From assembly GCA_900169235.1 (NCBI GenBank), contig FWCC01000177.1, forward strand, positions 62,001 to 126,000: DNA of 64,000 nt, given 5' to 3'. This document shows positions 1-64,000 of this stretch, piece after piece. The stretch's first letter is position 1. Every line of letters begins with the position of its first letter. The notes beneath the pieces were generated by a model. The model was not told where the DNA came from and made no database searches. It saw only the letters and a program-made list of their open reading frames with translations. A program made the translations under genes and the position numbers. The stretch comes from Zarea fungicola. Taxonomy: Eukaryota; Ascomycota; Sordariomycetes; Hypocreales; Cordycipitaceae.

Positions 1-1599
1 CCAGCACCAAAAACCGCCTCGCGTACAGATCCATCATTTGCGAGGGTCAGAGCTCATGGGCCAGTGTGCTGTCCGAGTCCACGGACATTTCGACATACGC
101 ATACGTCGCACCGCATTGTCTTCAAGCCGCAGGCAACAACGAATGTGGCAGTGGTTGGTCGGCAGCTCAATTGAGCCATGTACCGCTCTTCGCCACAGAA
201 GTCCAGTGCCTGGCTGGAAACCCAATTAGCCAATTACCGGATCAATCCATGTGCTTCTTTCAAACGCTGCACAAGATTGTCTTTGTGCAGGTCTACCGCT
301 CCGACAACACGACTCGATTACAAGTGGTCTTGACGACAGCGCCGAGCAGCGTACGCAGGAGAATTCTGGCCCGATGGCCGTGGGGAGGGAATTCCAATCG
401 AATCCAATTAAAAGAGAGCCTAACTGGGAAAGGGTATCAAACTGAGACTGTTCTTATTGAATGCAGAGAAAAAAGTAGGAGGTTTTGACTGTTTTCTTGT
501 TTGCTTAATTTTCATATTTCGCTAGTAAATATACAGAGATTAACTTTAATAGAGAAATTATATACGTTGATATTAGTTAATGATAAGCAATCTAATAAAT
601 CTAATCAATGCAATAATTCTTTCTTCACTTTTTTTAATGGCAATACTAGTTTTAGCTCATTTGGGGAGGTCATAAATAACTTGCCCGCATGAGTACTGAC
701 TCTGGCCAGCGCATAAAAGTTGATTATCGTTCAGGAACTTACTCAAGGCATCATACAGTGTCGCATCTTCGCCGATGAAACTCATTTCTGCCGAAATTTG
801 CAGCGATTCCGGTGGCTCAAGTGCTCTAGACTACGTTAGAATACCCTGATTTCACTGATTTGACTGATCGTGATCGCCAGATTTTGAGAATACAGAGAAT
901 TCATGCCGACGGTCCCATCCTTGCAGAGTCACCTCTTGATTTCGCCTATTCCACTAACTTTACTGACTTTACTGACTTTACTGACTTTACTGACTTTACT
1001 GACTTTACTGACTTTACTGACTTTACTGACTTTACTGACTTTACGGACCTTACTTGAGTAAGCTTAGACTGCAAGTGAGACGACTATCGCAATAGTGAGG
1101 GCACTGGCAAGCTAATTGAGAGCCTGGAGAAACTCATCCTGATAACTTGAGCAAGGCTTCCATCGTCTGAACTTGTACATGACGGTACAACTCGATATAC
1201 CCGCCGCCTACCAACCCGAAGCCGGGGTGATTTCAACATGGCACATTTGACTCAAAACAGGGCGTGGAAAATATCAAGTTATAAAAGTAGAAATACAATA
1301 AAACTCCATCTGATGCCAGATATCTATCAATACAGCGCTCATGGCGGTATGCTAAGCCGTTTGTGTATCGTTTCCAACGCTCTTGTCGCTGGAGTCTCCA
1401 GAGTCTTGCCGCCCGAAAATGATAATAGCGTGCCTCGCATAAACATTCCGACCAACCTTGTTCCTGAATTTCCAAGTTATTCCCACCAACCCACGAAAGA
1501 AACATGTATATACAAATAGCACCATCTTGATGCTATGCGCGGAAGTAGCTGTGCTGGTTATTGGCATTTTGCCGGTCCATCTGTGTCTAAGCACCCATG
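1..1599. other. Intergenic left end, no gene recognised
   Basis: No open frame here has a recognisable domain or splice pattern. Bases 480-660 are markedly AT-rich. A 9-bp minisatellite lies at 953-1051 and is listed separately. The stretch ends in the 3' flank of the transporter gene on the minus strand. Confidence 0.6.
953..1051. repeat. 9-bp minisatellite, 11 units
   Basis: The unit ACTGACTTT is repeated nine times perfectly from 962 to 1042. A degenerate unit flanks each side (ACTAACTTT at 953, ACGGACCTT at 1043). Looser variants of the same word occur at about 848-870. The array is a multiple of three, so it creates a spurious Thr-Asp-Phe repeat in one open frame. No coding role is inferred. 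Confidence 0.95.
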
Positions 1600-3409
1600 T
1601 CAGTTTCCAGGATTTCTTGTGTCACCAAAAATATCAAAAGAAGAACAAGAAGAAGGAAGGGCGGGGGGGAAAAAAGGAAGAAACCTACTGTTGATCAACT
1701 TTCCAACAGCCTGCACCACCGAAATGACCATGACACACGCGCCAAACACCACAATCGCCCCCGCCAGATACGTCCGCCAGCTCCGCGTCGTCAGCTTAAT
1801 GTAGCACATGGGCGGGAGGATATACGCCATCGCGACTGCGCTCGTCGCGCCAACCAGCTCAAACACGGCGCCAAGATCACACGTAATCAGACTCAAGAAC
1901 GTAGCGCCCACCACCAGCCCAGTGCTCAAGATCAAATGCCTCCTCATCTGAAACGGCTCATCCGGCCAGAAATACGTCAACATGACCTCCCGACACACGA
2001 ATCCCTCGAGGGGCAGGGTGGTGAGCATGTTGAGCCCAAAGCACAGTCGGGCAATGTTGACCATGGTGTTGTCCGTGGGGAAATTGTTGAGGACGTTGCC
2101 GAGCGTCTTGTCGCGAAAGACGAGAAAGCCTGCCAGGGCGAGGACGAGGCACGCGAGCATGGAGACGATGGTGGAGTAGTGCGTAACGCGGGCAAAGTTG
2201 TCCATGGTTGGGGTGCGAAGGGAGCCGTATATCAGCAGCGAGTTGTGATGGCACACAAAGGCTATCATTACATATTAGCAACCCGTACCTCCCCTGTAAC
2301 CCAAATCCTGTTTGTTTTTACTTACCGAATGAAATCACACCAATCGCTTGAAAAATCCCCGTATTCACCGTCAACAACGGCAGGCTAAACTCCCCCTTTG
2401 CCTCCGAGGGAACCAGCAACCCCTGCACCACCACCGTCACTACAATCACCACCATGCCAATCAGCGCAAAGGTGCTCGCTTTCGCCAGCTTGGCAATGTC
2501 CCGATACAGCGTGAGCGGGAAGCTAATCCCCAGCACGAAAACCGCAATCGCCACCCTCCGATCCGTCAGCAGCCCGAGCACAGGAACATCCCCCAGGCCG
2601 GGCCAAATCGCCACGAGCACATGCGGAATCGTATCGCCCACAATGACGCCAAACGCCACCATACCCCCAAACGCAAACACCCACTGCGCGAGCGAAATGG
2701 CAATCAGCCCCGCCCTCCCGAAGCAGTGCTGCACCGTGCCCTGAAAGCTGCTCGTGCCGCTGAGCTTGCTGTTGATGACAATGAGCCGAATCGTCCAGTC
2801 GACCGTCGCCGTGAGCGCGACCAGCAGCACCACCCCCGCGAGGAGGCCCGCCTGCCGCAGCGCGTAGGGCTGGCCGATTATGCCCGCGCCAATGATGGAG
2901 TTGGCCATGTTCATAAACGCCGACTGCAGGCCCGACTTGGGGCGGCGCATCTCCTCCTCCACGGCGTCTGCGGCGTCGGCGTCGTCGAGGTCGTTGGCGA
3001 GGCGGATGGAGGGAGCTTCCATGCTCGTCAGGAGCGGCATACGATGACCATCGTGGTGGTCGTCGTCATAATCGTGCCGTAGGGGATCTTCCAGGTCCAG
3101 CATGCCCCGATGGTCGCCATCATCGCTCCCAGGAAAAGAATCACCGGACCTTCGAGAGCCGCTGCTCATGCGCAGAACCTCGGGCACGTCGTTGAAGCGC
3201 ACACGTCCCGGCGTCCGAATGGGCGGCTCCTGGCCGTCACTACTCTTCTTCGCTTCGCCGTGGTTCGAGGATGCGCCGCCGGCGGTGGATATCGTCGGAG
3301 TGGGAGTCTCCTTGTCATGGTTGTAGTCGCCGCCCGCCAGTAGCCCTTGCCTGTCCTCGCCGTCGTGCCAGTCGCCGCCGGAGTCGCCTCCGTGTTTGTC
3401 CTGTATCAT
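1600..3409 (-). CDS. Vacuolar-type amino acid transporter (AAAP/AVT family)
   Basis: Probably moves amino acids across the vacuolar membrane, coupled to protons. Exons are 3409-2326 and 2261-1600, giving 581 residues. The intron has a GTAAG donor, and splicing restores the frame as GVISFAFVCHHN, a stretch typical of fungal AVT2/AVT7-like carriers. The first ~160 residues are hydrophilic and rich in Asp, Gly and Ser. From about residue 160 (SAFMNMANSIIGAGIIGQPY) there are roughly eleven hydrophobic segments, and this opening is the family signature. The start is the ATG at 3409. The last ~20 residues are Pro/Ser-rich and read into a low-complexity tract, so the exact 3' end is less certain. 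The substrate cannot be read from sequence. Confidence 0.9.
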
Positions 3410-4057
3410 AATCGTTCGTTTTGGTAATTATGTCGTTATTGTGTAGTTGCTGCTAGCAATATCATTTTCGTTTATGAAGAGGAAGAATAACAATGGCGCT
3501 CAAGAGAAGAATTCAATAATAAGAAAGTAAAGGAATGTATGGTAAAAATGTCCCTGTGCTGAAATTTAGTTGGGGGTGATGATGTAACTGGCTGGCGGCG
3601 TATAAGCGGCTCAGAGATGTAGCCTCACTGGACGGTCCCACCTCTCCTGAAATAGCCCCAGAGTGGTTGGAGCTGCATTTGTTAGTGCATGAGCCGATCA
3701 CACGCGCAACGCTCCACGCTCAATTAACAGCCCAAGACGTTCAAGTTTAATAGATTAATTCACCAAAGAAATAATACGAGAGGCACGGTGTAGTGTATTA
3801 AAGGCCTAAAATGCAAATGATGTGTGGTGATGCCGGGCTGTCTATGTGCGACGTGCAGGCCCGGCACTATCCAAAAAATAAATCAATCCGGTGCCAACAA
3901 TGGTATCATATGTCTATTATCCAACATGCTCCATTAGGAGCCGCAGTGTCTTGGTTTAAATCCAAGATCACGCGGTATCTTGTTTAAATTCGTCCAAGAT
4001 TTAGGAAGCGTCTTGGTTTGAGACGTTCCAGAATTATACAAGATAGTCTTACATCCA
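3410..4057. other. Intergenic, no gene seen
   Basis: This is the promoter side of the transporter gene and the 3' side of the aspartic protease gene. It is moderately AT-rich and I see no coding frame, tRNA or ordered repeat in it. Confidence 0.5.
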
Positions 4058-5787
4058 TCATAGTAATAGTAAAAGAGCGACGCCGACAGACGCCAGCAGA
4101 GCGCCGTGGGCATGCAGGCCAGGGGCGGCGTTGCCCTTGTCCTGTGTCTTGGAAGCATCGGCCGCTGCCGAGGTCGAGCTTGTAGAAGGGCCAGTGGTTG
4201 TCGACTCCTGGCCGGTGAGGCCCAATGCCGGCTTTGTGGAGGAGGCTGAGGCAGAGGCTGTAGTGCTAATTGATGTACTGGAAGGTGTAGCCGTGTTAGA
4301 TGTTGGGCCTAAAGAGGATGATGATAAACTAGATGAAAACACTGACGAGGAACCAGACACGGAAGCGGTAGAGGAAGAGGTAGAGGGGGAGGACCCAGAT
4401 GCTGCAGCTTGTTTTGCAAATCCTGCAAATTGTTAGTTACTGTAAGTATTGTGTATTGCAAGTATGTGTAATGAGATGCTCACCTATTCTTTGGCCATCC
4501 TTGTCAAAGACGGCATAGACGTTTTTTAGAAAAGTGGCGCCCATGAGCCAAGAGTCCTTGACAACCTCTTGGCCATAAAAATTGCTGGTGCATTTTCCGT
4601 TGGCGTCTTTTGGCGCGATCCAGTCCTTGGCAGGAATGTTGTAGTCGACGCCGGAAAAGGTGACGGTGATGGGTGTGGTGGCATCGCAGGGTACGGTATA
4701 CGAGGTGCCCTGCTTGACGGCGCCCTTGACGACGCTGTGAAGCTTGTCGACGAGGCTCTCGGGGCCAAAGATGTAGGTGGTGCCCGTGTCAATGTAGGCG
4801 AGCTTACCGCCGACGCCGGCCTTGCTGCCGGCGCAGGACATGTCGTCAATGTTGATGGCCCAGTCTCCCGACTTGGAGGCGACGGCATTGTACGAGATGG
4901 AGCCGGTATACTTTGCGGAATTGGTGCCGCCAAACTTGATCTCGCCCGAGGTGGCGTCGTCGGCAGCGCGGCTCAGAGCAACAGCAAAGACGTTGCTCTT
5001 GACGGCGCCAGAGGAAGCCAACGTCTGGAGAAAGTTGGCGCTGGAGCCAGTGCCCATGGAGAGGCCAAGAATTCCGTCAAAGGGAAAGTTGGAAAACTCC
5101 TCCGAGGTGGTGGAGGCGAGGCCGAATTCGTAATTGAGATTCATGCCGGCGAGGGAGAAGGAATCGTTGGCGAGCTTGCCAGAGACCTTTCCGGACCCAT
5201 AAGCAACAGAAAAGTCGGTGGTTGTTATTTTGAGAGTATCGGACTGGCTGGGGCCAAGTGTATCGTGGCGGGAGCAGGCGTCGCTGGAGCAGCCGGAGCC
5301 CATGAGCCAGCTGGAGCCAGCACCGGAGTCGACTAGCATGTAGAACTTGGCACCCTTGTTGCCAATGGCGACTTGGATAAAGTAGGAGTAGTCGGTTCCA
5401 TCTTGGTTGATGCCAGCAGCATTGCTGGTTGTGGGAGTTGTGGCGGTGATGACTTTGTACGTGTTTTGGCGGCGAACCAGCGCTTCATGGGTGTACTTGT
5501 CGACGAGACGGGCAGCCTCTCTGGCAGCTTGTTGGCTGTGCGACGCAACGGGCTGTAAACGGTGTTAGCTGTATTGACAGAGAAGGGGTTGCATGGCGTG
5601 GCGTGTGGTTCTTTACCCTGCGTTTACGTTGCTTGATTTCGAAAGCAATGCCGTTGTGAGAGTCTGTGGGGGCAGGACTTTCGGTTTCTGCTTCGAGCTC
5701 ATGTAGCCAGTCGGGTACGTATGGGAAAAAGGCGTAAACTGAGCTAATCCATAGTGCCAGACAGACCAGCGTAGGGACGAGTTGCAT
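4058..5787 (-). CDS. GPI-anchored (yapsin-like) pepsin-family aspartic protease
   Basis: Secreted A1-family aspartic endopeptidase, probably held at the plasma membrane or wall. Exons 5787-5617, 5552-4484 and 4422-4058 give 534 residues; both joins keep phase (RIG|FAK at the second). A signal peptide covers about residues 1-20, followed by a basic propeptide ending near KQRKRR. The two catalytic motifs are VDSGAGSSW and IDTGTTY. The first reads DSGA rather than the usual DTGS. The C-terminal third exon is a Ser/Thr-rich stalk ending in a hydrophobic run (GALLASVGVALLLLL), the pattern of a GPI-attachment signal. The start is the ATG that gives the signal peptide, not an upstream alternative at 5832. 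Three 25-bp repeats lie just upstream. Confidence 0.93.
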
Positions 5788-5848
5788 TGTGAGGCAAGTG
5801 TGCAGAATGTGTGTTGCCCAAGGTTGCACCACGGATTAGGAGTATAGG

Positions 5849-5923
5849 TTCGACTGGTGTACAATGGAAATAGTTCGACTGGTGTACAATGGAAATGGTT
5901 CGACTGGTGTACAATTGAAGAAA
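5849..5923. repeat. Three 25-bp direct repeats in a promoter
   Basis: The word TTCGACTGGTGTACAAT begins at 5849, 5874 and 5899, an exact 25-bp period with near-identical units. The array lies about 60-135 bp upstream of the start codon of the aspartic protease gene. It could hold repeated regulator sites, but no binding protein is known from the sequence. Confidence 0.9.
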
Positions 5924-8900
5924 TAGTGGTCGAACAATGGGCACTCTGTTGTAAAAGAAGCGCGAATTCGTCCAGGCCAATGATTCACAGCAGTGCCAAC
6001 ATGCACCCGTGGTTTTATGTGCGAGCGAACAAAGCCGGGCGAGCACTCATTGCTGGATGGTGCAGAAGACGAGACGCAGAAAAGGACAAGAAGCAAAACA
6101 ACGTTTCAAGGACGGTGGAACAGAGTAATAAGAATAGGTGTAAAAAGGTCGAGCGAAGAACCGGGACGGTGTCGTGGGACGGTATCGTCTGGGGAGTCGG
6201 TTTCGGATGGCGGCGGGTAAGGACAAGGATATGGAGAGCAGAACGAATGACAGAGGCGGTTAGTTGCCCCAAAGCGAAACGACCAAGAAATGTTCCGTAG
6301 AATAGATTGAGAAAAGAAAAGAGGACAAGGCGAGAAGCCGGGCTGTGAGAAAGCCGGGGAGTGAGGAGGAGTAGACAAGGGCCAGGTAGGACGGGCCTGG
6401 GTCTAGATAGCTCCGTTTTTGTCGAGTGGCTGCAGTACAATATTACTGGCTGAGGTAGTCGGAAAAGCAAGGAAAAAAGGAAGCACTGCCAAGGGTAGGG
6501 GATGAAATGGAAGAAGAATTGAGAAGATGAAGATGAAGAAGAAGATGTGCAAATTAGGCAGTCTGTAAAAAAGAAAGACAATGGGAGTCGGAAAGAAAGG
6601 AAGCCAAACGAAATCCTGGTTGATGGATGGATGACTAGCCTGTGCTAGACAAGGACCAGGAATTGGTGGAACGAGACGATCGGAGGCAAAGGCAGGCAAA
6701 GGGCAAGCTGGTTGCGAGGGGCACTGGGGGCACTGGGGGCACTGGGGGCACTGGACCGGGGCCTGGTTGACTGGGGACTGGAGTGCAGTCTTGGACTTGG
6801 TGCGCCAATGCCTGCCTGTTTGCTGTGATGCTAGTATTACCAGTTAGTGCAGCTGGGGCATTTCAGCGACGGTCCACTATTCATTCAGGGATCATCGGCC
6901 AGGACAAGTGCAGTGGTTGAGTGGGCAGCGCTGAAAAACGGGCAAAGTTTAATGGGACTTTAGGGCATTGCCACCAACCGACACTGCCAAACTGTCACTG
7001 CCAAACTGCCAACTCTGCCGTATCTGAGCAACTGAGGAGCAGAGAGTCCGGCATGGCCCACTCCCACTGGAGCATTAGTGAGTGAATTGACTTTACTGTA
7101 CGGAGCACTGGTCACTGGTGGCACTGGCTAACCGTGGAGTGGCGGCGGCTGTGGCCCAGTGGCTTATCAGTGGCCAATTCGGTGGGCTCTTTTACCTGCA
7201 GGCTGCACGTACAGCGGGGTGTAGCAGTAAACTCTACGAACCACTGGATGACCTGCTGCAGTGGGCTGTGGACTGTGGACAGTGGTCGAAACATTGCTCC
7301 AGTCCAGGGAATAGAACAAGGGCGAATCATCAGGACATTACAATTCTGATGATATGGTGATTAATATCCCTCCAATCCCCAACCCTCTGCCTCGTCTTGG
7401 TGCTGTCAAGGGGTTCCTGGTCCTGGTTCTTTGCTTCTGTGGTTCTGCCGCAGTCTTTCCGCCCAATGTCACCCAGCTAATCATCCAACCTGCGACTCTG
7501 CACGGAGGACTAGGCTTAGCCAAGTTAGGACATCCCTCATTCCTCAGATATCCTGCAAAGCTCCCTCTGTACAGATTACCCCGTCTCGTTCCCCATGCTT
7601 TGACCATGCCATGCCCTGGCACCCTTGCCTTCGTTTCAACAGTATCGACTTTTTAATTACCATCCATAAATACTGGTAAGCACTGGTACGTATGCTTGCC
7701 ACTCGCCAATCTCAATTCATGCCCTGCAGACACTCACAGCACTACACGTGCTCCCGCCCCTTGTGGCCGTACATACCCTAGCCAGACTTGCGAATATACA
7801 ACGCACACAGGCTACTATTATTGATACGGGCTCTCAATACGAGCGCCCAATGGGAACCAAGCCACCAAAAGCCCAAAGTCAACGCCCAAAAGCCAACTTC
7901 ATCCGGTGTAACGGTAGCAGTGCGGGCTCTCGGCCGGTACATCCCTTCCAGGCCAGCATAATTCTTGGCCAGCCTACCAGTAGTTCTATGCACCCTGATC
8001 ATGCCCTCTGGCACATGGGTATTATATCACCGAGGATATGCTGGCAATAGCTTCCATGTAATATCAGTAATAACATCGACACCACCAAACCCAATCTGCA
8101 TCATGGAATACCCAGTACATACAACCGATCAATCTGGGGCAAATTGTCTGAGAGCCTCCCCTGGACGCAAAGCTCCGCAATGACGCTGCAGTGGGACGAC
8201 GTTTGTGGGAATGCCTCCACAGGCCATGATGGAAATGAGGATTGGACCAATTTGAAACGTACTGCCAAGGTTAATTTGTTGGCTGTCGTTGGCCGTGGCC
8301 CGTCTGGCAATCTGGGCAGGAAAATGTAGCATGGTCTGCACAGACTCATCGGACAATAAACATGGCAACAAAACAAATAGTCTCGCAAGCCATTCATGTA
8401 TTTCTTTTGCCTGTCTTTTCCCTTGCGGCTGTTATGCACGTCACAAGCCTTGCACAAGCTCATCCCCTTCCCGCTGCACAATGCCATGCCTGCATTATTA
8501 GCGCCTCCATGTAAGACATGCAGCATCAATTTGCCGCATCGCAATAACAATAACTGTCCTTTTCCTTTCAGCTTTCAGCTTCAGCTTTGATATCAATAAT
8601 TTCTTATCCATGACAGTTTGATTCTTATTCCTGTGCGGCAATCTACGCAAGCAAGCAAGTAAACGTGCTGAGCTTCCATTCTCCCTTGTGACCTGTCCAA
8701 CCATTGCCATCCTTTGCGCCCTTTCAAGTGGCGACACTTTGTATTCACTTGGCCAGAGTTTTTCTCGCTGCAGATCCGTCCGCAATTCTTTGAACAAACC
8801 CCGTCCTCATCTTACCTGCACTTCCCGACTGTCAAATATTTCATGTCATAGCCGTGGCGCCAAGTAGTTAAAGGCTACAAAATAGAAACAATAATAATAA

Positions 8901-9866
8901 AGGCTTCTTGGCTCAACAGACACACACTCCGGTACAAGCCGACAAACCGCCTCCTAGTTATCCCAATGATCAATCTCCATGGCGCGCCGGGGGTTGTTTC
9001 AGACCCTTGCCTGGTTGGCCCATCTCGGCAGAGGGCCCCTTTCTCAGTCGCCAATCTCGGCTTACTTGCTTTTTACTATTACTATTCAACCCCATGCAAA
9101 CAGATTCAATTTTGTTTAGATAACGCTAACAAAGCTAGCTCATTTCCTTGCCCTGGCGGTTGGACATGGATATAAAGGCTAGCGCCTCGGCACCATCTAG
9201 CTTTATTTACATAAGCCTGCCAATATAAAGTATTGAGCTGGGCAGCAATTGAAGATGCGTCCAGACATTCTGTCAGGCGGTGAGCATGATTAATCAGATG
9301 TATCCATATCCACATCGTCGCTGCAGATATTAATTACAACTCGTGTGCAGGCTCTTACGCTTGGCAGTACATAGCCCTCTGCTGATATTGGCCTGAGCCG
9401 GGCCTGGATTGATACAAAGGACCCGTAATGATACGACCACCAAACAGAAACGCTTTTTTTTTTAAATTAAAAAAAAATTGTTGGCCGGGTTATCGTCACA
9501 ATCCATTCCATTCTTCAGCACCATTGTCCCATCCCATTGTCGTTCCTCCTTAATCCCCCGCAGAGGAATGCGGATGCAAGATTCTACAACCGTTGCCCAG
9601 ACAGGATTCCTAGGAATGCAGTAGCCGCGATACAGCAACGTCTATACTCTTGTTTAATTAAACGCTTCCTTTAAGTTGTTTGCGCCTTATATTAGAGACT
9701 TTTTTTTTTTTTTTTTCCACACAAGCACTGGAATTAAGCATCTTCAGATCATCACCCCAAAGACCAATCCGAATGAGTCCTTCACTCACCATTGACCGTT
9801 TCCATGGCATCATGATTCCTACTGTACTAAGTTAAGTAGATTCCAATTTATCCGGCCATGCCGTGT
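5924..9866. other. Four-kilobase stretch with no recognisable gene
   Basis: Frames of up to 188 codons occur, but none shows a domain, signal peptide or supporting splice sites, and they overlap each other on both strands. The stretch holds a 9-bp CACTGGGGG array at 6722-6754 and many scattered CACTGG words to about 7260. It also holds an A/T inverted homopolymer at 9454-9478 and a 17-bp T run at 9700-9716. A non-coding transcript or a long 5' leader cannot be excluded. Confidence 0.5.
6722..6754. repeat. 9-bp G-rich tandem repeat
   Basis: CACTGGGGG is repeated 3.7 times with no mismatch. Runs of five G on one strand, spaced every nine bases, could form a G-quadruplex. Confidence 0.9.
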
Positions 9867-10952
9867 CTATTTCTCTGCTTGATCTACACTCAACTCGGAA
9901 AACCGCCGTGACCACTCCAGCATGTTGCCATGCACTCTCTCATCCATCTCCTCAACCGCCATGCGATGCACCAATCCCAAAACTCTCGCAAATTCCATGC
10001 CATGCGTTTCTCTGTCTAGCCAGTTGCCGCGCAGCATGGTGCGAAGAAAGTACCACACCGACTCGCCCCGCCACGAAAACGTCTCTGCGAGATGAAGTGT
10101 CTCAGAAAAGACGGCGGCCGCCGCTTGTGGTTGCTCCTCGATGAGGACCATGAGAAACGCCCAGCCGGAAATATCATTGTGGTGGTTAAAACACCATTTC
10201 TTGACTAATTCTGTAACTTGTTCGAGTGTTGCTGCAATATCCTTTTCTTGCAAAGGGTGCTGCTGTTGCCCCTGCTCATCTCCGCCGCTGTTCCCTTGCG
10301 GACTTGCATAGTGTGCTAGGCCGAGTAGGTATCGCGCGTGGCACCACGCATAGTAATTTCGAGGGTGTCGCTCGGCAGAGACAAATATGAGCCTCTCTAG
10401 GGTCGTGGCGAGACTGCGACTGCGCATGGGGGGTCGCTGCCTCGCCAGACATTGCTCCAGCAGCCATTGCCTGTGACCCCAGAGCGTGGGTGACTTGGTG
10501 TGGCGATGGAGGCGGCTGGTGAGGAGGCTGTCGATAAAGTAGAGCTCCTTGTCCAGCGATTCGTCTATATTATGTGTGTTTTTCTGGATTGCATTCTGTA
10601 TGTGTCTTTTTCGAGCATTGGCTGCCGTCAGGTGCTCTGGGTCGAGCAGTAGAATCACAGAGGTGGCTCGCATGAGTTCCTCTGGCAAACCATGATTGCC
10701 TCGGAGATGCTCTTTGATTATTGCATATGCTGGTACAAATGCACGTAGAATGTTAAACTTTGGGATTGCTATCGCGTGGTCTTCGCTGAGAAGATATGTA
10801 TCCTGTGGCAGCGCATGGCTTGGTCCAAGTACCTCAATGTCGAGCAACTCATCATGTTGTGTGGAAAGGACATTTGCAATGCACTGATAAACTGGTGTAT
10901 GATCCCCTTGCTTCAAAGTCTCTTTGACTTTTGGGTCAAGCGCTCTCGACAT
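9867..10952 (-). CDS. Protein prenyltransferase alpha-subunit repeat protein (PTAR1-like)
   Basis: Single-exon gene of 361 residues. Alpha-alpha hairpins of the prenyltransferase alpha-subunit type can be seen, with the repeat cores TLWGHRQWLLEQ, NYYAWCHARYLL, DISGWAFLMVL and ESVWYFLRTML (each with the characteristic Trp). It lacks the N-terminal region of the farnesyl/geranylgeranyl transferase alpha subunits. It matches better the PTAR1 branch, whose vertebrate member is an accessory subunit for Ykt6 double prenylation; that role is inferred here. The start is the ATG at 10952. It is divergently transcribed from GET1 with only 228 bp between the two start codons. Confidence 0.85.
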   Translation of the reverse strand: MSRALDPKVKETLKQGDHTPVYQCIANVLSTQHDELLDIEVLGPSHALPQDTYLLSEDHAIAIPKFNILRAFVPAYAIIKEHLRGNHGLPEELMRATSVILLLDPEHLTAANARKRHIQNAIQKNTHNIDESLDKELYFIDSLLTSRLHRHTKSPTLWGHRQWLLEQCLARQRPPMRSRSLATTLERLIFVSAERHPRNYYAWCHARYLLGLAHYASPQGNSGGDEQGQQQHPLQEKDIAATLEQVTELVKKWCFNHHNDISGWAFLMVLIEEQPQAAAAVFSETLHLAETFSWRGESVWYFLRTMLRGNWLDRETHGMEFARVLGLVHRMAVEEMDERVHGNMLEWSRRFSELSVDQAEK

Positions 10953-11180
10953 TGTTCGGAAGCCAAAAGTGTTATGATTTGACGCTGTACGCCGCTATAG
11001 GGTAATGCAAGCGTCGACGAGGCCGTGGTGGGACTGGCAGAAATGCACACTGTCGGGGTTATGCTAGTCGCCGGTGTGCGCCCACCGAACCGGCCGGCCA
11101 CCAGTTCGTGAGCTCCAACCGGACCACACGACACGGAAGCTCTCATCTGTCCCCCGTCTCAACGCGCACTCGACAACAAG
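10953..11180. promoter_or_regulatory. Short bidirectional promoter region
   Basis: This 228-bp interval separates the start codons of the PTAR1-like gene (minus) and GET1 (plus), so it must carry both core promoters. I see no clear TATA element. Confidence 0.6.
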
Positions 11181-12003
11181 ATGCCGTCCCTCCTAGTTGT
11201 CATCTTCCTCGTGGAGGTGACGGTTCATGTCATCAACCTCGTCGGCGCCACCACCATCAACAACCTGGTACGTCTAAAAACCTCCCAAACCGGGCTTGAA
11301 ATCGCTGACTGACCGCTTACGAAAATAATAGATATGGACGGCCGTCAACTACCTCCCCGTTCCGACCGCCAAGGCCGCCGCTGAGCAGCGCAAGACGCAG
11401 GCCGAATACCTGCGCGTCCGCCGCGAGCTCAACGGCACGAGCAGCCAGGACGAGTTTGCCAAATGGGCCAAGATTCGCCGCCAGCACGACAAGCTACTAG
11501 ATCAGCTTGAAAACCAGAGTACGCACATTTATATCCTTCAAAACACACCGCAAAACGCTTCTCGACGAGCTATCAGAAACCGAGAGACAAAAAATGCTGA
11601 CTACCCACCAGAAAAGAAACTGGAAGCTTCACGAGCTGGCTTCGACAAGTACCTCAGCGCCGTCCGATTCCTCGTCACCCGAGCGCCGCAATACGCCCTC
11701 CCCTTCTGGTACGCCAAGGAGCCGATGATCTGGCTGCCGCAGGGCTGGTTCCCCTCGTACGCCGAGCGCATCATTGCCTTTCCCCGCGGGCCCACGGGCA
11801 GCGTCAGCATCGCCTCGTGGCAGCTCGCCTGCACCACCGTCATTGTTCTTGTTAGCGACATGCTGCGCGGCCTGCTCCAGATTGCCATGTCGTCGTCGTC
11901 GAAGCAGACGGGCGCCGCGCCGACCAAGACCAAGGAGGCACCGGTCACGGCCGGCAGCGAAAAAGTGGACGCGGGCGCAAAAGAGGACAAGAAGAAGGCG
12001 TAA
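11181..12003 (+). CDS. GET1: Get1, ER receptor subunit for tail-anchored proteins
   Basis: Get1/WRB works with Get2 in the ER membrane to receive tail-anchored proteins from Get3. Exons 11181-11267, 11332-11518 and 11612-12003 give 221 residues, the usual fungal Get1 length. The order is a short first membrane segment (MPSLLVVIFLVEVTVHVINLVG), a basic cytosolic coiled coil (about 45-110, with AEYLRVRRELNGTSSQDEFAKW), and two further membrane segments around PFWYAKEPMIWLPQGW and ASWQLACTTVIVLV. The C-tail is Lys-rich and ends in KKKA. Both introns have GTACG donors and in-phase acceptors. This is a conserved housekeeping gene. Confidence 0.93.
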
Positions 12004-13650
12004 AACCGGACGAGAGAATGATGTGTGACTTGGAGTTTTCTTAGAGGTTAAAATGGGTTTTTACATGTTGAAATAAAATGAATATTACTAAACAAGCAAA
12101 CTCAAAGTGACATTATGTAGTTGTACGCCATCAATCACTCCGTGGACAGTCTTCCAACTCTGGAAAGTCGCGTGCTCACAAAAGACCCTACTTGCTTATC
12201 TTGTATGCTTCATTCATTTAGCAGGCTTCGCTCCAAGGTCTACACATCCCAACCGTCAGACCTGTTGTAGCCCCTCCCCTCGTCGCGGCCTTCAAGAACT
12301 TCGGTCAGACCGATGCTCGTCATCTTGACGAGCCCCGACTTTAACTCGTTTATAACCAGCAACTTCGGCACTGCCACCGTTCTCGCTATCATCGTACGCA
12401 GGCAAAAGTGGAAGGTGGCTAACCAGTTAATTATTCTCTTGCCTTTTTGGCGGTCGGCGACATGTGCCAGAGCTGCACCTTTTCGGAAGCCACTGCAGGA
12501 AGGTATGCCGTGGTCATACATGTCCACTATTAGGGATGACAGTTTAAAGATAGAATTGGTATAAATTACGCGGCAATATTTCCCTCGGTGTGCGTCCCCA
12601 TTTGTTGACAAAACATGCGCGCTTGCCGGGTGGTCGTTTAATGAGATTGTGGCGTCTCTAGTAAAGCCGACCTGCCATAACGGGAGAGAGACCAGGGCCA
12701 CATGTAAGCTTATCATTAAAAGGGTCCTCAGCCGTCCATTTTCAGGAAACCGTAACCCTGGTAAGAAGTGTTGTCTGGGTCTAGCCCGGCCGAGATGGAT
12801 CCAGGCCAACTCGTAGACCGAGACCCTGATGTCCTGCCACATGAGCTCGGTATGTTCCGGCCGAAAATGACCTAGCCATGTAGTCGAGAAAAGGACACCA
12901 GCAAGACCGTTTTGGCACATGTAGCGAGGACGTTATCAACTCAATGAACCCACCCTTTTCCCCGTCTGTGCGTGGGCACCTGTTCGGGTCTTGGCCCGGC
13001 CATATTGCGGGGATAGAGCACACCGGCCGAAAAAGGCGTTGCGGCCTGAGGCGAAGCAGTAGGCCCTGATATTACGGGATATTATAGTGTTTTGGCTTTA
13101 ATTTCGCATGTACCTAATCTGACTCGCTTGTGGTAATACCACGTTAAACTGGCAGTGGAGTCTGGAGCTGCATCTTGTCCTGTACTGGAGACGACTGCCG
13201 GAGACGACTAGTAGAGACGACGACCAAACTGCACGACTGCCGGAAAGTCCCCAGATGTAAGCTGCGGGCCGCTGGAGACGGATGGATCTCCTGCTCGAGT
13301 AATGAAGTCAAGTGCATATCTCAAGGTGCCGTTTGACAGTCCCGTGGCTAGATGAGGAGGTTCACATGAATCATTCCAAGAGAACCTACCCACTGGTATC
13401 TGGTAGTATCGCGACAGGGCCGTCGGCAGTAAGTATTGCCATGATACGGGATATTTCGCCAGCTCATAAACTCCACCCTTGTGTATATATATTTGCGTAC
13501 TTGCCATGTTACTGGAATGATGCACAAGCAACTCTCACTCAATCATCTCTCAGTTTCCCTGCTCACTTCAGTCCTCTCTCAGTCACCCTGACATCTATTC
13601 TACTTTCCTATTAAACCAAACTCTATAAAACACAAAAAGTCACAATCAAC
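12004..13650. other. Intergenic, no supported gene
   Basis: The 3' flank of GET1 is followed by 1.5 kb in which a 226-codon frame (12920-12240, minus) is the longest. It has no domain or splice support and overlaps equally plausible frames, so it is not called. A TATATATA tract at about 13484 and a TATAAAA at 13624 precede the secreted-protein gene. Confidence 0.5.
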
Positions 13651-14226
13651 ATGCTGTTCACCCAAGTCAAGCTGATGAGCCTCGCTCTTCTGCCTGCCGT
13701 CCTCGCAGAGCCCATCCCCGTCACAGAACGAAGCATCTTCCCCAGCTGGGCCTGCCCAGGCCCGAACCAGGGCGCACCAGCCTTCAACATCAAGACGCAA
13801 GACATGGAGGCCCTCGCCGCCGCCATCCGCACCAACACCCTGAGCAGCGGCAGTCTCCCCGACGAGATTCTCATCAAGGCCAGCCACGGCTTCCTCATCA
13901 AGGCCGGGTCCGTCCAGGTCTGCGTGCAAAACAACTACCTCTTTGAAAACGCCCACTACGCCCGCAACGACATTGCGCTCGCCGTGGCCGAGGCCCGGTA
14001 CCACTGCTGCGGCAAGACCAACCAAGAGTCCATCTGCAACGTCAAGCCGTGGACCACCATGAAGGGAGATACGGGCCTGAAGGCGTATGTGACGGTTGGC
14101 AAAGCGGGGGATCAATGCAAGGGCGCGCCGACGGCTTCGGATTATCTGTCTGATGCGCAGATTGTCTACAAGACGGGCAAGTTCTTTTGGGATATTTTTG
14201 GTCCCATCATCAAGGGAGAGCCTTGA
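13651..14226 (+). CDS. Small secreted Cys-containing protein, function unknown
   Basis: Single-exon gene of 191 residues. A signal peptide is clear (MLFTQVKLMSLALLPAVLA, cleavage before EPIP). The mature part carries six cysteines, including a CC pair at RYHCCGKTN, enough for three disulfides. I recognise no family. Secretion, small size and paired cysteines fit an effector-like or cell-surface protein, but this is inference. The leader directly upstream is A/C-rich, as is usual for fungal 5' UTRs. Confidence 0.75.
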   Translation: MLFTQVKLMSLALLPAVLAEPIPVTERSIFPSWACPGPNQGAPAFNIKTQDMEALAAAIRTNTLSSGSLPDEILIKASHGFLIKAGSVQVCVQNNYLFENAHYARNDIALAVAEARYHCCGKTNQESICNVKPWTTMKGDTGLKAYVTVGKAGDQCKGAPTASDYLSDAQIVYKTGKFFWDIFGPIIKGEP

Positions 14227-17073
14227 TTGAGGCGAGCGGTTGTCGCTAAATAGTTAGGTATTCAACAGTCATTAGATATGCGTTGGTTTGGAGTTTGTAT
14301 TAGGTTCTAGCATTATGATTTCAATATTAAGAGTCTGTTTCTTAGGCTAAATAATAGCTCCATCAGTAATCAATTATTGCTGTTTATAAGTATAGGTTTG
14401 AAGGCTGTTAATGGGTGTGATGTCAGAGTGAAAACTGAGTTCTGCCTACAAATAGAAGCGCATCCCTCATCATTTAATCCACAAATTCTAGTGTTGGGGG
14501 AGAACCACCACGTCTATTGACCTCGAGTGAATTGAGGTCATTATCAGTGAGAACAGTTGGGTACCGGGTAAGCCAGCAACTGTACAGTCATGTTGTGACT
14601 GCTGACTCAGGTCAAGCAGCTTCCAGCGAGGCATGACTCCTGCCGTGGAAATGAGGCCATCACGGCAGCTGAGGAGAGAAGAGAGATTTCCCTATTGTTA
14701 TTTGCTGTCCCGGACTTCCTGGATATAAGGGAGGAATTCATCTCCCAGCCGTAGTTGGATTTTAAATATCATCGAGTTACAATAAACATACCTACTGGGA
14801 GATGCCTCTCTCAGTACTGTGCCTAGTAGCTGCTTGTGCTACCAACAGTCGACACAGGCGATTCCTTTAAGGGAGGGGTGTTTGAAAGAGCGATTGAATT
14901 AGGGATCGTATAATTAACCTAGTTTAAAGCCTTTTAAGCATTTAAAGCTTGGAAATAATTCAGGACCTTAGAATCAGTATGTCAAAATTGGCACACGTAA
15001 GAGTATTTGGTGATAAATCTTCAGCACCAAAGGAAGCGTATTAAGTCAACGCTCACGGCGGGGACTAATTGATCAGAAAAGAGATATTCAGAATTGAGCA
15101 AATAGAATGTATTAAAAGCGAAGGAATTGATGATGATTCTCTAATAGCAAAAGGTGGTCTGTCAAACTATTTATACATGTGGCCCTGCATGGCCATGGCG
15201 CGCTGGCCCAACACACTAGGGTTAGGGTGGCTGAACTACAGCCAGGTTTAATTTAACAACCTACGAGTAATGCCTTGGACATTAGCCTTGTACACTAAGC
15301 TTAACGTAATTAATTTACTAAAAGAATTCTTGTAATAAATTTTTAATAGTAAGCTTAATTAACTACACGTGCTGCTCTGCCTCTATCTTTTACCGGCCTT
15401 GAAACTGTCATCGGCCCAGGCGTGGGCGGATAGTACGTGGCTACGCCGCTTACATTACACACGTCGTGGTGCCAACAGGGATTTCAAATCCACCCCATAG
15501 GAACTCGTAGCGACCTCACTGCCAGTTAGACCCCTTCTTCTCCTCAAGCAAATATGGAAAATTCTCAAATACCCTTACTGTGACAATCTAGAAGGCTCCG
15601 ACCGTGACAGAGACATTGCGATGACGTGAGACGGAACTGGGCCGTCGGTCGGAATGCCAATATGTGAGCAAGAGAAGTGACAGAAAACACTACTCCAGTA
15701 AAACCACGAGTCATGAAAAGAATCTGCTTCCAAATTATTTGAACATGCAAATACGGCCTAGAATGGCTGGCATCCGAATCCTCCGCCAGAAGCCATCGTG
15801 GTGCAACTCGTCATCCACAGGGCACCGCCGACAAGCGGATAGTAAAAACAATGCCGAATAATGTGTAATTAATTTACATTCTCCGTTCCAGTCGGTAATA
15901 CTAAAAGGAAAATTTTCAAGGAACATTTGTTTCATGCAAATAAACTAAATACGAGCTGGCGAGTTGATGCTGCTGTCGGACGAATCTAACGTCTATGTCA
16001 GGAAGTCTAAAATATCCACAGATGGTTGTGGGTTCTGCATATGTTCTGCATATGTTCCGCATATTTCCGAATTTATTTTTGAACTAGCTTCAACGTTGAG
16101 GGAATCCTAGTCTTAATGGTGGAGCTTTCAACGTCCCTGTTGCCAAAATAATTAACAAGCAACAGTGGCTTCTACTATGTGATGGAGAATTCTGGACATA
16201 CTGTAGACATCGGATATAGCACCGGGCCCATGAATTGCCGATGGAATTTAACCGCCTGATGAAAACTGCCGACGACCCGTGTGGCACAGAACAAATATCA
16301 TCCCCGCCTGGGATATGACAAAGCCAGCAAAGAATGGGGAATACGGGGGCAAGAAAGTGCATTTCCGCATGTCGAAGCCGCCCTGATGCGGTTCTTTACC
16401 ACTGGTGTCAACACAACGAAGCAAGGCACGTGTCCTAGCCAGGGGCCATCAACATCGTCACCGGTTTAAACGACTACAGAAGCGACCGCAATTCCGGGAC
16501 GCCAAGCCCGGAATTCATAATTATGTAAAGCAGGCGGGGCTAGCCGCGCTTTAACTAGAGTCAGGGGACACAAAAAATTCTCAACTTTATTATGCGACCC
16601 CAACCAATCGTGTAGCCAACTGACTTGCTAATGTCCGACAATGGCACTCCTCATCTCAGCCCTAGCAACATAGCGCGGTTACCAAGCTGAGAGGCGAACG
16701 TTTTGCATATGCTATATGAGCAAACGGCCAGGCCCACCAACAGTTTGGCCGTCTTCTCCCTTTGCAAGCCATATATTCTATGTGGGATATGGGGCGTACA
16801 GTACATCGCCCGTTCTGGCATTGTTCGCGCTCTCTATACTTCTCCACACTCCATTTATTGGGCAGATTAAGTGAGATGATTTCCAACGGATAGAAGACTT
16901 TCGACATTGTACATAACATCTTGATTTCTATGGTAGTGAACTAGAAAGCTATGTCTGAGGCTGCCGTAGTCCTAAAGTAGTATGTTGTCCTCCAGGGTGA
17001 AACTGTACACTTCAGACTTCATTACCTGGGCCTGTAGATCCAACGAAGCTATGCCCCGTAATTGAATTACTCC
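14227..17073. other. AT-rich intergenic region with LTR relic
   Basis: It contains the LTR-like element at 14492-14847 and then about 2 kb of AT-rich DNA (especially 14880-15360 and 15840-16080) with no supported gene. A tRNA-like B box (GGATTTGAAATCC on the minus strand, 15491-15479) with a weak A-box partner at 15524-15514 suggests a SINE-like fragment. Two telomere-like hexamers at 15217-15227 are too few to matter. Confidence 0.5.
14492..14847 (+). mobile_element. Probable solo LTR of a retrotransposon
   Basis: The 356-bp element opens with TGTTGG and closes with CCAACA, the inverted terminal dinucleotide pattern of an LTR. Inside are a TATA-like GATATAAG at about 14722 and a poly(A)-signal-like AATAAA at 14781-14786, in the order expected of U3-R-U5. 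No coding internal region is adjacent. The flanking five bases (TCTAG, GTCGA) do not match, so either the target duplication has decayed or the ends are slightly different. Its first 33 bp match a second copy at 59195 with three mismatches. Confidence 0.65.
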
Positions 17074-18157
17074 TTAGGAGGGGACTCCAGTCATTTTCCC
17101 GTCCTTGCTCCAGCTGAATCCATCTTTAATAAGCCGAGTACCTAGAGAGTATTAGTACCATGCCGCTTCTAAAAATACCTCTACAGCAGTAGAAAGCCAG
17201 GGACGAATATAATATCAGCGTACCGAAACAGAGGAAAGAATAAAACTGAGCCGTATTTGCGGGCGATTTGGAGAATCCTGCAATAATGTCGTCCCATTCG
17301 TACCCATTGGCGTCGCCGACACCATAGCCATTAACGAGATCCCATGTCCCCCAGTGCATGAGTTCATGCAGGAAGCTAAAGGAGGAGAGATCGTGAAGGC
17401 GACCAATCCTGTCACCTTTTTTGAGCTTGCCATTTTTCTCAACAGAGGCCAGCGTTTCTATGGCGGAGATGGGGCGCCTGCTTTTGCTGGTTGCGACGGT
17501 TGACCACCATGTACTGCATAACACCATGACAGATCCGTCAACATACGCTCTCACTCCCGGCTTACAAGCGGTTGGATAGAGTGGCGCGGTAACCTCGAGC
17601 GCATCCACCTTGCGCTTGTTGACATGGTTGTATAAAAACCTGATTGGGAGCGGTTTACCATCCGGGCCTTGCTCGCTGGCAGTGGTTATGCCTGTGTCGG
17701 CCCCTTCACCACACTGGATAAGAAGGGTGCGTCCAGATGAAGACCTTGCCCGGCCCTGTGCGGCGGACAGGGTGGCTTGAAGAATATCTAATCCTATGAT
17801 TAGCAAGCTTCTGTGCGGTATCTCTCTCTATTTTAGGGTTGCCCAGCAAGGCAATCCCTTTTATTGAAGCTTACCTGCTGCTGCCTTTCGGTTATCTGAT
17901 AGGGAACTTCCTGTGCCCATAAGAAGTTGTTGAAAGATCTGTTCCTCTACCGGCAAAGTACTATAACTTTGCTGTAGAGCTGCAAGTCCAAGCTTCATCA
18001 TATCCTCTGCTTCTGAGGCGATTTTTAAGAGGCTAGTGGCGCTCGACGTTGGATCAAGAGAAGTTCCACAAGAGATGTTAATATCTTGGGAGCTGATAAG
18101 TTTTCCTTCGACAACCGCTAGTGTTGCCACCAGCGGTACCAAAGCGAGGAGCTTCAT
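17074..18157 (-). CDS. Secreted zinc metalloprotease, aspzincin/M35-like
   Basis: Exons 18157-17875, 17793-17224 and 17141-17074 give 306 residues; all joins keep phase (AAAG|LDILQ and LCFG|TRLIK). A signal peptide covers residues 1-18 (MKLLALVPLVATLAVVEG). The catalytic motif HELMH is at about residue 238 and is followed directly by GTWD and then NGYG. This resembles the HExxH plus GTxD arrangement of aspzincin (M35) peptidases, in which Asp is the third zinc ligand. The C-terminal NTAQFYSFL...GFSWSKDG is typical of fungal secreted proteins of this group. It is expected to cleave extracellular proteins. It is divergently transcribed from the chitinase gene 686 bp away. Confidence 0.85.
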
Positions 18158-18843
18158 GGCGTTTGACTTGAAAGCAATGAGCTGTATATACCCAGAGAGC
18201 CTTTACAGCTTTTAAAAACTTTGAACAGGAATAAGGAAAAAGCTTCAAGTGACTCGGAGAGGCTTAGATACAGGCGAAAAGGCTATTTTGTAGTTTGGAC
18301 CTGGACTTCAAATTGCCGAAGTCACCGTCCGAAGCCGGTAAAGGTAAACGAGGACATGTATTGCAAATTGATTCAATTCGTTTTATCTCACGTCAGACAA
18401 AGGCCGAGACTATTCTAGTCCATTGTATTCGTAAACATGTGGTCCTTAGAATGGTTGAACAGTTGCACACGCCTGTGACATCTAATTCTGGGTATTCGGA
18501 AGGGCCGGTATTCAAGACGCGTGGGTCTAGTTGAACATGCTAAAACACGGAACTTCGGTGTTTTGAAGAAATAAAACCGTTGAAAATGACTCGTAGACGT
18601 AAAAATTGTGAATTATAGACGAGTCTAGATTCTACAAGTGTCCGTTGTCGCTCCCGCCGCAGTGAGTCCTGCCGGGGGAATGGAGAATCTCGTGTAACCC
18701 TTTATGTCCGACTTATTCAATGTAAGTTACTTAAAGACCAAAGAATACGCCCAAAAAAGAGAAAAAACAGAAAAAATAAACAGTCAACAAGTCATTCGTT
18801 CTATTTGATTAAGCAACTCTCCGAGCTGCGTATTACCTAGACA
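18158..18843. promoter_or_regulatory. Shared upstream region of metalloprotease and chitinase genes
   Basis: The two start codons face away from each other across 686 bp. The region has no supported coding frame. Joint regulation of the two secreted hydrolases is an inference from this arrangement. Confidence 0.45.
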
Positions 18844-21800
18844 ATGCGGCTACCTCGTGCTGTGGCACTGGTGCCTGCTTTTCTATCGACGAGCCTCGCT
18901 CTTGAATTCTTTTCTCAGCTCAAATTCTGCCCAGATGATTGCGCAAATCTAGGTGCTGACCCTAAAAACTGGACTGCAGTCCACGATATACAAAAGTTCA
19001 ACAACTGCAACCAGACTGTTCTTTTCGACTTGAACATTCACAACAAAATTGCAGATACTAGCGAATATACAATTAGGGCTTGCACGGGAAGCGATGCCAG
19101 CTCCGTTGCAGGCTCGGCGACTATCCCAGGCAATGGTGGATGTGGTAACTTCACAGCAGCACGGAATGGTTCGGTTGAAGTTGCCTGGTCTGGCAATTCT
19201 GGGGTGAAACTAAGCCAGGATCGGCTCGACAAACTTTATGGAATTATCAAGAAGCAGTTGATGCAAGACGTAGCTTCTTGCCAGCCAAAAATCCTCTTTG
19301 GTAAACTAGGTGATGGCACAATCCTTGGCCTATATGCCGGTGAGAATGTGGACGGCCTAAAGAGTTTCGATGGCCTTACTCAACAGCTTAGCCAACAGGC
19401 CCTAGGCAAAGGCAATGGAGCAGAAACAATAGTGTCTCAATATTGCGGCATCGGTATTGATGGAGCCTCAACAATTGGCCTCATCCTTAGTGCCAAGGGA
19501 GACCTTATATCGGCCCAGAAAGGTCTACGAAGCTTGAGCAATGCGACATGTGTGGCTGGTCTAGAAAATACCGTCAGGTCTAGCTCAACCACAATATTTA
19601 CTAGGAAGACGGAAGCCAAAACCCTATCATCGCTACAGAACAGGAGTGCAAGAGTGCACAAGAGCCGAGCTAATGACTGCAAGACTATCCAAGTCGTGTC
19701 TGGAGACAGTTGCGGCTCCCTTGCCACTAAATGTGGTATTTCAGGAGATCAATTTCTGAAATTCAACCCAGTACCAAACCTTTGCTCTACTTTGGCTGTT
19801 GGCCAGTTCGTCTGCTGTACTGCAGGCACGCTGCCAGATATGCGGCCTAAGCCGGGGAAAGATGGTTCTTGCTTTCAGTATACTGTGCAGCCAAACGACT
19901 TCTGTGACGCCATTGCAAAGGGACATTTCATCACCTCTCAAGACATTGAAAACTTCAATAAAAAAACCTGGGGTTGGCAAGGCTGTGACAGTGTTCAACT
20001 AGGCCAGATTATTTGTCTAAGCACTGGTGCGTATAGTCCAACACCTACTCACGACTGTATGGTCAAACATATTGTGTTAAAGTACTGATATCTATCTTCT
20101 ACACGTGAAATAGGCAAGCCTCCTTTCCCAGCACCTCTTTCGAATGCTATTTGTGGTCCTCAAGTTGCAGGCACAAAAGCTCCCTCCGATACCTCGAACA
20201 TTGCCGGTTTAAATCCTTGTCCTTTAAACAGCTGTGTAAGTTTGCAATTCAAATTGAATTATTAGAGATTATGATACATAAGCTAATATACCGAGAAACC
20301 AGTGTGACATATGGGGCCAATGCGGTATTACACCAGATTTCTGCACTATAAGCCAATCGAAGACTGGTGCACCAGGGACATCAGCCCCTGGAACTGCTGG
20401 TTGTATTTCGAACTGTGGCACCGATATCGTCAAGGGATCTGGCCCATCTTCATTCATGAAAGTTGGCTACTGGGAATCTTACTCTGCAGGTCGCTCATGC
20501 CTAAAGATGAGCGTATCGCAAATCCCAACTGGCTACACCCATATTCACTATGCATTTGCCTCCATCACAAAAGACTTTCAAGTGGACACATCCGATACAC
20601 CACAGCAGTTCCAGGACTTCACAAAGGCAACTGGGGGCTTTAAGAAGATTGTTTCGTTTGGTGGCTGGTCATTCTCGACCGATACTGGCTCATTTCCCAT
20701 CTTCCGCGATGGTGTTACTGCTGCGAATAGGCTTACATTTGCGCAAAATGTTGTTAAAATGATTAAGGACTATAACTTAGATGGTGTTGACTTTGATTGG
20801 GAGTATCCTGGAGTAAGTATAAGCGTTGTCTTCCTCTGCACAACATCTGTTCAGAGTTCCATATACGCTAGAGACGTGCTAACCTTATTATAATAGGCAC
20901 CAGATATCCCCAATATTCCTCCTGGAAGCCCTACAGATGGACCTAATTATTTGGATTTCCTCAAGACTCTAAGAGGCATATTACCTGCAGGCAAGACTAT
21001 TTCTATGGCAGCTCCAGCCTCTTATTGGTAGGTTTCGTTTGATATTCTGCACTGAACTCGTCTAATATCAAAATACAGGTATCTCAAAGGATTTCCAATT
21101 AAGGATATGGCACCAGTCTTGGACTACATTGTTTTTATGAGTTATGATCTTCATGGACAGTGGGATTACCAGAAACCATTTGCCGCAGACGGCTGCCCTA
21201 CAGGCAGCTGCCTCCGCTCACAGTATGTTTATGACAATATTGGATCGCCAATTAGGCCATGAAACTAATCCGGAAATGCAGCATCAATTCAACCGAAACT
21301 GGCTACGCCCTTGCCATGATAACCAAAGCCGGCGTCCCAACAAATAAGATTGTAGTTGGCGTAAGCAGCTACGGACGATCCTTCGGTGTAGCCAAGCCAG
21401 GCTGCTTGGGACCTACTTGTTTGTTTACTGGGCCGGACTCGGGTGCCATTGTAGGGCCCTGTACTCAGACTGCTGGATATCTTGCTGATGGAGAGATCAA
21501 GGCCTTGATTTCACAAGGTGGTGTAGCATCCTATGATGCCAACAGTGACTCTGATATTGTGGCCTATAAAGATACATGGGTGGCTTACATGACCGTTGAC
21601 ACCAAGACTCGTCGAATTTCGAAGTACAAGGGCCTGAATTTTGCAGGCTCTGTGGACTGGGCTGTCGATCTTGGGGGTGATCTAGGTGCCGTGGATGATC
21701 CTTCAGACGACCACCCGACACCAGCAAACGCACCTCTCAGTCCCTCACTGACATGTACAAAACTGGCGGCCGGCGCCACTTTTACTCTTACTGCTGATTG

Positions 21801-23423
21801 TGCAAAGCAGATAAAAAGCTTGGGGCCTTTGACGAACGGTAATACCCCTCCAGGTCCTTCACCATGTACGGAGACCTGCGACCTGCTCCGCGACATCACG
21901 GGAACCTGTTGCGGTACAGGAGGGTCTCTTGGCTTCCCAGTTTCTATCATCCCGAACGTGGAACTCCCTCTAGGGCTGCCGCTGCCACCGGGCTTCAAAT
22001 TAAGCAAGCCACTGACTATCCCGGGGTACACGCTGCAGCCGCGAGAGAAATCAAGAGCGCCAATCCCGCTGCCAGCAGGCTTCCAGGCGCCAGTCCCCAT
22101 TCCCATCCCCGGTGGTATATTTCCTCCTGGATTGCCTATTGGCCAGCCAATTCTCCTGCCTCAAGGGTACACGCCTCCGGAGAATATTACAGTCAACGGC
22201 ACATTGTTTCCAGCTGGCCAGCCCCTGCCAAAGGTGATACCTGTTCCACCTGACTGGGTTCCTCCTGAGGACCCAAAGGATAAAAGTCATCCGTTCATTA
22301 TCCCGCCTTTCTGGATTTTCCCCGGTGACCCTCCATTTCCCGGAGCGGTAATCATACCACCGGGATGGATTAACCCTGGTCCTAAGCCGTTCCCAGTACC
22401 GCCGGTGACGTACCCGCCAAACTCCATCCTGCCACCAGGCACCGTTCTCCCACCGGGCACGATTCTTCCTCCTGATGCGCCACCAATCGTCATCCCGCCT
22501 GGCACTAATCTACCAAAAGATGCACCGCCACCAGACGAAGAAGCCGACCCCGATGAGCCAAATCACGATGGCCCGGCTCTACCGTTAATCGCGGACCCTG
22601 TTCCCAAGGATCAGCCGGACCCCGAAGATCAGACACAGATCCCAGAGAACCCAAATGGCACAGATTTGGTATATCACACTCACCAAGTTTTATATGGAAA
22701 AGTATATATTAACTATTTTTAGGTTATTAACTCTGGTTGCGTATTAGTAGATGGCTCTCCCCGGTGCAATAGCAATGCTGGCCAGATATCAGGCGTCTAC
22801 CAGCCTTCCTTTCGTAAGTCTATATTATTAACCTAATATGGTCCATCTTTTATACTAATTTGTATTCAAAAGACGTCAATGCCGATCAGGGCGAGTATAG
22901 CACCGCTATAGTCCTAGCTGGCTTTGATACAAACCAGAAATATGCTGCTATGCTCTCACCCGGTTGCCAGCTAAATGCGCGCTGGCCACGCAACTATGGC
23001 CAAGTCTTTGTAGGGGAAGATAACTGCTTGCATGATGCGTCGGGTAACATCATTGACAACCAGTGCTGTGGCAAACCAGATGCAGCCCATAGTGGCTCAA
23101 TTATTAACCCATGGCGAGACCCTCGACCTGCTGGATCGTGTCAAAGGACCCCATTTGGTGTAGGTGTTCATTTTGAGGTTTACATAAAGGGGTGGGTTAC
23201 CGATGGGGGAGCAAGCCTTTGGAAGCAGGTTGCAGGATGTGGTGCGCTCACTGACAAAAAGTTTGGCACAAATCAAGACATTGAAAACGATGGATCGGAT
23301 GCGCACATTGGCATGTACCAGGCCGAATACTTGATGCACTTCAACCTGCCCATCACATTCAAGCTTGGTTGCGTGGGAAGAGCTATGGTCAGCGCCGGAG
23401 CTCCACCAGGAGACTACTGTTAA
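18844..23423 (+). CDS. LysM/hevein/GH18 chitinase, killer-toxin type
   Basis: Secreted chitin hydrolase of the subgroup resembling the yeast killer-toxin alpha subunit. Eight exons (18844-20026, 20114-20235, 20303-20812, 20897-21027, 21079-21222, 21282-22668, 22723-22813, 22873-23423) give 1,372 residues, all in phase. Order: signal peptide 1-19; unassigned Cys-containing region; LysM 1 about 283-330 and LysM 2 about 343-394; hevein-like chitin-binding domain with CDIWGQCG at about 436; GH18 barrel from about 487, with the complete catalytic DxxDxDxE as LDGVDFDWE near 595-603. A proline-rich linker (about 890-1155) follows, then a Cys-containing C-terminal domain of about 180 residues. The catalytic Glu is intact. 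The linker has repeated PPGT(V/I)LPP units. Likely targets are fungal or insect chitin. Confidence 0.93.
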
Positions 23424-24171
23424 ATTAGCTTGTAGCCAGATGGTTGTATTTAGGAAGAGTTAACCTTTGGCACAAATCTTCAAGAGTCCACACACCACGA
23501 CAATGTGAGCGGCTAACCTTGGGAAGTAGTAGTGCTTCTATTAGCAGTTTGCTCTTAACGATATTTATTTATGCAAGTTATAAAATAAAATCGGTAAGCC
23601 TCGCATTCTTGCTGGCAGAAAGGCTGGCCCACTCCCCCAAACTTGTGCGCTTCTAACAGCAACGCAGCCTCGCAGTAGATGTCGCAGAAGGCAACATATC
23701 GCCAGCCTCAATCAAGTTCAAAATAGCATACCTGATTCAACTCTTGTTACAGACAACACACGCCATGCTTAATTGAAGAGCAACCTCACTGGCGCAATCC
23801 TCAGGAGGGACAATGACATCCTTGCAGCTGAGCTGCAGCCAATATGCAGGTAAAATGAGGAGAACCACTCGACAATTCGCAGCCATGTGGGAGGCGGGCG
23901 GGGTTCTGCATGACGGAAGCAAGGATGCCGTCGCATTTGTAAGGTGGTAGGATTCGATTCTTCTACCCCTTCAGCCGCGGCTTGATTTTTATTTTCTTTT
24001 CTCTTGTGGCACCGTGCCTGCAGATAACAAACGTGAGAACCAAAGCCAGGACTGAAGACGACAAGGCGACAGGAAATCTCGTATTGGAATCTGTATTGAA
24101 TCTGGCGCCGCCATCCATAGCCGCAGCCGCAACCACTCAAACTCGGCGGCGCCTGGAGGGACACGAGAACG
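23424..24171. other. Intergenic, no gene seen
   Basis: This is the 3' flank of the chitinase gene and the 5' flank of the surface-protein gene. No supported coding frame, RNA gene or ordered repeat is visible. Confidence 0.5.
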
Positions 24172-25529
24172 ATGGCCATTGCCGGACAAATAACCTCTAC
24201 GACCAACGTGGGGTCGCTGTCTTCTATTATACCTAATGATATTTGCAGTCGACTGGGCCTCAGTAAGGTCTATAATACTTGGGTAGTGAGTTCCACGATT
24301 ACTTCCTTTCTGCAGCTTGAGCGCGGCTTTTACAATGCGTATTGGCTGTTCGACAGGTCTAAGACTACCGCGTTCACTTGCCTCCCACAAAACTACATCG
24401 ACGCAGTCAGTGGCAACTTGAGTCCCATCTTTTCTCCTGCTACCGCCTGCCCAGATGGCTACGCACCCATGTGCACCTTGGTCGCCATCGGTGCCACTGT
24501 TACCGCCGCGCCTACCGTGAGACTTTGGACCGCTCTCGCCACCAACGATGCCGCCATTGGTTGTTGTCCCAGGTACTGCTCTTTTATTCTATTGTCCACT
24601 TTGATTTTGGCGCTCGAGATTTTTTTTTCATTGCCTGACTGACCATATCTCCCCTGAAATGCAGTGGCTATGCTTGCGCCGACGAGGCCGGGTTTTATTC
24701 TTGTGTATCAACCTTCAAGCCGGGCGAGACAATCCAGGCCGACCTTCTCTGGGAAAGCTCGGCAACAACCACCATCTACGGCAACGCGCAAACAACGATC
24801 AGCGCATTCGCTCTCAAATTGATCTATGCGTCTGCGCAACCCACCCCGCAGCCCAGCACGCCTCCACCTCGTACAGAATCTACGCAGCCCAGCTCTCAAC
24901 CTCATACGGCATCTCCGCAACCCAACACTCACACCAGCTCTGGGCTCTCATTGGGCCAGAAAGCAGCAATTGGTGTCTGCGTTCCCTTGGCCGTATTGTC
25001 GTTGCTGATTGGGCTGCTGTTCATCCGTCGAAGAAACAGGAGAAGGACTGCTGCACAGAAGACGCAGACCCAAGACGTCGCAGCGGATTCCCATCAGAAA
25101 CCGGAGCTTGATGGGCTCAGCAGGCCCCGTGGCCCCCTCGAGCTTGACGCATCCTCTGGAAGCCCAGGCGGCGCGAATACTGCCAACAAGTCTCAATTTT
25201 CAATGGGGCTGTCCGAAGCGGAGAGGCAGCATGTTTCGCCACATGAGATTGCTGAGCTACCTGGTAGTGGCGTGGTGGTGCCGCCGCCCGAGCTGCCCCC
25301 CCGGAATTCGCCAGTCATACAAAGAAAACCAGTGTCCGGCGGCCAATACTCTTTGACGGATCACCAACCTGCGAGCACGACCCAGGACGCATCTGATCGG
25401 GTCGTGAGCGAGATTAGCTGTATTTCGGCGGACAGTAGGACGTATGCGGACGGCATCGGGAGAGCGATGGAGAGTTCTGATACTAATCCAGAGAGCAAGC
25501 CGCCTGTGGAATCCAGTCGAACAGTTTAA
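24172..25529 (+). CDS. Single-span surface protein with Cys-rich outer domain
   Basis: Exons 24172-24572 and 24665-25529 give 421 residues; splicing restores CCPSGYACADEAGFYSC across the join. The outer part (about 1-220) has the TTAFTCLP...ACPDGY...CCPSGYxC cysteine pattern of a large fungal family of wall- or membrane-associated proteins. A Pro/Ser/Thr stalk follows, then one hydrophobic span (AIGVCVPLAVLSLLIGLLFI, about 265-285). A basic stop-transfer RRRNRRR and a Ser/Pro-rich cytoplasmic tail come last. No N-terminal signal peptide is evident, as is common in this family. A sensor-like or wall-associated role is inferred. The function is unknown. Confidence 0.75.
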
Positions 25530-26903
25530 CTGGTGCCGTGGAATAGTCGCGTGCATGCATGATTGGCCGGTTGATAGGATGGTAATGTTATGCTAGAGAT
25601 GCATGCTTTGCATGGAACAAGCCATTCTTTGCCAGCCTTGATGGCAAAGAGATTCCATCAAGTGGCCACCGTTCAAGCGAGGTCGCGGGTGACATGAGAA
25701 CTTCAGGCCAGTGCTGAGGCGGTGTATTCAGATCGTCCCCGTCTTATCCTGCAGTAACAAGCTGCCTGTGAGGTTTTTCTGCGGACGGTAATTAGAAGCA
25801 ACGTTGGTGTGAGGTCTCTTCCCAGTGGCAGGCCTTTTTTCTTTTTTGCTCTCCGTGGTAGTTTGCCTTGCAGCGTCATGACACCTATTTTTTTTTTTCA
25901 GGAATTCTGTTCTTGGCCTATATGTTTTCGGATCGGGAGCTTTTGGAAACTTTTGTTATTATAAATTCATGTTACTGTCAATTTTTCTCTTCAATTTCTG
26001 AGCTTTGAATATTGAAGCCAAATGTGCAAACTTGGAAGTGAAAATGTGTGGCAATCAACCCCCAGTGTAAGTATTCAAACCTCCCCCCAAACTCTATTTT
26101 TCGTGCACATCAATCCTTTTGCTCTTTAATTTAGTTTTTATCCTGTCTTGAATATTTGTATTCTGATCCATCGGTCCCTGTCGTGCACGTTGACTCAATG
26201 CACACTTTTGGTGCTGAACATGTACTACCAAGACTCTTCCAAGTTGGGCATGCCAATGTTGGTGTATTGGCCCCGAGCGTCCCAGATACAAACGGGTACT
26301 TGGAAAATCTTCACTTCGGATTGATATATTTTATCCCGGAAGAAGTTGTTCTTTCAAACGCGCTCTGCCCCAACACATTAGCACTTCGGTCCATGCCTAT
26401 TGCGGTCTTGGTAGGAGCTAACAAGGATAACTTAGGGTTACAGTTCCTCGCACTGCACTCCGGGTTTCGCGTTGCCATTTCTCGCATTGCACCCCGTATA
26501 TAGTCTAACGACTATATAGCTTCGTTAGCCTGCCTCATACCACACGTTGTTATTGGTCTACAGCCGCACTCCTTCTAGCCTTACTCTCCAACCCCGCTCA
26601 ATAAACTTGGATGGAATTAAAATAGTACCATGGATAAAATGATGCTTAACTTGCTTTACGATCAATACGGTAACGAGGCGGACAAGTATAAAAGGGCCGT
26701 GATTATGAGTTGCCATGTTGAATACTTTCGCTTGAAAACTTGTTCAACCACTACAGCCAGCATCCGACAACTATAACCATCAGTGAGATTTGCAGGTTTG
26801 TTTTCTTGTCATAAATATAAGGAAAGAGAATATCCCAGCTAATGAAAATAGTATCAATTAGTTGCCCAAAGATATACGATATACACAATACACGCAACAA
26901 AAA
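25530..26903. other. Intergenic with a TATA element before a secreted-protein gene
   Basis: No supported gene. A 102-codon ATG frame (26198-26503) has no recognisable feature. TATAAAAG at 26687-26694 lies 217 bp upstream of the start codon at 26904 and is a plausible core promoter. Confidence 0.45.
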
Positions 26904-27197
26904 ATGCAAATCGGAACCATTCTATCAATTGCCAGCCTCCTCCTGCTCGGCGCAGATGCTTGTTTTGTGGAATGTGTAGACGGGCACGAAGAAAACGTCT
27001 TGGGGATGCGCACAGCCTGTCCCGGGAGTCAGCGTTACATTTATGCCGCCGACGGATTTGCGGATATTGTGTATTTCGACGGACGACCAAGCTCCTGCGT
27101 CGACAGCGTAGGCTTCAGCCTCTACGACGTCCCTCAGAATGTCATTGGTTGTGCCAATGGCGTGCGCGGCAAGTGCTGTGGTCGTCATCGCTGTTGA
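26904..27197 (+). CDS. Small secreted 8-cysteine protein
   Basis: Single-exon gene of 97 residues, starting at the second in-frame codon option because it gives a signal peptide (MQIGTILSIASLLLLGADA). The mature protein of about 78 residues has eight cysteines (CFVEC, TACPG, SSCVD, GCANG, KCCGRHRC), enough for four disulfides. It ends in a cysteine, a compact pattern common among fungal effector or antimicrobial-like proteins. I do not recognise the family. A TATA element lies about 210 bp upstream. Confidence 0.75.
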   Translation: MQIGTILSIASLLLLGADACFVECVDGHEENVLGMRTACPGSQRYIYAADGFADIVYFDGRPSSCVDSVGFSLYDVPQNVIGCANGVRGKCCGRHRC

Positions 27198-27382
27198 TGG
27201 GTGGGAAATTCTTATTTGCTGGGCAAAGCAATTCAAAGCCAAGGCTGTATATGAAATTCACGTTTTGCTTTATTTCTTACCTGCACAATGTAATCCGACA
27301 ATGCCACGGCCATCAGTGTTCATCTTTACAAGTGTTTCAGCGCCCCAGTAGATGATGTTATTTATTACTTTACCAAGAGTAT

Positions 27383-29016
27383 CTAGCTTATGAACCCCTT
27401 CTTATTCGCAAAATAATAGAATACTAATATAGCCCCGGTAAATGGCAATGCCACTGCAAAGTAAATCCATATCGAAGGGTTCTTCTCAAATATATTTACA
27501 TTCATTCCAAAGAATGTAGATACAAACCCCAGCGGAATAAATATAAATGCCAGCGTTGTTAAATTTGTAACTTTTTGGGTTTGACCAAAGTTTTGGCGCG
27601 CTTCGCTGACGTTTATGGTGTCTGAGAGTACCTGACTGACTGATTCGCAGCGATGTGCTAATTCCGAGCAGCGTCGTATGAGGTACTGAGTATCCAGGAG
27701 TAGTGTTGATGCCACTTCTGCGCCCAGGGCTGTCTCTCGATATGCATCTTGCCCTGGCCAAGTTCGAGAGCCGTGCCATTCAATCCAGAAGGCATTGTCT
27801 TTCAACGATTGCTGCGCGTGCGCCAGAAAATCCAGATTAAATCTCAGCTGCTCTAGCGCGGAGCCGAGGGCCTCTGTCGTCGGCGAGGGACCGGGTATCT
27901 TGCACTTGTCAATGTCAGAGTCGACAAAGTTGAGTATCTGAGCCCAGCCTGCAGCCGCTCTGCCGAGTAAGCTTGCGAGAACGGCAAAAGGACTTTCGTA
28001 CAAGAGATCTAGGTCCCTATCGCCGGCTACCAGCACATGATCCCTGGGATGCAACGGGTTTGGCGTAGAAGGACTCATTTGGCGGGCTGTGCCCTGGATA
28101 TCGTAACCCGACGGGCTCTCGTTGTAGGAAAGAATCGGAAGAAAATCTGGAGCCTGCCTGTTTCGAGTGTAGTTGGACCACGGGGTTTCCTGCGTCTCTG
28201 GGACGCCATGACCTTGGTCGACCAAAAAGATGCCTACGTTGCCGTCAGATTTCCCTCCCCGCTGGGGGAGAAGAGGGGGGGGAAGAACAAGGACGCGTCT
28301 TCTTACCGACCCAGCTGTTTGGGGTTCTGGTGCAGACAGTGAATTGAAACGAGCTGTTCGATGCTAAAATACTGTGAGCTATGTAGATGTAGCTGGCGCA
28401 GTCTAGTCGCTCCGAATTTCTTGTTCTGAAACAGACCGCGGTCCCATTCCTCGAGCTTCTGCTGCGCTTCGAGCCGCTCACGAGCGGAAACGTGGGTAGC
28501 GTATGAGGAGCCAGTTCGCCTCCCGAGAAAGGGAATCAAAACATGGACGACGTTGCCTCGTCGAGATGGTAGGGCTGGAAGTTCGAAGAAAGCATCGTGG
28601 GTCGGATCTCGTCGGCCGAGGTTCAAATGACCCAACCAATATTCTGGCCGCACACCATATTTGCTGCCTAGGTAGGCGACACAGCTGGGAGATGGCAGTC
28701 CTTCAATTGTGATGAGACAAGGAGCTTGCGTTTGAGTTACATTCTTTTCCGGAATGTCAAGCCCCCAGGTCTGCGTAGTCGGAGCATAGGGTTGATGCAC
28801 TGAATGGGACGAGGCGCGAAGCAGTATGGCGCTGGGAACAGGACTCATGCGGGATTCGCTTGTAGAGTCGGATTGCAAATAATCAATTAGCTGGTAGAAG
28901 TAGGGGCCGATGACGCTGTCCTTTGAGAAGCAAGACTTAATCACCTGGACATATTCTTCAACGTAGGAGGCAGAGCTTGCGTCGGAAGATGCGATGGTAG
29001 GCGCATTTGATTGCAT
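27383..29016 (-). CDS. CorA-like divalent-cation transporter family protein
   Basis: Two exons: about 29016-28307, then from about 28275 to 27383, encoding about 525 residues. The C-terminal part has the CorA layout: a long helical region, then a first membrane span ending in GMNVN (the diagnostic Gly-Met-Asn), then a second span (IWIYFAVALPFTGAILVFYYF). The N-terminal half contains the CLHQNPKQLG and GIFLVDQGHG segments usual in fungal members of this group. The consensus GTAAG donor leaves phase 2, and I find no acceptor that restores the downstream frame. A poor donor (GTCGGT) three bases earlier would work. The junction is therefore uncertain: a non-consensus splice, an assembly error in the C-run, or a frameshift. 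Confidence 0.7.
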
Positions 29017-29860
29017 TCTAGCGGATTGTCAAGAGCTTCGAGTCCTTGGGTAACCTATGAGGACGAGAGAAGCGCTACATAGTCCGAGCAGCCGGTAGGA
29101 CGGAGGGCAGGGGCTATGCCAGTGTCTGCATTGATCCTGGCCCTCCCTTTGAGGCTGCATCTCTCATTGTTACACAAGACAGTTGTGGTCCATGGAGATT
29201 ATGGCGGCTGATTGGAGAACAAACTATGTACGGAGTACTCTTTTCGCAGGGGCAAAAATACCAGCAGGAGGAACCTACGCTCAAGTACCCTTTTTCGCTC
29301 TGGGGTCGCATTACAACCCAATCGCCTGACACTCAGCCTCACTGAGAGCGTTTCTGGAGAACCCTTGATGCTAGGTAGTGAGTCAGGCAAAGACAAGAAC
29401 AAGAGCACACACACACAGACCAGTCGTTGGGGCTGCGTCCGAATCCTTCTTCATGCATGGCATGATGAGCCACGCCTGTCACGAACTGGACTCTGAGCAC
29501 AAGTTGGCACCCCACTGTAAGCTCTACAGTGTCTACCCCATGGGGTATGGAGAATGTACGTAGTAGATGGTACCCTGGGTCTACCTCCGTGGTATGTACC
29601 ACCAGTACATGCCGCAGGTGCCGGTCACCTCATTTCAAACATGAAGCGGTCCGATGAGGTAGGAAGTCTTCCTCGCAACGAAATGTATAATAACCTGGTG
29701 ACGTTTTCGTAGCTTCCCACCCCTCAAACTCGACCCTTCCAAAGCACCTCACTCCAAGTAACAGAACTTTTAACTCATCCCAAGTGCAACATCTCCAGTA
29801 CGTCCCAGAAACTACTTGTCACATCCAGCCAAGCTTACGTCTTTATATAAATTCTACATC
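29017..29860. other. Intergenic, no gene seen
   Basis: This is the promoter side of the CorA-like gene. Overlapping frames on both strands lack any domain. A TATATAAA at about 29842 precedes the next small open frame. Confidence 0.45.
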
Positions 29861-30109
29861 ATGGCCGATGCCAGCTTGCCCGTCCAGACTTGGAAGGCGC
29901 TACGAGGTCAGATCAAGGCTGCCGACAGAGCCGCAAGCGCCGCCGCTAGTAGTGGAGGAGATTCCAAGGTACAGGAAAGACCGTTCCTAGTTGCCGAGGC
30001 GGCCGGGAACCCATACCCTGCTACTGCAGGCATGCGAATCAATGGAGGCTGGGATGGACCCATCACTGAACCCCACAGAGTCCGAGAGCGCGACGTTGGC
30101 CTAAAATAA
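29861..30109 (+). CDS. Possible small protein, 82 residues
   Basis: Single-exon frame starting with ATGGCC in a favourable context. The protein has an Ala-rich helical stretch (RGQIKAADRAASAAAS) and a Gly/Pro-rich end, with no signal peptide or membrane span. I recognise no family. It is listed because of the good start context and regular composition. It could be a chance frame. Confidence 0.35.
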   Translation: MADASLPVQTWKALRGQIKAADRAASAAASSGGDSKVQERPFLVAEAAGNPYPATAGMRINGGWDGPITEPHRVRERDVGLK

Positions 30110-30316
30110 TGCCACGGGCCGTGTCTGTCTGGTCGCCGATTCTGCCTTGCCAGCATCACAGTGTGCGAGAGACTCCAGGAGTAGACTCCTTGTAAATCAG
30201 TTTGACTAGGTAGAAAGCACCGAGATTCAACTGTCCTGCTTCGACAGCTACGTTACCTCTACTTGTGATGGATCATTCTGCTCATAGTTGTGGTTTCAGT
30301 TGTGCCGTGCCATGCC

Positions 30317-32651
30317 TTACCCATCATCGCCAGTGGCAAAAGTCTCGCGACCTGTCTGGACTTTGATCGGCCACTTGGCACTCGTTAACGCCGCCTCGGC
30401 CAAATTGATGAGCATCAAATCACTGCACCTGGCGCCCATGAAACTGCTGACAATTGGAAGATGCTCTTCCAACCCACTGATGCGCGAGTGGTACGGCTTC
30501 TGTCCGACTGTGGAATCAATGTCAGCTAGAATGGCAACACATGTAGGTCAAGGCATCCATCACGTACTGGGGATGATGAGCGTTGGCAGCTGAAGGACTG
30601 CTGGCAGATAAAAGACCGAGAACGACCCGACGATGCTAGGAAGCCTTTTATTGGTTAGCAACAACTTGTTCCACAGGCAAGGGTCAAGGTCAAGGACGTA
30701 CTTGTTTGAGTCGTCGCGGTATTTTGGACTTGCAGAGCCAAAGGGCATCACCATCACAGCATCGGTAATAGTGTCACTATGCTGCCCCATAATGTTGGTT
30801 TCAAACCAAGTCCTGAAAATTTTCATTTCGGCTACGCCCTGGGCACGCTGTTCCTTCGTAAACGGAACAGCAATGCTCCTAGGTCACCATTAGCTCTGCT
30901 GTACGCCTCATCGTTGCAGCTCGATTCTGATATTTACCATCGTTTGCGCATATAAGGCCCCACAAATGCCTCCTTTCCGAATTTCGCAAGGTAGTCGGCA
31001 CGGAATGCGTCGAAGGTGTGGTATGTATCATAATACATGGGCCAAACTGCGCTCTGCTCAAAAGTTAGTCCAAGGTAACCTGCGGGATTGCATTAAAGGA
31101 AAGGACAGTTACCATCTCTAGAAAGTCTTGCAGCGACTTCCCCTTGGCTTCCTCGGGAGGATTTGACGCCCATGCACCCGTGATACTGATGGGAGTGCGC
31201 TCGATACCAAGAAATTTCTCCACGATGGCAACGAAGGAATCGGTCATGGCTTGTTGATCGGTATCTGCCTGCGGGAAAAAGTCCAGAGGATAAAGCAACC
31301 GTTTGGGAAACTTGAGGAGTTAGATGTGCAGGTTGATGCATCGATAGGGTAGAGGGTCCACCTTGGACGAGTCGGGAACACCCAGAGTTGCTGCCGTGAG
31401 ATGCTTGGCATCTTCTAGGCTTCTGTGAAGCGTCCCTACCGTATCGAATTCACTTTTGAACCAAGGTTAGACTCATCAATTGCCTGGGAATGGAACTAGT
31501 GCGCATACTTGCAGCTCGGGACAATTCCCTGGCGTGAGGTGACACCATAGGAGGTCCTGAGGCCGAAAAGACCATTTGCAGCAGCCGGAAGGCGTATGCT
31601 ACCTGAAGCTATGGACAGGTAAGCAGGAGCAAATGGCATTTGCCGGGGAGCTGGCACTTACTGTCCGTTCCAATCGAATGGTCGAGCCAAGGGTAACCTG
31701 CAAGAGAGGCACCGGCGCCAGTAGAACTGCATGAAGGAGTCTGATACATGTCACCCCTGGGGTTGAATGGGCAGTGGTAGTCGATCCACTGATCAGTCGG
31801 CTCCTCTGCGGATGCAAAGGCAGACATCTTGGTCTTGCCTACGATGATAGCACCCAGTCCAATCAGCTTCTTGACATAGTCTGCACTGGAAGTACGCGGT
31901 GGGTATAGCTCGTTGTAGGCTCGATTCATCATTGTGCTACGGATTCCGCTCAAGTCATAGTTGTCTTTGATGCTAATGCGGGCACCGGCGAGTGGCTTCT
32001 CTTTGCTCGGGCTTGCGTACAGTCGACTTGGTACGGCAACGCTTCGAAAAGAACCTTGTGGCGACACCGCCTGCGGGACGGAAAAGCTGGGTTGGAGAGT
32101 TGTATTAGTACCGCGTAGCTGGAGTGCGTAGACTTGGACGGGCTGACCTGGTCGGATTGATAACATTGTCTGCAATGGTAGGGATAACAAATGCATCCAG
32201 GTGGTCCTCATAGAGCTTCCAGGCCTGATGGATGGAGTTGCCGCGGATAAAGTAGGGTCCCGGGGGGAGATGGCCAAGGGTATGAGTCGGGTCGTTGGTG
32301 TAGGCGGTGAAGCTGCTTAGGGCGAGTCGGGCAGCAACATGGCCAACATGCCCATTCCTCTCGGGTTGCAGCACGAGTGTTGAGATGAAATCGTCAGAGA
32401 AAACATCGTCCCGTTGGCGAAAGTCGTTGATGGCCCTTTCGGCATCTTGCGGGCCGAATTCAGCATGGACACAGAGCAGAACAGCGGGCGTCCAGAGCTC
32501 ATCGCCTGTAACAGTCTCAACGAGGCGACCCTACGCGATGAAACGAGTACATTGGTTAGCCAAAGACTGTGCAGTGCGTGCCACCTTGGCCAAATAAACC
32601 TACCACTTCTTGGGGATGAACATAGTACGAGCCTCTACGGAGAGCCCACAT
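30317..32651 (-). CDS. Amidase-signature hydrolase with N-terminal extra domain
   Basis: Ten exons (32651-32604, 32530-32148, 32086-31662, 31608-31509, 31452-31362, 31310-31113, 31053-30938, 30878-30702, 30644-30568, 30525-30317) give 607 residues, with every join in phase. One intron has a TACTAAT branch site. The first ~165 residues are the domain that precedes the amidase in a group often annotated as scytalone-dehydratase-like/amidase proteins. The amidase triad is visible: Lys in ISIKDNYD, cis-Ser in CSSTGAGAS, nucleophile Ser in GTDTSGSIR. It hydrolyses an amide whose identity cannot be read from sequence. No signal peptide is seen. It lies about 1.7 kb from the 3' end of the NRPS gene and could be a fringe member of that cluster. 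Confidence 0.88.
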
Positions 32652-34358
32652 GGCCGGGATGGGGAGGGTCAATGCTCTAGTGGACGCAGATTTTGGTCTA
32701 AGCTGCCAGGCGGCTGCTTGATGAAGGAGGATAAAGCAAGGTGGGATAATTTCCAGGGTTCTTTTTTAGATGAATTATTTCTACGGCTCGGGCCGTTCTT
32801 TTCCCGGAAATGGTTAGATATGTTTGCCAAACATTGCCAGTCATGTCAGCGTCTTTTGCGTAGCCATTGCCGAGGATCATACTACCACATTAGGTACCTA
32901 AGCTTGGCGATGGGCCACTGATAGAGCACACTGTCACGTCTGTGACCACTAGCCGCAACGGCTTTTCTAGGTGGGTAGTTGGGGTTTAAGATTGTGCACT
33001 AGAGGACCACTAGGGACTGCCAGTACCTACCTACCAAGGTACAGTATCTACCAAGGTAAACTGTCACGCAGGGCAGTGATGGTCCATAGAGAGTGCGGTT
33101 GCTTGAAAACCAATTACACAGCCTAAAAGGGTGGGTACAGGAATAAGGGCAAAATACCAACAGTAGGGACCCACTCTTAAGTACCACCCGTTGCCGGACA
33201 TAAACTGCTACCTAAAGTAGCCCGATCCTGCGTTTTCGGCGATGGCCGAGGCCGCCTTTTTAGCGTATAGGGTGGATAGATCTGGTCAAATGAAGCTTGT
33301 AATTAATTGTTCTCATGGCATTGATCAGGGACAAAAAAAAAAAAAAAAGGCCAAACAGCTCAATATACCTATTTTGGCCACGTTTAAAAAATGCAGGTGC
33401 CTGCACAAGGTCCTAATTTCTGTACCCTTTTATTCTGTTCAACATGAAGACCCCTGTTACATGTGGGGGCCGCCGCTTGTGGCGGCCTAGAGGCCATAAA
33501 TGACCGGCCTCAAGTCATTAGCTAGAAGGAATAACAATCATGACTTTACTACTTCTTGCTGCATATATTGACAGTGAGGAAGGTAGTAATCACGAACCCT
33601 GCTGGCTATCTAATAGTTAAGAGCAGTGTATCGCTAATTCTAGCGGTAGCCACGTTAGACTTGACTCCCGTCAAGTCATAACGTGAGGACCCGATCCAGG
33701 TCTAACAACCCCTTCCTCCCTACCAGTATGGTACCTATGCCTCAGGCATATTTACATCATGTGCGCTGCCTGCCTACGTGTTATGCATGACCTGGCCAAG
33801 GCAATCTCGCACTGGACAAGCCCTGGTGAAGTAAATCCGGTTCCCCCTAGGGCTGAAGTTGCCTCTTGTCTCCGCCCTGAGCACGAGTTTCTAAAATAAA
33901 AACACAAGTTTAGGGATTAGAATCCATAGTAGATAGTAGGGTGTGCACTAGTTTTGATTTTTTGAAAAAAATAAATAATAACCCTAGTAGTAGTTAGTCA
34001 TAAGATTTTAAATTTACCCTTTTACCACTTAACCTTCTATAGTAATTACGTTGTAGAGCTTAAAATTTTACTCTAAGCTATAATAAAATTCTAAAAAACT
34101 ATAGTAATCTCTGGAAGAAGTCAAAGGATTATTATATTTCTATAAAAACATATCTTCTCTAGCAGCTGCTTTATAGTCCAGTTCGTTACCGGCATTTAGA
34201 CACTATAAATGAACCACTTTCGTCCCATTTCCACCGACTCCTCCTACCAGGGAGGTCGCCGTATTATCAACAATCCCGTGGCACCGGATGAGGCATTTCG
34301 ACTTCAAGGAAGCAAAATTAACCTTTTGTTGCTTAGTGACATTGCTCAAGATTATAAA
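32652..34358. other. Repeat-bearing, AT-rich intergenic region
   Basis: It separates the amidase from the NRPS. It holds a 16-A run at about 33333, the solo LTR at 33455-33707 and about 270 bp of very AT-rich DNA at 33890-34160 with no coding potential. The AT-rich block looks like DNA decayed by repeat-induced point mutation, but this needs dinucleotide statistics. Confidence 0.55.
33455..33707. mobile_element. Solo LTR with perfect 5-bp target duplication
   Basis: The 253-bp element runs from TGTTAC to TCTAACA, so its ends are TGTTA/TAACA inverted. The five bases on each side are identical (ACCCC at 33450-33454 and 33708-33712). This is the footprint of LTR-retrotransposon insertion followed by loss of the interior through LTR recombination. 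Inside are a GC hairpin (GGCCGCC / GGCGGCC, about 33467-33486) and an inverted repeat GACTTGAC / GTCAAGTC near the right end. The orientation is not clear. Confidence 0.85.
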
Positions 34359-37300
34359 CTATAGATGTAGATGACTGTACTTACCATGGTGACCGTTTTG
34401 CATCTGAATCTCCTCAGAGACAAGTCTATGAGGAGAGCGCGCTATACTGATGATCATTTCCCCAAGACGTTGAGCAGCTGTTTGAGCTTGTGGCTCAATC
34501 AGTGTTTGGTTTGAAGCTAGCAAGTCGAGCAACAGTTCTTGTCCACGTGTAGAAGCTGAAATTGCAACATGGGAAGGTGCTTTAATTTGGTGAAACAATC
34601 TCATTGAAGGCTGAGTATCGCCGACCGAGATTGGCTTGTCAGCATCAGTATTTTGGTAAGTCACGATGCTGCCAAACCGAGTGCCTTGAGGCCAGGTCGT
34701 GCTTCGAGAGACAATGTCACGGAGTTCCACTGACTCGAATGGGAGCGAATCGCCATGCTGGTCTTGGACATGATGCAGCAAGTCAAGGAAGCTCCATTCG
34801 GGGTTGTACTTGACTCGGACGGGTATGGCGTTGATACACAATCCGACCAGGTTTTCTGCATCGAAACTGCTTGATGATCTTCCACTGTTGGTCTGACCAA
34901 AGACAACATCTCTAGAACCTGTCAATTGGGCCAGAACCAAGGACCATGCTGCTTTGACGAGAGTCGCCATGGTAATGCCGTGAGGCAGATCGGGGAGAGC
35001 AACTGTAGATTGAACGTGAATCGGCGAGCTGACTGACGCATCCTCTTCTGCTAGGTGATTGTGCGTAATATAGGTCATGCTGGATGCGTCAAGAAGGCTC
35101 CGCCAGAACTCATATGCCTGGGAAGTACCAGCGGCCAGCCACTTCTGGACGTGTGCCGAGTATTCGATAGGGTCCGGCAGCTGCCTGCCCTCATACAGAT
35201 CAACCAAGTCTCTCCACATGATGGAAATTGACATGCCGTCATATTGGGCATGCGAGATGCGGAGAATGAGTGTGATTCGATGGTCAGATCCCTGGACCAA
35301 GGTCATCCGGGTAATGAGTTCCTCCAGCATCGGTGCCTCGCGCGAGTCTTTCTGGCAAAGGGATTCCGTAAAGGGCACCAGACAGTCGTCTGTCTTGACG
35401 ATTTCAATGGGTGCATTGGAGCTGCGAAGAACGATCTGGGCAATCCTGCCTTGGTAGGGAATGAAGACAGTGCGGAAGATGGTATGGCGCTGAACGAGGC
35501 CACGGCACGCCTTTTCGAGGCGATCACAGTCAATGGAGCGATCAAAGTCGAGCATGAAATAGTAACTTCCGCGAATGAGCCGATCCTCTTGGCCTTGCAA
35601 TGCAGGAAATGCGTCGTAGATATCCGAAGTGTTGAATGGAAGGTCACTGCAGTCGATGCTCTCAATAAAGCTGCGCTGGTTGGTGAAGCCGAAGACGGAG
35701 CCTGGGACCACGCTGGACACAGCTTGGTGTTGAGGGTTGTGCGTACTATAAAATCCTGCCAGGTCGTATATCGTGGGATGGCTGAAAACATCAGTGACGG
35801 ATATCGAAATGGCTTGTTTGTGTGCAGCCGCCACCATCTTCATGGCCGTGATGGAGTCGGCCCCGAGATGAAATATGTTGTCTTTGACACCGATTTCGTC
35901 GACGCTCAGATCAGTGACAGAGCTCAGGATAGCCCTAAGCCTTTCTTCCATTTCATTGCATGGCTTTTCCCTTTGACCTCGCGTAGCCATGAAGAGATCA
36001 AACTCCGTTCGAGGCAGCGATGATGCTCGGTCGCGAAGTTGTCGGCGATCTATCTTCCCGGCTGTCGTTCTTGGGATGCGGCTCAGAGGAATGAAGAGCC
36101 CAGGCACCATGTACCCCGGGACCATGCTTCTGAGCTTCGTTTGGGCGGCGAGAAAGATGGCACGAAGCTCCTCGGTGGGAGTTAAAAACAAGTCTTCGCT
36201 ACCGTCACTGGCCATGGTCAGATGGATGAATGCCACCAGCAGAGGGTTTGCATTGGAGCCAGACGGAACAATGACTTCGGCCACTACATTATGGACCCCT
36301 GGAAAACACTGGCCAATTCGAAACTCGACTTCACCGAGCTCAATGCGTTGTCCTCGCAGCTTGACCTGAGTATCTTTTCGCCCGACGAATCGAAATGTGC
36401 CGTCTGGGTTGTACTGCACCAAATCACCCGACTTGTATACACGACCCTTACCGGCAGGACGGAAGTCCTTCATCCAAGGCAGATCTTCAATGAACAAGGA
36501 TGCCGTCTTCTCCGGATTGTTCAAGTACCCCCGAGCTAGAACGGGTCCTTCGATCAACAACTCTCCCACTGCCCCAATGGCGGTGAGCTTTGAAGCATCC
36601 GATGGCGTTGCAATCCAACCAACCCCGCCGACGATGTTGCCAAACGTGCCTGGCTTCCACCCTTGCACGGGAATGGGACCGAGAGCACAGATTGTGGCTT
36701 CGGCAGGTCCGTATCCGTTGATTAATGTCAGTCTCGAAGCCCATTTTTCCACGACATCCTGGGTCACAGCTTCACCACCGAGAACAAGAGTCTGCAGGGA
36801 TGGCACGTCGTCGGGATGGAGAATATTGGTTGCCGAGTTGGGCAAGGTGGCCCAGGTTACCTTTTGGGAGCGGATGAAGGCGGCAAGATCGTTCATGCGG
36901 TCGTGTTCGGACATGACACAGAGACAGCCACCGGACACCAGAGTGGTGCAGATCTCGTAGATGCTAGCATCGAATGCGTACGAAGCAAAGTGGAGAGACC
37001 GGGAGTCACTGTTAACTCCCATGCCAGGTCCATGGTCCCGGATGCTTGTGCTCAGCTGAACATGTTCCAGAATGATTCCCTTGGGCTTGCCGGTACTTCC
37101 TGACGTGAAGACAATGAACGCAGTGTTGCCCGGGGCTACTGTGGGCAATGGCCCCGTCTTCGATTTATCAAGGCCATCCAACAGGGCTGAAGTGACAGTA
37201 ATGACATTGGCAACCATGCCCTGCATCAAAGCCGTCTGTAATGGGTCGACGACTGCTGTAACCGCCCGACTCTGGTCCACAAAGTCCTGAATCCGGTCCG

Positions 37301-40300
37301 GAGGATGAGTGGGATCAACGAGAAGACACGCTGCACCGGTCCGAAGTACTGCCACGATGGAAATGATAGACCATTTTGACCGCTGGAAACAAAGAGGAAC
37401 AATCGTGTTTGGCTCCACCCCAGTACTGATCAGATGGAGTGCGAGTGCTCGAGACAGAACATCTAGCTCGGCATATGTGACGGTTCCATCCCACGAAGAG
37501 ATGGCTACGCGGTCTGGATGTGACATGCAGTGGTTCAAGACGAGATTATGTAGCGTCTCTTGCCGGGCTAAGGGTAGGACTCCATTCCATTTCACAAGCT
37601 GAGCGATATCCGCCGGGCTGATGACCTGCAAGTCGCCAATCTTTTGCTCAGGATCGCTGCAAAGCTGACGCAATATCGTCTGGAACAGGCCAACATGTTT
37701 TCTGGCCTCGTCTTCGTCCACGACGCTAGGGTCAAAGTTGCACTCGACACCGACCTTCTGATTGTTGGACGATAGTGAGCAGACAAGAACAAATGCGTAG
37801 CTGGAAAACTGGTCCGAGCTGTTACGAGACTGATGCTGCTCGAACAAGGTGGACTCATCCAAGTCCTCCGCCATCGGCTGGATGCCCAAATGACTCTGGA
37901 ATTCGCAGGCCGCTGCGGCCTCGCTGCTCATCTGGCGGATGTTTTGAAGTCCTGCCTGCTCAAACGGAATAGCCGCTAGCATGTTCTTCTGCACACCATC
38001 TAGTGCCTCGGCAATACTCTGATCGGCTCGAAGTTCAACACGAATTGGGATCGTGGTGATGGTCGGCCCGGTCAACCGGTCGACGTTTGCGAAAGAGGCA
38101 TTACGCCCGGTCAAAGTCTCTCCAAACACTACATCATCGGAGTCGGTGTGATGGGCGATGACGACAGCCCAGGCAAGTCGGATGAGCGTGGCAAGTGTGA
38201 AATCATGTCCCTCCCTGCGGCCAAGTGTGATGGATTGCGTAAAGGACATTCTTGCAGTTGGGGTATAGGTTGCTGAGGGCAAAGCAGGGAATGTTGGCGC
38301 CCTGAGATTCGCAAATCTAGATACCCAAAAGTCTCTCTCTGCCTTCTTGTCAACCTGCGAGAGATATGCCATGAATGGACTGAATGGGTGCAGCTGGGGG
38401 GCGTTGCCCGTGTATGATTTCTGGACTTGTTGCAGTATCAGTGGCAGCGAGAAGCCGTCATAGAGGGCGTGATGAATTGTGAGAACAAAGCACAGTGGCA
38501 TGTTGGCTTGCCTGACCAACGCCAGTCGCAGCAGTGGCGTACCGAGCTCCATCCGCCCATGATGATCGTCTGCGAGATAATCGTCCATACTCGTCGCCGT
38601 CTCCCACTCGATGCTGCCCCGAACGACCGCTTGGAACATCCCCGACTCCGCATGAATCAGCCTGGTGCGAAGGATAGGGTTAGCGGTCACGGTTGCATCC
38701 CACGCAGCACGGAACAAATCAGAATCTACATCTACTGGGAGGGTAAATGCCGTCCGATATACATAGGCGTCGGGGTTCTTGATAGTCATTGCGATGAGTC
38801 CTTCCTGAAGTGCTGTGCAGGGATACGCATCTTCAACCGCAGAATCATCAATGCCCAACTGATGGAGAGTGCCTAGCACATGATCGGCGGAGCCATCTGG
38901 CAGCAGAGAAAACTGCGGAGGAGGTTGATTTGTGTCTTCGCGCAGAACCCCCATTGCGAGCGCAAGATCTGACAGTTTAGGTTGAGAGAAGAGGTTGGCC
39001 ACGGTGACATACCAGCCTTCCAGGCGAGCCATTGCCACTAGCTTGATGGCCGTGATGGAGTCACCTCCAAGCCGGAAGAACGAGTCATCCAGCCCGATGA
39101 TATCCATACTCACGCCGAGAACGCCGGCGCACAACCGCTGCAGTACGGTCTCCTTTTTTGTCCGAGGGGCTCGCCTCTCCTGCTCACCAGCAGTCAACAG
39201 CGCCAGATCTTCTCGGGTCAGGGCGGATGCGTGTTGTTGCAGTTTGAGGCGGTCCGTTTTCCCACTGGCTGTAAGGGGCAGCTGCTCGATGGGTATGAAG
39301 GCGGTTGGGATCATGTATGCCGGCAGGAACTTGGAGAGCTTCTCTTCCAGACCGGCCGTCATCTCCCGCACTGTCCTACTGGATTGGTCCTGAGACCCAG
39401 GACTGATAAAGGCGACCAGGACTGGATGGCTGCCATCGCATGGCTTAATGGCCTCTGCAACAATGTGAATGGTTTCATTATTGGTAAAAACAGCATCTCC
39501 GCGGTCACTCAATGCCTGAAGTACATGATGCTCCACCTCGGCCAGTTCAACACGTTGACCGCGGATCTTGACCTGCGTGTCTTTGCGGCCGATGAAGATC
39601 AAACTGCCGTCCGTATGGTACTTGACAAGATCGCCGGTCTTGTAGAGTCTCCCATGTCGACCACTAGCAATTAACCACGGCGGACAGTGAACGAATACCT
39701 CTAATGTCTTCTGGGCTTGATTAAGATATCCCTGCCCAACCAGCGGCCCTTCAAGCCATAGCTCTCCAACACCATAAACCGGGGCCAGTTGATTCTCATT
39801 TTGGAGACTGACGATCCAGCTGTTGAGCCCAAGTCCTCGACCGATATTGCCCTTGGGTACCCCAGAGGTCAGTTCGGCAATGGTGGAAATGGCGGAGCAT
39901 TCGGCAGGGCCATACGCGTTCAGAATACGAGTGACCTTGGACCATCGCTGGAGTACCAGATCATCCAGGGCTTCTCCAGATGAAATGAAGCATTGTAGAT
40001 CGGGTAGGTCGTCCGGAACGAGCGTACGCGCCAAAGTCGGTGTCAACTCGGCATGGGTGGCGCGATACTGCCTCAAGCTACCGAGAAGATCATCCTTTGC
40101 TGCTGCTGGCTCCGGTATACAAAGGCATCCTCCCGACGAGAGTGTGTGCAGGACATTGCCCCAGGCCACATCAAAAGCGTATGAACCAACATCGAAGAGT
40201 CTAGATCCAGGACCGAGTTGCAACACATCCCGCTGATGGAAAACAGCACTGGCGAAGTTGGCGTGGGATATTAGCGTCCCCTTGGGTTTCCCAGTGCTCC

Positions 40301-43300
40301 CAGATGTGAAGATGATGTAGAGACTGGCGGATGCTTGGACGACGGGCAGTGGCCTGAATGTCTCCAGCGCATCTAAATGGGCTCGGTCCACAACAATGAC
40401 AGGAACCTTGGCGATCTGTCCGGCCATGTGGGCATTGGCTGCTGATGAGAGGATCAAACGAGGGTGAGTCTGCTCAACTACGGCGGCCAATCTTCCCTCT
40501 GGCTGCGTCGTGTCGAGTGCAAGGGATGCTCCGCCGACTTTCATCACGGCAACCATGGCAACGGCCGTCCACATTGATTTCTCAAAGCAGAGAGGCACCG
40601 TCGTATTCCCATCCAGGTACTGCATCAAATGGTAGGCGAGCCTAGTCGACAGTGTATCAAGCTCGTAATACGTCAACTTCCCGTCCCACGCACATATCGC
40701 CAGTGCACCAGGGTGTTTCCGTGCCATTGCAGCAATTTGGTCGTGCATGCAAGCCTCGACCGACTCGGGCACAGATCGATTCCACGCCCAGATATCACGC
40801 ATGTCCTCTTCACAAACCAATGGGATGTCTTTGATCTTGACCAGCTGGTTATGCGCGGCGTGAAACTGCCGCAGTACATGCTCAAACTGGTGCACCATCC
40901 GCTCGACGTGTGCCTCTTTAATCATATTCGAATCAAACCTGGCTTGGATGTGCAGACCTTTGTCGTCACAGAGGCACTGGACAATCAATCCAAAAGCATC
41001 CAGCTCACTGAAATTAAGGCCATCCTCACACGCAGCCTCGACCAGAAGAGTCTGGAATTGACAGCCTTGCTCGGCCTCGTCGCTGACTCGCTGAATATTG
41101 TGCAGTCCCATCTGCCCGAATCCTTCTATCGCGACTGTCTGCGCTTGAATATGTTCTAGGAGCTGACACAATGTAGCCTCCTCGTCCAGCACCAGCCGCA
41201 CTGGCACCATTCCCAGGTTTAGCTTGCTGAGCTTCGTCAGTACTCCAAGGACGACGTCGCTGGTGTTGGTATATCGCGCCAGGAGCACCGCCCACGCAAC
41301 CCGGATAGCAGTCGACGCAGCGACTTCAGCACGAATCCATTGGAAGCCTTGCAGACAATAGCCGAGAGTGGAAGTGGCTTGAGGAGAGTAGGATGGGGAT
41401 GGCAAAGACGGAAAGTGCTGTGTATCAAGATTGGCAAAGTATTGCTGCCAGAAGTCTGTCGCCAACTGTTGGCTCGCCCCGACAACAGACTGAAAGAAGC
41501 TAGCGCGCAGCGAATCAATATGATGGAAGCGTTCGGACACTCCATTCGATAGTCCCTCGCCCTGCAGGATATGCTCAATTGCCATGGTGAGGATAGAGCT
41601 GATATCCCGCGCCATGGAAAAACTAATAGATTCCTTGCGGTAACTGAGGCCAACCACTGTCGCAGTGTCCTCTAACAAAGCACTGACTGACACGGGAAAC
41701 TATGCAAGATTAGCACTGATTAATGATTAAGTTTGGGATCCTCACCTCGTGCGGATCATCGCCACCGGCCCTATGGAATCTCAGTCGGTTTGTTGTTGCG
41801 CCATCCATTCTTCTTTTCACAGTGACACACGAATCGAACAAGGGCCCATGGCCAAGCTTCAGCTCGTGCTGTATCTGAGCCAGTGAGACATGCTGATGAG
41901 CTAGATGCTCGATGGAGCTTTCTGCTGTCTTCCCAATAGCCTCATTCAGAGGCTGCCCTACATCGACTCGACTGATCAGCATGTTGGCCAATGGACCAGC
42001 CATGTCGTCAATATTATGGATCGGAACACTGCGACCTGATGACATGTATCCAAAACAAACATCACTGATTCCAGTGTACCACGAGAGTGTTATTGCCCAG
42101 GCAATCTGAATGAAGACAGAACGGGTGATGCCCCTGTTGACACAGAATGCGTGGATACGTGAAGTGGCCATCTCGGCGAGGCGGATATACCCGTGCTCCC
42201 CTTGCAAGACTCCTGCAGAGATGCTTCTAACAGGGAAACGACAGGGCGAGACATCCATCAACACCATTTTCCAGTACTCCATGCGATCGGCGGCTGGCGT
42301 GCGCCCCAAATGCTGCATCAGGTCTCTGAAGCGAGGGGCTTCTGATTGAGCGACGCCTTCGTATGCCTTTGCCAAATCATTAATAATGATGTTTGCAGAG
42401 TCGGCGTCATTTAAGGCATGATTCATATCCAACCGGCATGCGACATCGCCACTCGAGGATTGGCAGATTGTGAGCTGATGCAGAGGCTCGCCGTCCGCAA
42501 ACACTGGTTTTCCACATTCCATCAATGTATCAACAGGATTCCGCGATTCACATCTGACCTGATTGATTCGGACTGGGGCGTTGGCGACAAGGACCTGAGC
42601 GAACAAGTCATTTTCAACGAGCGGGACGAAGACAGTGGACAGGATGGAGTGACGATTGACAACACGTCGCCACGCTGATTCCAGCCGTGCCGGGCAGACG
42701 GGGACTTTTTCAGAAGGCATCTCGCAGCGCCAGACCTGGTGATTCATATATGACGATGTTCCTTTCTGAATGCTGAGCAGGATGCCCTCCTGCATGGGTG
42801 TGCAGGGATATATGTCCTCGACTGCATCGTGTGGAATCCCAGCGGCCTGAATGGTCTTCAGCAGACTGTCAAGCCCAATGTAGGAAAGCGACAGCAGAGG
42901 GAAGTCACTCAGGGTGAAGCTCTTTGGCCCTGTCAATAATTCATGCGCAGCTTGGGTGAGGCTATCAGCAAACACTTTGATCCACTGCTGGAGTCGAGCT
43001 TGGTGTTTCATCTGGCGGTGGAGGCTACAGGAAATAGTCAATTGACCAGACTGAGTGCCCAAGTTCAGCTCCACCAGTCCCATCCGGCGAGTGGTGGGAG
43101 ATTTTTGGCTGAAGTTGGCGGTCATTACAGAATCAGTCTCACGGCTCAACAGGGAGTCGTCACTTTCCAGCTGCTGGTAGACTCCCGCATAGTTGAAGAG
43201 CACCTCAACCTTGTCGTGCTCCCTAAATGCTGTCTGACCAGCCGGCGTGAGATAGCGACTGGCGGTATACGGCAGCCCTTTGCCGGGAACGGATCGGCGG

Positions 43301-46300
43301 ACATCCTTTGCGAGTTTGGTCATGTCAACAATGGTATCGTTTGGCCCCGATGAAATATAGATCGGGAAGATGGTCGTGAACCAGCCGACGATCTCGGACA
43401 GGTCAACTTCGAAATCGTCCAGAGCCTCTCGGCCGTGCCCTTCGACGAAGATGGGAGGAGGAAGACGATCGTCAAAGACTTGCTGGAATGAGTGGAATAG
43501 CATCGCCAGGAGAATATCTGTCGGTTCTGTTCCGAGCCTTTCGTTACTTGGGCCCAAAAGCTTTGTCGTCACGTCCTTCTCGAGACGGATGACGTGTATT
43601 TCGCTCTCAGCTTGGGTGTTTTGAGCAAGATCGACCCCCCAGTATTCATAGCCACGGGTGTCGACGGGGAATGGAAGCACTTGGGATGGTATCAACGACT
43701 GGGCCTTCTGGCTTTGCATCTTGCACCATGCTTGGAACGAGGTGGAGGGGCGCATCACCGCGTCCCGATGACCAAGCAGGGACTGCTCGATGTCATGCCA
43801 AATGACTCGCCATGACACCAGGTCAATTACCAGCTGATGAGCGCTGATCAGCAAGATTTTCTCACCTGAGGGAAGGCAGAAAACATCGGCGGCAAAGACG
43901 GGGCCATGTTGAATGTCCAGCTGCTCCTGTCGTGACTGAGCAAGGCTAGCGATTGCAGCTCTCTCGACATGATGCGCAGCAAAAGCAATCACATCGGCAC
44001 GACAACTGGCCACGTATTGTTGCCAATCACCATCCCGGCCTCTCTGAAAGCGTGCCCTGAGCATTGGATGACGCTCGGCAAGATGGTGGATAGCAGCGCT
44101 GATGCAATCTGTCGAGACCGGAGTTTTGATCCGAAGCAGAAAGCTCTGATTGAAGTGATCCAGTCCATCCGGATGGCTCTCAAAGAAGAGATGCTGTACC
44201 GGCGTCAATCCCCACGGCTCCTCCTCAATGGTCTGCATGCTGAGGACGGGAGAACCTTGCTGGATTAAACTACAAGATTTTGCCAGTGTCTGGATTGTTT
44301 GAGCCCGAAGGACATCGTCGGCCGTGACTCGAATATTTCTGGCTCGACATCGAGACACCAGCTGAATCGCCGTGATAGAATCGCCACCAAGTCGAGTCCA
44401 TGCTGAGTCGACCGAGATGGTCTCGGCAGGCCGGTTAAGCACGCTCATCCACACTTCCAGCAGAAGGGATTCCATCTCGGTTGAAGGTGCAATCCATTGA
44501 CCTACCTGCCTCTGAGCAGCAATTTTGCCATGGTTGAGGGACCCAATCTCGCGGAGCCGACGTCGATCCGTCTTCCCGGTCGTTCCCAATGGCATGCGCT
44601 CTAGCGGGAAGTAGGCACTGGGGATCATGTATGCGGGCAATCGCTCTGCCAGCTGAGCGTCCAGATCCGCAACCATCACGCGGAGGGCGGCAATGCTTTC
44701 CTCCACGGACTGCCCGTTGTTGCGAATAGAGACGAATGCTACAAGCGTCGGGCGGCCTGTCTCTTGAGGCTGAATGATTTCGGCGACGACCTCGAGAGTA
44801 CCGTCCTCATCGAACTGCTCCTGGCGACAAATCGCGGTCAGCACCTGATGGACGTGATGCTCGACCTCCCCTAATTCAATCCGTTGGCCACGCAATTTGA
44901 CCTGGGAATCTTTGCGTCCGAGGAATTGGAGAGTTCCATCGCTGGCGTATCGCACCAAGTCACCGGTCTTGTAGACACGGCCATGACGCCCTGGCTGGTC
45001 GCCGTAACCCTGGACCAGCCAAGGCGGGTCATCAAAGAAGGCTTCAGCGGTCTTGTCGGCGCTGTTGATATACCCTTGGCCCACCAGAGGCCCCTCGAGT
45101 AACAGTTCTCCCACGGCACCGACAGGGACCAGCCGGTTGGAATCCGCCGGGTGAACGACCCAGCACACTCCAGCTAACGGGGATCCGATATTCAATGGAT
45201 CTGAATCCGTGGTGATATGAGGCTGCACGGTGGCGAACACACTGCACTCGGATGGGCCGTAGACATTGACCAGGCGGACACTGTCGCACCATTGGAGCAA
45301 ATCAGTTTTGGAAGCAACCTCTCCACCAGACAGCGCCGTCGTCAATGTAGGCACTTCTGAGGGTGACATGATGCGCAGAACTGATGGAGTCAAGGCGGCA
45401 AAGTTGGCGTTGAATCGGCGGATAGCCCCGGAGGGATCGTCCTTGGCCTCACTGCTTGACGGTATACAGATACAACCACCTCCGATCAGTGTGAAGAAGA
45501 TATCCAGGATGCACACATCGAAGGCGTGCGACGAAAACTGCAAGGCCCGAAGGTCCGATCCCAGCCTGAGCTTGTCGTTGAAGGCCAACGCATTCGTCGC
45601 AAAGGCGTCGTGATGCACCATTGCTCCCTTGGGCTTTCCTGTCGAGCCGGACGTGAAGACGGCATATACGGTGTTCTTTGGAGTCGTCGTCGTGGCCAAC
45701 TTGCCACCATCACAGCCAATGTCTTGCCCTTCACCAACCGTTATGACTGTAGTGGCCAGTGTCGCTGCCTTGGCTGCCTGTTCTGGCGATGATACAACAA
45801 TATTGGCATTGACCTCTGCGTAAATGTCTTGTAGTCGTGTCAGTGGATGATTGGGCTCGAGCAAAACAAACGCTCCTCCTGCTTTGATGACACCAAGCAT
45901 CGCCACCGGCGTCCATCTAGACTTTTCAAAGAGAAGGGGGACAAAGATCTCAGGCCCGACACCGAGCAGACCGAGACGATGGGCGAGGCGAGTAGACAGT
46001 TCATCCAGCTGGCCGTAGGTAAAGCGGCCATCCCACGCATCGATGGCGAGGGCTTCCCGTTGTTTCTGGGTTCTGTCCGAGATTAAATTGTGCACGCAAA
46101 CGCCTTGTGCTGTGGGAATGTGTGCATTCCACTTCCAGATATGGTGCAGATCGGTGTCACTGAGAATCCCAACGTCCTTAACCTTGGTGGTTTGGTTTCC
46201 CGCGCACAGCTGTCGGAGCACGTGTTCAAACTGCAGCAACAGCCTCTCAACTTGTTTCTTTTCAATGATTCTGGAATCGTGATTTATTCGTACTTTCACT

Positions 46301-49300
46301 CCCTGACTCAGAAGCTCGCACTCTAGCACCAGCGCAAAGGGTTCCACGCTGCCCAAGCCAATAGTTCGTTGCGAGGGCATGAAAAGCCTCTCTGGGTGAT
46401 CCGGATGCAACGGTTGCACCACCAACAAAGTCTGGAACTTGCAGGCCTGATCAGCATCGGCACTGACGCGCCGAATCCGTTGAATTCCGCTTTGTTCGAA
46501 CGGAATCATCTGCACAGCCTGCATCTGCACCTGTTGGAGCAATTGCTCGACCGTGCTCTCCCCATCAACCGCCACACGCACAGGAACAGTGGCAATAGCC
46601 GGCCCGCCGGCGAGTTCGACCCCAGGAACAGAGCACTGGCGCCCTGTCACAGTAGCACCAAACACGGCCTCACTTGCATTCACGTAGTGGGTGATGAGGA
46701 TGGCCAAGGCAGCGCGGATGGCCATCGACAACGTGGTATCACCGCTGTCGACACGAAGCGCTTCGATCCAATGCAAGGCATAGCTGTCGGTTCTGGGAGA
46801 CAACACAGAAACTGCGGGGAATATTGGCGCCTCCAAACCATCCAGTTGGGCTTTCCAGAAGTCGGCCATCGACGCTTCGTCCATCGAGTGGATGGCCCTG
46901 ATAAAGGGTTGGAACGGCATCAGGGCCATCCTAGGCTGGCCATGATAAGCTTTATACATAGCCTGGAAAAGCAGCGATATCAGCCAGCCATCATATATGG
47001 CGTGATGAATGGTCAAGATGAAGTATTTCTGCATTCCACAGTCGACGAGGGCAAGCCGTGCCAAGGGAGATCCGAGACTTATTGGCTCTTCAATATCCGT
47101 GCGCATATATCTATCTAGGTCCGACTCCGTTCTCCAGCAGAAGTTGTCGTTGACTTCGACCTGCACCAGTCCTTGACTTCCAAAATCGACAATTCGACTC
47201 CGCAATACCGGTGTTGACGCGACGACCTCCGCCCACGCCATGGCTACTTGATTAATATCGGTCGTCTCGCGAAGCTGAAATATCCTTCTCGCAATATAGT
47301 TACCCGGTGACTGTGCTGCCAGGGCGAGTAGGCCGGCCTGCAATGGCGTACAGGGGAATGCATCCTGGACCAAACTAGGCTCAACACCGCATAGTGCAGC
47401 TATCTGCGCACGCACCTCATCGATATTCAAAGGCAAGTTCAATAAGGAGAAAGGAGGAACTTCTTGATCAGCGGCGACTGTGGCCTTGATTACTGTGGCC
47501 AGTCTCTTGAGCTGTGGATAGCTGAAGATATCTGCCACCAAGAGCGAAACACCATGTCGACGTGCTGTTCCAACGAGTCGCATTGCCGTGATGGAGTCAC
47601 CTCCCAATCGGAAGAAGCTATCGTTCAGTCTGATCCTCTCTGCAGGAATGTCGAGGACAGTTGCCCAGAGGTCTCGCAGTTGGCATTCTGCCTCTGTCTG
47701 CGGCCTTGCCATATCTTGGTTGCGCCTCTCCACGACTGTGAGATGGGCCAAAGTGAAGCAATCAACCTGTTCGCGGAGTCTGTTCCCACTATTCTTGCCA
47801 GTTTTATCCTTGAGGATGCCGTATGCATGAGGCTTGACCGGCAGTTGGTCCGACAGTTCTTCGTCAATGGCATTTGCTATGGTTGATGTGAGAAGATCTG
47901 AGGAATGACATAGGAAGGCAACCAGCATCGGGCCTTGGCTACCCTCTGGAGTGACTATTTCTGCCACCACGCTAAGGGGACTAATGCCAATGACTTCAAA
48001 AACGGCCTGGCGGACATGATGCTCAACGTCCTGCAGGTTCACCCGCCGTCCATTGATTCGGGACAGCGTATCTTTGCGTCCCAGAACTATAACTGCACCA
48101 TCGGACGAGTACTTGGCCAGCTCGCCGGTCTTGTAGAGACATCCGCTGCGTCCGGAATGGTCTGATCCTCCGCGCAACAGCCATTGCGGGTTCTCGACAA
48201 ACGATTCAGTCGACTTGTACAGATGGCCTTGCCCGTTGACAGGAATCTCCAGCCACAGTTCACCGACGCATCCAACCGCTGCCAGTCTGCTCTCAGAATG
48301 CTCCTGAATCACCCATGGAACGTGACCGGCAAGCTGTGTCAAGGGGTCGTCCAAACGACCATGCAATACACCGTCCCAGACACCATCAACCTGTCTGGGG
48401 GGAGCGCCATTCCATGTCCAGATGTCGGATAGATCCTGTTGCGTGGCCATCTCAATCTGCCTCAATAAAGTATTCCCAACCGCTGAAACGCAAACCTGCT
48501 GCAGAACATGCGCAAACTGATGTGCCATGCGCATCGTTTGTCGTTCGTGCACCACACTAGGATCGAAAGTCGTCCGGAGTCGCATTCCTTGCTTGTTCAA
48601 CTCACAACGGAACATGAGGGCATAGCTGGTAAAAGCCTCCAGTCTAGCGTCACCTGCCTGATCCTCCACTTCCGGGAAGAAGAGCCCGCTGCCTTGAGAG
48701 ACCTTCTCTTCTGCCGGCTGGACGAGTAGCAAGGTCTGGAACCGACATGCCTCGTTGCTCTCCTCGCTGATGCGACGAATCCGTTGCAGGCCCATTTGCT
48801 CATATGGAATCATGTCGGTGGCCTGGGAGTGGACTTGGTCTAGAAGTTGGTAGACTGTTTGTTGTTCATCCACCATGACTCGTACTGGAAGTGTTGTGAA
48901 CGTTGGACCAGCCATACTCTCCACGCCCGAAACAGCAGACTGCCTTCCCATGACTGTTGCGCCGAAGACGGCATCAGGGCAGTTGGTATACCTGCTGATG
49001 AGGATTGACAGCGCTGCCCGGACCATAGTGGCCGCTGTAAAATCCAGTCCTTCCCAGTCTACATCGATGTGGTGCGTTAATGTTTGGTCTGCCTGTGGCT
49101 GGTGAGACAATGGAAGAGGAGGAAATTCTGAAACTTCCAGGCCGACAAACTGGCGTCTCCAGAACTTTGTGGCAGCCTCTTCGTCGATACTGGCAATGTA
49201 TTTGATAAATGCGGCAAACGGGGTCAGTGAGTGCTGCTGCCCTCGGTATATCTTCTCCGTAGTGTCGAGCACAAGTGGCATGGACCATCCGTCGTACATG

Positions 49301-52264
49301 GCGTGATGGATCGTCAGCACGAGATATGTCTTCCCTTGTTCGGTGACTATATCATATCTCGCCAGAGGAGTTCCGAAACCCATGCTCTGCGAGTCATGGC
49401 CAGACTGCCAGTTCACCGGCTCGTTGACTACAACTTGAACCAATCCTTCCCCGGGGAGGTCGACAATGCGTGTGCGCAACAAGGGGACCGCCGCGACGGT
49501 CTGTTCCCATGATGTAATCAACTGAGAAACATCAACGGTGGGCCGAATCTCGAATTTGAATCGTCGGATATAGAGGCTGTCTTTTCTCGCCGTCAATGCG
49601 AGCAGGCCCTCCTGTAAAGGCGTGCAGGGCAAAACATCCTCCACCTGATCTTCTTGTATACCACACAGCGAGGCCGCTTCCCGACGGGCATCACTGGTCG
49701 AGATGCCGGACTTGAGCAATGAAAATGGCAACACGATGTTTTCTTCTAGCTCACTCGCCGTCCGGGCTAACTGTGCCAGTTCATTGAGTCGTGGATTGCG
49801 AAGGACGTCTGCAACGGTCAAATGCAGCCGTTCTTTACGCGCAGCTGTAACCAGACGCATCGCATCAATCGAGTCACCTCCCAGCCGAAGAAAGCTGTCG
49901 TCAGCCCCAACACGGTCGACTTCAAGATTCAGAACGGCCATGAAGATGCGTTGCAGTTGTTGCTCCCGGTCAGTCGCTGGGGCTCGATAGTTGGAGGTGG
50001 ATGCTGTCAGGGCTGCCATTTGGTTCAAGGTCAAAGATGCGCCGAGTTGTCGCAGCGCTCGTCGATCAGTTTTACCTGTCCCCGTCATGGGAATCCTCTC
50101 CACGGGGATACACACACTGGGAATCATATACACGGGTAATAACTCGGCCAGTTGCTCCGCCATGTGGGCCATCGTCTGCCGGATTGCCGTGTTTCGCTGC
50201 ACTTCTGATTTCTGTTCATTGCCAATCTGGTATACAAACGCCATCAATGTAGGGCGGTGGCTTTCCTTGGGTATCACCATGTCCACAACTACTTGGTTAG
50301 TCGACGTGCCTTCTACGCTGTTGGCCATGGCCTGCAGCATGTGGTGTTCAATCTCGGCCAACTCCACTCGCTGTCCATTAATCTTGACTTGACTGTCTTT
50401 GCGTCCCATGAAGGAGATGGTGCCATCAATGTTGAAGCGTCCCAGATCACCTGTTTTATATAACCGGCCCTGTGAGCTGAGCTGGAAGTATTCTCGCCAT
50501 CGGACATGATCAGGAAAGGCGGCTTCCGTCTTTTCCCGGTCTTTCATATATCCCCGGCTGACTGCGGCCGTCTCGATGACCAACTCTCCAATAGCTCCGA
50601 TTGGTACAAGGCGGTTGGCGTCTTCTGGGTCAACAATCCAGATCGCAGATCCTACTCCACGGCCGATGTTCGTACGCTCCGACCCTATTGTCAGTCGAGG
50701 GTTAATGCAACTGATAGCGATACATTCACTTGGACCATACGCATTCATAAGCTGCACTTTGTCGGCCCAGGTAGAAAGATGGGCAGCCGACATGGCTTCG
50801 CCCGCAAGGACCAGTGTCTGCAAAGTTGGAACGGCTTTGGGGTCGAGTAAACCGGCCACAGACGGTGTGATACTAGCCCAGTTGACCTGGTGGCGATTGA
50901 TGAACAACTCGAGATTGTTGACCCGGTCAGTATCGGATGGAATGCAGATGGTTCCATTGTGAATCAGCGTGAACAGAATATCGCGATGGCTCACGTCGAA
51001 TGCGTAGCTGGCAAACTGCAAAACTCTCGAGTGCTTGTTCAATTCCAGGAGCGCTCCATTCGCCAATGCCCGAGTACAGAAGGCACCATGCTCCACGACG
51101 ATGCCCTTGGGTCTTCCGGTAGATCCGGAAGTAAATGCTGCATACAGAGCATCCTGGGAGTTGACTGGACGCGACCAGTCAGGGTTACCTGACCAAATGG
51201 GGGACGTCTCATCGACAACAACGACGTTGTCGACCAGTTCCTGCACTTTTTCAATGGTCTGATGGGATGCCACCAGGATTGTGGCTTCAACATCTTGACA
51301 AATGCTTTCCATACGCTTTGAAGGATAGGATGGATCCAGCAGGACGTAGGCACCGCCAGCCTTGATCACACCCAGCATGGCAATCACCGTCCATTTGGTC
51401 TTTTCAAAACAAAGCGGCACAAACATGCCGCATCGCACGCCCTGCTCTGCAAGGTGCCCTGCGAGAGATGAGGAGAGTCTGTCCAACTCGCCATAAGTCA
51501 GTTCTCCATCCCAGGAGGAGACAGCGACATGCGAGGGATCCTGGCAGTTCTGATGAAAGATCATTTCGTCAACCCGAGCGTCCAATCTCTCTGGAATATC
51601 ATTGTTCCAGCCAAACAGGACATTTTTGTCATGCTGACTGCATATATCAAGCTCTCTGGGCTTGCTGTGTGGATTCTTCATTGTTTCTTGAATGGCCTGT
51701 TCAAATGTCGCTGCCACACTGGCCGCTTGCTCAATGGACATGATTGAACTGGAAAAGGACAGTGAAGTGGTGGCTTCATCAAGGTCAACCTCAAGGACCA
51801 ATTGAACCTATTGAGTGGTTAGCAGAGAACATGAACAGGGCCGGATTCCCTACATTTAATCCTGTCTCTGTGTGTTTATGTACAACAGCCGTGTTGAATG
51901 CCTCTCCCGACTGGGTTTCAATGGCTACTGCATCCTGTAGGGAACCGGTTTTTACTATGTCCAATAGCGATTCACCACTGAGCAGTGTCATGCAACACGT
52001 CCAGCTATGCCCATCATCACTCTCCCTCGGGAACTGGCAGCCGAAAATGGGGCTTTCGGAGCCAGTATAGACATGGAGAACCAGCGCCCAGCCCGTTTGA
52101 AATAAGGATAGTAGTTGAACGGCATGATTGTCACAGAACTCGATCAGAGCCGCCCGAGGCAGAAGGTCGATCTCTTTACGTCGCATTTTATGCCGCTCAT
52201 TGGATTGAGCGTTCAAGATAGGAAACAAGCAGGCTTGTTCGCCTGACAAATTCGTCGTCGCCAT
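34359..52264 (-). CDS. Five-module nonribosomal peptide synthetase with degenerate domains
   Basis: Exons 52264-51854, 51807-41746 and 41699-34359 give about 5,937 residues; both introns are in phase 0. Approximate motif positions: C-domain C-terminal part 1-230; A1 (FTSGSTGRPKG ~367); T1 LGGDSI ~782; C2 HHAMYDG ~974; truncated A2 ~1270-1475; T2 ~1539; C3 HHAIYDG ~1744; A3 ~2193; T3 ~2610; E ~2660-3090; C4 NHALNDAD ~3270; half C5 ~3545-3710; A4 ~3962; T4 ~4370; C6 HHALYDG ~4568; A5 ~5028; T5 LGADSI ~5438; terminal CT SHAQYDG ~5645. There is no thioesterase or reductase, so release is probably cyclisation or condensation by CT, as in fungal cyclic peptides. Binding-pocket codes read by eye: A1 DVRSVAAAIK, A3 DVLALGVVFK, A4 DVGEISAAIK, A5 DAYTVGGICK (close to the classical Phe code). 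There is no internal methyltransferase domain. A GTAAGT near the stop codon could mark one more tiny exon. Confidence 0.95.
41040..41545 (-). other. Half condensation domain dC5 in NRPS module 4
   Basis: After C4 ends (SISFSMARDISSIL), a second C-domain C-terminal half follows (FWQQYFANL, AIRVAWAVLLARYT, GLHNIQRVSDEA). The half carrying HHxxxDG is missing. The usual TGR...G.E...GP segment is also shortened, to GVLTKLSKLNLG. It sits directly before A4. Confidence 0.8.
42955..44220 (-). other. NRPS epimerization domain with His-to-Gln change
   Basis: The domain follows T3 and has the E-type landmarks LTPVQHLFFE, EGHGRE, GWFTTIFP and FNYAGVYQQLE. The active-site motif reads AHQLVIDLVSW where family members have HHxxxD. 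The second His, the one needed for alpha-proton exchange in studied E domains, is Gln, encoded by CAG at about 43828-43830 (minus). The conserved Glu of EGHGRE is present. Confidence 0.85.
47785..48410 (-). other. Truncated adenylation domain A2 of the NRPS
   Basis: The C2 domain ends normally at WTWNGAPP, and the frame then jumps to the end of an A domain. GELWLE, CLYKTGELAKY and GRKDTLSRINGRR (cores A6-A8) and a TGKNSGN version of A10 are present. Cores A1-A5, including the Ser/Gly/Lys ATP loop and the amino-acid pocket, are absent. T2 after it is intact. By comparison with A3 about 290 residues are missing, in frame. Confidence 0.85.
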
Positions 52265-52611
52265 GTTTCGTGCGATTTGATGAAATAAAACTGCGGTTCA
52301 CAGAGTTTGCAGAGGGTTGATTGAGGTGTCTAGAGCCCTCGTGCGGCAGAATTCCTTGCTTTTTGGGTGGGATATCAGCCGTTAATATGAAATACGAACA
52401 TACAAAATATTATGAGACAAAAAGGGCCTAGCTCCAGAAGACTTCTGAGACGTCTTCAAATCTTTCATTCTTTACACTTTACGGAGTACTTAGAGCCAAG
52501 TGTCGCGAATCCCTGGTCAGAAGCAACTATCGGGGCATAATGGTATTGCTTGTGGGGGGGCCTTGGGCCTACATGCATTATTTCCCGCGCTTCCGCTGAC
52601 CTTGCTGCCTT
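52265..52611. promoter_or_regulatory. Upstream region of the NRPS gene
   Basis: This 347-bp interval lies between the N-methyltransferase gene and the NRPS start codon on the same strand, so it must include the NRPS promoter. No obvious TATA element or repeated motif is visible. Confidence 0.4.
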
Positions 52612-52631
52612 TCAGCATCCTGCAGTCCCGG

Positions 52632-53771
52632 TTACCCACTCACTCCCACTGGTCCAGAGCCGGGAAAGTCTGCAGCCAGTGTATAGAACCCTGCCCCTGT
52701 TAGTATCCAATAATAGCGTAGGACAAATAGTCATCTTACAGTACATGCGCTCCGCATCACACCATTGGTCCCGTACTCGGAGTCCAGCTCGCTTGGCAAT
52801 CTGCTGCACATCACTGACCGTCCATTTGCCGCTGGTGATGGCCTCAATTTGGCTTCCATTGGTCAGGGATAGCCGACGTCCGTCCACGTTCAGCTCGGTG
52901 TCCGTGCGGCAAGTGTAGTACACTCGGAGTGTGTGATCATGGGCGTCAAATCGGCATACACAACCCCATTCATCGCTGTTGAACATGTTCCTGCCCATGA
53001 CGGTATTAGCATGGCGCAGTCCATTCAGGATGAACTCCCGTAGCGCCTCTTGGTCACTGTCATACGCTTCCAAGATCCGGCTCTCCTGCTGGCAGGCATC
53101 CACAGCAAGAAGGAACTGGCATGGCACTCCGGCTCCCTGCACAGCGCGGGCAAACTGGCCGAGCACTGAGCTCGCCTCCAACTGGCCGTAATTGGCCACA
53201 CTGTTGCCCATCCACAGCAAAGTGACCTGATTGACCTGTTTTCGGGGCCACGGGTTGCCAGCCAGCCACGAAATGCAGTCTTCGTAAGTCCCCACCAGGC
53301 CGTGCACCTTGACGCCACTTGATCGGCCCAATCGGGTGGTTAGTGTGGCCAGGCTGTGTGACAGCTCGCCTGCAGACACATCGAGGGCGTAGTAGTCGAC
53401 GGATCTGTTCTTGCGCTCGAGCGCGGAAAGAATTGCACCTGTCTTCCGCAGGCTCCTATACCCCGGTTAGATGCGAGACACCGGCCATTCTGTTTTCTCT
53501 CTGCTTACCCACAGCCCAGCTCAATCAGAACACTGCCGGGTGGAATTCGTGCGGCCATGTCATTCGCATACTGGGCCAGGATTTCCACTTCCTTGTCATG
53601 TAGATAATACGTCGGCGTTTGGGTCAAGGCATCAAAGAGATCCAGTCCGTCATCGTCCCATAGCAGAAGAGAAGGCAGCTTGAGAGGAGTGAATGACAGA
53701 CCCTGCACGATCAGCTCGGAGAGACTGGTGCCATCTCTGCGCTGCTGGATGTCTTGGAGCTGAACGGTCAT
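52632..53771 (-). CDS. EasF/EgtD-type amino-acid N-methyltransferase
   Basis: SAM-dependent methyltransferase of the histidine-specific (EgtD/Egt1) superfamily, in the branch that includes EasF, which methylates the amino group of dimethylallyltryptophan in ergot biosynthesis. Exon 1 is 53771-53509 and exon 2 starts at 53455. The join gives ELGCG|SLRKT, the SAM-binding motif of the family. Further landmarks are LPSLLLWDDDGLDLF, PTYYLHDKEVEIL, YYALDVSAGEL and NMFNSDEWGCVCRFD. The 3' end is uncertain. A third exon from 52696 would end at 52632; reading on without the intron would end at 52612. About 340 residues. It likely N-methylates an amino acid that feeds the adjacent NRPS, which lacks its own M domain. 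No other ergot gene is in the window. Confidence 0.85.
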
Positions 53772-54699
53772 TGTTGGCGGCGTGATCAATTCAGGTTTAG
53801 CCTAGTGGATAAAACGTAAAAGCTAGATATACGTTTACCAAGTACTATATAGATGTTGGCATCGTCTAGGGTCATAGATGTCTCGGCTCAGACCGCTTCT
53901 TGGCGAAGCGATAACAACTTGAAAGAGACATGTCTCATTGAAATACGAGGCCACATAGCCAGGAGTTGCAGTCCGTAGTAATGGCAAGCAAGCCAAGACA
54001 TGGCGGACATATATTGAGGCTGTCATTTCTGAGCTGTACAAAAAAGTGGACAACTTTGCTTTTTTTAGACGATCAAAAATTTAATTTCGGTTTGATAGCC
54101 ACGTACTTCGGTACATAAATGTTTCGGACTATTACGACTATTAGGCCTAGCACGGTAGTACCGTGTGTGAATCTTCCGAATCTACGTTTTGTTCAATTGG
54201 GATACGCAGAGCATCGCATCCCCGGCTGACGCGTTCCCCAATGCAACCTATCGGAAGATTCAGGGTAAAGTGTCGGTTCCGGCGCTTTTCCTGCTCAATT
54301 GAGCAGGAGAATGGCGGCCTCTGACTGGCTGATTCTGCCTTTTGTAAGCATTATTATGAGAGTAAGAGGTAGTGGTTGAAGCCGAGCTCGCTAGCCTACA
54401 TCACGATCACTCCAATAAGTAATGTGCACACGCATCTAGCCCTGTGATATCACTTGAATAGTTGACAACCTTGTGATTCCAATATAAAGTCTGAGATGAA
54501 AAAGAATCTAACAAAATACAGGGATACTAGGCAAAATCAAGTCAGTTCTACTTCCGCACTTTATGTATCTTCAGGGTAGGCCCAATTATAAACGCTACGC
54601 AATGTGTGAGACAAGGAAAAAGCAGCCAGCAGTATCTATAGCACGGCTGGCTGCTACAGCCCTTGGACGAATATGTGTTCCCGGCCAGGCTAAATATGT
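53772..54699. promoter_or_regulatory. Upstream region of the N-methyltransferase gene
   Basis: No supported gene. Two candidate regulatory elements are visible. One is a perfect 20-bp palindrome at 54289-54308 with half-site TCCTGCTCAA. The other is an inverted CGG-TT-CCG at about 54275-54282, the form of site bound by Zn2Cys6 factors. Neither is proven. Confidence 0.45.
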
Positions 54700-56136
54700 C
54701 TAATCCAACCTATCTGACCTAGCCAGGAGTAACCGAACGACCCCTTCATGTCCACCCTCCTTAGCATATGACAGAGGGGTCCGATTATATCGGCTTCTGG
54801 AGTCTACCTTAACATCCGATCGCGCTAGCAGACATCGGACAACATCTTGATGCCCACGCCAGGCGGCACAGGAGAGCGGAGTAGAGCCTCGCTCGCCCTC
54901 GGCATCTGCTTCGACATGAGGTCGGGCCAGCAGTAGGTCAACAACTTGTGCATGCCCACCCAATGATGCGTACCAAAGCGAGCTCGAGCCATTGATATCC
55001 CTCGAGTCTGCTTCGACATCTACTCGATCAAGTAGTAGCTTGACAATGTCTTTGTGTCCTCGCTCCGCCGCATAGGACAGTGGCGAACGATTATGTTCGT
55101 CTCTTGCATCTGCGTGGGCGTCTGGCCGGGCTAGGAGGTGCTGCACAATTTCCGTGCATCCCCTGCTAGCAGCACGCGAGAGCAGCGTCAAACCGTGCCT
55201 GTCCCGAATGTCGGCGTTGACATCTGGTCTGGCCAGCAGCAGCGAAACAACGTCTGCGTGTCCATTCCAGACGGCAAACCACAGAGGCGTCAGACCATTC
55301 TCGTCGCTTGCGTCAGCGTCTATGCCTGCTTGTTCTAGCAGCAGTCGGACAATTTCTGCTTGTCCACAAAAGGCAGCGCGCCACAGCGGCGTGGTAGCTT
55401 CGTCATCTCTCACATTGGCGTCAACATCGCGTCGGGCCAGCAAGAGTGCCGCGATGTCTTTGTGGCCACCCCAGGCGGCTTGCCAGATTGGGGTCAGACC
55501 ATTGTTGTCTTTTGCGCCGGCTTTGATCTCTGGTCGATTGAGTAGTAACTGAACCACATTGGAGTGCCCATTCTGAGCAGCATGAGAGAGCGGCGTCCGA
55601 CCGCATTTATCTCTTGAATGTGCTCTAGCTCTTGGATGAGACAAAAGTAGTCGGATGACTTGTTCATGTCCATGACAGGCAGCGCGTGAGAGTGGCGTTT
55701 GGCCACGATTATCTCTTGCTTCTACGTCAATGCCTGGTCGCTCAAGCAACAACTGAACGGCATCTTTTTGTCCATGCTCAGCGGCATAAGCGAGCGCGGT
55801 CATGCCATTGTCGCATACATCTTTAAGACTGAATAATCCTTGCTGCAGTAAGATGTTGAGCAATGCGCAATCTCCGGCAGCTGCTGAGAGATGTATCATC
55901 CTTCTACCGCTCTCATCTTTTGCCAGGATCTCCTGCCGCCCAAGCCGCCGTATCAGAGAAGGACGCAAGAGTGCTAGAAAATCGATCGGCCCTAGTCCTC
56001 CCACATTGAAATGAGGCGAACTCTTTTGCAAGTCGACCATCTTGGCCATAGTTGATTCCTCCGACTCCGTGGGGCCATCGCTGAACCAGGCAGAAGGCAT
56101 GTTTTGAGCTCGATTTATCAGCACAATCTGGATCAT
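54700..56136 (-). CDS. Ankyrin-repeat protein with 12 repeats
   Basis: Single open frame of 478 residues. After about 70 non-repetitive residues there are twelve consecutive ankyrin units of about 34 residues, with the usual TPLxxAAxxGHxxVVxLLL core, running to the last residues. The units resemble one another closely (many share LLLARPDV), so the array probably grew by recent duplication. No NACHT, kinase or membrane domain is attached in this frame. An open frame immediately upstream (56585-56157) in another phase could be a lost or mis-spliced N-terminal part. A scaffold role is inferred. A link to the peptide cluster is unproven. Confidence 0.8.
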   Translation of the reverse strand: MIQIVLINRAQNMPSAWFSDGPTESEESTMAKMVDLQKSSPHFNVGGLGPIDFLALLRPSLIRRLGRQEILAKDESGRRMIHLSAAAGDCALLNILLQQGLFSLKDVCDNGMTALAYAAEHGQKDAVQLLLERPGIDVEARDNRGQTPLSRAACHGHEQVIRLLLSHPRARAHSRDKCGRTPLSHAAQNGHSNVVQLLLNRPEIKAGAKDNNGLTPIWQAAWGGHKDIAALLLARRDVDANVRDDEATTPLWRAAFCGQAEIVRLLLEQAGIDADASDENGLTPLWFAVWNGHADVVSLLLARPDVNADIRDRHGLTLLSRAASRGCTEIVQHLLARPDAHADARDEHNRSPLSYAAERGHKDIVKLLLDRVDVEADSRDINGSSSLWYASLGGHAQVVDLLLARPHVEADAEGERGSTPLSCAAWRGHQDVVRCLLARSDVKVDSRSRYNRTPLSYAKEGGHEGVVRLLLARSDRLD

Positions 56137-57311
56137 TGGGATAGCATCAAGCCAGACTAGATGCTGGATAGGAATAGGTTTTCATATAACCGGCCGAGAA
56201 TGAGATCTGTTGTATCGTTTGGAAGCAGGAAGGAAATCGGGAGAGACTTGGTTTTCGGGGAGGGCGGCAGCAGTCTGAGCTGGTTGAGTTTCGCTCTCCA
56301 CGGTATGTACCGCCATGCAAGCTTCTTGGAGTCGTTCGACGTTGGGATCAGCAAGACTAATCCACCCGGAGGGGCGGCGGTCGCCAAGACTGTCTGGCTT
56401 GTTAAGCTGCAGACCCTGGCTCTGATACTGTTGTCTTGCAGTGCCTGGTGTACCAGTTTGCGACTCAACAGGATGCGCAACCTCCAAGCCGGTCGAGCAC
56501 GATGGTATAGAGCATCATAGCCTGGCACGACACTGTAACTTTCGGCTGCTTGCGTAACTTTTGCCGCACAGAGTATCAGGTCCAAGACATTGAACCTTTC
56601 AGTTTGCGCAAGTCTTAGTATCCGTCAAGCTGCAGGACAACAAGCCGTGGCTGTGTGGAGAGAAAACAAGTGTAGCTGACACTGGCCATAGTGTTGTTTG
56701 AGACAGGCTGACGGCTGTACCCGTGATTGGCGGGAAAGCCGTATAATACCATTCCGAGACAGCTCTGATCTTGTACAATATCCACTAAGCACTATGAGGT
56801 AATGGTAATTGGGGCGGGGAAGCCAAATGGCACCGTTCCGAGACAGCGCTGCTTGTGTTTAATATCCACTAAATAAGCAGGTGATGTGATTAGCGGGAAA
56901 GCTATTCCAAGACAGCGCAGATCTTATGCCAATCCATTAAGCAGCCCGCTTAAGACACGTCCGCGAAAATGCGGCAGGCAACGCTGACCATTCACACCCA
57001 TGGATTCGGGTCATTCTTGACAAAACAAACCCATTCGCTCACTTTTCCTGCGAAACGCACTAATTGCCCGATATGCTGGCATAATTGCCCGATATGCTGT
57101 CCAATGCCGGAGCGCCACTTGGCAGATTGGACCCAGTTCGCCCGCTCAACGTGTGGTGCTCACTGACAAAGCGTACTTATGCAGTGTTTCACTACATCCA
57201 TCTTAGCCAGGCGACTGCGGATGTGTTAGCCACTTTATAAAGCCTGTCACGATAGCCAGGTCACTCAAAGCTGCGTTGAGAACAACAACATCACCTGTAA
57301 CGGATATCAGA
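56137..57311. promoter_or_regulatory. Upstream region of the carbamoyltransferase gene, with repeats
   Basis: An unrecognised 142-codon frame (56585-56157, minus) occupies the left part. Three degenerate copies of a unit starting TTCCGAGACAGC occur at 56752, 56836 and 56905. A 21-bp direct repeat of ATTGCCCGATATGCTG lies at 57061-57099. TATAAA at 57236-57241 lies 71 bp before the carbamoyltransferase ATG and is a good core promoter. Confidence 0.6.
57061..57099. repeat. 21-bp direct repeat, two copies
   Basis: TAATTGCCCGATATGCTG occurs at 57061 and again at 57082, differing only after the shared core. It is about 215-250 bp upstream of the carbamoyltransferase start codon. Confidence 0.9.
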
Positions 57312-59009
57312 ATGCGAATTCTTGGCATCAATTCAGTCTATCACGAGTCGGCCGCGAGCTTAATCGTCGACGGAAAAGTCGTTGCGGCGGCCGAAGAGGA
57401 ACGGTTCTCCAGAATCAAGCACGGCAAGCCGGCGACAGTTGACAATGCCGATGAGCTGCCTCTCGAAAGCATTCGGTACTGCCTCGAATCCGCCGCCATC
57501 AAGCCAGAGGATATTGACGCGATTGCCTATTCTTTCGACCCGGATCTGCGGGCCCGCGAGTTCATCTTGGATGACAAAACAGAGGCCGGGGACTGGGGAA
57601 CGGAGCAAGGCGAGAAGACTTTCCTCTCCCATCTTCGCTCGGTGCCCGACGCGTTGGCTGCCGCCCACTTCGGCCGAGCCGAACAGCGCTTGACCTTTAT
57701 CCCGCATCATCTCTCTCACGCGGCGTCCAGCTTCTACCCGTCGGGGTATGAAGATGCCGCCATCCTCGTCGCGGATGGCATTGGAGAGGCTGCCGCTACG
57801 TTGCTCGCACGGGGCGACAAGAACGGGATAACCATCTTGCGGGAGATTCCGTTTCCCCATTCCATCGGCTTCATTTGGGAGAAGATGAGCAAGTATCTCG
57901 GATTCTCCGAATACGACGCTTGCAAAGCCATGGGCCTAGCTGCTTATGGCGACGCGGCAAAGTTCAAGGATGCTTTCTCACAACTTATGCGGGTTGAGAG
58001 TGCCGGCGGATACGCCGTCGACAAGGAGACGGCCAACTTCCGCCTGCCTGACTTCAAACGCCTGGAGGCTCTGTTTGGGCCCGCTCGCAAGCCGGACGCA
58101 CCGCTCGAGAGCCATCACTACGATGTGGCCGCCGCTCTCCAGGTCGCCACGGACGAGGCTCTTATCGCGCTTGCCAAGGAACTCCGCCAGGAGGTTGATT
58201 CGGACAATTTGTGCCTTGCAGGTGGCGTGGCGCTCAATTGTGTGAGCAACGTGGCCCTCAAGGAATCGGGACTCTATTCCAATATTTTCATTCCGTCGGC
58301 ACCCCATGACGCGGGCACGGCGATGGGGGCCGCACTGGAGCTGAATCATCGCATGGGCGGCCCTGCGAATGCCGCCTCCGATACGCCGTACCTCGGCCCA
58401 GAGTATGACGATACCTCCATCGTCGCAGCATACGCGGCCGCTGGGCTTTCGCCGGAGCTGTCCAGCTCGCCAGCCCTCGACGCTGCCCGCATGATTGCAG
58501 GAGGCAAGATTGTGGCGTGGTTCCAGGGCCGCATGGAGTTTGGCCCCCGAGCTCTCGGTAATCGCTCGTTGCTGGCCGACCCGCGAACCTTGGCAACGCG
58601 CGAAATGCTCAACGTCAAAGTGAAGCATCGCGAGACGTTTCGCCCTTTTGCGCCCAGTGTTCTGGCTGAGCGGGCGGGCGAGTGGTTTGACCTTGGCAAG
58701 CCCTCTCCGAGCTACGACTTTATGCTCTTTGCTTGCCAGGCGGCCGCTGGGCGCGGGGAACAAGTACCGGCCGTCCTGCATGAAGACGGAACGGCGCGTG
58801 TGCAGTTGGTCCATCGCGAGCGGAATCCCGCTTTCCACGAGCTCATCTCCCATTTCGCAGACTTGACCGGGGTTCCCATGGTGCTTAATACGTCCTTTAA
58901 CGACAGTGAGCCGATTGTCTGCACCCCGGCTGACGCTATTGCCACATTCAGGAAGACACGCATTGATGCCCTCTTCATAGGCGGCAGATTTGTCACCCGC
59001 GAAAACTGA
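57312..59009 (+). CDS. NodU/CmcH-family O-carbamoyltransferase, bacterial type
   Basis: Transfers a carbamoyl group from carbamoyl phosphate, via carbamoyl-adenylate, to a hydroxyl of a small molecule. Intronless, 565 residues, the usual length. The start is the ATG at 57312 (MRILGINSVYHESAASL); an upstream TTG frame extension is not used. The N-terminal Kae1-like domain shows EEERFSRIKH, the metal-binding HHLSHAASSFYPSG and VADGIGE. The C-terminal domain shows FGPRALGNRSLLADPR, HRETFRPFAPSVL and VLNTSFN. All key motifs look intact. The coding sequence is visibly GC-rich at third positions compared with flanking DNA. The family is mostly bacterial (TobZ, CmcH, NodU, GdmN), so horizontal transfer is likely. 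Its promoter looks fungal (TATAAA, A/C-rich leader). Confidence 0.92.
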   Translation: MRILGINSVYHESAASLIVDGKVVAAAEEERFSRIKHGKPATVDNADELPLESIRYCLESAAIKPEDIDAIAYSFDPDLRAREFILDDKTEAGDWGTEQGEKTFLSHLRSVPDALAAAHFGRAEQRLTFIPHHLSHAASSFYPSGYEDAAILVADGIGEAAATLLARGDKNGITILREIPFPHSIGFIWEKMSKYLGFSEYDACKAMGLAAYGDAAKFKDAFSQLMRVESAGGYAVDKETANFRLPDFKRLEALFGPARKPDAPLESHHYDVAAALQVATDEALIALAKELRQEVDSDNLCLAGGVALNCVSNVALKESGLYSNIFIPSAPHDAGTAMGAALELNHRMGGPANAASDTPYLGPEYDDTSIVAAYAAAGLSPELSSSPALDAARMIAGGKIVAWFQGRMEFGPRALGNRSLLADPRTLATREMLNVKVKHRETFRPFAPSVLAERAGEWFDLGKPSPSYDFMLFACQAAAGRGEQVPAVLHEDGTARVQLVHRERNPAFHELISHFADLTGVPMVLNTSFNDSEPIVCTPADAIATFRKTRIDALFIGGRFVTREN

Positions 59010-59194
59010 GCTTAGAAAGAAACAATCACCTTTGCCCCTGGCACAACAGGTCTTCTATCCACAGTTTCGACTCCAGTACGGTCGCACGCATACACATGCT
59101 TATACACGTAAAAGTTAGCTTTCTATAGCTAGTAGATGCTCTATATATAGAAAATATATTGTAGATTAATCTTTTAACTATTTAAATCCTACAC

Positions 59195-59227
59195 TGTTGG
59201 GGCAGAACCACCGCGTCTATTAACCTC
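59195..59227 (+). mobile_element. LTR 5'-end fragment
   Basis: Thirty of 33 bases match the start of the LTR at 14492 (TGTTGGGG.AGAACCACC). The match is then lost and no CCAACA end is found nearby, so this is a truncated or strongly decayed copy. Confidence 0.6.
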
Positions 59228-59315
59228 AATGGAATTTTCAGGAACCTAGAAGGTATATATTAGATGTTAGGGACACCTGGCTGCGGCTGTTTATTACTTG
59301 ATCTTTTTAGGTCTC

Positions 59316-59365
59316 TGTGGTCGAGTGGTTACCTAGCACCCTTGTCCTTACAGGTTCGGTCTCGG
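59316..59365 (+). other. tRNA-like element with A and B boxes
   Basis: TGGTCGAGTGG (59318-59328) fits the pol III A box exactly, and GGTTCGGTCTC (59353-59363) is close to the B box. The start-to-start spacing of 35 bp is shorter than in a real tRNA (about 44), and no acceptor stem closes. It is a truncated tRNA-Ser-like or SINE-head sequence, not a functional tRNA. Confidence 0.4.
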
Positions 59366-60981
59366 AGTTGTGTGAACTTCGGCTTCGGTAGTCGGTGTGT
59401 ATTCCGATGTGCGCCCAGGCCGTAGACAGCAAGAATCCTGTTAATTGCCGATCATGTAAAACTTGACTTGGTGGAGTTGACGGTTGCCGGCACATTGGCG
59501 TCATCCATCAGGCTGCAACAGACCAGGTACACTCAACATGGCGTGCTTAGTGGGATGTACATGCACGTCTCAGTTTGCATTTCTACGTATCAACGCAGTA
59601 GTCTGGTACCAGCAGTATGTCTCACAAAAATGCTGACTAGTTTCTGCAGTGATGAGTCGGCATTGAAATGGTCCCAGGCTAACTTTTTAGCGTTTGACAC
59701 CGCATACACTAATGACAGTGCATGAGGTGATGGAAAGTGCATAACAGGGGTTGGCAGTAGATGAGAGGAGTCGCAATGCAGGAATTGACAGCGAATAAAA
59801 TATCTGAAAACACATAAAGCAAGTTCCGCAGCAACGTACAAGCAGGCTATGTACCTACACATCGAGTTACTAGTGTACTGTATTGTAGGGACATCGTCTG
59901 CACACAGTTGCGCCGCGGCTTGCCTTTCTCCCAGGCGCCTCTTTTGTCTCTATCTGCATGAAGCCATACCAATTCCAACCCTGTGGCGCTCACTCTGTCC
60001 GGTCTATGCTTAGCCGCCGCTGTTCCTTTTGTTAGCACGTAAATTCCAATACCTATTCTGCCTAGCCAACTAACATCTATTTTGTACACGGCATTCGTTT
60101 TGTCCATGCACCTGTTGATATGATCCACAACCTGGGGCTGTAAATTCTACCGCTAATCTGTCCTTCACTCCCCTTTCACGCTGCAGATGGGAGAGCCTCC
60201 GATACCGGGTCGGCCCGAAACAAGACGACCGACTTGTCCCGTCATTTACTGCCTTTAACTTTCAGTCAGGGGGGTGCTGGCAATGCTCACATGGCGCGCC
60301 CCAGTGCCGTTATCTCTCTTTGTTTCTACACATACAATACGCTGGCTGCAGTTCGCTACCAACAAGCACAGAGACTTTGTATTCTTGGCACATGAGCGGA
60401 GTCATTTTGGCCAACGTTGATTTCTCTTCTCTCCGCATGCAGGATTCTGGGCCAATGTCGTACGACGTAAATTACCCGATGATCTCTAGTTCCACTTCTC
60501 GCATGTACTGGTAGTAAAAAATACTGCGGCTTGTGAGACAACGGGATCCACGTACAAGTAATCTTTAAATAGATGGACCCATAAGATTGCTTGGCCCAGG
60601 TGCAGCATTTCGGTTCATTTAAGCGCCTTTGCCGGAATCTGGGATGTGACGGGGAATATTTTCAGCTGTTACCATCCCCGACGTTTGTCTCACTTCTTTG
60701 TTTTTGTGGTTTTTCGCAGTCCGACGTAACCTGAGCGAGGTACTTGCCAAAACTCCCCGACACTTCCCGAATGTCCCCGGTTCAAAATCGTAATTGCCTT
60801 GTCTCTTGTTCGTAGTTGTCAGCTTTAAAAGTCATAGTGGCTGCCTCTTTTGCAAGTGTATGTAAAATCCTGATTCAAGGGCTTTTTTTGGTATACCATC
60901 TTGGTTGTGATATCCTTACTGTTACGATTTGAACTACCATACTCTCCATACAACTTCATAACCCTTCTTGTCAACGGGACA

Positions 60982-61674
60982 ATGGCCACTGTCTCTCCCT
61001 CTCCACGTCCCGATTGGGACCGACGACAGTCTGAGCTGTGGGCTGAGTCTATTGCACACAAGGATACCTACTTCGCTCGTGTCGGCAACTTTGACATCGC
61101 TCTTCATCCTTCTGTGCTTTCTCCTAAATACTTCCCGGAGTCGCTTTGGTTCGGTGAGAACCTTCCCGCCATTGTTCAGGGCAAGTCATTCCTCGAAGTC
61201 GGGCTCGGCACGGGGCTCGTTTCACTGCATCTTGCCGCTTCTGGCTCTGCTGTTGCCGGTGTAGACATTAACCCCAAGGCCGTTGAAATCACCAAAAAGA
61301 ACTTTGAGTCAAACGGCCAGATCGGTCACTTTGTTGTTAGTGACGTTTACGAAAATGTGACTCAAAAGTATGACTTTATTTTCTGGAATCACCCCTGGGC
61401 GTGGGACGGAACAATGCAGGCCGAAGACGAAAAGCTAGAGATGTTCTTGGACGAGGGCTACGCTACGCTAAAGCGCTTCATCTCTCAGTCCAAGAACCAC
61501 CTGAACGAAGGCGGATCCGTCTTGCTAGGAACAGTCCCCTACGCCAACTTGAGTGCTATAGAAGAGATTTGTGCTGCCTGCGGGTATACTCAGGAGATTA
61601 TTCGAGAGGGACTCGGCGATTTGGGTAATGGTGTGACTGAGCAGTATTACATTATCCAAATACGACCAAACTAG
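60982..61674 (+). CDS. Class I SAM-dependent methyltransferase, small
   Basis: Intronless, 230 residues. The ATG at 60982 is chosen because it has a good context (ACAATGGCC) and the upstream frame extension is hydrophobic and unlike the family. The SAM-binding motif I is FLEVGLGTGLVSLHLA, with the acidic VDINPKA after it. The catalytic-loop motif is FDFIFWNHPW-like (YDFIFWNHPWAWDG). NHPW sits where PrmC/HemK and N6-adenine or N5-glutamine enzymes have NPPY, so it belongs to that 'MTS-like' group, though with a His in place of a Pro. The substrate is unknown. It could tailor the NRPS product or be unrelated. The compact intronless form allows a transfer origin but does not prove it. Confidence 0.8.
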   Translation: MATVSPSPRPDWDRRQSELWAESIAHKDTYFARVGNFDIALHPSVLSPKYFPESLWFGENLPAIVQGKSFLEVGLGTGLVSLHLAASGSAVAGVDINPKAVEITKKNFESNGQIGHFVVSDVYENVTQKYDFIFWNHPWAWDGTMQAEDEKLEMFLDEGYATLKRFISQSKNHLNEGGSVLLGTVPYANLSAIEEICAACGYTQEIIREGLGDLGNGVTEQYYIIQIRPN

Positions 61675-62137
61675 GGAGCTGAAACTGGACAAAGAGAAAA
61701 ATAGAGAGATAGAGAGCTTCTTTACAACTACAAGTCAAAGCGGCCAAGCCCTGCTGTAAGCCAGCTTAGTAGACCGGATTGCTGCTTTCCACAGTCTACT
61801 TTCTACCAATACAATAATTCAATTCTCTCACCCACTATCGCATGAAGCAGAGTCTTTAAATAGCCACTGTTATTCAGTAATCTAATAACTCAAGTAATAA
61901 AGGTCAAGGAAAAACCTATTTAGTTAGACTCTTAAGAATACCTCAGTTGTAGTGGATGGTGCCGATGGATGAGCCATTGACGACAGTAAACACTGCTGAT
62001 AGTGACAACTCAAGGTTTAAGGCTATTGAAACGGGGAAAATCAAGCTTCATTGATTTGGCCATCTAGAACGCCCAGAGGGAGAGTTATATGCTATGAAAC
62101 TAATAAACCAACCCGAACCTGCGATAGGAGCCTAAAT
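61675..62137. other. Intergenic between convergent genes
   Basis: Downstream flanks of the methyltransferase (plus) and of the secreted-protein gene (minus). I see no gene or ordered repeat. Confidence 0.5.
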
Positions 62138-63272
62138 CTAAGGTCCACCACGGCGGGTATAGAGCTGCCAGTATCTATCATTCTTGGCCCGGCAATGACC
62201 ACCCGAAACACAATACATCCTTCCACCACGGTTATTAGAATTAGGCGACGAAATCTTGGCGGTGTGAGTGGACGAAAACTGGCCGCACCCGTTGCGGCTG
62301 CCGGACACGACATTGTACTCGGTAAACGCCTGGTCGTACCACACGCAGACGGTCTCCCTCTTGCCACCGTTGCAGGTATACGAGTTGCCCGTCGTCTCAC
62401 TGTACTGCACGGAGAAGCCGCCGCTGATCCACCCCGCCGCGCCGCCGAGGTTGGCGCTAAAGGTTATGCCTCGCGTCTCGCTGAAGGTGGCCGAGCAGCC
62501 GTTGGTGTTACTACACCTGATGGGTTGCTAGAACGTGGCAGTACATTTTATTAGTTCAACTTTTAATGGCCGTTAGGGATAGGGAGGAAGGGGGTGGGGG
62601 TTTTGGCCGTTGGGTAAGAGGCTTTTGTTGGGGTTCACTTACACTAAATTGCGTGTGAAGGTGGTGCTGCCACGGGTCACCGTTGCCAATGAGGCGCGTC
62701 TCGGGCGTCCACTGCGAGCATGGGTTCACCTGCCTCTTACCATCAACCTCGGTAGAGTTGGTGCCGTCAAGCGCAATAGGAGGAGCAGCGGGACCGTCGG
62801 CGCTGCCTCCTGCCTCCATGGCATCTGCCACCGCAGCTAGCGAAACAGCTTGGTCAGAGAGACAGTTGCCAATAATGCTGCCGTCTGTCGATGCAAGCTC
62901 AATGCCTGAAACAATAGCTTTGCAAGAAATTAAGATTGCTCTATCATCAAAAATTCTTTCGCAGGATAGGCTTGCAGCTGGGTCCGCGTTGTACTCCATC
63001 TGTTGGGTGTTGGTGCCCAAGGTAATGGTGCCCGTGCCGCGTTCGCTGGCATCCAGATTAATGGAAACAGGCCAGTTTGCGAACTTTCCGCTATCGAGCT
63101 TATCAGAGCAGGACCTACCAAGCACTTCCTTGGTAGCGGCATTGGCAACGGTCAACTGCATCTCAGATGGCTCATTGAGTAGCTCAAAGCGGATAGAGAT
63201 GCTCGAGCTTGCTGCTGGGGCCGTAAGTCCAAGCCGAGCAAGCAGCACTATGGCAAGGGAGAGCCTCTTCAT
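62138..63272 (-). CDS. Secreted two-part Cys-containing protein, function unknown
   Basis: Exons 63272-62643 and 62527-62138 give 339 residues; the join is in phase 0 (THTQFS|QPIRC). A signal peptide covers about residues 1-20 (MKRLSLAIVLLARLGLTAPA). The first half has four cysteines in a probably beta-rich domain. An acidic/Ala linker and a possible Kex2-type site (DGKRQ) follow. The second half is Gly/Ser/Thr-rich and aromatic, with eight cysteines and alternating polar strands (ISGGFSVQYSETTGNSYTC), suggesting a secreted beta-sandwich. I do not recognise either half. Confidence 0.8.
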
Positions 63273-64000
63273 GCTGATAGCTGAGATGGTGGTAATTATA
63301 AAGAGTAAAAGATAGGCTTATATAATTGTACGATGTAACTGTAAGCACTGGTGTCCTTTATAAATGCTACTAGAAGGAGGCAGTATGTTTAGTATTTATA
63401 GTTTTCATGTCCGTTAGTGGTAACTATCTAAAATTATTATAAGTTGATCATCGGTGAACTTCCGATAGACTGACAATACTGAGAATAGATCTAGAACGCT
63501 TTAGAAGCGTTCTAGAGAGTTGCCAATGTATGTTTTGATCTATAGTTCGATAATATAAGTGGCGTACACTAATGCTATGCGGCCAAGAGGTATTATGTGG
63601 GGTAATGAAAATAAATATTATGGTAAATCTTAAAGATAATGCTTAGGATTTTTATAGTGACGTTATTGATAGCTTATTTTAGTAGTGTCATAAAGTAGTG
63701 TTTAGACAGCGACTTACTCTATAGACATTGCTGATTCACCTTTTTGGAGCTGGGTTGACTACGAGATACTATTGCTCTAGTGACAGAGTATTATACTGGA
63801 TATAGCATTATATTCAACGCATGTTCCTCTCTCGAATTGAACAGCCGTGTCGGTAGTCCCCAATCTACCGTAGGCCAAGAGCCGCTAAAATTGGTTTCCA
63901 TTTCGCCAAGAATGACGGGGCAAACGTGCCTCTCTATATTCATATACCAGGCACATCTTCCCTTGTATTCTCTTGGCAACGAGAGCAACTCCAAACTGAG
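63273..64000. other. AT-rich right end, no gene seen
   Basis: Apart from the promoter of the secreted-protein gene, the sequence is AT-rich with no supported frame. The 67-codon minus-strand frame at the edge has no recognisable feature. Confidence 0.5.

What the first reader, a model, noticed from the sequence alone, without database searches (positions are those of the whole stretch)
34359..61674. Candidate undescribed peptide pathway: NRPS, EasF-type N-methyltransferase, bacterial O-carbamoyltransferase, small methyltransferase
A cyclising-type fungal NRPS without its own methyltransferase domain is paired, same strand and 368 bp apart at most, with a free-standing amino-acid N-methyltransferase. 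A carbamoyltransferase rare in fungi lies 5 kb away. Together they predict a small cyclic peptide carrying an N-methyl and an O-carbamoyl group. I know of no described fungal pathway with this combination. The cluster borders are uncertain: the ankyrin protein, the amidase and the small methyltransferase may or may not belong.
Basis: partly seen in the sequence, partly recalled or inferred. Interest (0 to 1): 0.88.

Follow-up and report, generated by a model that had tools for sequence, protein, structure and literature searches.

The report
Fungal peptide cluster with bacterial carbamoyltransferase
A mould carries a gene cluster that probably builds a small ring-shaped peptide from a pre-methylated amino acid and decorates it with an enzyme that its ancestors apparently took from bacteria related to ones that live inside fungi.

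Summary
The genes are real and intact. One three-exon NRPS (5937 aa) has five carrier domains, four complete adenylation domains, an epimerase domain, a cyclising terminal condensation domain and no methyltransferase domain. An EasF/EgtD-type N-methyltransferase lies 347 bp upstream on the same strand. An intronless O-carbamoyltransferase lies 5 kb away.

The NRPS/free N-methyltransferase pairing is not new in kind: cycloaspeptide and ditryptophenaline work that way. The last adenylation code agrees with each of cycloaspeptide's two N-methyl modules at 8 of 9 positions. Module 1 is not anthranilate-type, so this is not cycloaspeptide.

New here: (1) by equal contig length, NRPS, N-methyltransferase and carbamoyltransferase are linked in Lecanicillium and one unnamed contig, NRPS and carbamoyltransferase in Aspergillus egyptiacus. 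(2) The fungal carbamoyltransferases form one clade, next to Mycetohabitans/Mycoavidus, where 3 of 8 copies sit beside NRPS genes. (3) The NRPS lacks most of its second adenylation domain, as do orthologues down to 63% identity.

Against: 18 of 22 fungal carbamoyltransferase clusters showed no linked NRPS of this type (4 of the 18 on contigs too short to tell). Product and carbamoylation site are unproven. Ankyrin, amidase and small methyltransferase genes are unassigned.

The parts
34359..52264 (-). NRPS gene, exons 52264-51854, 51807-41746, 41699-34359; 5937 aa; order (C remnant)-A1-T-C-A2 remnant-T-C-A3-T-E-C-half C-A4-T-C-A5-T-CT
   Evidence: A. egyptiacus orthologue 84% over 5922 aa
49990..51618 (-). 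A1 region (adenylation); first nine code positions DVRSVAAAI, same in 4 of 5 sequences compared (one change in Lecanicillium)
47710..48435 (-). A2 remnant, 242 aa, core of adenylation domain absent; the carrier domain behind it keeps its serine
   Evidence: Pfam finds only two AMP-binding stretches in this exon
44494..46152 (-). A3 (module with epimerase); code DVLALGVVF, different in each of the five sequences compared
42853..44226 (-). E (epimerase) domain; HH motif reads HQ at residues 2794-2795 (CAT CAG), HH in 4 of 4 orthologues compared
40806..41540 (-). C-terminal half of a condensation domain directly after a complete one; shared by the four orthologues compared
39177..40805 (-). A4; code DVGEISAAI
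35970..37610 (-). A5; code DAYTVGGIC, 8 of 9 positions as in PscyB modules 3 (Phe) and 5 (Tyr/Phe), which take N-methyl amino acids
   Evidence: Table 1 of PMC5941284
34359..35693 (-). Terminal condensation-like domain (CT), motif SHAQYDGMS
   Evidence: PscyB has SHAQYDGVS
52612..53771 (-). EasF/EgtD-type N-methyltransferase, exons 53771-53509 and 53455-52612, 368 aa
57312..59009 (+). O-carbamoyltransferase (PF02543+PF16861), 565 aa, one exon
60982..61674 (+). Small class I methyltransferase (PF05175); membership uncertain
54700..56181 (-). Ankyrin-repeat ORF between N-methyltransferase and carbamoyltransferase; membership uncertain

Best explanation
A cyclic-peptide pathway of the cycloaspeptide type with one extra, horizontally acquired tailoring enzyme. 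The free N-methyltransferase methylates the amino group of free Phe or Tyr (inferred). The last NRPS module activates that N-methyl amino acid (inferred from its code), and the CT domain releases the chain as a ring (inferred from domain and motif). Because one of five carrier domains has no adenylation domain of its own, the product has either four residues, or five with one residue loaded by another module (inferred). The carbamoyltransferase then moves a carbamoyl group from carbamoyl phosphate, with ATP, onto a hydroxyl of the peptide (inferred from family). Shown here: gene structures, domain order, conservation of the degenerate module, recurrent co-occurrence on contigs of equal length, and the bacterial affinity of the carbamoyltransferase.
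For: Domain order, EasF model above cut-off, carbamoyltransferase domains above cut-off. A5 code 8 of 9 to each of the two N-methyl modules of PscyB; CT motif SHAQYDGMS against SHAQYDGVS. Knock-out and feeding work on PscyA/PscyB and on DtpB/DtpA shows this logic in pathways of the same layout (PMC5941284, Results and discussion read in full). N-methyltransferase and NRPS lie in one gene model in A. felis and A. hiratsukae. Nearest bacterial carbamoyltransferases by the trees: 3 of 8 copies lie in NRPS loci.
Against: 18 of 22 fungal carbamoyltransferase clusters showed no linked NRPS of this family (4 of them on contigs under 13 kb); A. wentii, A. felis and A. hiratsukae have the NRPS, and none of them is named among the 120 best carbamoyltransferase hits. 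No N-methyltransferase hit for A. egyptiacus. No convincing shared promoter motif. The carbamoyltransferase is on the opposite strand with an ankyrin gene between. Codes of A1, A3 and A4 gave no substrate, so no hydroxyl acceptor is predicted except a possible Tyr. The E-domain motif is altered here. Four unnamed clusters (P0028-P0031) are as similar to the fungal enzyme (62-64%) as the Mycetohabitans/Mycoavidus ones; only the trees separate them.
Confidence: 0.57

Rival explanations
1. The carbamoyltransferase is a mobile neighbour that serves a different metabolite; only NRPS and N-methyltransferase form the pathway.
For: 18 of 22 fungal carbamoyltransferase clusters without linked NRPS of this type; three Aspergillus species have the NRPS and are not among the 120 best carbamoyltransferase hits; opposite strand, 3.5 kb and an ankyrin gene away from the N-methyltransferase.
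Confidence: 0.25
2. The carbamoyltransferase acts before assembly and makes an O-carbamoyl amino acid (for instance from Ser, Thr or Tyr) that the NRPS then loads, in parallel with the N-methyltransferase.
For: The N-methyltransferase of pathways with this layout acts on free amino acids before assembly (PMC5941284); A3 and A4 codes match no substrate known to me.
Against: The solved relatives (TobZ, GdmN, novobiocin enzyme) tailor finished scaffolds, as recalled.
Confidence: 0.18
3. The NRPS is degenerating in this strain and makes little or nothing: most of A2 lost, half a condensation domain left over, epimerase motif HQ.
Against: A2 loss and half C are shared by A. egyptiacus, Lecanicillium, A. 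wentii and A. felis, so they are old; 5937 codons stay open; all five carrier serines and the C1, C2, C4 and CT motifs are kept in the window.
Confidence: 0.1
4. This is the cluster of a known metabolite whose genes are not yet linked to it, for example an N-methylated cyclic tetra- or pentapeptide.
For: Fungal N-methyl cyclic peptides without assigned genes exist (recalled); NRPS orthologues occur in Aspergillus species.
Against: One search for O-carbamoyl with cyclic peptide and fungus gave one unrelated paper (listing only); most subscription journals are not held, so this is weak.
Confidence: 0.15

Closest known systems
Cycloaspeptide cluster PscyA/PscyB (Penicillium soppii; PMC5941284)
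   Same: NRPS without methyltransferase domain beside a free N-methyltransferase; CT motif SHAQYDG[V/M]S; last-module code nearly the same
   Different: Module 1 there is anthranilate type (G at 235), here D; here an epimerase domain, a degenerate A2 and a carbamoyltransferase; codes of modules 1, 3 and 4 differ.
Ditryptophenaline DtpA/DtpB (as told in PMC5941284)
   Same: Free N-methyltransferase feeding N-methyl-Phe to the NRPS
   Different: Two-module NRPS, P450 in the cluster, dimeric diketopiperazine
Aspkyncin AacA/AacB (PMC11942691, passages read)
   Same: Free amino-acid N-methyltransferase acting before NRPS assembly
   Different: Two-module NRPS, N-methyl-alanine; family of AacB not compared here
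TobZ / GdmN / novobiocin carbamoyltransferase (CmcH/NodU family)
   Same: Full-length match, E about 1e-87 to 1e-100; domain pair PF02543+PF16861 in the window gene
   Different: Bacterial, substrates sugars or ansamycins (recalled); here a fungal gene near an NRPS
Mycetohabitans/Mycoavidus carbamoyltransferases
   Same: 62-64% identity, nearest bacterial clade in both trees; 3 of 8 copies in NRPS loci
   Different: Bacterial NRPS with thioesterase release in two of the three loci; products unknown to me

Membership tests
Cycloaspeptide-type pathway (NRPS plus trans N-methyltransferase) | NRPS lacks an integral methyltransferase domain | tested here: met
   Pfam scan of all three ORFs
Cycloaspeptide-type pathway (NRPS plus trans N-methyltransferase) | Adjacent EasF/EgtD-like N-methyltransferase gene | tested here: met
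   TIGR03439 222.8 bits against 205.55; 347 bp. That PscyA resembles DMAT and histidine methyltransferases is the paper's statement; its sequence was not compared
Cycloaspeptide-type pathway (NRPS plus trans N-methyltransferase) | CT domain with SHxxxD motif | tested here: met
   SHAQYDGMS
Cycloaspeptide-type pathway (NRPS plus trans N-methyltransferase) | Module code for N-methyl Phe/Tyr | tested here: met
   A5 DAYTVGGIC: 8 of 9 to each PscyB module; position 517 not extracted; mapping by motif anchors from recalled GrsA numbering
Cycloaspeptide-type pathway (NRPS plus trans N-methyltransferase) | NRPS takes up free N-methyl amino acids | not testable with these tools
   needs feeding experiment
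Cycloaspeptide itself | Module 1 anthranilate code with G at 235 | tested here: not met
   A1 begins D
Cycloaspeptide itself | Five complete modules | tested here: not met
   four AMP-binding stretches, five PP-binding
CmcH/NodU O-carbamoyltransferase family | PF02543 and PF16861 above cut-off | tested here: met
   184.3 and 224.7 bits against 24 and 27
CmcH/NodU O-carbamoyltransferase family | Transfers carbamoyl to a hydroxyl | not testable with these tools
   needs assay
NodU nodulation protein | NCBIfam NF041651 equivalog cut-off | tested here: not met
   173.8 against 1000 bits
Histidine methyltransferase EgtD | NCBIfam TIGR03438 equivalog cut-off | tested here: not met
   102.1 against 290.9 bits (second-exon ORF only)

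The most novel reading that the evidence does not exclude
A fungal NRPS cluster captured an NRPS-tailoring carbamoyltransferase from the lineage of endofungal Burkholderiaceae, and the enlarged cluster then moved between Hypocreales and Aspergillus; it makes the first fungal O-carbamoylated N-methyl cyclic peptides, on an assembly line that runs with one adenylation domain missing.
Probability: 0.4. Interest if true: 0.75.

Novelty: new variant of a known kind. Interest (0 to 1): 0.58.

Why it matters
If true, it links bacterial symbionts of fungi to fungal peptide chemistry through a traceable gene, gives a fungal enzyme for putting carbamates on peptides, and offers a small system for asking how an NRPS copes with a module that cannot load itself. 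The claim is directly testable with three gene deletions and LC-MS.

Tried and rejected
Promoter comparison: 800-bp upstream stretches of N-methyltransferase, carbamoyltransferase, small methyltransferase and ankyrin genes and 347 bp for the NRPS share only a few 9- and 10-letter words across genes; no chance control was run. The many shared words of carbamoyltransferase and ankyrin come from the overlap of their divergent upstream stretches.

Joint transfer of carbamoyltransferase and the small methyltransferase: in 7 of 8 bacterial loci a methyltransferase with PF05175 above cut-off lies next to the carbamoyltransferase (the eighth, L102, has an ORF without Pfam match there), and in the window a PF05175 gene starts 1972 bp downstream on the same strand. 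Bacterial (2 tested) and fungal ones have NF011529 as best NCBIfam model, below its cut-off. But identity is only 25% over 147 residues against 62-64% for the carbamoyltransferase, so joint transfer is not supported; the parallel is noted, not explained.

Species name: trehalose-phosphate synthase of this genome scores 791.5 bits against chain 6jbi_A and 717.8 against 5hvm_A. By recall these are Magnaporthe oryzae and Aspergillus fumigatus; I conclude only that the genome is probably not an Aspergillus. No species was named. A second marker (isocitrate lyase) was found but not compared.

Papers whose full-text hit was only ornithine carbamoyltransferase were set aside (PMC11928401, PMC4960244, PMC11852223; passages read). 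PMC13313595 lists a Beauveria carbamoyltransferase in a table of positively selected genes without cluster context (passages). PMC3102044 reports 14 NRPS clusters in B. rhizoxinica; its one 'carbamoyl' passage is aspartate carbamoyl transferase (passages). PMC11193748 (leucinostatin methyltransferase) and PMC13027483 (nectriatidels) gave no closer match (passages).
Full report
What is there. The window is part of contig C89 of a 43.1-Mb fungal genome in 456 contigs. Between 34.4 and 59.0 kb it holds three intact genes. The NRPS runs on the minus strand in three exons (52264-51854, 51807-41746, 41699-34359) and encodes 5937 residues. Upstream on the same strand lies a two-exon methyltransferase (53771-53509, 53455-52612; 368 residues), whose stop is 347 bp before the NRPS start codon. 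On the plus strand at 57312-59009 lies a one-exon, 565-residue carbamoyltransferase. The splice sites are read from sequence; no transcript was seen.

Anatomy of the NRPS. Pfam finds four AMP-binding, seven Condensation-type and five PP-binding stretches and no methyltransferase domain. My reading of the order is: condensation remnant, A1-T, C, A2 remnant-T, C, A3-T-E, C, half C, A4-T, C, A5-T, CT. The A2 remnant is 242 residues long and was not recognised as AMP-binding. Both oddities are old: A. egyptiacus, Lecanicillium, A. wentii and A. felis orthologues align through the A2 remnant with at most 4 gapped positions and through the half C with at most 11, the last at 62.7% identity over 5924 residues. 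All five carrier serines are kept in the five sequences compared. In this strain the epimerase motif reads HQ where 4 of 4 orthologues compared read HH (codons CAT CAG); the second His is catalytic by recall, so epimerisation may be lost here. In Lecanicillium the first condensation motif is altered instead (HYAMYDE).

Substrates. Nine of the ten code positions were read by motif anchoring (numbering recalled from GrsA). A5 reads DAYTVGGIC in the window, A. egyptiacus, Lecanicillium and A. felis, and DVYAVGGMC in A. wentii. Table 1 of PMC5941284 gives DAYAVGGIC for module 3 (Phe) and DAYTSGGIC for module 5 (Tyr/Phe) of the cycloaspeptide NRPS, the two that take N-methyl amino acids: 8 of 9 agree in each case. 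A1 (DVRSVAAAI) is nearly constant. A3, the module with the epimerase, differs in all five. A4 is constant or nearly so in four and different in Lecanicillium. I could assign no substrate to A1, A3 or A4.

How the pieces work together. In the cycloaspeptide and ditryptophenaline pathways a free N-methyltransferase makes N-methyl-Phe or N-methyl-Tyr, which the NRPS loads; deletion and feeding show it (PMC5941284; Results and discussion read in full; passages of abstract, introduction and conclusions). Here the same layout is present: no methyltransferase domain in the NRPS, an EasF-type enzyme next door (222.8 bits against a cut-off of 205.55), an aromatic-type last module and a CT motif that differs from PscyB's by one residue. 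In A. felis and A. hiratsukae the two proteins are in one gene model (N-methyltransferase parts 71% over 318 and 66% over 364 residues); whether that is a real fusion or an annotation join I cannot tell.

Recurrent linkage. The protein search prints the longest contig of each cluster; I read equal lengths as one contig. As a control, the window's three proteins all show 25688. Counted over the close hits, window included: carbamoyltransferase with NRPS, 4 of 22 fungal carbamoyltransferase clusters (15 named fungal, 6 unnamed placed by the tree, and the window) and 4 of 8 NRPS clusters at 61% identity or more (the others: A. wentii, A. felis, A. hiratsukae and a 12.4-kb lgn contig). Of the 18 carbamoyltransferase clusters without it, 4 lie on contigs of 1.9 to 12.2 kb, too short to show it; 14 lie on contigs of 39 kb or more. 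N-methyltransferase with NRPS: 6 of 8 (window, Lecanicillium, lgn 26038, A. wentii fragment, A. felis, A. hiratsukae); the two others are Clonostachys byssicola, with no NRPS orthologue listed, and a 4.1-kb contig. The lists show the best 120 of 7998, 26 of 26 and 120 of 1403 hits, and the NRPS search saw only proteins of roughly 2260-7180 residues, so absences are weak.

Origin of the carbamoyltransferase. In a tree of 36 proteins the 22 fungal ones form one clade (100/100), next to a clade of Mycetohabitans and Mycoavidus plus one unnamed protein (94/90). A tree of 128 rows, all 120 listed hits plus eight bacterial loci, agrees (fungal clade 100, junction 92; one unnamed partial protein, P0033, also falls among the fungi). 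Identity to those bacteria is 62-64%; four unnamed clusters, P0028-P0031, have the same identity but fall outside in both trees. Among 150 genomes of that bacterial family, 5 carry copies at 62-64%. Of eight such copies examined, 3 lie in NRPS loci (L102 and L115 directly behind an NRPS end with thioesterase; L110 with a methyltransferase between it and an NRPS start). The other 5 are followed by a methyltransferase and, in 4 of 5, an ORF with an ABC-transporter domain; the fifth, L112, is cut off by the end of the fetched stretch and has no match. So the nearest bacterial relatives are partly NRPS-associated. That Mycetohabitans rhizoxinica lives inside Rhizopus is told in PMC3102044 (abstract); for Mycoavidus it is recalled. 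Direction (bacterium to fungus) is inferred from the bacterial breadth of the family and the lack of introns. The gene has GC 59.7% and GC3 68.9% against 53.7% and 58.3% for the NRPS.

Movement among fungi. The A. egyptiacus NRPS is closer to the window's (84.1%) and to Lecanicillium's (82.75%) than to A. wentii's (77.9%) or A. felis's (63.8%). The window genome is probably not an Aspergillus: its trehalose-phosphate synthase scores higher against 6jbi_A (791.5 bits) than against 5hvm_A (717.8) (organisms recalled). This fits transfer of the cluster between fungal classes, but gene loss and uneven rates were not modelled. The 13-row carbamoyltransferase subclade with the window mixes Pseudogymnoascus, Nemania, Ramularia, Aspergillus, Fusarium, Beauveria and Lecanicillium, which also suggests transfer.

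What stays open. The residue that is carbamoylated, ring size, and whether the enzyme acts before or after assembly are unknown. Ankyrin gene, amidase and small methyltransferase cannot be placed in or out. No convincing promoter motif was found. Searches of 5.39 million open papers listed nothing on a fungal NRPS with such a carbamoyltransferase (listings; only 30 of 209 papers were listed); most subscription journals are not held.

Noticed in passing
L010 1231-3453 (own genome C115): A second PF02543 gene, 740-residue open frame, 81 bits: a distant carbamoyltransferase-like protein, so the superfamily is not confined to this cluster.
   Followed up: partly
own genome C132 and C352: Two further places with PF10017 methyltransferase matches beside the one in the window.
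   Followed up: no
L101, L111, L112, L113, L114: Conserved bacterial trio carbamoyltransferase, PF05175 methyltransferase and (4 of 5 by Pfam) ABC-transporter ORF in Mycetohabitans/Mycoavidus-type genomes, with no NRPS seen in the stretch read; substrate unknown.
   Followed up: partly
L115 2809-19500: Carbamoyltransferase directly behind a 4953-residue NRPS ORF with five adenylation domains and a thioesterase.
   Followed up: partly
window 60982-61674 and L110, L111: A PF05175 methyltransferase follows the carbamoyltransferase in the fungus and lies beside it in 7 of 8 bacterial loci, yet at only 25% identity in the one pair compared.
   Followed up: partly
P0015 and P0020: Different Beauveria bassiana records hold carbamoyltransferases of two different fungal subclades.
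   Followed up: no
P0145: A. wentii protein of which 55 residues match the N-methyltransferase at 80% while the rest does not: a wrong gene model or a broken gene.
   Followed up: no
window 18841-22722: An ORF with LysM domains and an ORF with a GH18 match just below cut-off (27.3 against 29.6 bits) close together; a chitinase-type locus unrelated to the cluster.
   Followed up: no
window 830-1054: Short tandem repeat read as repeated TDF in one frame.
   Followed up: no
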